A DNA stretch of 64,000 bases. Source: Tribonema minus (Eukaryota > Sar > Xanthophyceae > Tribonematales > Tribonemataceae). Where the stretch lies: the NCBI GenBank assembly GCA_017506865.1, contig JAFCMP010000045.1, positions 349,554-413,553 of the forward strand, read 5' to 3'. The notes beneath the pieces were generated by a model. It did no database searches, was not told the origin of the DNA, and worked only from the letters and a program-made list of their open reading frames with translations. This document shows positions 1 through 64,000 of this stretch, piece by piece (within the stretch, counting starts at the first letter, position 1; each line of letters opens with the position of its first letter). The position numbers and the translations under genes are program-made.

Positions 1-226
1 CTTTGCGTCCGCAGCGCTCTTTACGGACATTGAAGTTTGCGGCCTTCCAGGGCAAACCTCTCTGACTGCAAATCTAATCATAGCCGTTCATCGATTCATT
101 CGTCAATTCATGAGCTTTCATGACGCATGCTCAGTCTCTATCTTCAAGCAATGCTACTTAAGTAGCATCTCATGCGCTGTTGCCTGACTAGAATTTCTGC
201 GTGCGTGGCTCTGGCCCCGTTGACAG

Positions 227-3200
227 GGCAAGTGGCGGCTGGGTCCGAAAATCGGCAGCGGTTCCTTTGGCACCGTGCACAAGGGGCTGAATGAGGAGAC
301 CGGGCAGGTGCGGCAGCGCTGCGCAGACGCACCCTCAAAATATAACCCTAACCCTAACAGAGAGCACAACATGCAGCTCGCCGTCCCAATGCCTATTCCC
401 AAGTTCTACCCCTAACCATCACGCTAACTCAAAGCCAAACCCTGAGCGCAGCTCACGGTACCAATGTCTGTTCCTAAGCCCTCATGGTCTTGAATCCTTA
501 CCCTAACCCTAACCTTCTGACGAAGCAGTGTGCTGAGCCCGAAGAGTGACACCTTGCCACATACAAGTTCTGTTGGCACATTTTGCTCCATGAGCTGATT
601 GGTATGCCATGCTATATCCCAGCGTTTCTGTTCCCAATAACTGTCACAAGGTGTTCCAATGGGTAGAACTGCAAATATAGTCGTGCCTGGGGGGGCTGTC
701 ACTTGAGCTCGCGGTGTGTTGCGCACGTACCAAGAGATGGCGCACGGCGCTTGTGTGTACAACACCCGGATGTACATGCCGTTTGAAAGTGATAGTCGAT
801 GCGCATTGAGACACTTGGAAGGTCACAAGACACACATGTGTAAACTCTGATAGCAAGCTGGATGTCTGCCAACTGGGCTTGTTCGCGCCCCCTGAGCAAG
901 AATGCATAGAAATACATGCCGGGGAAGAGCACCCAGGCGCCGTCGGCAAGCAGGTCGGAGGCACCGCAGCTGCGTGTGCACCACTGTCATACAATAACCC
1001 CAACCCCCAACCTAATTCCCTAACCCTAACCCTAACATGCGTTATGCGCCTCGCACTCCTCTCTCGTGCGCCCGCAGATAGTGGCGGCGAAGGCGCTGCC
1101 TCTGTCGGCATCGGTGCTGCAGGTACGACATCACTTGTCCCTAACCCTAACCCTAGTCCTAACTCTAAACCTACGACATCAGTTGCCAAACCCTAAACCT
1201 CAGCCCTGACCCTAGTTGCCAGGCCCTGATTTCACCCCAACTCTATGCCAAACCCTCACCTCAACCTTAACCCTAGTTGCCGAATCCCAACCGCAAGCCC
1301 TATCATTCCTTGCCCCATTGTTGAAGCGCGCGCGGCAGCACCGTGCCAAGGCAGCTCTGACACGATGCAGCGGCATTGCAAGAAGTTGCAGTGGCTTCCA
1401 CTTCGGGGGTTCCGCAGGGCTCACGCGGTTGTCAGCGCACCGTGTCTCGCAACACGGACAAACGGCGGCGCGGCGCGGCATCTCTCTGTCTTTCTTGAAC
1501 ACCAATCACTCATGCGGGGCTTTGCTCCCTGTCACTGCGTCTGAGACTCAAGTCTGAGTCTCAAGTCAGCTGCGCTCCTCAGGAACCCACGCCTACCCCT
1601 GACCCCGTGCTGTGCGTGTAAGTCCTGACTCTCCCCCCCAGGTAATCATGCAGCCTGCTCCTGCGATCACCCTGACTGGGCCTCACCTCCAGGACTCGCT
1701 ACGTGACTCTGGCAGCGCTTCGCGGCGCACAAAGTAAAAGACTACTGGGCCCACGGCTGCGCCGAGCCAGCGCGTACCCGTTCAAATCAAATGCGCAGGG
1801 CGCGCAATTTGCACGACCAGCCGCCGCCTGCCGCTGGTTACGACAGCTACCGTATGGGTAACTCGGGCGGCTTGCTCCTGCGCGGCAGCCATGCGAGACA
1901 GACAGGACTAGAGTCAGGGTTAGGGTTAGGGTTAGGGTTGGGTTAGGGCTAAAATTAGGGCCTGGCACAAAACGTCTTTTTCCCGTGCCCATTTCCTGAT
2001 TCTTCTCCTGCCCAAAAGCAGCCTATTTCCTGGTCTTAATCCTCTTTATCCTGATTTTGTTTGGCACTAAAACACCCTTCACGAGGTGCTGCTGGCCATG
2101 AATGGCGTCGTGGCACAGTTAGCCAGTGCCACAGAAGGCGTCCCACAGACTTCAGCGCAGACAAATGGCCATTTGGAGCACATTTGCTGCACATCGCATC
2201 GTGCGGGACATTTCACGGCTGTGCGAGACCACAGTTGCTTTGACATTTTTCGATGAAAACCGCACATACATGCATATACACAGCAGAAGTGCGGCAGCAG
2301 CAGTTGCTGCTGCAGCTGCTGCCCGACAGTGCGCGCTGACACGCTCCGATTGCTCAAAAACCTACTTCAAGTTTTTGTGTTGAAGTTCATTTATGGCGCT
2401 CCCTTGGGGTATAGGGCCATGAAAGCACAGAAATGAAGGGCGTAGTGGCCAGCCAGTGTGCATGCACACCTTGATTACGATTTCCAAGACGATTGCGGTG
2501 AGTTGTGAGCAAATCCTTTTTATCCTGATTGCCATCAAAAAGTCGCCTATTTCCTCGAAAATGTCCTGCACGTTTTGTGCCAGGCCCTAGCCTAAAATGA
2601 GGTTTCAAAGTCACACGACTCAACACTTCTCTTGGTCCTCTGTGTGAAAGACAGGCCCCGTGTATCTGCGACCGCTGAGTGGGGGGGGCAGGCAAAGGGC
2701 ATGTACGTATATGGATCAGTCTATGCCGGATGCCTACAATTGGATCATGTCAGGCTTGGGCCTGTTACACAAAATGTAAAATAGTTTGCGCCCCCGAGGC
2801 GGCAGCACCGGCAGCAGCAAAAGTAACCCTAACCCGAACCCTAAGCCAGCGGTAGCCCCAGGAAGCGCGCAGCGAGCGCTCATGTCCCCTGTGCTACGTG
2901 AACCCTAACTCTAACCCTAACCCTAATAAACCCTAGCCCTATCTATAACCCTAAAATCCAACCTTAAACCTAACCCTGACCCTGACCTAACCTAAACCCT
3001 AACCCTGACCGTAACCTAACCTAAACCTTATCATAAGTGCTACAAGCTACGGTGGCTAGCGGCGGACTAATCGTCACGATCAGCGGCATCCATCACGCAC
3101 TCCGAATGAATACGGCGGCGGTGGCCACTGTCAAGTACTCAGCAGGCGCCGTCACACTGCTGGCGGCAACGCTTCTGCTGCTGCGACTGCTGTTGCACTT

Positions 3201-3265
3201 GACACGTACTGTGGACGTCTTTCCTGCACAACCAGAGCGGCGGCAGCAGCGGCGGCGGCAGCGGC

Positions 3266-3304
<39 letters not shown>

Positions 3305-6300
3305 AGCGGCAGCAGTAGCGAGCTTGCAGAGGTGGAGATGGAAGTCAACCTGCTGCGCGCCATGCAGCACCCCCACGTCGTGCAGTACCTGGGCGTCGAC
3401 TTCGACGCTGCCAGGTAAGGCATGTGAATGTAGCGAGATTGGCGGAGGCTCTGCTCATGAAGGCGGTTGGGTTGGGGTTGGGGTGAGGCAATGTTAATTA
3501 GCTGACAGCGCATATGCGCGCCATCACCGTGCAACATGTCGCAGCCAGGTATGTATGGAAGTAGGTGGCGCTGCGAGATTTGGCCGAGCTCTGCTCATAG
3601 AGGCGGTCAGTGTAAGGTTTGGGGTGAGGCCGTGTTGTCCATGGGGGGGGAACGAGGCTGGCATGCACACTGTCACTCTCGAGGTGTTCGTCGCTTCAAG
3701 GGTTAGGGTTAGGGTTAGGGTTAGAATTAGGATTAGGGTTGGGGTTAGGGCTAGAGTTAGGGTTGGGTGTGGGGTTTAAGTTGTCGGCGAGGGTGCCGTC
3801 CCGTGGATAAGGGTTAGGGTTAGGGTTAGGATTAGGGTTAGGGTTAGTCTGCTGGGTCATACGGCTCGCCAGCAGCAGCGGCAGCAGTCGTTCTGCGTCG
3901 CTGCCGGATCCGCCGCGCTGTCATACGACTGCAGGCGGCGGCGCAGGCGCCTTTGCTGTTGTGTACGTTGGTGTTTGCCCTGATTTGATTTTAGATAGTT
4001 TGCAAATATCCATAGAATATACCTCAGATTTTCATCAAGTATACTCTGAGAGGCGCTGCGGCGCGTCGTCGCGGCGTAGTGCTGTCGGTGTCGCCGCGCC
4101 GCGTTTGCGCTGAGCGTTGCTGCGACAGCGACAGCGCCTGCGCGGTGCGATGCGAGCAGCAGCACCGAGCTACTCCGCTTGTGTTCGGGCGTTGGAAATG
4201 GCCTGCGAAGTTGTGGTTGTTTCTTTGATGTGCCAGTACTCCTTGCCGCAAGCACAGCCCCAACCGTGGCCCTAGACAGAATACTTCTCAAGACTTCGGT
4301 GCCGCTTCTTGACGTCTGTACTGCCAGACCCAGTTCGCAGACGACCGGAATCATTCAAGCAGAGTCTCAGCATTTGCAGGCAAAGTCTTATGCTTTAGTA
4401 GCTGACAGCGCATACGTAGCGTCACCACCATGCCAGACGTGGACACCTAGGTGGCCAGACAGACACGACTCATGAACGCACGTGTTGCCAACAACTGCGA
4501 GTTGGGAACACAATGCAAACCCTGTCTGAGGTGGCACGACCCAACCTCAACATGTGCTGAGCGCTGCTTTGTCACTGGCCAAGCCATGGACTGCTGCAGC
4601 GCGTCTCACCTTTAACTATCACCGCGCTACAGTTATGAACGGCGTTGCATGCACCGCAGCCGTCATTTTTGCCGCCCGGTTCTCAACTCAGTCAACTGCC
4701 CCTCCCCCCCCCCCCTGCCCCCCCTGCCCCCACTTCCCCCCCCCGCTACGCCGTGCCTCTGCTGCCACCGCACAGGAATATGCTGTATATATTCTGCGAG
4801 TGGGTTCCAGGCGGTTCACTCAGGGATTTGCTCAACGACTTTGGGCCCGTGCGCGAGAACGTCGCGAGGGACTACGCACGACAGGTGACAGTTGCAAACG
4901 TCAACTTGAAGTTCTTTCACAGCCTCTGACTGATTTGTGAACAGGAGCAACGTCACTTTGCGCCACAAGCAGTGTATACAAGAGTGTTCCCGGCAACAAC
5001 AGCAAGGAAATAAGTGTGGGTCCGAGCGAGAGCTCGACGTGTGCCAGCGGCACGATTGCATTGCCGAAGGAAGGTACAATTCAATGTACGGTGTGCAGTG
5101 CATTATGCCGGTGCAGTCGTCACTGGATGATTGGGAACGGTATCGCTTGCGTTGACAGCCTCGTCCACTGGCTGGTGAAGTACCTATTGCATGATGTAAC
5201 ATCATGCAATATTGAAGAATACCCAACATCATTGATGTTGGGTATTCTTCAAGTCGAATGACACAGGCCCCGCGCACTGTCTCCCGCGCATGGTGCTGCT
5301 GGTCCTGAAGCACCTGCACGACGACCACATTGTACATCATGAGACGTGCACTTTGGCTTTCTCTCCTTATTTCCAGTGTGCTGAATGCTGCTAGGCCTGA
5401 AGTGCCTGTGCCGCGACCTCAATCGTGTGCCGCAACATCAAGTCTGTGACTTCTTTCATACACCTCAACGGCGTGACTCTCCCGCGTGCAGATGCTGCTG
5501 GGCCTGGAGTACCTGCACGATAACCACATTATACACCGCGATATCAAGAGCGCGAACGGTAAGAGCCTCGTCTGTACACCGAGACGTAAACGCGCCGCGC
5601 ACGTTTCTCCAAATGGTGCCGCGGTGTACAGCCACAGGCGTCCATGAAGTCTTCCCAGTCACCGTCTTCATGGCGTACGCGCTATATTCAGTATGGCGCG
5701 GCGTAACCTGCCACTGATCTTCACATGTAGGGCACACATTGCACGAGCTCAACCTGCAGTGCACACATTGCATAAGTTCAACCTGAATCGTATTCACCGT
5801 ACTCCCGCGCTTCATTGAACGGTTCTGTCGTGTCTCCAACTGAAAGCTCGACTACGCACGCCACAAGACTGTGGCCCTTGCTGGCGACCGGAATAGCTAG
5901 CTCGTCGAAGTCAAACGGCACACCGAAATCAGTGCTGCCTGTACGGCTCTGAGGGCCGGAGCGTATGCCGAGAGCCGCGCGCGCTGTCCTTCTGTTCTTC
6001 AAAACGTGGCACTTCGACACACGGGCCTAGCAAGGGCAGACTTGCTACAGTGCCGACTGGCTGACCCAGTCTGGTCTTGCCGTTACCGCCATAGCTTAAC
6101 TCTCGTGTGTGGTCAAGCAGAGTGTGACTGGCTACCACACGCTCGCCTTCCCCACTTGTCTGTGCCCCTTGCTGGTGACTGGTTTTCGGCCCCAATTCTG
6201 TACTGAAATCGCTGAAAACTCTGATATCATGATGGCGTCTGACCGTTGCTCATCGGCATGGTCATACAAGCGTGGTCGGCCGAAATCTGAGGCTGACTGC

Positions 6301-9300
6301 CTGGGCTTCGCGTCGGCCATTAGACAGCATTTGAATATGCAAGGCCTGAGCGGCACTGTGCTGAGATGTCGTGCTTGAGTAGTCCCGTTGCCCAGCGCAT
6401 GAGCAACCCACCGTTGCCTGGCAGTGTCAAGAGCCAGCGTAATGGTGCAGCAGCTGTGACCACTGTTATGGGCATGCGGCAATGGTTCAGGGACACAATG
6501 ACTGCCAAGCACTCCCGAGCAGTAGCCCCAAGCTGTGCGTCTCGTGCGGAATGATTTCTTTGAAATCATTATTTGATATTTTCTTGCAAAGTGAGCCTCA
6601 GCTACTCTCTTCACCTCCTCCCCGTTCAACAGTCCTCCTGCATGAAAATGGGTGCATCAAGCTCACCGACTTTGGCGCCAGCAAGATGATGTACGAGGAA
6701 GACCACGCGGAGCACACGCTGAAAGGGTATGTATGTGTGTATGTAACATGGGGTATGTACGTATCATAACGTTGGGTATGTATACCTCTCACGGGGTACT
6801 TCGTATCTCACTGACTTCGGGTATGTATACCTCACATGGGGCATGTACGTATCATGGCATTGGGTATGTATACCTAACACGGGGTATGTACCCATTATGA
6901 TTTTGGGTATGTGTACTTCACGCCAGTTTGGCAAAAGCAACGTGTGCAAGGCGGGCCGCGCAGTGCATGTGTATTGCATAATGCCACAGGATGGGCGTGT
7001 ATCCTTATTTTGAGCCCATCCTGAGTTTGTACCCTCGGCTGCCTAGGTCAGCTGTGGTCCTTGTGTCCTTCGACAGTAATGGCAGCAAGTTGACATGCGA
7101 TTGAGGGGGTGGGGAGAAGGGGGGAATGTGGCAGCTGCACTGAAGGGCCACTTGGTTTTCTGCACGATGTGCGCCTCGTACGCCTAACCCTAACCCAAAA
7201 CCTAACCCTAGGAGGGCGTAGAAAAAGCAGTCTACTCTGGAACATCGTGCTTGCGTTCATCAGTGCTGGTGCCCGTGAGATGATGCACGGCTGTGCTGAG
7301 CAAAGTGTTGAAGCAGCCACTCCTGTGTGTGCGCCTTGCATCTGAATCTGCCTGGTCGAACGCTGCACGCAGGGTGCCTGCGTACAGTACACCCGCATGT
7401 GCACCCACACCGACAGAGCACTGCTGCGCGAGTGCACCTCTGTACCAATGTAAACTCCCTGTGTACACAGAGCACTGCTGCTCCAGTGCACCTCTGTACC
7501 GATGTAACCCCCCCCTGTCCTCTGCTGTACAGCGCGCAGCACTTGAAACGCGGGATAAACGGAGCGACTGAGCGAGTAGGCGCTACCACACTCTGCATGC
7601 ACTGATTGCTGATGTGAACCTCCTGTTGCTCTCTGTGCACCTGCGCGAGTGCGCCTTTGTACCAATGTATAAAACCCCCGTGTACACAGAGCACTGCTGC
7701 TCGAGTGCACATCTGTACCGATGTGAACTCGTCTGTACTGCGCGCAGGACTTGTAAACAAGACGTTGACTTTGTTGTACAAAAGGCAGCCAGGTCGTCAA
7801 GCTCGTACACCGCCTTGCTGTAGTCATGAACTTCCCCTGTGCTGTAGTAATGAACTCCCCCTGTTTTCTGCTGTACCCTGCACAGAACCCCCTTCTACAT
7901 GGCACCCGAGGTCGTGGCCACGGGCAAGTACGGCAGGAAAGCGGATATATGGAGGTACGCGTCACATCACATGTTTTAACGCTGCTTGATTGAAGTCTGC
8001 ATGGAAGAATTTAGTCCTGCCCCCTTCAAAAATTGCACTAAAGTTTGAAGCAGGCTGCACTCCGCACTCCGCCTATCCCGCAACGCAGCGCTTTGGCTAT
8101 TTAGCTCAGATACATCGCATTTGCTTGCCAGGCCACAGCAGCATCTGCGCTGAGGACTGGCGCTGCTCGTTGCCTCACGACGATGGGATTGCGCTTTCCC
8201 GAGCACCGCCACTGCCCACACGTACATACATACCGCACGGGTGGCGGCGTGGAGCGCTGCTGCTGCACGGTTGACTGACCGCAGCCGCCCGCCTGCATAT
8301 ACGCCGTGATGCGCATTTTGTGACACAACAGCAGCGACCGCCAACTGGACAGCCTCGTACTTCAAGTATGACTCACGCACGGCGCCGCGACCCCCTGCCG
8401 TGGCCGTGTTCTTACAGTTACGGCGGAACGGTCCAAACTTCAAGTGTGACTTATGCACTCTGCCGGAAAGCCTCATATTTCAAGTGTGACTCACGCACCG
8501 CCCCACGACCCCCTGCCGTGGCCGTGTGCTTGACAGTTACGGGGGAACGGTGCTTGAGATTTTGTCGGGCCAGTCGCCATGGGCGTGCATGGGCGTCAAG
8601 GGCTCCAGTCAGGTACGCACCGGACAGCGCACAAACTTCAATCTACTTGCCTAACAAGGAACTTCAAATATGGACTCACCTGACCCAGGCCCCAACTTTT
8701 GTGCACGTTGCACAGGGACGAGCCTTAGCAGCTAAATCTCCTTTCGGCCTTCCATACTATCAGGTTCTATTATCAAACGTTCTGATCACAGCTTTGGTGG
8801 CTTGCTCCCGTTTTCGTTAGCCTGGCGTGCCGTCGTGACAGTGATCAGCAGCCGCACTGTGATGACGCTCAGCAAAGGTACCAATCCTTCTTCCTGCCGC
8901 CCACTTCCGCGTCCACACAAACCGCTCCGCAGAGATCTTCAAGCTGCTGATACACATAGAGCAGCTGGCTGAGCCAAACAGCGACTGAGCTCGAGACGAA
9001 TCTCGATCTCGCTATATGTTTATAAATGCGTGTACTTCAAGTTCATAAAGACGCCTTGTCCACACGTCCTTCTGTCCGTCCGCCCGTCCGCACGGCAGAT
9101 CTTCAAACTGCTGATACACACGGAGCAGCTGCCACCGCTGCCGCAGCACGCGAGCGACCTCGCGCAGGCCTTCCTGTCGTCCTGCCTGGTGAGCGCTGCT
9201 GCTGGCCGTCCTCAGTGTGACTTGAAATTGAAGTGGAGCAAGCAGTGGTCTGCCAGCGCTTCGTCTCGTCCCGTCTCAGGCGCCACGCGATCAATACCGG

Positions 9301-10287
9301 TTTTTCACTTGAGCGTGTGCGTGTACATAGAAAGACTGTGTGTCTGGCGTTGTGCTTGAGGGCCCTCTCACTGTCCTGCCCGGGGACTGCTGCCGGAATA
9401 AAGGAACTGCAGAAGGCTGCGCGTCGTTTGCGGCTTGCCGCCCCATGAGTACTTCTGGATGTGAGTGCAGAGAGCCTGTGTGTCTTGCGTGCGGTTGAGG
9501 GCCTTGGCCTTATCGTCGTTGTTGGGTTAGGGTTAGGATTAGGGTTATTAGGGCTAGGGTTAGGGTTAGGGTTAGGTTAGGGTGGCTGCTGCCGGAATGG
9601 AAGCGCGGCTGCTGCAGGCAGCTTGGCAACGAGACTCGCAGCGCGGTGCGCCCGTCGCGCTCATGGCCAATTCGAAGCATGTGTTTATTGACAAGTAATG
9701 GCGCGGTGTCGCACGACAAGATGCGCAGGCTCTGGAGCATGAAGGGACGCGACTTGACCGCCCAGGTGTGGGGTCCTGGACCCGTCAGAGAATTAGGGTT
9801 AGGCTAACCCTAGCCCTTCTCCAGAGCTCGGCAAACTGCAGAGGTGACGCCATGGGATCAAAGAAATACCATGGGCAGGAGCACAGTCCCCATGATGCTG
9901 TCATGATATATAATGCATGATGTACGCATTGAAGTTTGTGCGAACATGACATGTGCTCGGATCCGCTGCGATAGGATCATGCCGCACGGGGCTTGTCTGA
10001 TACCTCGAGTGCGACACAGGCTGAAGCTTGAGGCGACTGCGTGTGCTCAGAGCGATGCCCGCAAGGTCGCGCTCCGCAAGCAATGACGTGTATCATACAT
10101 ACGGTGTCATGGAACATCACTGGTGCGCTCAAGCGTAGCGTCTTTCACCTTGTGTGAGCAGGTGCGGGATCAGAACAAGAGACCAACTGCCACGGAGGCG
10201 CTGGCGCACCCGTTTCTCAACTTCAATGAGGTGAAGTTCACTCTCCGTGCTCATCCATCAACAGTGCGTAGGTCACAAAACTGCTGA
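227..10287 (+). CDS. MAP3K (MEKK/STE11-type) kinase, 5' end outside window
   Basis: This is a serine/threonine kinase catalytic domain in ten exons: 227-307, 1078-1122, 3236-3414, 4776-4884, 5492-5558, 6633-6726, 7886-7954, 8537-8612, 9099-9188 and 10162-10287. They total 936 nt, all phases agree, and the last exon ends in TGA. Visible motifs in order are the Gly loop GSGSFGTV, the VAAK lysine, [12 protein letters not shown]-like hinge (here [14 protein letters not shown]), HRDIKSAN, DFGASK, GTPFYMAPEV and the C-lobe RP motif (NKRPTATEAL). DFGASK and the PGGSL hinge are typical of MEKK-class MAP3Ks, which phosphorylate MAP kinase kinases. Exon 3 carries a poly-Gly run from a GGC repeat (about 3240-3310) between the beta-3 lysine and helix C. 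The regulatory N-terminus must lie left of base 1. The last exon could instead splice at 10230, where GAG is followed by GTGAAG. The introns carry telomere-like tracts and exon echoes. Confidence 0.9.
344..1156. repeat. Short CCCTAA tracts in intron 1 of the + kinase
   Basis: Telomere-like CCCTAA units at about 344-358, 498-514, 1018-1035 and 1140-1155, each two to three units. The bases between them show no gene apart from the exon at 1078-1122 and the LINE tail at 735-918. Confidence 0.75.
735..918 (+). mobile_element. Old LINE 3'-tail fragment in intron 1 of the + kinase
   Basis: Bases 872-918 are a diverged copy of the RLE LINE tail (GGGCTTGTTCGCGCCC, then AGCAAGAATG, ending ATACATG). 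Upstream, around 798-815, is GCGCATTGAGACACTT, which also occurs before the tail in the fragment at 41690-41965. A short peptide (SRCALRHLEG) is shared with that fragment. It probably belongs to a sister family using the same tail. Confidence 0.55.
1917..1950. repeat. TTAGGG tract
   Basis: Four to five TTAGGG-type units in intron 2 of the + kinase (1123-3235), opposite in strand to the CCCTAA tracts at 2823-3020. I see nothing else gene-like in that intron. Confidence 0.8.
2823..3030. repeat. Degenerate CCCTAA array
   Basis: About 200 bp rich in CCCTAA variants (CCTAACC, CCCTGACC, CCTAAACC), densest at 2903-3020, shortly before the poly-Gly exon. Confidence 0.75.
3240..3315 (+). repeat. GGC trinucleotide repeat coding poly-Gly
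   Basis: The GGC/AGC repeat in kinase exon 3236-3414 adds 20 codons compared with the paralogous exon 42951-42833 (179 versus 119 nt). The run falls in the beta-3/helix-C loop. Confidence 0.85.
3700..3847. repeat. Two TTAGGG arrays
   Basis: Telomere-like arrays at 3700-3766 and 3809-3847 in intron 3415-4775 of the + kinase, with variant GGTTGGGG and ATTAGG units. The rest of that intron shows no gene. Confidence 0.82.
4699..4744 (+). repeat. C-rich tract upstream of kinase exon 4776-4884
   Basis: About 46 bases that are almost all C, some 30 bp before the acceptor. It probably serves as the pyrimidine tract. The same position in the paralogue has a C34 run. Confidence 0.7.
5280..5430 (+). 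repeat. Exon echoes before kinase exon 5492-5558
   Basis: 5280-5345 is a degenerate copy of the acceptor and exon at 5478-5548 (MLLGLEYLHDNHIIHRD reads MVLLVLKHLHDDHIVHHE). A weaker copy starts near 5378 (ATGCTGCTAGGCCTGAAGTG). Both lie in the preceding intron. Confidence 0.8.
6133..6240 (+). repeat. Dispersed repeat, copy a (intron of + kinase)
   Basis: Matches copies at 18158-18320 and 38365-38470 (both on -). The shared frame reads P-L-x-x-x-x-F-x-x-x-x-x-x-x-I-A-E-N. It lies in intron 5559-6632, which the paralogous kinase lacks. Confidence 0.65.
6727..6930 (+). repeat. Donor-side minisatellite after kinase exon 6633-6726
   Basis: Four or so units of about 60 bp, each with GGGTATGTA(C/T) like the true donor at 6727 (GG followed by GTATGT). 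They start at the exon edge. Confidence 0.7.
7385..7760 (+). repeat. Minisatellite and acceptor echoes before kinase exon 7886-7954
   Basis: GCACTGCTGC ... GTGCACCTCTGTACC units recur at 7416-7445, 7470-7500 and 7688-7720. Acceptor-like CTGCTGTACAGCGCGCAG (about 7523) and CTGTACTGCGCGCAG (about 7733) echo the true acceptor CTGCTGTACCCTGCACAG before 7886. Confidence 0.7.
8365..8445 (+). repeat. Acceptor-side echo of kinase exon 8537-8612
   Basis: CCCCCTGCCGTGGCCGTGTT, an acceptor and TTACGGCGGAACGGT repeat the real junction (CCCCCTGCCGTGGCCGTGTG, then CAG, then TTACGGGGGAACGGT) about 117 bp further on. The exon copy stops after about 16 bp. Confidence 0.8.
8890..8985 (+). repeat. Acceptor-side echo of kinase exon 9099-9188
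   Basis: A CAG followed by ATCTTCAAGCTGCTGATACA and AGCAGCTG copies the true exon start (ATCTTCAAACTGCTGATACA). The copy diverges after about 40 bp and meets a stop (TGA near 8985). Confidence 0.82.
9523..9816. repeat. TTAGGG array and head-to-head telomere motif
   Basis: TTAGGG units run 9523-9582. At 9793-9816 TTAGGGTTAGG is joined directly to CTAACCCTAGCC, a nearly perfect inverted pair. Both lie in the last intron of the + kinase (9189-10161). Confidence 0.78.
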
Positions 10288-10410
10288 AAGGCGAACCTCA
10301 AACTGATCTACATCGAAGTATTGCACCTGTAGGTGATCGCCAGACAGTATGCAGGCTACAAAACTGCTGCTAGTGGGCTGCAAACTACTCCATCGTGCAC
10401 CTATTAGTGA
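10258..10410 (+). repeat. Tandem duplication across the end of the last kinase exon
   Basis: ACAAAACTGCTGA with its flanks near 10275 is repeated as ACAAAACTGCTGC near 10361, each followed by a CACCTRTWGTGATYGC stretch. The unit is about 85 bp. It lies just past the TGA at 10285-10287. Confidence 0.6.
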
Positions 10411-13400
10411 TTGCATGCATGCGCGGCACCGAGGCTATCTGAAAGGCAAGAGGCTCACGTGGCCATGCCACAAAGCGTGCATGCATGACAGCGCTCACGC
10501 AGCAGCTTCTCGTGTGCAGAGAACAGCACTGTGCTCCGAGCGCATGCGGTGCTGGTACGCGCCGCAGCTTCGTGGCACAGCGCTCGGCAGCAGACCCGCT
10601 TGTGTACTTAAATCTTGAAGTACGTCCTGTCATGAAGTGTTCGCCCTCCACCAGAATTACACAAAGGGCATGCCGAATCAGGGTCGCGGCTGGGGTCATG
10701 CCCCCTACTAGATCCAGTGTCAATGTGCAATGCGATGGTGCATTGCTGGTTGCATAGACTGCGTGGCGCACGTGTGTGCCGTGAGGCAGCACTGGCGAGC
10801 GCAGCGCCCCTCTCCATTGCTATGAAGGCAGCGCGCGCTGCGCCGTGCGGGGAGCAGTTACCCCGCCATCACCGGTCAGTCAGTTGCGACACGGCGGAAA
10901 ACTCGAAAAGAAAAATAATCAAGGTCTAACTTCAAGAAATGGCAACATACGTGGGATGCGATCTCAAATCGGAAAGTTGAACGTCACGTATTTCGCCCAT
11001 CACTGGTGCACCCAATGCTGATCACCTCTGATCATCGTCATCACGCGCTGCCGCCACCGCCACCGCCGCCGCCGCCGCTGTCACAGCCACAGGAACCGCT
11101 GTTCCCCGCAATAGTGACGCCGCATGGGAGCCCCCGCCGCGCAGCCATCCCCTCGCTTCTGGGCAGCAGCGTCGAGCGCTAATTATGTACCTACCTACAT
11201 ACCCTACCCCACCTCTTGTTTGCTCGTGGGGCTCCTTCCGTACTGGCACGGCGGCGCCTCTCTCGCATTGCCGCGTCGCTGAACGGGCCGGGGGGGGGGC
11301 GACCGCCGCCGCTTCACAGCGCCATCATGATATGCGGCAGCTGTGCAGCGCATCGGGGGTCCGCTGTGCACGCGCGCATCCCCCCTTTACCCCGCCCCCC
11401 CCCCCCCCCCCGCGCGTGCGCACACGTGTGTGAGCAGGCCAGTGCGTTCTTGCTTTTGTGCGCGGCACTGCCTGGGTAGCGTGTGCCCGCATGTGGGCGG
11501 GGGGGGGGGGGGCTGCGTCGAATGCGAGGTCCTCATATACAGTTGACGGGGGCTACGAGGCCCGCCGCTCAGAAAGTTTGGATAGTCACAAGGCAATATT
11601 ACCCCCCTCCTCCCCCCCCCCCCCCCCCCCCCACACACACACTCAGACACACATACACACAGCTACAAACCGTTGAATAGCCCCAGGGCGATATACCCTC
11701 CTTGCTGCGTACGCCCACCTAAGCAGCTGCATATAGCGCCGCTGTTGGTTGCGGCAGCCGCTCGTTCACAGTGACACGGTTTTTCATTTGCAACACCAGT
11801 TCAAATTGACGATGAGCGTTTCAAAAGTTTTGGCACGTAGCACCAATCCAATGTTTCCGCAGCACCTTTGGTTGACAGGCGTCTCTGCACCCTTACGGTG
11901 TGAGTTGCCTGATGCCTTTTCAATCCATACTTCTACATCAGAATAAAGTCATCACACACAAGCGCCTCGGTGCGCTGCTTGCGCTTGACTCTCTCTGAGA
12001 CATGCTGCATTGCGTCCTCTCGGCAAGTTGGCAACACCATTGGCGGCGTCTCGGCCGCCACTGTTCATGTTCTGTGCTGAAATGCGATGTCCGACCAGTC
12101 GGTCGATTACCCGCGTATTTGGACTCAAAACTCAGCCTGCAAGGTCATATCAACTGTGATTATACTTCAGATTGCTGGCAACTTCAAGTGCACGTACTCT
12201 TGAAAAACAATGCATACATACATACAGATGCGTCCGAAAGCCAACTTGAAGTTTTGGTGTGAGGCATCTGAAGTTTCCATGGAACAGGAAGGCCAGCAGC
12301 AGATTACACATGGGAAGAGCCAAGCCGTGAAAAGAGAGTTTGGGGGCTCTCAGGAAGGTCGTAAATGACAGTAAGCACCCACTGTTTATGCGACTTTAAA
12401 AAACGACGAATGTGGACGCTCACAGCGCGTGTAGAACGGTACATGCACTGGGCACCGAGGCTCGGAGGCAATGCAGGAATTTGGCAAATAGATGTGCGCA
12501 CGTACTCGCGACACAGATGTGAGCCCAAGCTGCGCAGCCGATAATAAACTTTTCAGCAATTAATTTGGAGGGAGTCGCCAGGAATCGGCAGCGGACACAA
12601 AGGGGAGGGGGGGGGGGGGGGGGGGGGGGGATACTCCTGCTGCACAGGTCACATGCAGTATGGTGACCTTCCAAGATCACAATCAGCAGACATGAGCAAA
12701 TCGAAGCGCAGAGTTACATCAAGTGCACATCACCAGAGTGACAAGCCCTGCGGTCGTGCATATCCTCCATCTGGTCAGGACAGAGGTAAACATGGGAGCT
12801 CACAAGGAAACAGCATACATCAATGTCGACTCTGGTTTGTGCACACCACAAAGGGTATGAGCATTGCGACGCCTGAGGCTGCGCAGCACGCATATTACAT
12901 GGCTCTGCTGCGTGAAAGCCCACTACAGGGTCAGGGGGAGTACGGTGGGCAGGGAGGCAGGGGGCGGGGGGGGTCAATGCCCTTTGGCTGGCCCTACAGA
13001 CTGGAAATTTCCCCCGGTACGCCAAGCACGCTGCAGCAGGGGCACCTTGCTGCGGGCTGTGGCCTCCTGCGAGCGCACAATGCAGCTTGCAGCGCCTGCA
13101 TTAGACGCTGTACTTCACTGGCCGGGCGACGGCATGAGGCCGTGGCGAGTTAGGTTTGTTGAACGGGCACCGCAACAACATGCGGCTGAGTAAGGCCTCC
13201 AGCGACCGCTGCTGCGTCGACTTCTGCTGCAGCCGCCGATTGCCGGACGTGCATGCTGAACGTCAAGGACACGCATGCATCTGGACAGCAGTCGCTCGCC
13301 GGGCAGGCGGCAGCCGCAGCAGCATTTCGTGCCGGTGCCCACATGGCAGCGCTCCGCATTGTGCGCGCGCGCTGCGTCGGTGCAAGTCTAACAGCCCGAC

Positions 13401-13899
13401 CCGATTTGCGCCAGTCAGACAGCGTCAATGGGCATACCGATAATGGCATGCGGTGCACGATGCGTCGCCAAGCATCGGCGGCCGCAACAGCAGCACTCAA
13501 CAGCGCCCACACACGGCGCCAAACCCTCTGCGCTCATGTAGATGTTCTGCGCTGTGGCAAGAACATCGCTGGCCATCAGTTCATGGAAAGCTTGAGAATT
13601 CCTTGGCATAAGCACTGGGTGCGGGGGACCGGTGCTGACGACATGCGCGGCTGCCCTGCCCACTGGCAGTGCCGTCGCAGCGCCTCAGCAGCAGCCCGGA
13701 GCAGCGGCAGCAATACTGAGCAGTGCTCACCCAAGCAGCGCTCAGTGACGACCTCGTGGCAGCAGCGTCCCGTGGCAGCAGCGTCGTGTGGCAGCAGCGC
13801 TCAGCATCGGCTGGCCGTTTGCGCTGCGCACGGCCTCCTCCAAGGCCAGCGCCGCTGCCATCGGCAGTGCTTGATTGCTGGGGCCAGAGCTGCGATGGG
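10288..13899. other. Intergenic region between convergent genes
   Basis: About 3.6 kb between the + kinase stop and the MHYT stop. It holds GC-rich low-complexity DNA, C runs (about 11395-11410 and 11611-11632, followed by a CA repeat) and G runs (11500-11512 and 12607-12630). Open frames here are short and lack domain signals. I see no gene. Confidence 0.6.
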
Positions 13900-16800
13900 T
13901 CACGGCGGTGCAGTGCTCGGCGGCCGTGCGAGAGGCGGCAGCGACAGTCCATTGTAGCGCGCAGCAGCAGGTGATGTTGCGACGCCATAACTCGCACCTT
14001 GGTCGGCGCTGTTCCCGCCAGCGGCCGGGGAACCCTCGGAAACGGCGGCTGCTGCTGGCCGACTGTGGTCAGTGGGTGGACAGTCGCAGCTGCCGCCGCC
14101 GCTGCCAGCATGTCCGCTACCACCGTGGCGACTGCCGTTGAGATGGGAGCTTCCCTCAGAGCGTGCGGTGGTGGCTATCCAGCACGCGGCAGTGTCCACG
14201 TCACCAGTTGCCACAGACTGGGGTTCGATTTTTCGAGTGCTGCCGCTGCCGCCCCTGCTGCTTCCGCTTTCGCCGCGGCCGCCGGTGCCGCCGCCACTGC
14301 CGCCGCTGCCGGTGCGCCCGGCTTGCTCAACAGCGTCAGAGCCTTTGCTCGAGCCACTGAAGGGCAGCCGCGGCTGCACCTGAATGACGTCGCCTGTGCC
14401 AGCGCGCCTTTGAGCAGCCGCAGGCATGAAATCTGAAGCCACGGCGACGCTGCCGCCATCAGGGCGCACGCCGCCGCGGCTGCCGCCGCTACCATCGGCA
14501 TGGCTCTTGCCGCCACCGCTGCTGCTGCCGCCGCCGCGGCCGCTGCCACCGCCGCGGCCGCTGCTGCCGATCTGCATGCCACTGTTGCTACCGCCGTTGC
14601 CGTTGCCGTCGCCTTCGCTGCTGCTGCCGATGCCACCGCCGCCGCTGCTGCCACAGGCTGCGGCACCACCGCTGGCGGCTCGGCGCGCGCCGCCGCTGCT
14701 GCGCCTGGCACCAGGGCCACCAGAAGCACCGGCAGGCGGGTCCGGCTGCTCCAGCACGAGACCGACTATGGCCGCCATTGACGCAGTGGCGGACTGGCAG
14801 GTGGCGGCAGCGGCGCGCGGCCGGGGATCCATGGCCGCGCCGCCGCCGTTGCCCTGCGCGGCATCGTGACGATGAGCCGCTGCGCCCGGCAGCGCGACGC
14901 GGCCGGCGCTGACGGCGCGGCCGCTGCTTGCGTGCACGCTGCTGCCGCTGTTTGCGTCGCCGCGGCTCCTGCTGTGCGCCGCCTGGAAGCGCGCCGCCGC
15001 GGGCCACGAGCCGATGTGGTAGCAGCCGCCGCCGTCGCCGCTGTCGCGCGCGCCGCCGCCGCCGACGCTGCTGCCGCCGCCGCCGCCGCCGCGCCTGATG
15101 CTGGTGTCGCTGTGGATGCGGTGGAGGTGGCGGCGGCCGGCGGGGCGCTGCGGGATGGCGGCGCGCTCGCCGATGCTGTGCGCGCCACGTGGGCTGCCGC
15201 CGCCGCTGGTGCCGTGGCTGCCGTCGCCTCTGACGCCGGTGCTGCTGGCGACGCCCCTGTGGAACGTCCCGCGCTTGACGTTGTTGCTGAGGGTGTGCCA
15301 GTAGTTGCCGCCGCTGCTGGAGAACCTGCGCGGCGGCGCGGCGAGAGTGATCAGAGTGGCGGCGATGCATCAGCTTGGTGGAGGCGTGTGTGACCACCAC
15401 TGCATCCGGTGGCTAAGACTGTGAGGTGTGGGAAGCCGCAATGGTGTTGACCTGCTGTGATCTAACATGCCGTGTGTACGCAATGGATTGGCTATATGTA
15501 CATGTAAATAAGGAATCGGCTAGTGATGGACTACAAGTGTTTCAGGAACGTATGTGTCTGAATGACCTGCTGAAGTACATGATACATTTGGGGAGTCGCA
15601 GGATGGACATCGTGCTGCCTGCCGACGCCTTCCCGGTGACCGGCTACGACGACCCGACACGCCACCTACCGCTCATGGTGGACGTCACCTGCTTCGAGGC
15701 ACAGGTGGCGTCGCGGGCGGCGAAGACTGCAGCAGACCCCGAGCACTGCTGCCGCGACCAAGAGGCCGCCAAATTATCCCACTATTCTGGTCATTATGAC
15801 CAGAATTGCTACAAACTTGCCACTTTGGCAATCGGGTCATTCGGCAGCATCGGGGAGCAGGGGCGGAAGCTGCTGGAGGCTGTGGCGACGGAGTATGCCA
15901 GCAGGATGTCAGTGCCCGGAGGAGCGCGCCCTAAAGCTCTCAAGGGCATCGCCCTGGCGCGCTTACGCTCGGCACTGTCGGCAGCGCTCCACATGGCGTA
16001 CTCTGGCCGTGTCATGACACACATGGCAGAATTCAGGGGGGGGGGGCACATGGAGGAGGACGTAGGGGAGGATCCCGAGATGCCATTTGGCGGCGGCGGC
16101 GTTTGAGTGGTTGTTGAGACACTTTCAGAAGTCACACGACATGCAGATTCCGTACAGCAGCATCAAGTTAGACCATCATCTGGGCTTTTTCGCGCCCTGA
16201 GCGAGAATTAATAAAAAGTACATGATACGCTATGCATCGGAGTGAATACACATACGCAAGGCGTGCTTGAATTTTAGGGCTAGCGGGGTCAGGGGCGGGT
16301 GGTGGTCAGGAGTGAATTCAACAAGTTGTTGGCACAGCCACTGCTGGTCTACCCTGCTCAACAGCCGCAGGTAGCTTCGCAAAAAGGTGTTGCTGAGCTG
16401 TTGTCCATCAAAGCTAGGGTTTGCGCGACCGTCCAGATCTAGAGCAGGGTCTGAACGTGAGTCATTCACAGCAGTTCCGCACGGCCCTGCAATCAGATTG
16501 GGTTGTGGACCGTGTTTGCCATTCTGATGCATAGCCTGGCAATCAGGTAGCATTTCGGGCAGTGCAATGTCATCGTGTCACACGGCCAACAACTATGCCA
16601 TGGTCATGTCTCTGGTGACAGTGCGGCTCTGCAGTGCAGCGGGTTGACACAAGGCTAACATTGCGCATGCGTCAGTGCGGGGGGGAGCGCCATCAGAAGT
16701 CTGCACCCATATGGTAGGTATCGGTGAACGCACGTATGTACCCTTGTGACGCGGCGGAACGGCCGCCCCACGAGCTGCTGTCGTGCAGCATCGCGTACAG

Positions 16801-19800
16801 GTTGGTGTCTAGCAGCTGCGCGTACGCATACGGTAGGTATGAGCGGACGCACGTACGTACCCTTGTACCCATACGGTAGGTATCGGTGAACGCGCGTACG
16901 TACCCTTGTGACGCGGCGGAACGGCCGCCCCGCGAGCTGCTGTCGTGCAGCATCGCAAACAGGTTGGTGTCCTGCAGCTGCGCGTACGCGCTGCGCAGGT
17001 CCTGGCACACGGCGCGCTCCGCCGCGAGCGCCGCAAGGAGCACTGACGCGCACAGGCCCAGTTGAACTTCGGGCGTCACCTGCGCGCGGCAACGGTTTGC
17101 AAGCATGCACCGTAGTGCGCTTGAGGGGAGAATTGAGGTGACCAGAGCTGCTGCGTATCGGCGGGCCCCGTCCGCCAGCGCCACCGAGCCCATGAGCGGC
17201 ATCCACGCGAGCTGCGGGCGCGGTGACGCCGTGCACGTGTACAGGTAATCGGAGTGTGAGCAGTCTAGCACAGTTGTCTCGAGGACAGACGCAGCTGTGC
17301 GGCGGTGCCTTCGTGTGCGCCGGAGGTCAGAGTGTGAGGCACCTGCGCGCGTGGCGGCGCCGTTCGCGTGTACGCGGGCCCGAAGTGTGAGAATTCTAGT
17401 GCAGTTTGTTGGCCGTTTAGGGGAACAGGGAGTCGGAGTGAGCAAACAGCAGAGATTCCTGTTTGCACAGGTCTCTGTGCGATATGTAGTGCCTTTGCCG
17501 CGGCGTGATGGGTTGCAGCTGGGGCGTCACCTGCGCGCACGCGCAGGAGCACGACAACTTCAAGTGTTGCAGCTGTTGGCTCGTGGTGGTACGGTTCAAG
17601 CCACAGCATGAGCTCTTGCTGTATGCAGAGGTTCTGACAAGGAACGAGCCCATGGGTGCACAGGTGCGCCGTTGGAGGAGGGGCAGGGTGGGGGGGGGGG
17701 GGGGCGTCAAGCGGGCTTGGCAGCTTGGAAGCCCTTTCAAAGTTTGTCGGGTGCATGTGGGGTATATTATATGCCGAACTGCAAAGGTGGTGTCGCGATG
17801 GAACCGTCTACCTCTGCATGAATGCTCCAGGGATGGTACACATATGCTACACTGCAAGGCAGCGGTATCCAGATAGCACGGGGGCAAGCGCGCAACATTT
17901 GCGATTCCATTACACAATGTGTGCAGAAGAAGATGAGGGGGAGTGGACCACTTCCACGGGTGATCCTGGCGGCTACAGGACGTTAGGGTGAGGGTCAAAC
18001 GGAATAGCGTTGTTGGTCCACCCAAACTTGACATGCAACACCCCTCCCCTGCTTGCCCGCCCTTGGTGTTATCACAACCGCGCGTAGCGCCAGCCCTGCA
18101 AAAGTGTGCGCCCGGATGTTGGCGATACAAGTGCTGTGCACGTGTCTTGCTACGCATATCAGAGTTTTCGGCAATTTTGGATAAAATTGAGGCCAAAAAC
18201 CAGGAACCAGCAAGGGGCAGAGAAAGAGGGGGAGGCGATCGCGTGGTAGCCATTCACATTCTGCTAGACCACAAGGCCAAACTCTTGTGGACACGGCAAC
18301 ACCAGCCAGGTAGCCAGCACTGTCGCCTGTCTGCTCTGTGCACTCATGGACTTGCATCTATCAGGGCCCCAAGGAGGCCGGGTTTCCCATGTGCATCTAC
18401 GTTTGGGTGCAGGCGCCGCCGTGCCTGGACGCACGAAAGCAGAGGACGCGGTGCGCCTGGAATCTGCTGTGTACTTTACTGGTAAGGCCCTTTCATTGTA
18501 TGAGATGCATCTTATTTACTTCCGCGTGAGGGGCAGAAACGCTTTGATAAATTGCAAAATATAATTTTGAAAATATGCAGCTGGTGTGCTCGTGTCAAGC
18601 GTGTGCTCACATGCGTTTGTGACCGCAATGAAACACATGCGCCATCTACACAATCAAATGTACAACTATTGTTAACTGGGTAATTTGTCGGGTTGGGGAA
18701 TTTTACTCAGGTGAGGGTTAGAGGTAGGGTCAGGTTTACGGTCAGGGAGACAGGGTTGAGTTTGGACGTCAACAACTGACAGTTCGCACTGGATCACCTG
18801 AAAGCTGCTGGCGGTGGTGCCGCGCGCTTCCGCCGGCGCGTGCACGTAGCCGGCCGCAAGCACCCCCGTGTAGTGCATAGCGCACACCGCGACGGCGATG
18901 ACGACGGCGCAGGCCTGCGGGGGCAGCGCTCAACAACACAGGAAATGGGGGCAGCGCTCAACAATACAAAAAATATCATCTCACACATCATCATGCCGCG
19001 ATGGTGAGGATGCCAGCAGATGGTGAGGACGCCAGCAGCGGCGCCGGGCTCTTGCGTCAGCAGTGCATGGAAGGCATGCAAAACGAGTAATCATCGCGTG
19101 ACGGAGTGCGTGTGTCCGTCAGTCCTCGGCGTAAAGGAGATCCAGCGGTTAGTGGGGCGCTGCCTGACCAGCAGGGTATTGACGCAACAAGTGCGTGTCC
19201 CCCCCTGCCCTGCCTCGAGCAACTGAAGCTTGCGTGTGTCCTGCCTGGACTGTAACAGGGACACGTGGGGTGCTTGACAGTGCAAGGAGGCAAAGCCATT
19301 TGCGTGGGCACTCAATTGAGCTGCTGGTTCTGCCTTGTAGCACAATGTGTTCAAAGCCGAGAACAAACATGAACTGTCGAGGTGTAGTGCTGCGTATCAG
19401 AGAAAGGGATCAGCCACACCCGGCCTACTATACATTTGATGAAGACACATATTGACTGCGCGTGCTGATCTTTGAGCACTGCGCATATGCGTGCTCAGAG
19501 GACACTTCCATGTCTGGCAGGTGCGCTTTGACCCATTTGAGGTCGTGGTGCAGACTGGTCTGCAGCTGTGCACCATGAGCATGTACTAGAAGCACAACAC
19601 GTAGAGATAGACGTTCATCGCGCCTCTGCAACCGGGGCATGGAGCCAGAAGCAAGTTGGTGGCTCTGGGCAGACGCCTGCCGACCATGCGCACATTGTGG
19701 GCACTACGTATCACAATGTTACCTACCCTGCAAGTACATGTACATCAGCGCGAGTGCATCAGCGCTCGCCGGCTTGAGCCACGCCACGCCTGCCCTTCAG

Positions 19801-22800
19801 ATCCCGACCACAAAAAATGAGCTACCCTGATGAACCCCTACACGATGATACCTGCCCTGAGGATACCTACCCCGCAAGTGCGTCAGCGCTCACCGGCTTG
19901 AGCCACGTCACGCCGGCCTTCCAGAGCAGCAGGCGGAACAGGATCCAGAAGCCGGCCAGCGAGACCACCAGCGCGATGACGCAGGAGGCCGCGACCCAGT
20001 GCCAGTTCCAGACGATGCGGAACTCGCCGCTCATGGCGAGCATACCCTAGGTATCAGGTGCAAGGGGGCAGGCGGCGCACAGAGCCACAAAGCGTAAGCC
20101 ACTGGCAGCCTACGTGCGCTTTTCGTTGGATTTTCAGTGCGCAACGGACAACTTCATCATCAGCGAGAACTTCATCGTCTTTTCAAACTTGAACGTGAAG
20201 ACGCCAGTCTCACCGTCTCACTGGATTGCGCGTCGCATGCGCGTAGACCTGTCCGGTCAGTGCCATACGCAGTGCGGAGCGCGACGGTGGGGGCTACCGC
20301 CCTCCTCTGGTAGAGGCAGTGTAACATGATGACTGCATTCTAGTGCGCGTGTTGCGTACCATCTTGATCCTTGCCCTCGCTGGCGACCGCATTGCGCCCC
20401 CACCAGCAGCAGCGCTCACAACAGAGCGCTCTCATCATGGAGTGCACAAACGCACCGCGCGCGGCTTGCGCTTGGCGACCGTGGGTGCGGCGGACCACGT
20501 CCTGCGAGCTGCTACAAATTAATACTCTAAACAATCACATATGGAAAGCAGGTGTAGAATGGGTGCTCTTTGCAAGCCCAGGGAAGTGTTGGCAGCGTGC
20601 CCGAATCGCACTTCGCGCTGGCAAGCAGCCATTGGGTGTTTGGCCAACTGCAGTAGAGGTGATAGCTGGCAGGCAGTCTGGAAAAACCGTTGCAGCATAC
20701 AGATATGTAAGTAGTGCACGTCGTGCGCTGCCTCAGCAGCAGCGCTCACCATGCAGTGCGTGCAACCTACACTCAGCACAGTGCCCCCGGGCACAGCGCG
20801 CGAGCGCGGTGCTGCAGGTCAGGAGTTGCAGGTCCCCGCCTGTTTCATCACTGAGTGAGTAAGCGAGTCAAGACCGAGTCAAGCCTGTCCCTGTACGAAG
20901 GGCACGCCCAGCGCACAGCAAGCACATCATAAATTGAGTGAAAAACGGTGCGGTGGGCTGCGCACACCAAGCAGCATTACCCAGGCCCAATGTGTGCACC
21001 CCTGCAAACCCCGGAGGGGTCGCAATGGATCATGCCATGATGATTGAAAAGTGTACTCAGTCGCAATGCTGATCATGCCGAGATGATTGAACAATGTAAT
21101 TCTGGTGACGAATACATTGAATGTGCATAGGTGTGAGCAGTCTGGTACTGCAGGCTCCAATGCAGCCCTGATTGATATTGCCATGCAGACACAAAGAGCA
21201 ACATATCGTGCCCTGAGCAGCGGCGCTCATTGTGCAGAACATGCAACGCCCAGCGCGCGGCGCTGCAGGCCACTTGAAGTCTGTCAACCTCAACTGTAGT
21301 GAAAGGAGCCCCGCAATGCGCTCATTGCGTGCGGCATAATCACAACACCGCTCACGCTCATCATTGTGCCTCCGACCACCTGCATTATTATAGTCTACCA
21401 TCCTCGAATCATGTGAAGACAACAAGTTGAAGTCTGCCACCCCTCACCATGCAAGACCGACCACTTCAAGTCTGGCCAGCAGAAGCTCTGCCACACTCAA
21501 CTCACGTGACGCTCGTCTCATAGTGCGCTCGCCAGGTGGCTCATGATCATCGCACCGCCCACTCAACTTCAACTCTACAAGCTCAACTCATCTGAAACTC
21601 CCCGACCTCAATTAATCAGAAACTCACCAAATAGTGCATGCAGATGACGCCCAGCGCCGTCAGCGTCGCGCCGCACACCAGGTGCTGCAGCCCGCCCAGG
21701 TACGCCGCGTGCAGGATGCGCAGCTTCTGGCCCGTGGACCGCAGGCTCCGCAGCGCCGTCTTGTTGAGCTGCTGCTGCTTCGAGAGCACCTGCGGGGCGC
21801 GCAGCGGCGAGCAGCAGGCGGGACGCTGAGCACTGCTTCAGAAACAGTGCTTCTGGCCTTACTGCCGCTGCTGCTCTATGACCTGCTGCTGCTGCGACTG
21901 ATGCTGCTGTTGCTGCTGCCGCTGCCGGTGCTGCTGGTGCTGCTGGTGCAGCTGGTGCTGCTGGTGCTGCTGGTGGTGGTGCTGGTGGTGCCAGTGGTGG
22001 TGATACTGCTGCTGGGGCCGCTGCTGCCGTTGCTGCTGCGGCCTGAAGTGTAGCTGGATGTGCAGAGTCGGGGCGCATGCAGTGTAGAGACGACGTTCCA
22101 CTAGACAAGTTCAAGTTTTTTTACTTCAGCTTTTTGCGCTGAGGTGTGGGAACGGCAAACACTGCTCATTCCGCGCCGCCATGCACCACGCATTTGCCAA
22201 ACTTGCTGCAAACCTCACTGCACCTAATGCGCTCGACGGCACCACCGATGTGAATTGCGGCAGCAGTGCTGCGTAGTGCCGCGCCACCCGTGATTTGCAT
22301 GCACCGGTGCTGCATGCACAGAACGCTCACGGTGGCGCGTAACGCTGCATACGTGCGCGTCTGTCCGCTGAAATGGAAACAGTCATGCGCGACACGCGCA
22401 TGCACATGCCCCCAGCGCACGATGGTTGAGACATGCCTTGGACGCTGCATTCCGTGCGCATTATCCCTGTGGCTCATGACCCCGAGCACGGAGCGTCGAA
22501 CGCCAGACTTGAAGTCCGAGCCGCATGCGCAGATGCCTACCGCACATGCAGATTACCTCCATCAGCCCACCTCTAATAGCCTGATCAGCCACGTATATAC
22601 CTATGTACCACACACGTAGATACCTGCCCGCCTCGATCCGCCCGGTCAGTCTCATAGACCCGTACCACGCAAGTTCATGCCTACGCGCCCAGCCGTGAGC
22701 CGGGTCAGCCCCGTAGATGCCTACTGCATACCAGTAGCATAGCAGATGCCATCCTGCTCAGCTCTATCAGCCTCATACATACCTGCCGCATACTGATAGT

Positions 22801-24868
22801 AGTAGATACAATCCTGCCCATCTCTATTGGCGTCATGGACACCTGCGCATACCAGTAGCATGCAGATACCAATGTATGTAGATACCAATGTGCCGCCAAC
22901 CTCTATCAGCCTGGGTTAGTACTTCAAAACAGTAGATACCACTCTGTCCACCTCTATCAGCCTGGCCAGCCTGTCGCGCCCGGCGTACGCGTCACGCGCC
23001 GCGACCTCCAGCCCCGCGCGCAGCATCTAGATACCTACCGCATACAGTAGCCTGCAGATACCATCATACCCACCTCTATGAGCCTGACCAGCCTGTCACG
23101 CCCGGCGTACGCGTCGCGCGCCGCGACCTCCAGCCCCGCGCGCAGCATCAGCGCGCACGCCGCAAGCGACACGGCCGTCATCCACCACCCGTACACCATG
23201 CGCACGCGCGCGCCGCCGCCGCCACCACTGAGCGCTGCTGCTGCGCCGTCCGCCGCCGGCAGCTCCAGCGTCACCGCGCTCATGCCCAGGAAGTGCATGC
23301 ACCAGATGGCGCCGACCGCGAGCGAGAGCGCGCACCAGTCCAGCGGTCGCCTGAGCACTGGCACCGACTCGGTGGCCTGAGTCGGAGTCGGAGTCAGGTG
23401 GTGTTGCATCAGATGCGGCAGGGGCGCTATACGCAGGGAGGGGCTGCGGATGCACGCAACGTAGCGGTTCATGAAGCAAAGCGCTTGAGGGCTAAGGTTG
23501 GGGTTCAGGTTGGCTGAGCACTGTTGGCGGCAGGAGCCGTGAACACCTTTGTGGGGATTTACGTTGACCCAATTGAGAGCTGTGCATGTACATGGCGTGT
23601 CTTGAGCCTGCAGGCGATGGTGTGGTGTGCTGTGATACATTCACAGTACACACACTTCAGGTGACTGACGAACCGCAGTCTCGCGTTGGCAACCAAGACA
23701 GGACAGCGTCGTACAGGTACCGAGATGCGGTACTCGTGGTCTTGTGTTTATGATAGCACCAATGAAGGCCAGGAGCTTCGAGGGTGAGGGTTAGGGTTTG
23801 TAGATAACCACATCATTCAGGTGGTACCGTATGCTTCCGGGGCAGCTGTTTTTGCGCAAGGTTGCTTCTTCAAACTGAATGCCTGCCATTGCAGGTTGAC
23901 ATACTCGTCTGCCTTCGCGAGCGCCGCTCCTGTTCGGTCTTTACGGCCACAAGCTGCAGTTAACAGCTGCTAGGGCATTTGCTTTAGGCGGCTGCTTCAG
24001 GCTGTGCATTGCAGGGTGTGCAACCACACTTTTACAAGGGAGAGCTTGCTGGTGACAATGCAAAGCGCCTGCCCAGCCCAGGGGGAGCCGCTTGCGATGT
24101 GGTTGCCGAATGATGTGAGCACACTTCGACCACACCTGGGCAATGGAAATGTGCCGCAGTACCATTGCGCTTGGCAAGATTGGGGCAGCTGTCATTATGC
24201 GGCCACTGTGCGCTTTGTGCAGCGCTGCCTGTAACAGCGCGCTTGGGTGCCGAGAAACACTAGGGTTAGGCCATGGATAAGGGTCAGGGTTGGACTTGAA
24301 GATCACCTTGGTGTTGTCCCGCCACCTGTGGTGATCCAGCACAGAGACGCCGCTGTAAGCCCTGCAGGAAGCACGGGCAGTAAAAGCCAAGCAGAAGCCA
24401 TTGGCGTTCAAGCCGACCCTAGGAAAGTGGTGAGCGACAGCTCGTGCGCCATTGAAGACATGCCAGCTACGTGTAGTAGCAGTACACTGCATCATCAAAA
24501 ACTGAAAGTGAATGCGCCGGCTGCCAAGCTGCCACACTCATGCCACCACAGCTGTCTGATGCTTCTGTGCACTGAATGCAAAGTTGCTACATCATACACA
24601 TCTCTGGAGTCGCTGTGTCATTTGCCGACGTGCTCTGCAGGTGCTTTTCCTGCTTATTGCTGTTTGTGTCATGCACAAAAGCTAGTCATGCTGCTGCTGA
24701 CTGACAGGTACATGTGTCGGTATTTTGCGGGCTGTACTGATGCATGTTCCGCTGGTTGGGTAGTGTCCGCTTGCCGTCGACGTACGCTCACCCGCAGCAG
24801 CTCACGACGAAGCTGACAAACACTGTGAACAGATTCCAGTGCTCCAGCAGCAGCACGTCTCCTCCCAT
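13900..24868 (-). CDS. MHYT-domain multi-pass membrane protein
   Basis: Eight exons on the minus strand: 24868-24792, 24361-24307, 23376-23074, 21789-21628, 20046-19894, 18914-18798, 17211-16904 and 15325-13900. They total 2601 nt (866 aa plus TGA), with every junction in phase. The N-terminal half has about seven hydrophobic segments and three MHYT-type motifs: WCMHFLGM (exon 3), ICMHYLGML (made by joining exons 4 and 5) and CAMHYTGVL (exon 6). In bacteria and fungi the MHYT domain is a membrane sensor proposed to bind metal and sense diatomic gases. The C-terminal 475 residues, all in exon 8, are Ser/Gly-rich and look disordered, with no catalytic domain that I recognise. The start ATG at 24868 lies just before TM1. 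A truncated LINE sits antisense in intron 7. Exon 7 has an in-frame duplicated end that allows a longer isoform. The last exon might splice before the TGA. Confidence 0.87.
15573..15585. repeat. Target-site duplication, 5' side of truncated RLE LINE
   Basis: AAGTACATGATAC, repeated at 16216-16228. The first nine bases match the end of the element tail, so part of it may be element-derived. Confidence 0.8.
15586..16215 (+). mobile_element. 5'-truncated copy of the RLE LINE
   Basis: From 15590 the sequence matches the last ~520 bp of the LINE ORF (RLE core MDIVLPADAF to the GGGGV stop at 16106) and its 3' UTR with one tail unit. It is flanked by 13-bp repeats AAGTACATGATAC at 15573-15585 and 16216-16228, with four filler bases (15586-15589) at the 5' junction. 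The coding remnant is still open and nearly identical to 57368-57884, so the insertion is recent. It lies antisense in the last intron of the MHYT gene. Confidence 0.9.
16216..16228. repeat. Target-site duplication, 3' side of truncated RLE LINE
   Basis: AAGTACATGATAC, identical to 15573-15585. Confidence 0.8.
16694..16826 (-). repeat. Donor-side echo of MHYT exon 17211-16904, in frame
   Basis: A copy of 16861-16990, displaced by 162 bp. It repeats the exon end (DTNLYAMLHDSSSWGG for DTNLFAMLHDSSSRGG) and its donor (16742 versus 16904). The stretch between the copies stays open, so use of the second donor adds exactly 54 codons in the same phase. Confidence 0.85.
18158..18320 (-). repeat. Dispersed repeat, copy b (intron of MHYT gene)
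   Basis: Its plus strand reads CAGAGTTTTCGGCAATTTTG, then CAAAAACCAGGAACCAGCA, then a G-rich stretch; copy c repeats these landmarks. Its homology to copy a (inverted) continues to about 18340. The minus-strand frame gives SWFLASILSKIAENSDM. Confidence 0.68.
18345..18400 (-). mobile_element. Possible solo 3' end of the OTU LINE
   Basis: About 55 bp (ATGGACTTGCATCTATCAG, then AAGGAGGCCGGGTT) resemble the last bases of OTU LINE copy 1 at 27850-27900 (ATGGACTTGTATTTATAAAG, then AGGGAGGCCGGGTT). No flanking duplication was found. It directly follows repeat copy b. Confidence 0.45.
19732..19800 (-). repeat. Donor-side echo of MHYT exon 20046-19894
   Basis: Repeats 19866-19940 (GCATCAGCGCTCGCCGGCTT for GCGTCAGCGCTCACCGGCTT). 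In sense, the donor GT has become GC in the echo. Confidence 0.8.
21866..22035. repeat. CTG/CAG-rich repeat in MHYT intron
   Basis: Imperfect CTG and GCTGGTG repeats upstream (in sense) of MHYT exon 21789-21628. They produce long poly-Ala or poly-Leu frames that are not genes. Confidence 0.75.
22556..23026 (-). repeat. Donor-side echo and derived minisatellite after MHYT exon 23376-23074
   Basis: 22932-23026 is a 122-bp-shifted copy of 23053-23148, which includes the exon end RLIE and its donor. Shorter degenerate units (CCTCTATCAGCCT, GTAGATACC) recur at about 22556, 22760, 22820 and 22900, so the junction seems to have been amplified repeatedly. Confidence 0.8.
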
Positions 24869-27833
24869 GTTGCTGTGCGTCTGGTCGCCGCCTGCTCAGT
24901 CCTTTGTACCCGCCGCCGACGGTGCTGAACGCCGTTGGCGCATGCTCATGCTGACATGCATGTGCGAAGGAGACATCGCCAAAGAAACGCCTCTCGACTT
25001 ACTCGGTCGAATTACGAATCCATCCGCTGGAGCCATACCGCAATATCGTTGCCTTTGAAGCTCTGCAGTTGCGTGAAGCGTTTGCGTTTCTGCCGCCGGA
25101 AAGTCTTTTCACTTTTACGGTTATGACGTAACCGCAGTTTGGGCAGGGTCTTCTTTTTTCTTGTCGCATCTCTGCGAGATGCCCCTCCCCCGCCTTTGTC
25201 ACCTGACCCTACCTCCTCAAAGCAACAAAGGGCAGGGTGGGTGGGCTTTCTGTAATGCCTACCAGCTAGGGCTGCGTGCCTGGTGTTCAAACGATGCCTG
25301 TGGCGCTGTCCAAGTGTCTCCACAGCAACTTTACGTTCGATTCCATACGCCGTTCCTGAAACAAGTGTAACCACATGTGATGTGGACGAGGGTATTTTTG
25401 GAGAACAATGCACCAGCAGCGGCTCCATCCAGCACTGATCCAGCTGACCAGCCAGTGAAACTTCAAGCGAGGTTGTCAGCGCTGCCAGCTCCACCGCGTC
25501 CGTCTCCTCGTGCGTTACCTGACGGCCAGCACGCAGCAAGACTTTGCAGTCCAATTTGGCCATGGGGTGCTGCCCTTCCGTGCACAAATTGGCCCCAAGC
25601 CGGAGCCAGATGACGTCGGTAATTGGGGTGTTCAACGACGAGACAGCCACAGTGGCAACGCGTCAAAGAAAAAAATGGATGCTGGTTCGAGGCAGACGCA
25701 ACGCGGCGAGAGCTTCGCAGCGTTCTGAAGTTCGTCAGAGATTGAGCAACCGGATGGAGTGCACTATATGTTGCCCACTGTTGCTGCAAATTGATCGAGT
25801 GCATTACTTGTCGCCTACTGTTTGTCCCTGACTCCTGGCAGGAGAAAGCGTGGGCTCAGGTTTTTACGTGGTAGCCACTTCAATGGCTGGTTTCTGATTG
25901 ATGTTGTGTTTTTTTTTCAGTCCAAAGAGGACAGATGGGCCGGTCAGTGTAGCCTCCGATGTGTCTATGGCAGAGCGATGACAAGAATCCAGGGACGTGT
26001 CCACGTTGAGTTTTATTTGTTTGAAGCGTCAGCTCTTGTTGAAATAGGCTGTGATTGTGGCATGGGGCGCTGTACTCTGAGGATAGTGTCAGTTTATGGT
26101 AAGACCTCTCATCAGTGATGGCAGTGCGAGGCTGGTGCTACGCAGCATTTACATGACATTGCTGCAGAACATGATGGATTGCCAACAGTGTGGACTCCTG
26201 GTCGACACAGGTGACATTTATAAAGGTGTTTGTTGTCCACATGAATCTTTCACGCTGGTGTCACAACCGCTGGTCGTGGAAAGCATAATCACGCAGCTGC
26301 CGTATATGGCACTGGCGGCTCGTATGTTTGCCCTCACATTAGCTCAACAACATCATTGATGCTTGGTGGTGCGCATACAAAAAGCATTTGTGAGAGCGCA
26401 GTACATGTTGGCACACAAGTGCGCACATGCTCAGACAAAGTCGGCATGAAACACCTGACACTGCGTTGCATACAATGGTCAATTTAGAAGAGCCAAACAC
26501 TATGGAACTGTGATCAGCGGCGAAATCTTTGATGTTGTAGCCGGTGATCACCATGCAGCAATGCGTTGCGTGATCGGTATGACGTCCGTACACTTCTGGT
26601 CGGCCATGTTCACAATACAACGGCGCTGCCTGCATCAGTTGCACGAGGTACACAGTAGGCGTGCAGCCCAAGCAGTGCACGTCACAAATTGACAGACCGC
26701 GCAGGAGCGGTATGCAGTGCGCATCATACAGTCCCCCCCCCCCCCCCCCCCCCTTCTTCCGGCACACCTGTTGGGCGTAGTGCCGCTGTTATGATCGGAA
26801 AAGCCTGACACGCGTTATGCTCAGAATCTGAAGACATACAGATCTGAGCATCACATTGTATATCATGCTTGAGAAACCTGTGGTTTCTGTGCAGCGCCTC
26901 ACAGCGTGCCACTTCTGCCGTGCCAAAGGCAACGGGACACCCGCCTGTGGAGGCACTTAAGCTGCAATTAACTCACTTTGTGAGCGACCCGCCCCAAGCT
27001 TTAAAATGGCCCCTCACAGGAGGCGCAAATGCTACATAGGTTGCCATGTCTGGGATAAGGCCAGAACTACAGGACCAGGAGTAGTGAATGTGTAACAAAT
27101 GGGGGGGGGGGCTTGTCAGCGGGATGAGGTAATTCACACCATTGTTCGGAACTAGGTCTCACGCGGCGTCGCAGGACCTGCAGTGGTGCACAGCAGCGGC
27201 AAATGTACAGGATGATAATCAGGAATTGTCTGATCCATTGTTGCAAGCAGCAATGGCACCTGCGGATATGTGAGGCATGTATTATGTTGCTCTGAGGTAA
27301 TCTCTTGGTGTGCCAACGCATCTAGCCTGTGGAACTAGTGCGTGTGCAAGGGGGGTTTGCAAACAGTGGCTGTGGGGTCTTGGTCGAGCCATCGCACACA
27401 AAAAAAACACAATAACTCTGACAAAAATGGGCCCTGATCACTGCGACTGGTAAATACTTTCATTTCGTTGCACAGTGACGCTGCTTGAAAATTGTGTGTC
27501 GCAGCAACAGCTGCCGCAAGTTATGCTCATAGCGACAGTTTTTTATTGCAGTTGGTCCTCAGGTTCGCTGGTGCAGCTAGGGCTATAGCATTGGGGCCAG
27601 GGTCAAAATTAACCACAAAGTTGAGCAGCGATGTTTATACATATGACGCTACCGCAGCAGCCAGCATTCTGTGAAACATTGGAGAGAGTCGTAGTTCCAC
27701 TATACCTTCAGCACTGATCTGCCAATATGCAGGAATGTGAACGCAGGTGTTGTCAATACAACATAAAGCGCACGCATAGGTACCAAGACACCTTGTATCG
27801 ATGACGTATGCGCTGTGTCGTGGATGCCATGCA
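24869..27833. other. Region upstream of the MHYT gene, unrecognised content
   Basis: About 3 kb between the MHYT start and OTU LINE copy 1. Open frames occur at 25012-25650 (-, 212 codons, ending in a basic KRKRFTQLQ stretch), 25822-26118 (+) and 26339-26767 (-). None shows a domain I know. GC is lower than in the genes. Homopolymer C (26730-26751) and G (27102-27111) runs are present. It may hold the MHYT promoter and a decayed element. Confidence 0.5.
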
Positions 27834-27847
27834 TTTTCGGTATGTAC
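27834..27847. repeat. Target-site duplication, 3' side of OTU LINE copy 1
   Basis: TTTTCGGTATGTAC, identical to 37611-37624. It fixes the 3' end of the element at 27848. Confidence 0.93.
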
Positions 27848-27925
27848 GTATGGACTTGTATTTATAAAGGCCCAAGGGAGGCCGGGTTGCCTATGCAATC
27901 GAAAAGCTTGCGTCAACGCAGCAGC

Positions 27926-28984
27926 CTAGTCTGCGCTGTGCCCTAGGAGTTTGGATACCGGCGCCGCAACACAGCCCAGCATTCGCGCTCCACGTGTGTA
28001 TGCCATGACGCGCTCCGCCAACTCCCGCGCCAGCGATATGCTCAGCTCAATGAGGATCTGACGCTTAGCTAACCCGGCCTTGCGTAACACATCTGCCTTC
28101 CCCCCCCCTGAGCACAGTGCTGAGTGCATTGCCAACTCCTTAACAAAAAGGCTTGTCTGCTTGCCCAGCCGTCCGTACGACTCCTGCACGAATGGCACAA
28201 AAGCCCAAGATGACGTCAAGGTGCCGGTGTGGTGCTTGACCTTCGCGTCCTCCCCCACCCCAGCAGCATAGCCGTCCGTGTTCGAGGCATTTGTTTTGCC
28301 TGTCAGGTACGAGCTCGCTGTGGGCGCGCGCACACTTGTGTCTAGCACTATTCCCTTGTTACGGTATGCACTGCTAAAGTGCAGACACCCTGGGTCAATG
28401 ACTGTGTCCGCCCGATACCCCGGTACCTTGAAGACGCTAGCGTCCTCATTGCGGACAATAGAGACATGGTGCTGTCTCAAGATGCGCTGTAGGCACCGCT
28501 TTTGGGCAGTGTGTGTCGCGTTGTGCCCCCGTATGTGCTGGCTGGGGCAGCTGATCGCATGCGTGGAGGTGGGGCTCACGTCACTGCACCGCCATGGGCA
28601 CACCTCGCCCTGTATGCCCCACCCGTCTATAAAGATCGCAACCATAATCATCGTGGCTGCTGCCATACTGGACATGGGCGCCGCACCCGGGCGGTCATTG
28701 GCAGCGGGTGGCACGCTCATCCACGCCATTGCCCCGGACGCACGCTGGCTGCGCAGCTGCGCCAGGACCCGCGCGCTAGCCTGTTGGCGGCGGCGGCTGG
28801 TGTCACGCAAGTCACCAATAAGTGTAGCCTGCGTCGGCTTGCCCACGGCACCAGCCGAGGCAGCCTCTAGGTCCTCCACCAGGCAGTCCTCGTATTGACG
28901 TCGAAGAACATTTGAAAGGCGGCTTGTAGTCCGTGCGTGAAGTGACCGCGCCGGCGGCGGGGCACTACCTTTCTGCAGATCTCG
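27926..28984 (-). CDS. Zinc knuckle plus restriction-like endonuclease (RLE) part of the OTU LINE
   Basis: This frame is open from just after a TGA at 28985-28987 down to 27926. It has no ATG before the conserved part, and it overlaps the end of the RT frame by about 118 nt. It therefore reads as the C-terminal continuation of the polyprotein, in the -1 frame. About residues 85-95 hold AMAWMSVPP, the usual link between RT and zinc knuckle. A Cys/His cluster (CPWRC, then spaced H, C and H) follows. The PD-(D/E)xK-like nuclease core shows RADTVI, IVLDTSV and KVKHH, ending in FVPFVQESYG. RLE domains nick the target for target-primed reverse transcription. Either a programmed frameshift or a single-base lesion joins it to the RT. 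Confidence 0.8.
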   Translation of the reverse strand, partial: RDLQKGSAPPPARSLHARTTSRLSNVLRRQYEDCLVEDLEAASAGAVGKPTQATLIGDLRDTSRRRQQASARVLAQLRSQRASGAMAWMSVPPAANDRPGAAPMSSMAAATMIMVAIFIDGWGIQGEVCPWRCSDVSPTSTHAISCPSQHIRGHNATHTAQKRCLQRILRQHHVSIVRNEDASVFKVPGYRADTVIDPGCLHFSSAYRNKGIVLDTSVRAPTASSYLTGKTNASNTDGYAAGVGEDAKVKHHTGTLTSSWAFVPFVQESYGRLGKQTSLFVKELAMHSALCSGGGKADVLRKAGLAKRQILIELSISLARELAERVMAYTRGARMLGCVAAPVSKLLGHSAD

Positions 28985-31900
28985 TCAGCATAGGCCTCCC
29001 AGTCGTCGTCGTCGTCCTCCTGCCCGCCGCTGCAGCTGCTTTCTTCCGCGCTAGTTTGTGTTTTAGCGGGCGTGGAAGAGGCAGCCGCGGCAGCGGCTTG
29101 AGGGCCAGGTACGGTCGCCGCCGCAGCGGCCGCCTCGGCGCCAGGCACAATGCCGTGGGTGTGTGGGGCTGGCTCAGTGGTCCCCGTCTCCGTGACGGCA
29201 GTTGCGGCGTAGATCGCTTGCACCGCAGTGGGGAGCGTCGACGCTGCGGCCGTTGTATCCGCTGCCCACCGTAGCAACGATGCTGGGAGCTGCTCGGCCA
29301 CAGCTGTGCGTGATTTTTCGCCGCCATCAGCTGTCAGCGCTCGCGTAGAGCGTCGCACGGCCTCGATGATTGGCGGCAGTCCCTGGTCCTCGCGTATTGC
29401 GCATGAGTGCTGCGCGAACCAGGTGACTGCGCCGTGTTCGTCAGTGCCGAGCCTCAGGGCCCCTGCTGCCACAGTGGCATGAATTATTGCAGGCCGCAGT
29501 GTTGTGCATGCCTGGGCCGTGTATGCGGCTGGTGCCAGTAGCCCCAAAAGCGGCATGCCCAGACCGCCTCGTCGCTCCGGCAACCGTGACGCCCGCAGTG
29601 GCACTGCGATGTCCGTGAGTTCTGGCGGGCCCAAGCGCGGCAATACCAGCACGCTGCCACTGCTGGCTACCTCATTGTCACCAGCAGTGCAGGCGGCCAG
29701 CAGGTGTGACTTCATGACTGCCGCGGTAGCGCAGCCGTGCAGGTGCAGCATGCGTTCAAGCGTCCATGCACAGAACCCGTCAAATGCGTGCAGCCATGTC
29801 TCACTCAAAGCCGTGTCAACGACCCGAGCTAAGAAGCCCATGCGCTTCGTCAGTGACCTGCGCAGAATGAACTGTGCTGCCTGTAGGTGATGCCGCGCCA
29901 TCCCAGCTAGCTGCCACGACAATCGCCATGTCCCTGCGTCAACAAGATGCTTGCTCATGGCAGCATGCACATAGGCTGGGTGCCCTACCGGTACCCCGAC
30001 CGACGTAAAGCCCTGACTGGATTCTGGCATGGTGGCGTCCACAAACGGTATGTCAAGGGCGCGCAGGCGTGCTCTGGCCGCTTCATCAAACACTGTGCCG
30101 CGCATGGCAATGGCCAGCGACTTGTCTGGTCGAACGCGTAGGCCCCCTGCCGCAAGCCGACGGATCACCTCTGCCACCCCAGCGGCCGCTGCATCGTCGA
30201 AGTAGGCAGCTTGCAGCACGTTGAGGTCATCCAGGAAAGCGCAGTGCGGGGCTGGCGGTTCCGCTGTGCTGTGGCCGTAGGCCGGCATACTGCCGGGCGT
30301 CGCATTCACTCCATCAGGGTAGAAGAGTAGGAATGCCGCTGCCACTGCAAAGTACAGCGGCCCTAGAGGGTCCCCTTGCTGGCACCCTAGGTGGGAGCAG
30401 ATAATGCGAGCTTCACCGTTCACCTCCACTCGCATCTCTGGGGCAGTGTCACCACAGTATACGGACTCAAAGTGCGGGAGCAGCTCCGGACAGAAGAGCA
30501 TAAGTCCCCGCACAATGGCGGCGCGATCCACACTGTTAAATGCGTTCTCACAGTCCAGCTGGATTGTGGTGCCATACAGCTCGTGCCACACGCGCGCGCG
30601 CGCTGCCACATGCTCGACGCCAGACCGGTATCCTACGCCAAACTGCGACATGGAGGCCAGCAGCCCCGATATTTTGCCCTTGACACCCCGTGCCGCTGTG
30701 GACCCGAGGAGTCTGCGCCAGACACTGGAGCAGGCGATCGGACGCCGCTTCTGTCCTATGCCTGAGAGGGCCGCGGCGCGGAGAAGCCGTTGCGATTGCT
30801 CCGGCAGCAGTTCGGGCTCAACAAGCAGCGTCGTGAACACCTTGGCCAGGTGATGGGCGAATGCCGGTTCCATCACATCCGATTCTGAATCTGATTCACC
30901 AGCTAGTCCTGGCGAGGCACTGCCCACGGGGCGGGTGGCTGCTTTCACTGGTGCACCAGGCCCAGCGGCCATCAAGAGGTGTTCATAGCGTAGGCCGGCC
31001 AGCCCTCCTGCCTTCCCCGCCCCTGCTGCGGACAAGGTCGACAGTATGTCTGTCGCCTCCACCTCGAGGCGCCGTCCGGCTGCGCTGGCAGCATCCTCAG
31101 GCCTATCGCTGCGATCATGCGCCTGACCCGATTCGAAGACGGGACTGCCGCTGCCAGCGGGCCCGGCGGTCGTTGCCACCCCTGCGCCGTGCAAGCAGTG
31201 CCGCCGGGCGTCGCGTACCAGGCCGCGCACTTGCTCCATTGGCGTATCGACTACCCCGGGCCGGGTGCCAGTTTCAGGGTGCTTTGCTGCCAGCACCTGT
31301 GCCGTGACCTCGTCTGCTGGGGCGCATGCTTCACGCGCCTCTAGTCGTGCGGCAGCCAGGCCTACCCCCCGTCGCTTGCCTGAGAGGGCAGCGCATGCTG
31401 TTTGCTGCCTGGAGTCAGCCTCCGTCCAGTCGGCATCGAAGTTCGTTTGTGCCGACGCCGTAGCTGCGTTGTTTGGTTTGGGGGCCCGCAGCGCCGCTGC
31501 TGCTGACAGCGTCTTTCTCAGTAGCTCCGCAAAGTCGCCAGACAGCAACGCTGCCAGCCGGGCCGCAGGCGGCATACCGGTTCCCTCCGGTTGCCTACCA
31601 AAGGCCATTGCTGCTAGCAGGTGCAGCAGCCTGTAGCCGCGCTGCACTAGAGTCTGAGAAACCTGATGAGCAAACGCCCCGGCACCATGGTGGAGGCGCA
31701 CCCGTGCCGCCTCACGTGCACTGTCTGTGGCGTCCGCCAGTAGTCGTGTGGCGTGCTCCACTAGCCGTGCCCACTGGGTGCACTGCAGCTGAGTGCGGAA
31801 GGGGTTGGCAGTCGTGGTGAACCGTAGCAGCAGTAGATCCGCCTCATTGGTCTGGTCAAGTGCGTGGACGACCGAGGGCGTCGAGAGGTCCCAAGCCAGG

Positions 31901-34900
31901 GATGCTCGTGACTGGGGCTTTGAGGGCCTGCCACTGGTGGTGGTGGTCGGGGGGGGCGGTGACGCGGCATCGTCCGGCGGGTCCAAGTCCATGTCCGCCC
32001 ATCCCACGGCCGTCCCGTGGGGGGGGCTGCTGTCCTGCAGCCTTAGGCTGTTAGACTGAGTGCGGCTGCCGGCGCTGCCAGGCGGTGCCGCAGCAGCTGC
32101 CGTTCGGCGCCGGCGTTGCGCGCCGGTTGCCGTGGCCGCCGGGCGTTTCTTGCTGGACTTTGAGTTGGCAGCGCCACTAGCCGGCACCGCCGGTGGCTTT
32201 GGAGGTGTCGCTGCGGCAGCCCCCGCCGCCGCGGCCGCGCCGTCGCTACCCGCACCCCCGCCCTCGGACTGGCCCGGGGGTACTGCCGGGCGTGCGCGCG
32301 TGGGGGCGCTTCCATTCCGTCGACACGTGTGGCATGGCGAGGTCAGCGCGCATTGCCTCTGCCCCGCGCTGGCTGACATATGGACCAGACCGCAGGCACC
32401 TGTGCATGCACTCAGCTTCCTTACCGCCCGTAGGAAGTCTTCTGCCGTGCAACCATACATGGTGCTCATCTCCTGCACACGCTTGGCATGGTGTGCCCCA
32501 GTGTTGCAGGTACTGCTGCCTGAAGGGGCACGGTCACCGGATGGGTCGTGATCAACCTGCTGCCGGATGCCCTTGGCGTATGCTGCCGCCAGATTTTGCT
32601 GACAGTGTGATGTGCTCGCCTCAGGGTTCAGCATCGACCTCGTGCAGCTACCACCGTTGAAGTGGGCCACTACCGGTGCCATGCGGCTCGCAGCTGACAG
32701 TTTGCCTCGCTGTTTGCTGTCCTCTTTCTGACCAAGCTGCCAAAATGCCAGTGTGCATAAAGGACACCTCAGTGGCTCAGGCTGCTGTGGCAACTGCAGC
32801 GCAGTACGGGGCTGTGTCCGACTCGGAGCCGTGATGTGGGTGCTGTGAGCTTGAGTGGTCGCCGACGCTGTCATAGTGGTTGGCAAGGGCGGAGCTGCCG
32901 CAGGGGCGACAAGCAGTTCAAAGTGTCCCACATTTGTATATAGCCCAGGCGGCGTCCACAGCACATCCAGATGGCAGTCAGGCTGAGCTGGAGTTACCGG
33001 TGCGAATACCGCTGGCAGCCCCATCAGTTGTGCCAGCACCAGCCCTGTTGATTTTTGCGTGCTGCCAGTGGCCTGAGGCTCGGCCTGCCACACCGTCACC
33101 GAGACCGCGTAGACCGCTGCAACAATGGCCCACACAGACAAACCGAGGGGCCGTCCCCACACGCCCTCTTCCTGTAGGCGTTGCAGCAGGAGCGTGTGCC
33201 CGCTGTCCGCGCTGTCCGTTTCATTTGTGCCGTACTCGATTGCGAGGCAGCGAGCGCGTGTCCCGTACGTGTCGAATTGTTCACGTGTACACGCAGGTTG
33301 GGCTGCTGCATGCGCGGTCAGTTGACGCATCGATGACATGCTGGCCCCTTGTTTGCCCGCCCCCTGCGTGACGTATGCCACCATCCCGTCCAGCAGTGCC
33401 TCTCGCATGGCAATCACCAGTGCTGGGGCCGGCAGTCCGTGCTCAACTGCGACGCTGCCTATGCCGTGTAGAGCTGTATGAATCAGGCAGTTGCCGTTGC
33501 CCACGTTGCTCACGGGGCGAAGCTCCCCACCACGTGCTAGCGTCGCTGTGTTTTCCCCAAGCGCCTGTTTGTGGAGTGCCTGCAGGCCCGTGTGCCAAGT
33601 GGAAAAACCATAGTTGGTGGCTTTTGCCAGCGCGTCTTGCTGCTCCTCCACGGTGACTGTATGGCACACGGTTGAGGGTATCCGGGTCGCCACCGTCACG
33701 GTGGTGACCTTCGCCGGCCCGGATATTGGTGCTGAGGGGGCAGAGGCACCGCCCCTCGGCGGTGTGGTGGCTGGTGCCAGGGGTGCACGAGAATTGTCGC
33801 ACTGGGCCTGTCGCTCCTGCGTCCGCCGTCTGTGTTTACCTCTGCGTCGACTGCGCTTTCCACTGGCAACCATAGCCGTGACAGGTGCTGTCTCGGTCAT
33901 TGTTGCGTGGGTGCTGTTATCACCAGCCTGCGTTACGTCTGACTCACCACGTTTCCCGGCTGGCTGGCGAGGCGACCTGGCAACGACCGGTTCCCTAAGG
34001 GAGAGTTGGTCAAACACCGTTGCCAGGTCATTACCTTCTTCTCGGAGGGAGAGCAAGCTGAACGTGACCGTCAGGTCATGCATCTGACTCGCCAGCGGTG
34101 CGCAGGAAGTCCGGCCCAGCAGGGTCTGTGTTGCTGGCGCGTCGCTGGGCGCCGGCCGCATATGCAGTCGGCGTGACGTGCGGAAGGGTCCAAGCTTGGT
34201 ACCCGTCGGCCAAGCGCAAAGCACCGTGACGCGTGCCCGATTGGGGGCAAGGGCCAGTGCACGTACCCTGCGCGCGAGTGCGCCAGCCGCCCCCAGCAGG
34301 CCTTGCCAGTGTGATCCCGTCGGGTCCCTGGGGCATTCGCTAGACTGAGCGCCCGCTGCGACAGCAGCTGCGGCACTGCCAGGTGTGCTGGGCACACGAT
34401 CGTTGCTTGACATCGTTGCGCCGCTATCGCTAGCACGACTTTCGCCAGGCAGCACACCCATTGTGCTGCTCCGGGTCAGTCTCGGCAGCGGCGCATCTGC
34501 CACACCGTCCAACGTAGATGCATGGGCTTGCCTGGGGTCTACCCCCAGGTGCTCGCATCCGAGGATTTTGCGTATGGGACCACATTTGCTAGCGGCGGCG
34601 AGCAGCGCGGCTGTTGGCTTCAGGCTATTCCCCCCACCAACAGCTGCACCACCCGCTGCCGCCGCGCATGTCGTTGGTCGGGTGTGTATGTCAGCAATGT
34701 GATCATGGCCTGATGCACGGTCACAGCCTGACAGTGTGCATGCTGTCGCGGCGACCGGGCCTGCGAGGCAGTCGGCGCAGCGCCACACGTCGCACTGGTC
34801 CAGGGCCCCTAGATCACCAGATGGTGTCGTGGCGCTTGCTGCTGTGCGTCTGATGAAGAGGTTGCCGCACCCATCGCAGACCTGCTCCAGGCCGCCGCAT

Positions 34901-36783
34901 ATTGGTCGGTGGTCTAGGAAAAGCTGAACATGCAGTTCTGCAAATTGCTTCCCTTTCCCTGTGTGGCGCGTGCGCTGGTGTGCACATGCGTGTGCCGCTG
35001 GGCAATTCTTTCCCGGGGCCCGAGGATTTGCTCGCACTATGAACTTGTCGCACATGCGGCAGTCCAGCCCCGGGATATTGACCTTCCGGTTGGCAGCGGG
35101 TGTCTTGGCGGGCGCCAAAACTGTCATAGCGGTGATGCCGGATATTGGGTGCCCGTTGCGACTGTTACCGTCAGAGGTGACGCTGCCGCCTGACAGAGAG
35201 GCGCCGCTGCCAGCTGGCTGCAAAGACCGGGACGTGATTCGTCTCTGGTGACCCGCCGGCCCAGGTTCGCCAACTTCCATCGGTACAGGCATGGTCACGG
35301 TGACCGGCTTTGCCAGCGCACCGCCAGACTGTGGCTCTGGACGGGTGACGCTGCCAGTGCTTTGGGCGCTGGCGCGGCGCCGACCCCGCCGGGGTGCAGC
35401 CGCCCCACGTTCGCCGCCCGGTGCAGCAGCCGCTGCGGCCGCTGGTGCTGTTGTCACCATGTCTGCAGTACATGAGGTTTCCGCTGCGGTGACCTCCATC
35501 GGCTGAGGACCGGGATGCCACTGGGGAGAGGCGCCGCTGCTAGCTGGCTGCGAAGGCCGCGACGTGATCCGTCTCTGGTGACCCGCTGGCCCACTGGTAG
35601 GTTCGCCAACTTCCATCGGTACGGGCACGGTCGTGGTGACCGCCTTTGCCAGCGCACTCAGTTTGCCAGACGGCGACTCTGGGCGGTTGATGCTGCCAAT
35701 GCTTCCGAGGCGTCCCGGGGGCGGCCCGGCGCTGGCGCCGCGACGCCGACCCCGCCGGGATGCAGCTGCCCCGCGTTGGCCATCTGATGCGGCAGCGCCT
35801 GCCGGTGGTTTTGGCACCATGTCTGCCGCACGTGGCGTTGCCGCCGCCGTTAAGCCGGAGGTAACCTTGCGACCGCATGCAGCGGCGGCTGTGACAGTCG
35901 TCCGTGGCTGTGCAACCACCGGGTTGGCCGGTGCGGGCCCCGCCGCTGGTGCGGCAGTGGCAGCCGTCACTAAAGGCGTTTTCCGCCGCGAACGTCGTTT
36001 TGGCATTGGCGTTGTCGCTACTGGTGAATCCGGCGGCAGTGTCGCCCGACGGCGTTTATTTGCCGCTGGTGGCGGTAGTACCACCAAGCTCAGTACAATC
36101 ATCGCTGCTGGCGGCAGTGCCTCCCGTAAACTCGCCGCTTGAGACTCCGAGTCACTGGCAGGCTGATGCCGCGGGCGCTTCGTCTGTGAGCATCCCCTGT
36201 CACAGTGATTAGCGGCACCTGGGCTAGACAGATGGCGGCGGCGCTTCTTGACGTGCGCGTGGCTGCCACTGCCCTGAGGCTCGTCCGAGTCGGCTGACGA
36301 CAAGTGTAGTCTGCGCATGCTTCTGCACAGCTCTGCAACCTGACTGCACACTGGCACCTCTGGCATCGGCCGCGGTCTAGAGCTCTGGGCCATCAGCTGA
36401 GGTGGTGGCGGGCCGGGTATCGGTGGCGGGTCCGGTATCGGCGGCGGGCCCGGTATCGGCGGTGGGCCCGGTATCGGCGGCGGGCCCGGTATCGGCGGGG
36501 GGCCCGGTATCGGCGGCGGGCCCGGGATCGGCGGCGGGCCCGGGATCGGCGGCGGGCCCGGGATTGGCGGCGGGCCCGGGATCGGTGGCGGCGGCGGTAT
36601 CACTAGGCGTACCCAACGGCCAACACCATGGCGGCGTCTGCGGCGTGTGTCAGATTGGCGTGCAGCTTTGACCTGCCACCACCACAAGCCAGTATTCAGC
36701 CCGTGGTTGCGCTGTTCCCGTTTGCGTTTCAGAGGTGACCCCTCCCCATGTGAGGTAGGGCTGGTAAGCCAGTGGAGGGCCAT
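28867..36783 (-). CDS. LINE polyprotein: zinc motifs, OTU-like cysteine protease, reverse transcriptase
   Basis: From the ATG at 36783 the frame runs 2638 codons. The frame is open further upstream, but only through a poly-T tract and a GTG. Residues about 61-124 are GPPPIP repeats. Cys/His clusters follow at about 574-690, including CRMC and CDGCGNLF. An OTU-like cysteine protease spans about 1095-1295, with the nucleophile region VGNGNCLIHT and the distal His in GHFELL. A Cys-rich stretch precedes the RT. RT motifs are LDCENAFNS (about 2081), CQQGDPLGP (about 2134) and AFLDDL (about 2186), with FLDD in place of the usual YxDD. The reading frame ends just after the RT thumb, and the endonuclease continues in another frame. 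The RT copies element RNA at the nicked target. The role of the OTU domain is unknown; cleaving host ubiquitin or processing the polyprotein are guesses. Confidence 0.88.
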   Translation of the reverse strand: MALHWLTSPTSHGEGSPLKRKREQRNHGLNTGLWWWQVKAARQSDTRRRRRHGVGRWVRLVIPPPPPIPGPPPIPGPPPIPGPPPIPGPPPIPGPPPIPGPPPIPGPPPIPGPPPIPDPPPIPGPPPPQLMAQSSRPRPMPEVPVCSQVAELCRSMRRLHLSSADSDEPQGSGSHAHVKKRRRHLSSPGAANHCDRGCSQTKRPRHQPASDSESQAASLREALPPAAMIVLSLVVLPPPAANKRRRATLPPDSPVATTPMPKRRSRRKTPLVTAATAAPAAGPAPANPVVAQPRTTVTAAAACGRKVTSGLTAAATPRAADMVPKPPAGAAASDGQRGAAASRRGRRRGASAGPPPGRLGSIGSINRPESPSGKLSALAKAVTTTVPVPMEVGEPTSGPAGHQRRITSRPSQPASSGASPQWHPGPQPMEVTAAETSCTADMVTTAPAAAAAAAPGGERGAAAPRRGRRRASAQSTGSVTRPEPQSGGALAKPVTVTMPVPMEVGEPGPAGHQRRITSRSLQPAGSGASLSGGSVTSDGNSRNGHPISGITAMTVLAPAKTPAANRKVNIPGLDCRMCDKFIVRANPRAPGKNCPAAHACAHQRTRHTGKGKQFAELHVQLFLDHRPICGGLEQVCDGCGNLFIRRTAASATTPSGDLGALDQCDVWRCADCLAGPVAATACTLSGCDRASGHDHIADIHTRPTTCAAAAGGAAVGGGNSLKPTAALLAAASKCGPIRKILGCEHLGVDPRQAHASTLDGVADAPLPRLTRSSTMGVLPGESRASDSGATMSSNDRVPSTPGSAAAAVAAGAQSSECPRDPTGSHWQGLLGAAGALARRVRALALAPNRARVTVLCAWPTGTKLGPFRTSRRLHMRPAPSDAPATQTLLGRTSCAPLASQMHDLTVTFSLLSLREEGNDLATVFDQLSLREPVVARSPRQPAGKRGESDVTQAGDNSTHATMTETAPVTAMVASGKRSRRRGKHRRRTQERQAQCDNSRAPLAPATTPPRGGASAPSAPISGPAKVTTVTVATRIPSTVCHTVTVEEQQDALAKATNYGFSTWHTGLQALHKQALGENTATLARGGELRPVSNVGNGNCLIHTALHGIGSVAVEHGLPAPALVIAMREALLDGMVAYVTQGAGKQGASMSSMRQLTAHAAAQPACTREQFDTYGTRARCLAIEYGTNETDSADSGHTLLLQRLQEEGVWGRPLGLSVWAIVAAVYAVSVTVWQAEPQATGSTQKSTGLVLAQLMGLPAVFAPVTPAQPDCHLDVLWTPPGLYTNVGHFELLVAPAAAPPLPTTMTASATTQAHSTHITAPSRTQPRTALQLPQQPEPLRCPLCTLAFWQLGQKEDSKQRGKLSAASRMAPVVAHFNGGSCTRSMLNPEASTSHCQQNLAAAYAKGIRQQVDHDPSGDRAPSGSSTCNTGAHHAKRVQEMSTMYGCTAEDFLRAVRKLSACTGACGLVHMSASAGQRQCALTSPCHTCRRNGSAPTRARPAVPPGQSEGGGAGSDGAAAAAGAAAATPPKPPAVPASGAANSKSSKKRPAATATGAQRRRRTAAAAAPPGSAGSRTQSNSLRLQDSSPPHGTAVGWADMDLDPPDDAASPPPPTTTTSGRPSKPQSRASLAWDLSTPSVVHALDQTNEADLLLLRFTTTANPFRTQLQCTQWARLVEHATRLLADATDSAREAARVRLHHGAGAFAHQVSQTLVQRGYRLLHLLAAMAFGRQPEGTGMPPAARLAALLSGDFAELLRKTLSAAAALRAPKPNNAATASAQTNFDADWTEADSRQQTACAALSGKRRGVGLAAARLEAREACAPADEVTAQVLAAKHPETGTRPGVVDTPMEQVRGLVRDARRHCLHGAGVATTAGPAGSGSPVFESGQAHDRSDRPEDAASAAGRRLEVEATDILSTLSAAGAGKAGGLAGLRYEHLLMAAGPGAPVKAATRPVGSASPGLAGESDSESDVMEPAFAHHLAKVFTTLLVEPELLPEQSQRLLRAAALSGIGQKRRPIACSSVWRRLLGSTAARGVKGKISGLLASMSQFGVGYRSGVEHVAARARVWHELYGTTIQLDCENAFNSVDRAAIVRGLMLFCPELLPHFESVYCGDTAPEMRVEVNGEARIICSHLGCQQGDPLGPLYFAVAAAFLLFYPDGVNATPGSMPAYGHSTAEPPAPHCAFLDDLNVLQAAYFDDAAAAGVAEVIRRLAAGGLRVRPDKSLAIAMRGTVFDEAARARLRALDIPFVDATMPESSQGFTSVGVPVGHPAYVHAAMSKHLVDAGTWRLSWQLAGMARHHLQAAQFILRRSLTKRMGFLARVVDTALSETWLHAFDGFCAWTLERMLHLHGCATAAVMKSHLLAACTAGDNEVASSGSVLVLPRLGPPELTDIAVPLRASRLPERRGGLGMPLLGLLAPAAYTAQACTTLRPAIIHATVAAGALRLGTDEHGAVTWFAQHSCAIREDQGLPPIIEAVRRSTRALTADGGEKSRTAVAEQLPASLLRWAADTTAAASTLPTAVQAIYAATAVTETGTTEPAPHTHGIVPGAEAAAAAATVPGPQAAAAAASSTPAKTQTSAEESSCSGGQEDDDDDWEAYADEICRKVVPRRRRGHFTHGLQAAFQMFFDVNTRTAWWRT
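36405..36600 (-). repeat. 18-bp coding minisatellite encoding GPPPIP repeats
   Basis: About ten to eleven tandem 18-bp units encode Gly-Pro-Pro-Pro-Ile-Pro near the N-terminus of the OTU LINE ORF. Copy 2 (59215-59560) has more units and one irregular unit that shifts the frame. Confidence 0.85.
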
Positions 36784-37582
36784 AGCTTTGAAAGGCGACT
36801 TTGAGGGGCGAGAGAAAAAAAAAAAAAAAAAAAAAAGAGCCCAGGCTCGATCTCGAAAGCGCGGCTGCCTACCGCGAACACGTCCCTGCACAGCTATACC
36901 ACTACCAGTTCAAGATCACTCCCTGCTCTGGTTTATCTGGTGAGGTGCTTTTCCCGCCGTCGTGAAACGAGCGGTGGTGGAACGAGTCGGTGTGCTCAAG
37001 CTCTCTGCCTCTGACCAACACAAGGCAGCTAGGTTGAATGCAATGCTGTGCAATTCGTGTCCTTGCCGCTGCAGTGTCGTGGTCCTGTCGTGTCTGTGCG
37101 TGTGCTGAATGCAGTCAGTCTCTGCCAGGCGAGGTCCCTTGTGCGGCTGCAAATCAAGCTGGTCAGCAAGCGTTCAAACCTTAATCTGGTGAACTGCTAT
37201 CTACTGCCCTGCGATCCAGTGTGCCCTAGGTTCCCCCTTCCCGATCCGTCGACGGCGATATCGTCTGATGTTTTCTTTTTTTTTTTTTTGGTTTTTTTAG
37301 TTTGCCCTTTTTGTGCTTCGGCCGATGTCGCTGTGTGCGTAGGTAGCTTTAGCAATATCAATGCGAGGCTTACTTGCTTACACCGGCGACCCACGCTGCG
37401 TGTCTGGCCTTGTTCGCCTCAGGCCCGCGGTGGAGCGAAAATCCGCTCTCTAGTCCTCGGCTGTAGCCAGGCCGACAGGTTGAGCGTGCGGTGCTGCTGT
37501 GCCCTCAGTGTCCCCTGTGCATCCTCGCCTTCCGCGCCGCCGCTCCGCCAGCGGCTCCTCCTTCGCTGCCTCCTCCTGTTGA

Positions 37583-37610
37583 CCCTAAACCCTAACCCTA
37601 ACCCTAACCC
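37583..37610 (-). repeat. Telomere-like repeats at the 5' end of OTU LINE copy 1
   Basis: In element sense the insertion starts with three GGGTTA-type units and one GGGTTTA unit, followed by about 20 bp that copy 2 lacks, and then the shared leader. The tract abuts the target-site duplication, so it arrived with the element or was added during integration. Confidence 0.8.
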
Positions 37611-37624
37611 TTTTCGGTATGTAC
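37611..37624. repeat. Target-site duplication, 5' side of OTU LINE copy 1
   Basis: A perfect 14-bp match to 27834-27847; the bases on either side differ. It places the telomere-like tract at 37583-37610 inside the inserted unit. Confidence 0.93.
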
Positions 37625-37792
37625 AGTACCAAGACGCGCCCTGAGCGATAGAAGTATTGAAGATCCGAGATGCATTCTACCAGCAACGCATGTGCATACA
37701 GAGTGCACTCAACGAGGAAGTAGCAGTTTAATATGACACCTACTACAAAGGAATGCTGCCATCAAAACACCCCTGGCAACATTATGTCCGTT

Positions 37793-40700
37793 TCATACAT
37801 TTTGAAAGTGTACATGAGGTCTATTTAGTACACTAGATTCGCATATGGGAAATGCTTGTTGTGCATTTGACACTGGAACAACTGTGCTTTTTATTGATTC
37901 AACTTGAAGAAAGTAGTTCACTTCGTTTTGCTTCGCATCAGGCAGTGTGAGAGTCTGTTCAAGTGTGACATGCCTGGGCTGGGGGTTGACAAAGGGGTGC
38001 AGCAAAACCTCGTCGGTGCTCGGCCGCAAGGCCTGGTCCCTCACCTAACGGCAGCGGCGCAACACAGCCAGCAGCGCAAGGCGTACAGCTCGGCTCAGGC
38101 ATCTGCACGCCAACTGGCTACATTGGCGCCCCAAATAGTTGGTCTTGAGGGTTTCATGGTTATAACTTGATGAGGGCAATGGTGTACTCTACTTGACCTA
38201 AAGCGTCTGCTGCACGATGCATCAGTAACATGAATGTAGCAGTCCGACAGCGGCCCATGAATTGGCATACTGATGCATGTGGAATTGGCGTATTGCACTT
38301 GCTGGCATCTACGTCGTCTTCTCGGGCACTTCAAAGTACTCGGTACTATCGCAAGCAATCGCGTCACAACTCAAAGTTTTCGGCAATTTTGGCACATAAT
38401 GAAGCCAAAAACCAGGAACCAGCAGGGGGCTTGAGGAGGAGGGGGTGATGGTGTTGGTGTGAGCCACACGCGAAGCAGTCTCTGGTTGACATGCAGCAGT
38501 CATACCAAGGTGGCACAAGGTGGCACATGGAGCTTGCAGGCCAGGCGGAGCCTGTTTGCAAGTTCTAGAGTATGCGCACTTGAAGTACCCGCACTTGCAA
38601 AACAAGTTGCTTCGATGAGCCGCCCTGTTCGTCTTCTAGTTATCTGAAGAGCTTATAAATATGCAAGCACCTAGGTCATACAGAATGCAAGCAGCATCAC
38701 TAGCATACAGCACGGTAACTCACCATGCAGCTGGTCATGAAGGCGGCGGCGACGGCGCTGGCGTGTTCAGGTAGCGGCGGAATCTTGTCGGAGTGCAGCA
38801 GCAGCGAGTACACCTGCAGACCACGGCAAATGCATCAGTACACTCGTGTACTTGTAGACTCGTGTACGGTGTTCAGATGCCCCGAGTCATGAAGCCTTGC
38901 ATTACTGTAGCATCTCACGTGTGAGCCAGCATGAACGCGAGGGTCCGGGCTGCGCTGTCTGGTGTCTGCATACAATTCAAAGCCCGCACATTTGCATGTT
39001 ACACATTACGGCACTGCCGCAGCTCCGTCAACTCATTTTTTTAGTGTTCTTGCTCTGTTTAAACCATCACATGGGGGATGCAGCAGTGTAGGAGGAGGGG
39101 GGGGGGGGGGGGCGCAGTTGAGCTGCATCATGATCAAGGAGGGGACAGAGTAGGCTGGCGATGGACAGGGGCGGCGCTGCAGTCTGGGTAGGACAGGCGC
39201 ATCACATGGATGCTTGCGTTTGATTATTTGGCATGTCTGCGGTGGCAGTCTCCATCCGCTTTAAATGTGCCAGCAAGTTGCAGTGGTACGTTTCCTCGAC
39301 TGCCACCTTGGGCTGGGCAGACTCTCGGAGTCACTAGACCGTGGTGCGCTAGACATTTGTGCTGAAGTTGGTCAGAGGTCCCATTTTCAGTGATGAAAGT
39401 GGTCAGCGACGCACCTTGCGGCTGCCTTTGATGCCCATGCTCGCCCACGGCGGCTCGCCGCTCAGAATCTCCAGGACCGTTCCGCCGTAACTGACAGAAC
39501 AGCAGACGCGCGGGGGTGGACAGCCAGCTGATCATGCTTTCATGTTTGCAGCATGTGTGCGCGCTGAACTGTGGCATGTTTTCAGTCTTGGTACCGCAGC
39601 AGCAGCCCTACTTGCGGGTCATCTGGCTGACTGGCAGTTAATCTGGCGGCGGCAAGCCTTGAAGTTTCTCGCCCCCTTGTTCCTCCAGGACCCGAACCCC
39701 CTTCTAGTTCGATTAGGAGCTTCTCACAACGCACGTACCCACTCTAAGAATGTGCTGCTGCACCCGGACACCGAAGTAGGATCACGTGAAAAAGCACCAG
39801 GCCTACTTTAACAGAGCGTCAGGCACACACAAACGAGCACACACTGAGCGTCCATGAGACCTGCAATCGTCAGCATGTTCAATTTTTGGTGTGCGTCTTC
39901 GACCGTTTCAGCGTCAAATCTACTTTTGGTGTGAAGTTTGAGCGAGGCTGTGGCAGGCTGCAGCCAGAGATCCAAGGCAGCGTAGTGCACGTTGGATCTG
40001 CCTGCTGCGGCGCTATGCTTCATGTACTTTACCGTCTGAGCACGTGATGGGGCAAGGCCACAATACGGTTCTTCACCGAAATATGCCACCAGGCCTAAGA
40101 ATGCCAGGAATAACACCTGGGCATAGTTTCTAAGAAGATGTTGCCCAGTGCGCTCCAATATTGGTCCGGTAGGCTTAAGTAGCACATGACGGTACTACTG
40201 TACATAATTTGCAGGTGCCGCAGCATACTCAGTGAATGAGACAAAAGAAATGGGACTGACGTATCCCCAGATGCCTGTTTTTATGTCGCACTTGCTTCTA
40301 TGACCTGCCAACCAGTTGCACCCATTCAAACTGGATAATCAAGCTGCTGTGCTGCAGCTTTGTTACAGTTCAAGTCATGTCCCCAGTGTAAACCTCACAA
40401 GGGCAGTGCTCAAACAAATCATGGACGTACCTCCATATGTCAGCTTTTCTGCCGTACTTGCCGGTAGCCACAACCTCCGGTGCCATGAAGTACGGTGTTC
40501 TACGCAGAGTACAGCAGCACACAGCGGGGGTTGCATGTCAGCAATCAAAGCAAGCAAATCGCTAGTACCTTCGCGCTCTGTCGCTCTGTCTACCTCGCCC
40601 TTCGCGGCGGCAGCTGCAGCTGTGTTGGCGGCTGCACTCACAGAAGGGGGGCGCTATTGTGAAGGTGGAAATGTCACGCACTCTGAATGCATTGTGCCCG

Positions 40701-42196
40701 TGGTGCCCCCCTGTGACAGGATTTTTGTGTCGGTGTGCACACATCACGTGTTAATACTGCTCAGCGGCCGTGGTGCTTCTGCAGCAGCGCTCAGGTAGCG
40801 CGGACAACGCAGCAGCATTGCCAGGTGCGAGCCTACGTCTTTCGCACCTCAAACCACCAGTTGACGCAGCCACATATTGCTGAGTGCTACATGAAAAACG
40901 AATCAAAAGATCGTTGAGCTCTAGGTGACAAGGGATGGTTAGCCGCGAGTGCCTTCCACCAATAACCGTGGTCAAGACTGCTGCAGTCATTGGCCACGAG
41001 TCAAACAGTGCCACCTATATAGCATATGCACCCACTCATGTTGTGCCCCCCCCCTAGCCGCCCTTGTACAGCGCCTAGATGGCGCCGACAGCTATGAGCT
41101 TGATGCCGATGACTGACGCAGGTCATTACGAGTGATATAACACCTATCCCTTTGGTCACACATACTCATAATTTCCCCCTCAAGCTCTGCTCCCCTAGCT
41201 TGATGCCGATGACTGACGCAGGGCATTACTTGTGATGCAAACAATACCTAGCTACCCCTTAGTCGCACGTAATGATACGTACCCCCTCATGCTGTGCTCC
41301 CCTTGGTCATCCTCGTACAGCACCTTGCTGGCGCCAAAGTCTGTGAGCTTGATGCGCCCGTTCTTGTGCATGAGTACATTTGCACATTTTACATCGCGGT
41401 GAACAATGTGGTTGTCGTGCAGGTACTTGAGGCCCAGCAGCACCTGGCACAACGGCAGGGGCGGCGGCACGCATGTAATGTGTCAAGTACTACAAGTCGA
41501 TGGCGCGGTGCGCAATGTGGTCATCATGCTCCATGGTATTTGCATAGCACCGTGACTGCGACAGGTACGAGCTTGCATGTGCGCTGCGGACACATGCATT
41601 GGATGGGCATCAGACCTGCATATCTTGCATGTGTCATAAGGTTTCCGCCCTTTGCGCAGAAGCAAAAAAAGTACGACAGCCGTGGCACTTTCTATCAATT
41701 CTCGCTTAGGGCGCGAAAAAGCCCAGATGGTGGATGTCCATGAACTTGCAACCAGAATCTACATGTGTCTTTGTGAACACCTTGAAAGTGTCTCAATGCG
41801 CATTGCCGATCGCTTCTAAACGACACCGCCACGTGGCATTTGTGCTTCCGGTGCAAGGCCGAACAGACAGTGAACGTGATGCGCGTGCCGCTGTGCCACC
41901 AGGCTTCGCACGTGCGGCGGGCACTCCCAGCAACACTGACTGTCAATCTCACAGTTGCGCACAAAACGCAGGGCCGATCGCAGCTGCAGACGGCAGAGAT
42001 CCGCTCAGTATCTGCGCGAGGTCAGTCGCACGCGCGCGAGACATTGAAGTTGAAGTTGGGAGCGTCACCTGCCGCGCGTAGTCGCTCGCTATGGTCTCCG
42101 ACAGCGGCCCGAAGTCATCGAGCAAGTCTCTCAAGGACCCACCAGGGACCCATTCGCAGAATATGTACAGGGCGTCGCTGGCAAGGAGGGGGGTGG

Positions 42197-42233
<37 letters not shown>

Positions 42234-45200
42234 ATGGGGCAGCGGCACCAGGGTCAGCGTTGGATGTGCGTTCAGCGCATTGCATGTGTGAGTGTGCTGC
42301 ACCGCGATTCCGGCCCCCCGGGGGGGGGGGGGGGCAATGGGGCAGCGGAACCATGCATGGTCAGCACTGGATGTGCGTTCAGCGCATTTGATGTGTCAGT
42401 AGCGTGCACCGCATCCCAGCAATCCAGACGTTGAGTGGTGCGCCGTGCCCCCCCCCCCCCCCACACACACACACACACACGTGCGCCTCGCGCATTTGTT
42501 TGCAAAAACACCTCAGTACATGAGCGCAACACCAGAGCTGATTGGGGGCGCAACAGTTGCCGCGCCTGTCCAGGCAACGCCTACACCTTGTGCACACATG
42601 CTTTGGGCGCCTCAGAAACGCTCAGCAATGCCACAGGCAGGCTGACAGAAGCTGGGGAGAAAAGCGCACCTGTGTCTGGGTCAAAGCTGAAGTCAATGTT
42701 GAGGCACTGCACAGTCACAGCTACTGACAAAACAAGCTAGTAGAAGCTGAAGTTTGTGGAGCTCAACGACGAGGTACTGCAGAGTCAGCATTGCCACAAA
42801 AACAGCCAGAAAAAGCTGGAGATAGCGCGCACCTGTCGGGGTGGAAGTCGACGCCGAGGTACTGCACGATGTGGGGGTGCTGCATGGAGCGCAGCAGGTT
42901 GACTTCAAGTTCTACTTGGGCCAGCTCCGCGTTGCTTCCGTTGCCGTCCCGCTGAGCATGCGCAGCACATGAGGAAAGTTATGAGGGAAGGGCTGAGCAT
43001 CATCAAAAATTGCACGTTTGCGTCACACCAAGAGCGTCAATAAGAGGTAGGTAAGTATGAACTCCAACAGCAGCTTTGATTGCCGCTGAGTGAACGCCCA
43101 AAACCGTGCTCACTGGCATTTAAAATTGTGGGCTCATATTCGCACCAGGGGCATCAGCAGAGGATGCACAATTGGTGCATGTACGTGTGCCGCCAAGTGT
43201 TGATGCCGCCATCTGAAGTGCAAGTGTGCTTCGGCAGACGAGCTGCCGGGCTGCGGGGTTGCATAGGTGCTTGAAGTAGGGCTTGACGTACAGCTTGAGG
43301 TCAAACTGGTCGTGCGGGGCAGTCGGAGCACGCGTGCTAACCCTTACCCTAACCCCGCCATCGCGCCTTCTGAGAGCGCTCCTTCATCGCACATACTTGG
43401 ATGTGCTTGCTGCCAAATACTTTTATAATACCTCGTTCAAGTACAACTGCTGCCAGGTGCCTTGGGTGTACGAGGTGGGCCAGTAAAGCAAGTGTCAGGG
43501 CTCAGCTCAGGGTAGGTAGGTTCCATCACATGCACAGGCTGCTGTGCTGTACATCTAAAGCGTTGATGCTTGCTCGTTGAAGCGGACATCCGCTCTGCGC
43601 TTGGTTTACCTAATCAGCAGCCTTCGGGAAGAGAGAACGGCGCACCTGAAGCAGCGATGCGGGGAGTGGCAGCGCCTTCACTGCCACAAGCTGCGCAGGC
43701 GTGACACCGAGGCAGCGCACATGGAGGCACAGGAACAGTGTTATCGAGGCATGGCAGTGCGTGTCGGAATAGCGGGCCCTCTTTGGTCTGCTGTCAACAA
43801 GGCCATGCAGAGTCATGATCACGGCTACAGTTAAGACAACATATTCTTCATATAGTTCTGCGTGCTTCTCTTCCACCTGCCACCGCGGCAGTACGCGGGC
43901 TTTGTGACTGCGGCCTTCGCGCTGAGCGCCGCCATCCCCGACCCCGGCACCGCCCTCTGGCCCACCTACGCGCACCTGTGCCTGGGCCTCCGCACTTTTT
44001 CTGGGTCTTTCATATTGCTCTTCAGCACGTTTCCCTCTCAGGGCATGCTTTGCTTGCCCACCTACCGCAATTTACTTCACATCTCAGCTCGACTCTCTGT
44101 GGTCTTCTCTCTCTGCTCTGCCTATGGGGCGTCCCTAACCGGTCACTTCCTCATTCCAACAGTGCACCTTCGCCGCATGCTGTGTTCACATGTCCTAACC
44201 CCACCCATGACCCTATCCTAACTCCATCCGTGCCATTGCCCGTGCAATACGCATTGTGTGGACACTCCCATACACGACCTATGCATGCTCCAAATTGCAG
44301 GGCTCGGTTGATTGATTCTAAACTTCAACTTACATTCTCGCTGCCCCGCCTCGCACTCATGTCTGACCTTCGCCCTCCGTATGTGTTCTGTTGCTGTCTT
44401 CCTAAAAGCGCTATTTGGTGTGCGAGTAAGACTGCATCGCGCAGTGATCTCAGCTGTGCCGTACTGCCAACAGCTTACAGTTACGTGTGTGGTGATGCTC
44501 AGGCAAGCGCAACCGTCTGTGCAAACATAGAGTGACGTGCTGATGTGAAGCGACACGTGATATCACCGGAAGCGGTTACGCCTGCTTGACCGTAGTCATT
44601 CACTGATCCCAGCACAGTATTTCCAGAAAAGTTTCCAGCAACAGCAAGCCTTGACGTGGCACAGGCTCAGTCAAGAACAATCGAGAGCTTGAATCCATCA
44701 ACTGCTCGCCTCAAGTTGAGGTGGAGTCGGCAGCGGTGTTCAGCGTGCCCCGCTTTTGCGCCGCCGTATTTGCTGGCACATGAAGCCACACAAATCCAAA
44801 GGGCAGTGCACCACACAGACTTCAAGTTGAACACTTGCAGGGCTTCAAGACGTGCATCATAGCACGACTACTGCCAGTGGCTCATTATTCGCGCAGGCGT
44901 CAAACCATCTGGGAGCGACCGCGCACCTGCCCAGACTCCATGTTCAGCGCCTTGTAGACCGCGCCATACGACCCTTTGCCGATCCTGGGACCAAGCCGCC
45001 ACTTGCCCTGCAGAGGTATGTGCGGCATGGCAATTTTGACATGGGTACCTACTTGTAAACTCGTGACAAAAATGATGCTGACAAGGGCAATTTCTTCTCG
45101 CGTCTGAGGTAAACGGACAAGGATCATGCGGCTGACTTGCACAGCGCCACACTCAGCAAGCCAGCGATATAGAAGTGACTGCGCTGCTCGGCACGATAGT

Positions 45201-48200
45201 GTGGCCACGCAAAGGGCTACACAAGGTTTGACACTGCACCCACTGCACCCGCGCACTTGCGGCAGCCGGTGGGCAGCTAGCACACGTCACCCTAGCCTAC
45301 CTAACTAGGGCTTGGGGCGGTCACTCGTGTAGCTGGGCGGTGCAGGCGAACAGCAGAGCAGCAGGAGTTGGCCGAGTCTCGCAGCTCCAAGTTGGGGGGT
45401 GACAACAGCTAAACTCAGGGCGGTCAGAGCAGAGAGGGCGAAATGTTGATGCACACGTGGCTCAGGGCTATGACCTTGCAGCGACATGTAGGCAGGTAGG
45501 GCTCGAAGGCCCCGGCCCTCCAAATCTGCGTCTTCGAAGGCCAGGGCTAGGTCAGGTCAGCACCCCCATCAACAGTACGTCATCAGCGCTCCGCCTTCAT
45601 ATGTCAGTGTACATACCTGATGCACGCGCTGCAGTGCGCGAGAGTCCAGCTCCTCACGGTCCGCCGCGCCGCACGCATGCTGCGCCAGCGCCGCGTGCTG
45701 CGTGAGCGTGTCCGCCGCTGCCGCCGCGCTCGTGCTTGCCGAGCCGTGCTGCGGCACCGCGCTGCGCAGTTTTTTGCGGGCAGGCATGGGGGGGCGGCAA
45801 TCAAGCCTTGTCAAGTATGGATGCGTTTGTGGCCGTTGAAGTGCTTGCGCGCTCGCCGAGCCGTGCTGCGGCACCGCGCTGCACAGTTTTTGCGGGCGCG
45901 CAGGGGCGACAGGGGGGGGGGGGGGGGATGTCAGGGGGGTATTGATCAAGCTTCATGGAGTATGAATGTATTTGCGGCCATCGACGAGCTTGCGCTCTTG
46001 CTGGGCAGGGCTGCGGCCCCGTGCTTCGGCGTTGGCGCCGCGCGGGGGGCAAGTCGGGGGGCAGATGCAGATCACCACTGCGTCATGTGCGCCAGGAAGC
46101 TGCGTATCAGCGTCCGCCACCACGTGACGGCTGCCGTCCGCCATTATCAACGACACCTGTTCCTCCGCGCGTAGCTCGCATACAATGCATTCCCAAAAAC
46201 GACAACAATTGGGCTGGGATCTGTTGAGTTTTGAGAAAGCGTACCGGCTGCTGCGTGGCGATGCGGTCGGAGACGCGTCGCGCGAGCCGCTCCGCGGCGC
46301 CCCCGCGGCCCACCCCTGCCAGAGCGAACACAACACGCAGTCACAATGAGCATAGGAGTGAGAGACGCTCGCCGAATTGATTCAGTTGGCTCGCCGAATT
46401 GATTCAGTTGAGCATGAGTGCCGCCGCTGCAGCTGACGACCGTGGCATGTCAGTGCTATCATATTGCAGCGGGTGTGGCAGAAAGCTCTGGGAGGGCTTT
46501 CTGGATTCAGAAACTTCTGCGGCAGGTTTTTGGGAAGTTTTTGGGAGCTAACGCAGCTGGGAGAAAGCACGGTAACCCAAGGGGGGGCGTGCAGGCAGGT
46601 GTATGTGCTCGCTCACGTGCGCACGTGCACATGTATATGCAGGTCAGGTGCTCTTGAATGTGCATCCATACGGGCTGCGGCACCAGGCTGGGTGTTCAGC
46701 AGATCAACATGCAGCCAATATGTGTGCACAGCTATACCTCAACTGCAATGCGGCCAGTCCAGCAGCGGGCAGTATGCATGGCAGACTATTCTGTGTAGTG
46801 GCCACTGTGACCATCTCCTGCATGTTTTAACAGTTTAATCCTCTTAAAAGATGAAGCCTACGACTCTTTGCGACGCATCCCTGCTCATCATGCAGGATTT
46901 CTGCCGGAGGAGCTCACATCTTTCCCTCACGGACATATACATATATGGTCAAGCCCCCTGTACCTCATGCATCTCACCGTGCGCCAACCGCTGTGCTTGT
47001 GTGCGCTGCTCAGCATGTTGAAGCTGGGGTGTGTGACTCGCCCCTGACGACAGCGGGGGCTGGCCGGCGCTGCTCGACGTGTTGAAGTCATGGTGTGCCC
47101 CCCCCCCCCCCCCCCCCCTTGGTGGCGCCCTGTGTCATCCCGCACACTCCTGATTGTTGTTGACATTTCAAAATTGAAGTTGAGGCGTGTGACTCACCTG
47201 CGCGGCGTCCTGCTCATCCTGCAGGATCTGGCGCAGGCTCACGGACGGCGTGCGGCGCCTGCTGTGCTCGCTGGTGGCACCGCTCAGCATGCTGTCGTTG
47301 GAGCGCTGACGCAGCAGCGTGACGGTGCCGGCGTCACGCGCCGCGATCTTCAAGTTGACCTCTTCCTGAGCCTCCGCCTCGTCTTCCGCGAAACGGTACA
47401 GGAAGTTGCCGTTCTTGAAGTTGTGGCGCCTCTGCGCACGGGGGGGGGGGGGGGGGGGATGTGAACTGTGGAGCCTGCTGTAGCTGGCGTTGGTGCAAGG
47501 GGGGGGGGGGAGGGGGGGGCAGTTAGGCGTTTCTGAGCTGTCAGCTCTGTTGAAATGAAATGCTTGATTGGAGTTGCTGTTTCTGGAACTCTGGACAAAT
47601 GAGGGGGGAGGGTTAGACAAGGCAGACTTGCCCTGTCGCAACCGCTGAAACTGGTGTGCCAGAAGCACATGTTCATGAGGCAGCTCGTGTGTATGTGTAC
47701 TTGTCGATCATTCAAGATTGATGCCAACAACAGCTCCTTGGTCTCAATTGCACGGGCAATCTCCTACTTGAGACACTGATCTGGCAGCAGCACGATAAGC
47801 AGCTCCTGGTGCGCAATACCTTGATGCTCAGGTTTGCGCTTGAGGTTTGACTTCACAGCAACAGCTTGCTCATGGGGTGGCAATGGTTTCTGAAAAGTGG
47901 TTGATTATTATCATTAAATAGATGTAAGGAAACGCAGCAGCTACCTGAGGGCATTGCAGAAAAAAGAGTAGAGACAACCCATATACACATGCATGCTGCC
48001 AGCACTGCACATGCCAGCACTGCACAGCCCACATATCATGCCTAGCTCCAGGCTGCAGAGGCCACGCTGGGCATTGCACTTCTAGTTCCAGCAGTTGTGA
48101 GTTTTGATGTTGCACTCACAGTACGGCGCACTTGCAATAGCTGCTGATCGTCACGCTTGAAATGGCACTTCTACTGCTTTACCTGTCACCTTTGCGTGGT

Positions 48201-51200
48201 GCAAGCAGCCCTCTTTCAGCTGCAGCAGGCCACGTGTGAGCATGCACTTCAACTACCAGCAGCCCTTCCAAATAGGCTATTTGAAGTTTCACTTTTGCCA
48301 TAGTTCCCTTGTTGTTGCAACAACAACAACAGTTGAAGTCAAAATTCAACTACCAGCTCTTGCACCTCAACATGGTTTAAGAAGCCCTGGTTGAGCATCG
48401 CATTGCCCAATCGAAACGCCTCTTCTTTCACTTTTACCATAGGTTGTTGTTGCAGGTAAAGTCAAAAGTTCAACTACCAGCTCTCGCACCTCAACATGAT
48501 GGAAGCAGCCCTCGTCGAGCATCGCGTTGCCCAGTCGCACTGCCTCTTCCTTTTCCCTTTTCACTTTTGCCATAAGTTTTCATTGTTGCAGTGAAGGCAA
48601 AGTGCAACTATCAGCTCTCGCACCTCAACATGGTGGAAGTAAGCATCGCGTTGCCCAGTCGAAATGCCTTTTCTATTTCACTTCTACCATAGTTTTGTTG
48701 TTGCAGTTGAAGTCAAAGTGCAACTATCAGCTCTCGCACCTCAACATGGTGGAAGAAGCCCTCGGTGAGCATCGCGTTGCCGAGTCGCACTGCCTCTTCC
48801 TCATCGAATGCGTGCTTGCTGGCCACGATCCACTTCACAGCGTCTGACCCCATGAAGCACTGCGGTAAGGCGTGAGGAGTGGGGAGATTGGCAGCAGCGG
48901 CGGGCAGAGAGAGTGACTCGGTGAGCAATGCCATCAGAGGCCCTTCGACAGTCATGGCGTGTATTGAGCTGCACCGGCTGCAGCACTTGATGACAGAAGC
49001 ACCGCTGGCGCGTTCAGGACTTCACGTGACGTGATGAGCAATGCCATCTGCACTGTCGAGCGGCGCTGCTTTGAATATCATGAGGTGAGTGAAATCGAGT
49101 TGCACCGGCTGCAGCACTTATGACACAAGCACCGCTGGGTTGTCAAGGAGTCCACCTGAAGTGCTTACGCAGGGCAGGGAATCGCCCAATTGATTGACGT
49201 CACGCTTGCTACAGGAGCAGCCAATGCCTTGTCACGAAACACCGGATCATGCAGCATGTTGCCGCTTTCTGAAGTACTGCACGTTCTCGGTGGTGAAACA
49301 TTTGGGGCACACATGTCCCTGAGCGTCTGCGCTGGGCGCACCGCAGCCGCCGATCACACGCTTCCGCGTGCCGGCAATGGCTGACTCTGACAGTCGGCAG
49401 GGCCCTGGCGCACTGCATTGTCAAATGGGGAACAGGCCTTAACGAGTGTGAAGTTTTTGTGAAGAGTCTGGGAGAGGCAGCAGCATGTGCAGCACTCCTT
49501 GCATGGCACTGATATGCAAGGGCATCCCTTGCATGGCGCCGACCAGCAAGGATAGGCACATGACTGCAGCAGAGTACTAGCTGGTACGCTAGCATTCCTC
49601 GTGTCGGGCAATGGCTGACTCTGACAGTCAGCAGGGCCCTGGTGCGCTGCATTGTCAAACATGCAGTCTTAACGACGACTTCGAAGTATAAGATACACTG
49701 CTGCATATCAGCAATGGCTGCAAGGTGGCCTGTCGCTGAGCGTTGCGCATGGCTGCCGGCATGTGCATGGCTGCCGGCATGTCACAGGCCAGCAATGCAC
49801 TTTCACTTGAGGTACAGGTACAACGAGCAGCTCCTCTCAAACAGCCACCACGGAAATAGCACGGTCCTCATTGGGAGCGTCGCTGCCGCAGCCCGACAGT
49901 ACACACTTGGAGTAGTAGTACTGTACTACGCAGTACCAGTGTCTCAGTCCCGCCCGCAACAGCGCTCAGCCCCTATGTCCCTCTGCTGTTTGCACGCAGC
50001 GCCCATCCCATGACGCTGCAATTTAGCACAACACATATACCGCACGCGCGCTCGCTCTCCCCTCACCTTGCTGCACTTGGCGAAGCGCAGCCGCCGGTCG
50101 CAGATGCTGATCTGCCCGCGCATCACGCGCGCGACGTCACGGAGGCGGTCCGAAGACGGCGCGGCAGCGCTCACGACGCTGGCGTTGCCGCCCACGTGCT
50201 GCTCCTGGAGTTGAAGTTGAGGTTGAAGGTGGTGCGAGCGCGGGCGGGGGGTGAGGGGCAGACTCAAGCGCAATGGCGCAAGTGCAAATGAATAAATGCT
50301 CATGAGCAGTGCACGTTATGGCTTCGCACGTTGTGGCTTCCGATGACAATGGGGTTGGTGCGGGGCTCTGTGTGCTAATGGTGACGCGCCGCCAGCAGGA
50401 GGTGCATGGTATACTTCAACTGAAGTGAACTGCGTGGTGTGAGTGTGGCGTGCCAACTGTGCGCATGTTGTATGTGTACCGAGACGCGTGCATGTCACAT
50501 GTGTCGACAACATCTGGACGCACAACTGCATCAGCGCCGCTGAAGGGAAAGACCTCCCCACAGCAGTCACCTTATGCCGCGCAAGCAGCACTTGACCTTG
50601 ATTGTTGCTCTGATTGCATGACAACATGTTGCGCGATGCAGAAACCAGGCCCGTTGGCTGTTTCAAGTAGTATACAACTAGAATTATCAGTAGCACTGGT
50701 GGTAGCCACTGGCAGCCACTGTGACAGTGCATGCATACAAGACTGTCTCGGATGGCAGATGCGCCAGGAGTCATGCCACCAGTGCCCTGCTGATCAGCCA
50801 GGGAATCAAGAGCACGAGCGAGCCCGGCGCACTGCACCTCGGGAGTGCCGGGACGACTCGGAGGCGCAACGGTGTGGACGCTTAAGCTTAAGCATCATGA
50901 TGCATTGCAATTGCGGATTATGCTTAAGCACATACACCTTCGTGCAGCGATTTCAACTTGCAGTACCTCGTCGTCGCCGTCGCCGGGCGCGGCGCTGTCA
51001 CGCAGGGCGACGTCATCCGCGCCACTGCTTCTGCTGGGCGCACCACTGGCCTGCAGCATGGTAGCGTCGCTTGTGCCGGCCCCTTCCCCCCCAGCATGCC
51101 CATGGGGTGCACTGGTGTGATTCCCCCAGAAACTCTGAGGGTACACCCGACCGCCAATCTTCATGTTCAGCCTGTCGCCCCACTTGGGCTTCCTGAGCAC

Positions 51201-51728
51201 GGGAAGCGGAGCGACGGTGCTGACCATGCGCCCGTCTCTGCTGCAGCTGGGCGAGCGCACGTCGTCCTGACTGTTGAGGTTGTTGACGCGGGCACCATGA
51301 CAGCTGTCCGCTTCTGAGTGCTCAGGGGACGGAGGCGAGTTGGACTCGTCATCGGCACTGGCGTTCAGTGCGGCAGCTGTGCCGTGGCAGCTGCCAGAGG
51401 GCGACGCGTCGATGCCGGTGATCGGCGCGCTCCCGAAGAAGGCTGGGCGGCTGCTCTTGCTGCTGCGCATGCCTGCCGCACTGCCCGCGTGCAAAGTGGA
51501 GTGCGTGCCCGCCACTGGCACCTCAGGCGGCGCTGCCGAGAGGATCCTGCTGCGGCTCGCCGTACTGCAGCTTGCGTCATAGCTCGAGCTGTCAGCTACG
51601 TGCTCACCAGGCAGGGGCAGCTCGGTCGCCTGTACTGTTCCTGTCTGCTGGAGCAAAGCGGGTTCGTGCATGCCTGCCAATCTGGATAGCGCTGATTTGT
51701 GCGCTGCTCCCTCGCTCTCGCACAGCAT
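37793..51728 (-). CDS. DEP-domain MAP3K (MEKK-type kinase)
   Basis: Fifteen exons on the minus strand: 51728-50967, 50204-50067, 48859-48740, 47431-47198, 46315-46076, 45748-45617, 45007-44927, 43690-43646, 42951-42833, 42177-42069, 41443-41283, 40499-40431, 39490-39415, 38813-38724 and 38044-37793. The total is 2628 nt (875 aa plus stop), all in phase. Residues 1-254 are Ser-rich and disordered. A DEP domain spans about 275-355 and is built from three exons ([18 protein letters not shown], then [10 protein letters not shown]); DEP domains bind membranes or GPCR/G-protein partners. The kinase domain covers about 543-820: [12 protein letters not shown] (Lys 574), HRDVKCAN (Asp 677), DFGASK (Asp 695) and [10 protein letters not shown]. 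The 5' limit is uncertain because the frame stays open above the chosen ATG and an acceptor-like site lies close by. A 9.8-kb LINE lies 183 bp past the stop. Most exons match the + strand kinase at 227-10287. Confidence 0.88.
38365..38470 (-). repeat. Dispersed repeat, copy c (intron of DEP kinase)
   Basis: Shares AGTTTTCGGCAATTTTGG and CCAAAAACCAGGAACCAGCA with copy b. The minus-strand frame gives [17 protein letters not shown]. It lies in the last intron of the DEP kinase (38045-38723). Confidence 0.68.
41030..41222 (-). repeat. Two donor-side echoes of DEP-kinase exon 41443-41283
   Basis: 41030-41110 and 41165-41222 repeat the exon end and donor at 41280-41360 (landmarks CTTGTACAGCGCCTAGATGG for CTCGTACAGCACCTTGCTGG, and GAGCTTGATGC). 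Both lie in the following intron. Confidence 0.75.
41690..41965 (-). mobile_element. Old LINE 3'-tail fragment in a DEP-kinase intron
   Basis: Read on the minus strand it holds GCGCATTGAGACACTTTCA, then CATCTGGGCTTTTTCGCGCCC, then AAGCGAGAATTGATAGAAAG. This is the RLE LINE tail with substitutions. The coding-like piece before it (RQCALRHF) resembles the fragment at 735-918. It lies in the intron between exons 42177-42069 and 41443-41283, in the sense direction of the host gene. Confidence 0.6.
42198..42231 (-). repeat. C34 tract upstream of an acceptor
   Basis: A 34-base G run on +, so C34 in sense, ending about 20 bp before the acceptor of exon 42177-42069. The paralogous exon at 4776 also follows a C-rich tract (4699-4744). 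Confidence 0.75.
42235..42430 (-). repeat. Tandem intron repeat upstream of DEP-kinase exon 42177-42069
   Basis: Two units of about 115 bp share GGGGCAATGGGGCAGCGG and GGATGTGCGTTCAGCGCAT, each bounded by a G run. Confidence 0.75.
45795..46040 (-). repeat. Acceptor-side echoes of DEP-kinase exon 45748-45617
   Basis: The start of the exon with its acceptor (GTGCCGCAG, then CACGGCTCGGC) is repeated near 45855-45900 and, more weakly, near 45985-46030. The unit of about 120 bp also contains ATGGATGCGTTTGTGGCCGT-type sequence. Confidence 0.75.
47440..47458 (-). repeat. C19 tract just before the DEP-kinase exon at 47431
   Basis: In sense, a run of 19 C lies 8 bases before the AG acceptor of exon 47431-47198. 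Confidence 0.8.
48347..48739 (-). repeat. Three donor-side echoes of the DEP-domain exon
   Basis: Exon 48859-48740 ends with [16 protein letters not shown] and a GTGCGA donor. Copies of this end plus donor occur at about 48611-48690 (donor after 48624), 48480-48560 (48490) and 48356-48435 (48366), at spacings of 116-134 bp. They read [28 protein letters not shown] and [16 protein letters not shown]. Confidence 0.88.
48965..49160. repeat. Tandem intron duplication before the DEP exon
   Basis: GCTGCACCGGCTGCAGCACTT and AGCACCGCTGG recur about 118 bp apart (48969 and 49099). No exon sequence is included. Confidence 0.7.
49372..49664. repeat. Direct repeat in the intron between DEP-kinase exons 2 and 3
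   Basis: GCAATGGCTGACTCTGACAG, then CAGGGCCCTGG and CTGCATTGTCAAA, occur at about 49374-49430 and 49606-49660, 232 bp apart. Confidence 0.75.
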
Positions 51729-52463
51729 GTGATTACCCTGATCTATTTGGACGTGCGCTTGCTCGCCAGTGCGGTGGCGGACCGCCGGACCTTCTCTGCA
51801 TGGTCCATGGCACCTTGCCAACACACCTCCCTGTTAACACCACTGACACTAGTTAATGCGCCGACGGCGAGACTTCTGTCTCGTCGTGCCAGTGTGCATG
51901 AGCAGAGCAGCGAACAGTGTCTGTTCAATCGAAAAAAAAACGTTTTGAACGTAACGGTTAGGTGTAGGTAGTGTGTGGCTTGTACAGCTTGGCGCCAGGA
52001 CCACGAGCACATAAAACATATAGACTGATGAAGGCATGCATTCGGAGCATTCGCATCAAGTCACCGTACCTAAGTCTTGATGAACACGTTTTCGCGGTGC
52101 ACTCAGATGGAGACAACCCGCCTCGCCTCATGTCCTTCTCTTGACAATTATTAATGGCGGGAGCCTTAGAGCGATTCGCGTACATTGCTGAACACTTGCG
52201 CTGAAAGGTGCGTCATGCTATCGGCTGCGTTACACTCACCGCCCTCCCTTCTGGGGCGTCCGCTCGATTAGTGCCTACTTGAGGCAGACCAGCAACAGCT
52301 AGCAGTGGTCACGTTCATGATGCCCCAGCGCATTTGATGTACTCATTTACGCAGACCTTAGAACAGCTGCATATGAGCGGCTTATTGAGGTGTGCAGTCA
52401 CGTGTCACGTCGCCGCTGCAGGTGTTGCTGGAGTGCTGACTAAATCTACCTGCCACAGCTGCC
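51729..52463. other. Region upstream of the DEP-kinase start
   Basis: About 0.7 kb between the chosen kinase ATG and the RLE LINE. It may hold a further 5' exon and the promoter. I see no other gene, and the longest frames are short. Confidence 0.5.
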
Positions 52464-52478
52464 AAGTACATGCACGTG
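52464..52478. repeat. Target-site duplication, 5' side of RLE LINE
   Basis: AAGTACATGCACGTG, identical to 58043-58057. Confidence 0.93.
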
Positions 52479-55400
52479 ACAGCCTCCACGAGATGCGGAT
52501 AGGTATGTAGCTGTAGCATGTAGCACCATGGCGTAGCAGAGATCATGAAAAGAATATCATGGCGGCGGCGGGAGGCCCGTATTGCCAACTCTGAATCAGC
52601 GCAGAAATGCAAGGAATCCGATCTAGCGTGCGCACAAGCGCAGGATATTAGCACCAGTGCTGCAGATGGCAATGGCGCTTGTCAACAGGACGATGGCACG
52701 AGTGGCAGCAGCAGAGCAACTGGAGACGGACGCGCAGCGCACAAACGCAAGAGGGTACAGAATGACGGTTGGTCATTGTCCGATCAAACAGGCGAAGGGG
52801 AGCACACGGGCGGGCAAAGTGCAGTCAAGCGCTCTAGAACAGGTCATAACAGTCTGGAACAGCAACGTCTGATGCTAGACGACGAAGCTGGAGGTGGAGG
52901 CAGTGCGGACCCGGAGTACAAGTGCAACTTATGCGACCTCGTGGTGAAGAAGGGCATGTCGCTGCTCTCGTTACAGCAGAGGTTAAACGCCCACATCGCG
53001 GCGAAGCACCAGCGCAAACACCACAGTGGGACAGCAACAACGTTCCTGGAGCGCTCCGACCTCAGCACCTCGCACTTGCAAACCATCTACACCGAGTGTG
53101 CCTTGTGCAAAAACTTGTTTCATGCCAACAAGACATTCAGAGTGGACAGCAGCGATGCCAGCGCGGGCAAGCACTGCCGCAACTGCAGGCCTATCACTTC
53201 ACCCGCTGCAGTGGCGGCAACATTGTCAACAACAGCATCAGCAGCACCGCTAGCACCTGATGCATCGACGGCAACAGCTGCCACGTCGCTGCCACAGCAG
53301 CAACCGGCGTGCACACCCATCGGCAACCCCTACGCAAAGGGACCAGCGCACGCGCAGCAGGCACCTGCTGCTCAGGCTGGTGGCAGCAGCTCCTCCGGCA
53401 GCTCAAAGAGGCCGGAACGCGGGGGCAGCAGTGCTACACGAGGGGGTCGGGGTCGCAGTGGAGGGCGCGGACGTGGCAATGGAGGACGCGTTCGCAGCGG
53501 CAGCAATGATGCAGACATCAGCAGTAGCAGAGCGACTAGCGGCAGCAGAACCGGAGGCGGCAGCAGCAGCGGTGCCGGCGGCGGCAGTGCAGCCGGTACT
53601 AAGGACAGCGGCGCTGGCAACGGCCGCAGCAGTGATGCCAGCAGCCGCAGCGGCGGTGCTAGCAACAGCGGCAGTGGCGCGCGAACTCAAAACGGCCGCG
53701 GTGGCCGTGGCAGCGGTCGCAGCAGCGACAGCGGCGGACGAGGCTGTAGCCGTGGCGGCCGCGGCGGCGGCGGAGGGGGCCCCAGAGCGGCAGGTGCGGC
53801 GACAGCAGCGGCAGCGCCAGGCCCTGCAGGCGCAGCAGGTGGGGCAGGTGGGCTTTTCACGTGGACCATCTCAACCCCCGCAGTCGCAGCAGTGCTTGAC
53901 AGCATCAGCCTCGATGAGCTGTGCCAGCTGCAGTTCGCGACAACTATAAGCCTTGCTAGACCACGCAATCGTCGCTATGTGGGAGCTGCACTGGAGAACG
54001 CAGCAACACATCTGTTGGCACACACAATGACGATGTTCGTCAATGCGGCGCGGGAGCCAGATTCCGCAGGGCGGGTGCAGCGACTGCAAAGATCCACGAT
54101 TCTACACCACCTCATGCCATCACTCATCACCTCCACCGATGGCGCACCTGGCATCACTCGCTCCGACAGAATCAGAATGTTGGCACGCGGTGAGCTTGAC
54201 CGGTTGGTGCCAGCGCTCCTCGCACACGCGCGTGCGCACCGGCGCTGGCGCGCGCGCCAGCAAACGGAGGCAGCGATCAACGCCTACGTCCTACAGTGCA
54301 TGGGCACACGGGGGGGGCTACAGCAGGCAGCGCGTTTCCTTCAGCCCAAAACGGTGGCGATACCTGATGATGACTGCTTTGCCGCCATGCAGTCCAAACA
54401 CCCCCCCGCTGCGCCAGGGGAACAACTCCATGAGCTATCCGGCATGGTTGATCAGCTTGTGGCGAAAGCAGCCGACATGCCAGCAGAACTCAGCCTGTTA
54501 CAGGGGGAGGGAATTGAGCCAGAGACGGTTGCCAAGCTCATCCAGCGAGCAAGCCCTTACAGTGGAGCAGGCCCATCGGGGCTGCGCTACAGCCACCTGC
54601 AGGATGCGCTACGCACAAGCTGGGGACGGCATGAGTTTGCTGCTGTCCTCACACGGTGGCTTCAGACCGTTATGCGGGAGGCTGCGCGGCTGCCGGATGC
54701 CTTCTGGCAGTTGCATGGCGCAGGGCGCCTGACGCCACTTGCAGAACAACAGGAAGATGGTACAGCTAAGCAGCGGCCCATCGTTTGCGGCGAGGTGCTG
54801 CAGCGACTATGCACTTCGGTGTACGTGGCAGACCGCAAAGACTTCCTGGCGGAGCTCCTTGAGCCAGACGGGCAGTATGGGGTAGCCGTCTCAGCAGGAG
54901 CGGAGAAAGCGGCCATGGCCGGCAAACTCGTGTATGAGCTCGGTCACTGGCAGTTCATGCTGGACCTCAAGAATGCCTTCAACACGGTGTTCGTCCTGGC
55001 GGCAGCGGAATGGGTAGCAGCACAGCTGCCGGACTTCCTCGACTACTTCATCGGCACATACGTTCGCACTCGGCCACGCCTGCTGTTCCAGCACGTCGAT
55101 GGCTCCACGCGCATCATCATGTCTCAGCGCGGGTTTAAGCAGGGGGACCCCGCGGCACCAATGCTCTTCTGCGGCGCCATTGCTCAGTGCTTGCAACGGT
55201 TCAATGAGGCGGCGGCCGCGCAGCGCGCGCGGAGGCGGATGGGCGCCTACATGGACGATGCCAACGTCCGAACAGGCGCTTGCACGCTGACTCAGGATGA
55301 CATACAGGCGGTGGCGAAGCTCAAACAACACTTTGCGGAGGTGGGGCTGGAGCTAAACCTCACCAAGTCACGCGCGCTGCCTGGCAGGGGGCATGTGGTG

Positions 55401-58042
55401 ACAGACCACGAGCGGCAACTGCTGCAGCAGCTGGGCGTTCAGCTAGTGGGGGATACGGATGAAAATCAGAACCGTGGAGCTGTGTTGCTGGGGGTGCCGG
55501 TGGGCCACAGCAGCTTTGTGGACGCATGGCTGCGCAGGGAAGCGGGTGCAGGCGGGGCAGGGGCTCGATTTGCAGAGCGATGCGCGCGCCTGACATCACC
55601 GAGGGCTATGTTCAGGTTACTGCGCTACTGCGTGGTGCCTCGCATGACGTACTGCCTGCGCACCATTCCCACTACGCAGACAGCGCCAGCCGCCAAGGAG
55701 TGGGATCGGGTCACGCAGTGGGTGCTTGAGCACTCAATGGGCCTGCAGCCACCAGGCCAGACCTGGCGCCAGTTTGAGCAAAGTGGGGCCCACTTCCATC
55801 TGGCAGCGCACGGCCCAGCCTTACAGCAAGCGCGACTCCCAACACGGCATGGCGGCCTTGGCATTACCAGCGCCTGCGACATCGCTGATGCTGCGTATGT
55901 GGCGGGCACGTTGCAAGCGCTGCAACCAGCACTCTCTGGATGGGCGGGGGTGCTGCAGCAGGCGGCTCCTCAAGCGGCTGCAGACAACGCTGCTGAGGAT
56001 GCGGCAACACAAGCGGCACCGGCAGCAGCGGCAGCAGCACCAGCACCAGCAGCATCAGCAGCGGCAACTGTTACAGCGGCAGCGTCGGTTGCCAGTGGAG
56101 GCGCGACCGCTCCGGCAGCGGCAGCTGCATCAGCGGCTGGCCGCGCTTATGGCGCAGCCATTCCGGCAACACACGACGCAGCTGCCGCTGGATCAGGGGC
56201 CGCGGCGGCAGCACAGGCGGCACCAGCGGCAGCAGCAGCAGCGGCGGCGCACGGCGCAACTACTCCGGCGGCAGCAGCAGCGGCGGCAGCAGCAGCTGCT
56301 CCAGCATCAGAGGCTGCTGCAGCAGCGGCAGCACATGTTGCACCTCAAGTGGCCTCGGCGGCATCACTAACTGAAGCATCAACAGCAGCGGCTGCGGGCA
56401 TAGGCAACACAGCTGCTACAGGCCCTACTAGCCTAAGGGCTGCTGCAGCACCTGCAACAGGAGCAGCGGCGGCAGGCGGCGCCGCAACCGTGCCGGCTGC
56501 GACAGTGGCAATGGCGGTGGCAGCGGCCAATGCGGCAGGTGCTGCACCAACACCTGCGGCAGCAGCAACACCACTGGCAGCAGCAGCAACGGCAGGCGGC
56601 GCAGCTGCAGCACCAGCGCACGCAGCAGCGGCAGCCGTCAATGCAGGCGCTGCGCGTTCCACACCAGCAATGCTACAAGGCGCAGCAGCAGCAGAGGTGG
56701 CGCGCCTGCCCCTCATGCGGACGATCGCCACAGCTGCCACATCTCTACGTGCAGCAACAGGTGACAAGCTGGAACATATACTGCCACCAGCGCTAACGCC
56801 ACTGCAGCAGCAACCACCTATGCAGCAGCCGCCGCTGCGGCCGACAGCAGGTGGTGGCACTGGTGCGGATGCTGCTTGCGTACTTGACGCCAGTGCTCTG
56901 CAGTTGCAGTGTAGCCTGAAGCGCCCCAATCAGAGTGCGCTTGCAGATGCCGTCGCTACCAAGCTTGCAGATAAGGTGGAGGCGGACCTGCAACAGCTGC
57001 CGCAGGGCACGCAACGCACGCAAGCACTTGCTCGATTCCGGTCGCAGCGCCACATGCACTCGATCGGCATGGCATTCCTCAACGAGCCCATGTACTCCAC
57101 AACGGCTTCGTTCGATGGCCTATCCTGGCAGCTGGCCGTCAAACGCGCCATCGGAGTAGAGGAGCAGACGGCAGGCTGCAAGCTGTGCGGGAAGTCGCCG
57201 GGCGGCACCCTGCATGCACGGCTGTGTCAAGCGCCACGCGTCAAGGCGCATGACACCATTGTCCACAATAGCGTCAAGAGGGCCACGCAGCGCCTCCTGC
57301 GGCAATACCTCAAAACGGGACTGGTGGACGAGGACTACACGCTGTTTCTGGGGTCCGCCGGGCCGCCGGGGAGTCGCAGGATGGACATCGTGCTGCCTGC
57401 CGACGCCTTCCCGGTGACCGGCTACGACGACCCGACACGCCACCTACCGCTCATGGTGGACGTTACCTGCTTCGAGGCACAGGTGGCGTCGCGGGCGGCG
57501 AAGACTGCAGCAGACCCCGAGCGATGCTGCCGCGACCAAGAGGCCGCCAAGACTACCCACTATTCTGGTCATTATGATCAGAATTGCTACAAACTTGCCA
57601 CTTTGGCAATAGGGTCATTTGGCAGCATCGGGGAGCAGGGGCGGAAGCTGCTGGAGGCTGTGGCGACGGAGTATGCCAGCAGGATGTCAGTGCCCGGAGG
57701 AGCGCGCCCTAAAGCTCTCAAGGGCATCGCCCTGGCGCGCTTACGCTCGGCACTGTCGGCAGCGCTCCACATGGCGTACTCTGGCCGTGTCATGACACAC
57801 ATGGCAGAATCCAAGGGGGGGGGGCACATGGAGGAGGACGTAGGGGAGGACCCCGAGATGCCATTTGGCGGCGGCGGCGTTTGAGTGGTTGTCGTTGCGA
57901 CACTTTCAGACTGTCATACGACATGTAGATTCCTTACAGCTAGATGCCAATCATCTGGGCTTTTTCGCGCCCTGAGCGAGAATTAATAAAAAGTACATGC
58001 AATCATCTGGGCTTTTTCGCGCCCTGAGCGAGCATTAATAAA
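52479..58042 (+). mobile_element. RLE-type non-LTR retrotransposon, whole copy
   Basis: A 5564-bp insertion flanked by perfect 15-bp direct repeats (52464-52478 and 58043-58057). It has a short leader of about 66 bp, one 1779-codon ORF and a 3' UTR of about 160 bp ending in AATAAAAAG without poly-A. The last 52 bp occur twice in tandem. A truncated relative lies at 15586-16215. The unbroken ORF and clean duplications suggest a young insertion. It lies about 740 bp upstream of the chosen start of the DEP-kinase gene, in opposite orientation. Confidence 0.92.
52545..57884 (+). CDS. LINE ORF: zinc fingers, RT, zinc knuckle, RLE endonuclease
   Basis: 1779 aa starting at an ATG. A C2H2-like finger lies at about 124-157 (YKCNLC ... 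HIAAKH), then a Cys cluster (ECALC ... HCRNC) at about 184-215, then a Gly/Ser/Arg-rich RGG-like tract at about 280-435. RT motifs are LDLKNAFNT (about 806), GFKQGDPAAP (about 864) and AYMDDAN (about 902). An Ala-rich tract of about 240 residues follows (about 1142-1382, GCA/GCG repeats), which is unusual inside an RT protein. A CCHC knuckle (CKLCGK ... HARLC, about 1545-1562) precedes the RLE core: RRMDIVLP, LMVDVTCF, and a Lys in the EAAKTTHY region. The N-terminal fingers probably bind target DNA, as in R2-like elements. That role is inferred. Confidence 0.92.
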   Translation: MKRISWRRREARIANSESAQKCKESDLACAQAQDISTSAADGNGACQQDDGTSGSSRATGDGRAAHKRKRVQNDGWSLSDQTGEGEHTGGQSAVKRSRTGHNSLEQQRLMLDDEAGGGGSADPEYKCNLCDLVVKKGMSLLSLQQRLNAHIAAKHQRKHHSGTATTFLERSDLSTSHLQTIYTECALCKNLFHANKTFRVDSSDASAGKHCRNCRPITSPAAVAATLSTTASAAPLAPDASTATAATSLPQQQPACTPIGNPYAKGPAHAQQAPAAQAGGSSSSGSSKRPERGGSSATRGGRGRSGGRGRGNGGRVRSGSNDADISSSRATSGSRTGGGSSSGAGGGSAAGTKDSGAGNGRSSDASSRSGGASNSGSGARTQNGRGGRGSGRSSDSGGRGCSRGGRGGGGGGPRAAGAATAAAAPGPAGAAGGAGGLFTWTISTPAVAAVLDSISLDELCQLQFATTISLARPRNRRYVGAALENAATHLLAHTMTMFVNAAREPDSAGRVQRLQRSTILHHLMPSLITSTDGAPGITRSDRIRMLARGELDRLVPALLAHARAHRRWRARQQTEAAINAYVLQCMGTRGGLQQAARFLQPKTVAIPDDDCFAAMQSKHPPAAPGEQLHELSGMVDQLVAKAADMPAELSLLQGEGIEPETVAKLIQRASPYSGAGPSGLRYSHLQDALRTSWGRHEFAAVLTRWLQTVMREAARLPDAFWQLHGAGRLTPLAEQQEDGTAKQRPIVCGEVLQRLCTSVYVADRKDFLAELLEPDGQYGVAVSAGAEKAAMAGKLVYELGHWQFMLDLKNAFNTVFVLAAAEWVAAQLPDFLDYFIGTYVRTRPRLLFQHVDGSTRIIMSQRGFKQGDPAAPMLFCGAIAQCLQRFNEAAAAQRARRRMGAYMDDANVRTGACTLTQDDIQAVAKLKQHFAEVGLELNLTKSRALPGRGHVVTDHERQLLQQLGVQLVGDTDENQNRGAVLLGVPVGHSSFVDAWLRREAGAGGAGARFAERCARLTSPRAMFRLLRYCVVPRMTYCLRTIPTTQTAPAAKEWDRVTQWVLEHSMGLQPPGQTWRQFEQSGAHFHLAAHGPALQQARLPTRHGGLGITSACDIADAAYVAGTLQALQPALSGWAGVLQQAAPQAAADNAAEDAATQAAPAAAAAAPAPAASAAATVTAAASVASGGATAPAAAAASAAGRAYGAAIPATHDAAAAGSGAAAAAQAAPAAAAAAAAHGATTPAAAAAAAAAAAPASEAAAAAAAHVAPQVASAASLTEASTAAAAGIGNTAATGPTSLRAAAAPATGAAAAGGAATVPAATVAMAVAAANAAGAAPTPAAAATPLAAAATAGGAAAAPAHAAAAAVNAGAARSTPAMLQGAAAAEVARLPLMRTIATAATSLRAATGDKLEHILPPALTPLQQQPPMQQPPLRPTAGGGTGADAACVLDASALQLQCSLKRPNQSALADAVATKLADKVEADLQQLPQGTQRTQALARFRSQRHMHSIGMAFLNEPMYSTTASFDGLSWQLAVKRAIGVEEQTAGCKLCGKSPGGTLHARLCQAPRVKAHDTIVHNSVKRATQRLLRQYLKTGLVDEDYTLFLGSAGPPGSRRMDIVLPADAFPVTGYDDPTRHLPLMVDVTCFEAQVASRAAKTAADPERCCRDQEAAKTTHYSGHYDQNCYKLATLAIGSFGSIGEQGRKLLEAVATEYASRMSVPGGARPKALKGIALARLRSALSAALHMAYSGRVMTHMAESKGGGHMEEDVGEDPEMPFGGGGV

Positions 58043-58052
58043 AAGTACATGC
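57949..58052 (+). repeat. Two tandem 52-bp 3' tail units of the RLE LINE
   Basis: Units 57949-58000 and 58001-58052 differ at one base (GAGAATT versus GAGCATT). Each holds TGGGCTTTTTCGCGCCC, an AATAAA and a terminal AAGTACATGC. The truncated copy at 15586 has a single unit. Confidence 0.9.
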
Positions 58053-58057
58053 ACGTG
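58043..58057. repeat. Target-site duplication, 3' side of RLE LINE
   Basis: AAGTACATGCACGTG. Its first ten bases also end the internal 52-bp tail unit at 57991-58000. Confidence 0.93.
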
Positions 58058-58257
58058 TTGGTAATTATGCAGTTGCTGAACTCCTCTTCCATGAGTGAGC
58101 AGTAGGATCAACCTAGGGTGTAACCTATGATCACATCAGTGTGTTCAATCATTGCGGTCTTGGCGTACTGGCCACTGCGAATGGTATGTGCGGTGCACGT
58201 CCAGGTTGTCGACGCGATTTCACATCAACATGTACGACATTTATAGTACGCCCGGCA
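58058..58257. other. Gap between two LINE insertions
   Basis: About 200 bp of AT-richer sequence between the RLE LINE and OTU LINE copy 2. I see no gene in it. It should contain the 5' target-site duplication of copy 2, whose partner lies outside the window. Confidence 0.5.
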
Positions 58258-59027
58258 AGGTTAGGAGGAGCCGCTGGCGGAGCGGCGGCGCGGAAGGCGA
58301 GGATGCACAGGGGACACTGAGGGCACAGCAGCACCGCACGCTCAACCTGTCGGCCTGGCTACAGCCGAGGACTAGAGAGCGGATTTTCGCTCCACCGCGG
58401 GCCTGAGGCGAACAAGGCCAGACACGCAGCGTGGGTCGCCGGTGACAGCAAGTAAGCCTCGCATTGATATTGCTAAAGCTACCTACGCACACAGCGACAT
58501 CGGCCGAAGCACAAGAAGGGCAAACTAAAAAAAAAAACAAAAAAAAGAAAACATCAGACGATATCGCCGTCGACGGATCGGGAAGGGGGAACCTAGGGCA
58601 CACTGGATCGCAGGGCAGTAGATAGCAGTTCACCAGATTAAGGTTTGAACGCTTGCTGACCAGCTTGATTTGCAGCCGCACAAGGGACCTCGCCTGGCAG
58701 AGACTGACTGCATTCAGCACACGCACAGACACGACAGGACCACGACACTGCAGCGGCAAGGACACGAATTGCACAGCATTGCATTCAGCCCAGCTGCCTT
58801 GTGTTGGTCAGAGGCAGAGAGCTTGAGCACACCGACTCGTTCCACCACCGCTCGTTTCACGACGGCGGGAGAAGCACCTCAACAGATACACCAGAGCAGG
58901 GCAGGATCTTGAACTGAAAGTGGTATAGCTGTGCAGGGGAGTGTGCGCGGCAGGCAGCCGCGCTTTCGAGACCGAGCCTGGGCTTTTTTTTTTTTTTTCT
59001 CGCGCCTCAAAGTCGCCTTTCAAAGCT

Positions 59028-61156
59028 ATGGCTCTCTACTGGCTTACCAGCCCTGCCTCACGTGGGGAGGGGTCACCTCTGAGACGCAAACGGGGACAGC
59101 GCAACCACGGGCTGAATACTGGCTTGTGGTGGTGGCAGGTCAAAGCTGCACGCCAATCTGACACACGCCGCAGACGCCGCCATGGTGTTGGCCGTTGGGT
59201 ACGCCTAGTGATACCGCCGCCGCCACCGATCCCGGGCCCGCCGCCAATCCCGGGCCCGCCGCCGATCCCGGGCCCGCCGCCGATCCCGGGCCCGCCGCCG
59301 ATACCGGGCCCGCCGCCCCACCGCCGATACCGGGCCCGCCGCCGATACCGGACCCGCCGCCGATCCCTGGCCCGCCGCCGATACCGGGCCCGCCGCCGAT
59401 CCCGGGCCCACCCCCGATCCCGGGCCCGCCGCCGATCCCAGGCCCGCCGCCGATTCCGGGCCCGCCACCGATACCGGGCCCGCCACCGATACCGGGCCCG
59501 CCGCCGATCCCGGGTCCGCCACCGATTTCGGGCCCGCCACCGATACCCGGCCCGCCACCACCTCAGCTGATGACCCAGAGCTCTAGACCGCGGCCGATGC
59601 CAGAGGTGCCAGTGTGCAGTCAGGTTGCAGAGCTGTGCAGAAGCATGCGCAGACTACACTTGTCGTCAGCCGACTCGGACGAGCCTCAGGGCAGTGGCAG
59701 CCACGCGCACGTCAAGAAGCGCCGCCGCCATCTGACCAGCCCAGGTGCCACTAATCACTGTGACAGGGGATGCTCACAGACGAAGCGCCCGCGGCATCAG
59801 CCTGCCAGTGACTCGGAGTCTCAAGCGGCGAGTTTATGGGAGGCACTGCCGCCAGCAGCGATAATTGTACTGAGCTTGGTGGTACTACCGCCACCAGCGG
59901 CAAGTACACGCCGTCGGGCGACACTGCCGCCGGATTCACCAGTAGCGACAACGCCGATGCCAACACGACGTTCGCGGCGGAAAACGCCTTTAGTGACGGC
60001 TGCCACTGCCGCACCAGCGGCGGGGCCCGCACCGGCCAACCCGGTGGTTGCACAGCCACGGACGACTGTCACAGCCGCCGCTGCATGCGGTCGCAAGGTT
60101 ACCTCCGACTTAACGGCGGCGGCAACGCCACGTGCGGCAGACATGGTGCCAAAACCGCCGGCAGCCGCTGCCGCATCAGATGGCCAACGCGGGGCAGCTG
60201 CATCCCGGCGGGGTCGGCGTCGCGGCGCCAGCGCCGGGCCGCTTCTGGGACGCCTCGGAAGCATTGGCAGCATCAACCGCCCAGACTCGCCGTCAGGCAA
60301 ACTGAGTGCGCTGGCAAAGGCGGTCACCATGACCGTGCCCGTACCGATGGAAGTTGGCGAACCTACCAGTGGGCCAGCGGGTCACCAGAGACGGATCACG
60401 TCGCGGCCTTCGCAGCCAGCTAGCAGCGGCGCCTCTCCCCAGTGGCATCCCGGTCCTCAGCCGATGGAGGTCACCGCAGCGGAAACCCCATGTACTGCAG
60501 ACATGGTGACAACAGCACCAGCGGCCGCAGCGGCTGCTGCACCGGGCGGCGAACGTGGGGCGGCTGCACCCCGGCGGGGTCGGCGCCGCGCCAGCGCCCA
60601 AAGCACTGGCAGCGTCACCCGTCCAGAGCCACAGTCTGGCGGTGCGCTGGCAAAGCCGGTCACCGTGACCATGCCTGTACCGATGGAAGTTGGCGAACCT
60701 GGGCCGGCGGGTCACCAGAGACGAATCACGTCCCGGTCTTTGCAGCCAGCTGGCAGCGGCGCCTCTCTGTCAGGCGGCAGCGTCACCTCTGACAGTAACA
60801 GTCGCAACGGGCACCCAATATCCGGCATCACCGCTATGACAGTTTTGGCGCCCGCCAAGACACCCGCTGCCAACCGGAAGGTCAATATCCCGGGGCTGGA
60901 CTGCCGCATGTGCGACAAGTTCATAGGGCGAGCAAATCCTCGGGCCCCGGGAAAGAATTGCCCAGCGGCACACGCATGTGCACACCAGCGCACGCGCCAC
61001 ACAGGGAAAGGGAAGCAATTTGCAGAACTGCATGTTCAGCTTTTCCTAGACCACCGACCAATACGCGGCGGCCTGGAGCAGGTCTGCGATGGGGGTGCGG
61101 CAACCTCTTCATCAGACGCACAGCAGCAAGCGCCACGACACCATCTGGTGATCTAG
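59028..61156 (+). pseudogene. Broken N-terminal ORF of OTU LINE copy 2
   Basis: Starts at the ATG matching copy 1. The first frame is lost inside the proline repeat at about 59310; the second frame (open from 59195) carries the GPPPIP repeats, the Ala/Pro-rich section and the first Cys/His cluster (CRMCDKF) until a stop at 61156. The counterpart of the OTU core (VGNGNCLIHT) is seen at about 62455-62485, in a different fragment. Confidence 0.8.
59215..59560 (+). repeat. Proline-coding minisatellite in OTU LINE copy 2
   Basis: About 18 tandem copies of an 18-bp GGGCCCGCC-type unit, longer than the matching array in copy 1 at 36405-36600. One irregular unit near 59310-59325 moves the frame. Confidence 0.82.
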
Positions 61157-64000
61157 GGGCCCTGGACCAGTGCGACGTGTGGCGCTGCGCCGACTGCCTC
61201 GCAGGCCCGGTCGCCGCGACAGCATGCACACTGTCAGGCTGTGACCGTGCATCAGGCCATGATCACATTGCTGACATACACACCCGACCAACGACATGCG
61301 CGGCGGCAGCGGGTGGTGCATCTGTTGGTGGGGGGAATAGCCTGAAGCCAACAGCCGCGCTGCTCGCCGCCGCTAGCAAATGTGGTCCCATACGCAAAAT
61401 CCTCGGATGCGAGCACCTGGGGGTAGACCCCAGGCAAGCCCATGCATCTACGTTGGACGGTGTGGCAGTTGCGCCGCTGCCGAGACTGACCCGGAGCAGC
61501 ACAATGGGTGTGCTGCCTGGCGAAAGTCGTGCTAGCGATAGCGGCGCAACGATGTCAAGCAACGATCGTGTGCCCAGCACACCTGGCAGTGCCGCAGCTG
61601 CTGTCGCAGCGGGCGCTCAGTCTAGCGAATGCCCCAGGGACCCGACGGGATCACACTGGCAAGGCTTGCTGGGGGCGGCTGGCGCACTCGCGCGCAGGGT
61701 ACGTGCACTGGCCCTTGCCCCCAATCGGGCACGCGTCACGGTGCTTTGCGCTTGGCCGACGGGTACCAAGCTTGGACCCTGCCGCACGTCACGCCGACTG
61801 CATATGCGGCCGGCGGCCAGCGACGCGCCAGCAACACAGACCCTGCTGGGCCGGACTCCCTGCGCACCGCTGGTGAGTCAGATGCATGACCTGACGGTCA
61901 CGTTCAGCTTGCTCTCCCTCCGAGAAGAGGGTAATGACCTGGCAACGGTGTTTGACTAACTCTCCCTTAGGGAAGCGGTCGTTGCCAGGTCGCCTCGCCA
62001 GCCAGCCGGGAAACGTGGTGAGTCAGACGTAACGCAGGCTGGTGATAACAGCACCCACGCAACAATGACCGACACAGCACCTGTCACGGCTATGGTGGCC
62101 AGTGGAAAGCGCAGTCGACGCAGAGGTAAACACAGACGGCGGACGCAGGAGCGACAGGCCCAGTGCGACAATTCTCGTGCACCCCTGGCACCAGCCACCA
62201 CACCGCCGAGGGGCGGTGCCTCTGCCCCCTCAGCACCAATATCCGGGCCGGCGAAGGTCACCACCGTGACGGTGGCGACCCGGATACCCTCAACCGTGTG
62301 CCATACAGTCACCGTGGAGGAGCAGCAAGACGCGCTGGCAAAAGCCACCAACTATGGTTTTTCCACTTGGCACACGGGCCTGCAGGCACTCCACAAGCAG
62401 GCGCTTGGGGAAAACACAGCGACGCTAGCACGTGGTGGGGAGCTTCGCCCCGTGAGCAACGTGGGCAACGGCAACTGCCTGATTCATACAGCTCTACACG
62501 GCATAGGCAGCGTCGCAGTTGAGCACGGACTGCCGGCCCAGCGCTGGTGATTGCCATGCGAGAGGCACTGCTGGACGGGATGGTGGCATACGTCACGCAG
62601 GGGGCGGGCAAACAAGGGGCCAGCATGTCATCGATGCGTCAACTGACCGCGCATGCAGCACCCAACCTGCGTGTACACGTGAACAATTCGACACGTACGG
62701 GACACGCGCTCGCTGCCTCGCAATCGAGTACGGCACAAATGAACGGACAGCGCGGACAGCGGGCACACGCTCCTGCTGCAACGCCTACAGGAGAGGGCGT
62801 GTGGGGACGGCCCCTCGGTTTGTCTGTGTGGGCCATTGTTGCAGCGGTCTACGCGGTCTCGGTGACGGTGTGGCAGGCCGAGCCTCAGGCCACTGGCAGC
62901 ACGTAAAAATCAACAGGGCTGGTGCTGGCACAACTGATGGGGCTGCCAGCGGTATTCGCACCGGCAACTCCAGCTCAGCCTGACTGCCATCTGGATGTGC
63001 TGTGGACGCCGCCTGGGCTATATACAAATGTGGGACACTTTGAACTGCTTGTCGCCCCTGCGGCAGCTCCGCCCTTGCCAACCACTGTGACAGCGTCGGC
63101 GACCACTCAAGCTGACAGCACCCACATCACGGCTCCGAGTCGGACACAGCCCCGTACTGCGCTGCAGTTGCCACAGCAGCCTGAGCCACTGAGGTGTCCA
63201 CTATGCACACTGGCATTTTGGCAGCTTGGTCAGAAAGAGGACAGCAAACAGCGAGGCAAAATGTCAGCTGCGAGCCGCATGGCACCGGTAGTGGCCCACT
63301 TCAACGGTGGTAGCTGCACGAGGTCGATGCTGAACCCTAAGGCGAGCACATCACACTGTCAGCAAATTCCGGCGGCAGCATAGCCAAGGGCATCCGGCAG
63401 CAGGTTGATCACGACCCATCCGGTGACCGTGCCCCTTCAGGCAGTAGTACCTGCAACACTGGGGCACACCATGCCAAGCGTGTGCAGGAGATGAGCACCA
63501 TGTATGGTTGCACGGCAGAAGACTTCCTACGGGCGGTAAGGAAGCTGAGTGCATGCACAGGTGCCTGCGGTCTGGTCCATATGTCAGCCAGCGCGGGGCA
63601 GAGGCAATGCGCGCTGACCTCGCCATGCCACACGTGTCGACGGAATGGAAGCGCCCCCACGCGCGCACGCCCGGCAGTACCCCCGGGCCAGTCCGAGGGC
63701 GGGGGTGCGGGTAGCGACGGCGCGGCCGCGGCGGCGGGGGCTGCCGCAGCGACACCTCCAAAGCCACCGGCGGTGCCGGCTAGTGGCGCTGCCAACTCAA
63801 AGTCCAGCAAGAAACGCTCGCGGCCACGCAACCGCGCGCAACGCCGGCGCCGAACGGCAGCTGCTGCGGCACCGCTGGCAGCGCCGGCAGCCGCACTCAG
63901 TCTAACAGCCGAAGGCTGCAGGACAGCAGCCCCCCACACGGGACGGCCGTGGGATGGGCGGACATGGACTTGGACCCGCCGGACGATGCCGCGTCACCCG

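Follow-up and report, generated by a model that had tools for sequence, protein, structure and literature searches.

Partial copies of exon edges in introns of Tribonema minus as probable scars of local tandem duplication

Exon echoes, the partial copies of exon edges and their splice sites found in introns of Tribonema minus, are real duplications. They are probably the scars of frequent local tandem duplication, itself probably a product of break repair, that have been filtered by selection on exons, and we hold this reading with reasonable but far from complete confidence. The genes concerned in the window (the whole 64,000-nucleotide stretch analyzed here) were two paralogous kinases, K1 and K3, and one MHYT-domain gene. 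Eleven exon edges listed as echoed in the original prediction were judged by self-comparison of the window, base-level alignments, and exon models. Duplications crossing the junction were found at the acceptor edges 5492, 8537, and 9099, at the donor edges 16904, 19894, 23074, 41283, and 48740, and at 45748, where the duplication was real but the exon is a candidate defined by an open frame, with its acceptor perhaps at 45748, perhaps at 45761. Thus, the count of at least ten echoed exons came down to nine of the 11 edges. The donor at 6726 was followed by an intron minisatellite, and its exon-copy score was 22 against a shuffled maximum of 27, while the 20-nt match at 7886 (score 30, shuffled maximum 26) was intronic and stopped short of the exon. 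The other exon coordinates proved accurate when checked against the exon models, although a spacing of 60 to 170 bp had been too narrow: offsets in the window were about 100 to 250 bp, and 374 bp for the third copy at 48740. A paralogous exon supported seven of the nine echoed exons, and the best echoes of the seven modelled edges had BLAST E values from 7e-8 to 4e-49.

In K1 (plus strand), the acceptor side was echoed at exon X4 (5492 to 5558), which has a paralogous exon in K3, and at exons X7 (8537 to 8612) and X8 (9099 to 9188), both placed by kinase paralog comparison and an exon model. The X4 echo (5280 to 5336) comprised 44 exon nt and 14 intron nt at 83% identity (E value of 1.8e-9), and the X7 echo (8347 to 8432) comprised 15 exon nt and 72 intron nt at 88.5% identity (9e-26); the X8 echo (8922 to 8967, alignment extended) was 91% identical over 35 nt (7e-8). 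On the minus strand, K3 exon X4-5 (41283 to 41443; exon model and Pkinase domain match) had two donor-edge echoes, a nearer one (41097 to 41196; 21 exon nt, 77.6% identity, 5e-18) whose donor at 41175 had lost its GT and a farther one (41024 to 41106; 73 exon nt, echo donor 41031, 74.7% identity, 3e-9). The MHYT gene, also on the minus strand, showed donor-edge echoes at three exons: E7 (16904 to 17079), which is conserved in five paralogs, and E5 (19894 to 20046) and E3 (23074 to 23376), both placed by an exon model and a match to the MHYT domain. The E7 echo (16702 to 16827) contained 86 exon nt and 40 intron nt at 92.9% identity (4e-49), with GGGTACGT changed to GGGTACAT; the E5 echo (19749 to 19801) was 86.8% identical (3e-12), with its GT changed to GC, and the E3 echo (22934 to 23027; 76 exon nt and 18 intron nt) was 90.4% identical (9e-32). 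All three of these main echo donors were altered, one from GT to GC and two at positions +5/+6. The remaining minus-strand edges were supported by self-comparison and alignment. Three tandem echoes (48287 to 48673; first intron bases 48623, 48489, and 48365) followed the donor at 48740, and GAG|GTGC was intact in all of them; the coding stretch ending at that donor (48740 to 48829, with a provisional upstream limit) had a DEP-like match with an E value of 4e-5 and 23.9 bits, below the Pfam cutoff of 32.7. The duplication at the candidate acceptor (45731 to 46025) paired 45731 to 45880 with 45848 to 46025 at an offset of 117 and 68.5% identity.

Echoes were also common in the MHYT paralogs, five of which were modelled on three contigs. 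In this set, 21 of 61 exon edges were echoed, and arrays reached seven copies (the E5 donor edge of gene B, the real one included; on C151 near 40669 to 41264). Each of the 39 donor rows was placed downstream of its edge, and each of the 14 acceptor rows upstream. Every echo found was intronic and beside its own edge, a position in which splicing at the original site gives the same protein as before. Single genes held at least two similar neighboring segments, as in segmental tandem duplication. The E3 echoes resembled the exon of their own gene best in genes W, A, C, and D and thus arose separately in each, which rules out inheritance for the E3 echoes. For E5, four of the six echoes in gene B were closer to the exon of A or C than to their own; inheritance is likely for part of the E5 echoes. 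The introns after E2 to E6 are common to the five paralogs with the echoes inside them, and no new intron position was seen. The proposal that the process lengthens introns was supported, since longer paralogous introns contained more duplicated bases (Spearman coefficient, 0.41; P = 0.03; 28 introns).

Most copies were 3 to 30% diverged and hence are not assembly stutter. Over 38 pairs from 16 edges, identity was 0.888 at codon positions 1 and 2, 0.833 at position 3, and 0.75 in introns, which gives a divergence of about 0.11 at coding sites versus 0.25 in introns, or about 1:2. The exon copy is constrained and cannot drift; exon edges therefore make the duplication history visible, and this visibility accounts in part for the excess at junctions. 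The anticipated decoy donors are physically present as sequence, GT being kept in 34 of the 38 echo donors (30.0 expected under neutral drift; P = 0.07). Selection against decoy splice sites, an idea prompted by the three altered donors of the window MHYT gene, found no support in this count once the paralogs were included. The same count, together with an identity of 0.921 for the nine-base donor site compared with 0.888 for codon positions 1 and 2 (bootstrap by edge; P = 0.017), would suit echoes of random origin whose intact 5' splice sites were retained by selection as extra U1 sites defining or protecting long introns. We regard such retention as quite improbable: the excess is small, the three altered donors of the window oppose it, and in 32 of 36 cases splicing at an echo donor is predicted to introduce an in-frame stop. 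Echo-to-echo conservation peaked at the donor, but this was discarded as proof of selection because it is partly an artifact of window centering.

Coverage by duplications 25 to 100 nt into the intron was slightly above the intron mean (0.33 to 0.40 versus 0.27). We compared echo frequencies with a null model of uniform duplication plus decay (120 simulations for each of three settings), which assumes rates of decay and indels. MHYT donor echoes numbered 15 of 33, against means of 5.0 to 5.8, a value never reached in 120 runs of any setting, and with E5 counted once they were still 11 of 29 versus 4.4 to 4.9 (P of 0 to 0.008). Acceptor echoes in the same genes, at 6 of 28, were close to the 5 or so expected. 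Accordingly, the expectation that junction-spanning duplications exceed random placement was borne out for MHYT donors and not for acceptors, and uniform duplication with decay, on which our preferred explanation leans, predicts too few MHYT donor echoes. This contrast would be accounted for if breaks or template switches favored the starts of introns, for example at transcription-linked structures, so that exon ends and the adjoining 5' splice sites reached introns as copies at a higher rate than other DNA. In line with such targeting, the donor motif at unmodelled loci lay at the 3' end of the duplicated block in 21 of 82 cases and at the 5' end in 8 of 82 (P = 0.011), and some blocks stopped 6 to 10 nt past the donor. 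However, K1 and K3 showed no donor excess, with echoes at 1 of 15 donors and 3 of 15 acceptors; the difference between donors and acceptors across all seven genes (16 of 48 versus 9 of 43) gave a Fisher P of 0.24, and 0.06 for MHYT alone; coverage at intron starts was little above the mean; and the simulated null hinges on its assumed rates. We therefore consider preferential copying at donors unlikely. The broader suggestion of repair templated near exon junctions in general was not upheld, given that acceptors fit uniform placement, the kinases lacked a donor excess, and visibility explains part of the pattern. The acceptor motif NCAG was too unspecific for a corresponding comparison, occurring at the 5' end, middle, and 3' end in 116, 97, and 103 of 374 windows.

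The junctions of 12 exact two-copy duplications, all short (15 to 62 bp) and not necessarily echoes, had 0 bp of microhomology in eight cases and 1 to 3 bp in four. These short exact duplicates thus show the little or no microhomology associated with fill-in plus end joining, although their junctions may not represent those of longer units. Simple slippage during replication, from one short direct repeat to another, was the other process originally put forward and would fit the regular period (about 100 to 164 bp) of several arrays, but the eight of 12 exact young duplications without microhomology disfavor it, and we give it only a slim chance. Under the preferred explanation of local tandem duplication, such events would be frequent inside genes, with offsets mostly of about 60 to 250 bp; a staggered break followed by fill-in synthesis and end-joining repair is their putative source, and they would be one way in which introns grow here. 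The exon copy would then be held by constraint while the echo drifts. The MHYT donor excess might mean that a further donor beyond the real one is tolerated more easily, or that introns break more often at their start; this we propose more tentatively.

On three contigs, aligned pairs from local duplications amounted to 2.77 per kb on C151 (156 kb), 1.68 per kb on C85 (100 kb), and 0.72 per kb in the window, and blocks of exon tail plus donor recurred in unmodelled genes. The process thus extends beyond three genes, as predicted, whereas calling it genome-wide extrapolates from 3 of 554 contigs. A dispersed element was unsupported by the sole stretch searched genome-wide, 601 bp around E7. Apart from its own locus and the loci of the MHYT paralogs, this stretch matched a single further contig, at two places and with short, weak alignments. 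In respect of introner elements, expected as similar intron sequences across many unrelated genes, those two weak matches were all that the one stretch gave elsewhere. The genome has a GC content of 0.59 and contains AACCCT-type repeats, features that would also suit a chlamydomonadalean alga; Haematococcus lacustris has telomeric repeats of the AACCCT type (PMC7617258). Dynein heavy-chain exons were located through 54 DHC_N2 matches. Intron homology in 33 unit comparisons ranged from clear (z up to 12.4) to little or none beside exon tails of 91 to 96% identity, as at c85:191541, c151:135794, and c151:98418, three echoes outside the modelled genes where the neighboring intron part had no detectable homology; a few of the 33 comparisons had the two splice sites misaligned by at least 1 base. 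Echoes within one array often matched each other better in the exon-derived part than in the intron part. Exon tails without neighboring intron homology would not come from contiguous duplication followed by point decay alone, so large insertions or deletions at a later stage have to be invoked. There is a very remote prospect that part of the echoes serve as genuine alternative exons or as regulated exon extensions. A few echoes in unmodelled genes had differences that were mostly synonymous by eye (both differences at c85:191541 and c151:135794), but c151:98418 carried two amino acid changes (by eye), and translated echoes were unsupported in the MHYT set, where third positions held no larger share of the differences than the neutral pattern would give and extensions showed no frame preference (9, 14, and 13 in the three classes).

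Junction-crossing duplication is a known kind of mutation, and it is its density here that is unusual. Segment duplication within genes is common in eukaryotes according to work cited in PMC4974935; segments are duplicated inside genes here too, but most modelled genes have several such duplications, one edge occurs in seven copies, and the intron is usually lengthened rather than newly created. The same paper describes a potato RdRp gene in which a boundary-crossing tandem duplication gave one new intron, whereas the copies here remain within the old intron and include donor-side copies. Tandem duplication of coding segments bearing AG|GT leads to intron gain (PMC4974935 and PMC2891723) and likewise provides splice sites, but those duplications are exon internal and create introns, while echoes cross existing junctions. 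In human and mouse cells, fill-in with end joining yields small tandem duplications where breaks are induced with overhangs of roughly 43 to 50 bp, and its CST-dependent route yields tandem duplicates mostly without microhomology, as described in PMC8355091; the likeness lies in such duplicates, although the units in this genome are mostly longer and a role of the pathway is putative. Introns of core-Reinhardtinia green algae are long and lack the usual peak at short lengths, and PMC8226300 calls the advantage of this unknown and the driving mechanism probably ancient. Our literature search, with subscription papers mostly outside its reach, found no account of such donor arrays or of the echo pattern in algae. 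It is conceivable, though on the unlikely side, that donor-directed copying of exon tails or selective keeping of spare donors builds arrays of intact decoy donors that affect splicing fidelity and intron length. Overall, with the exonic member of each duplicate pair kept from drifting, this genome may offer a readable record of intron lengthening, and its natural arrays, with up to seven donors per exon, would be a test of the spliceosome's choice of donor.

Eleven exon edges had been listed as accompanied by an echo, a partial copy of the edge and its adjoining splice site inside a nearby intron. Self-comparison of the window and base-level alignment of the named edges confirmed a junction-crossing duplication at nine of them, the edges at 6726 and 7886 lacking one. 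The plus-strand kinase gene K1 contributes three of these as acceptors, the minus-strand MHYT gene three as donors, and K3, a minus-strand kinase paralog, one as a donor. The remaining two edges sit higher up in the K3 region; 48740 falls at a DEP-like match below the Pfam cut-off and 45748 at a putative exon recognized by its open frame only.

All exon models were built from conservation rather than RNA; those of the MHYT genes came from translated comparison, followed by splice-site reading and pattern placement. An MHYT search of the genome returned exons on the window's contig (gene at window 16904-24862), on contig C85 (231298-235610), and at three places of contig C151 (28080-33220, 37971-43980, and 51078-57556), a eukaryotic MHYT-domain family of at least five genes with three clustered on C151. 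The genes have up to seven exons (E1 to E7) of conserved length (71, 55-57, 282-318, 144-162, 153, 111-117, and 167-191 nt) and introns of 160 to 1834 bp (median, 713.5; n = 28). In copy C, exons 1 and 2 are fused, with no intron 1 (C151 57434-57556); in copy D, exon 1 was left unmodeled and the end of exon 7 is arbitrary. The two kinase genes were modeled with eight and seven exons, and the intron between X4 and X5 of K1 (window 5559-6632) is absent from K3 (41283-41443). Two retroelement-like copies lie in opposite orientations at window 28867-36909 (minus strand) and 59162-63383 (plus strand, split into several frames), with a GC-rich 18-bp tandem array at corresponding positions (36407-36591 and 59220-59556). 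A further long retroelement-like frame occupies 52524-57884 (plus strand), and the translation of a frame at 15417-16106 (plus strand) is almost identical to its 3' end; since this frame follows shortly after the last modeled MHYT exon (E7, 16904-17079), the window may contain a truncated MHYT gene.

Counting echoes with at least 10 exon bases, we found 21 of 61 edges echoed in the five MHYT genes, at 15 of 33 donors and 6 of 28 acceptors (Fisher P = 0.06). The E5 donor was echoed in all five paralogs and the E3 donor in four; gene B carries seven E5 donor edges, including the real one, in steps of 76 to 107 bp, and gene C six E3 donor edges, in steps of 95 to 164 bp. With a somewhat looser threshold, K1 and K3 together showed echoes at a single donor and at three acceptors, each out of 15, so that donors and acceptors totaled 16/48 versus 9/43 in all seven genes (Fisher P = 0.24). 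The duplicated fraction of introns was 0.058 in the window's MHYT gene, 0.27 to 0.45 in the other four, and 0.10 to 0.11 in the kinases.

The original prediction held that a genome-wide process is at work, for example replication slippage or junction-templated repair, with random placement as the alternative. We simulated the five MHYT genes with duplications placed uniformly (median, 120 or 160 bp), discarding any that neither lay entirely within an intron nor crossed a single junction, together with point changes, small indels, and balancing deletions, and applied the same detection as for the real data. Three final settings gave intron coverages of 0.29 to 0.36 (observed, 0.27) and means of 5.0 to 5.8 echoed donors and 4.8 to 5.6 echoed acceptors. 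Random placement thus accommodates the six acceptors but not the MHYT donors, since 15 was unreached in 120 runs of any final setting; in exploratory simulations of 24 runs each, a setting whose coverage was higher (0.374) averaged 7.6 echoed donors and peaked at 15. With E5 counted once (11/29 donors), P values were 0, 0, and 0.008 in the three final settings. Under the assumptions of the simulation, the donor excess holds for the MHYT family, based on five related genes, and is unrepeated in the kinases.

Across 38 aligned donor-crossing pairs (16 edges), codon positions 1 and 2 had an identity of 0.888, third positions 0.833, and intron bases 0.75, the pattern of a constrained exon, a drifting echo, and two drifting intron copies. 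A duplication touching an exon therefore stays recognizable longer than an intron-only one, and a plain count exaggerates junction targeting. Duplication coverage was 0.44 to 0.50 at the donor edge itself and 0.33 to 0.40 at 25 to 100 nt intronward, slightly exceeding the average for introns (0.27).

The GT was intact in 34 of 38 unique echo donors, where neutral divergence of 0.112 would leave 30.0 (P = 0.07), and the nine-base donor site of echoes was a little more conserved than coding sites (P = 0.017). The predicted decoy donors escape purging, and mild retention is possible; in 32 of 36 MHYT cases, splicing from the echo donor would introduce a stop codon in frame. Certain echoes form clean tandem units whose intron parts are homologous too; in others the exon tail is 91 to 96% identical and intron homology is scant. 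In several of 16 aligned pairs, flanking homology resumes at a shifted position, as if large insertions or deletions had intervened. Among these pairs, c85:191541, c151:135794, and c151:98418 showed no resumed flanking homology, and simple duplication leaves these three unexplained.

Local duplications are dense on C151 and C85, and by eye a donor-like site terminates many high-identity pairs whose copies are separated by a gap. In a model-free count of motifs common to both copies at 82 loci of 700 bp, excluding modeled genes, 21 loci had GGTRNG at the block's 3' end, 10 had it in the middle, and 8 had it at the 5' end (sign test, P = 0.011). The 3' lean was absent for two of three permuted-motif controls and present for the remaining one (16 versus 6; P = 0.03), a motif that overlaps the donor motif. 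The candidate acceptor motif YGCAGR instead favored the 3' end (14 versus 2; P = 0.004), the pattern that exon tails with a terminal GCAG would produce, and a longer candidate acceptor motif occurred once at each end.

The telomere-type repeat CCCTAACCC has 136 copies in C151 (156 kb), 40 in C85 (100 kb), and 29 in the window, with fewer than 1 expected in each; in modeled genes it lies in introns, not exons. These repeats are degenerate and occur on either strand (window 1909-3847 and 37582-37611, C151, and C85). Telomeric repeats can mark past break repair, and frequent breakage and repair of introns would fit both the repeats and the duplications. An 8-mer, AACTTCAA/TTGAAGTT, is also strongly enriched (window, 22; C151, 92; C85, 66; about 1, 5, and 1 expected) and lies in introns, not exons, of the seven modeled genes. 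Exact two-copy duplications numbered 12 in 320 kb, with periods of 15 to 62 bp and microhomology of 0 bp in eight and 1 to 3 bp in four; passages of PMC8355091 describe duplications of such a kind as arising from fill-in of complementary overhangs and subsequent end-joining. Internal duplications that cross exon boundaries are already known, as PMC4974935 and PMC2891723 indicate; what is unusual here is the density of duplication, the repeated involvement of the same edge across gene copies, and the presence of arrays whose donors are largely intact.
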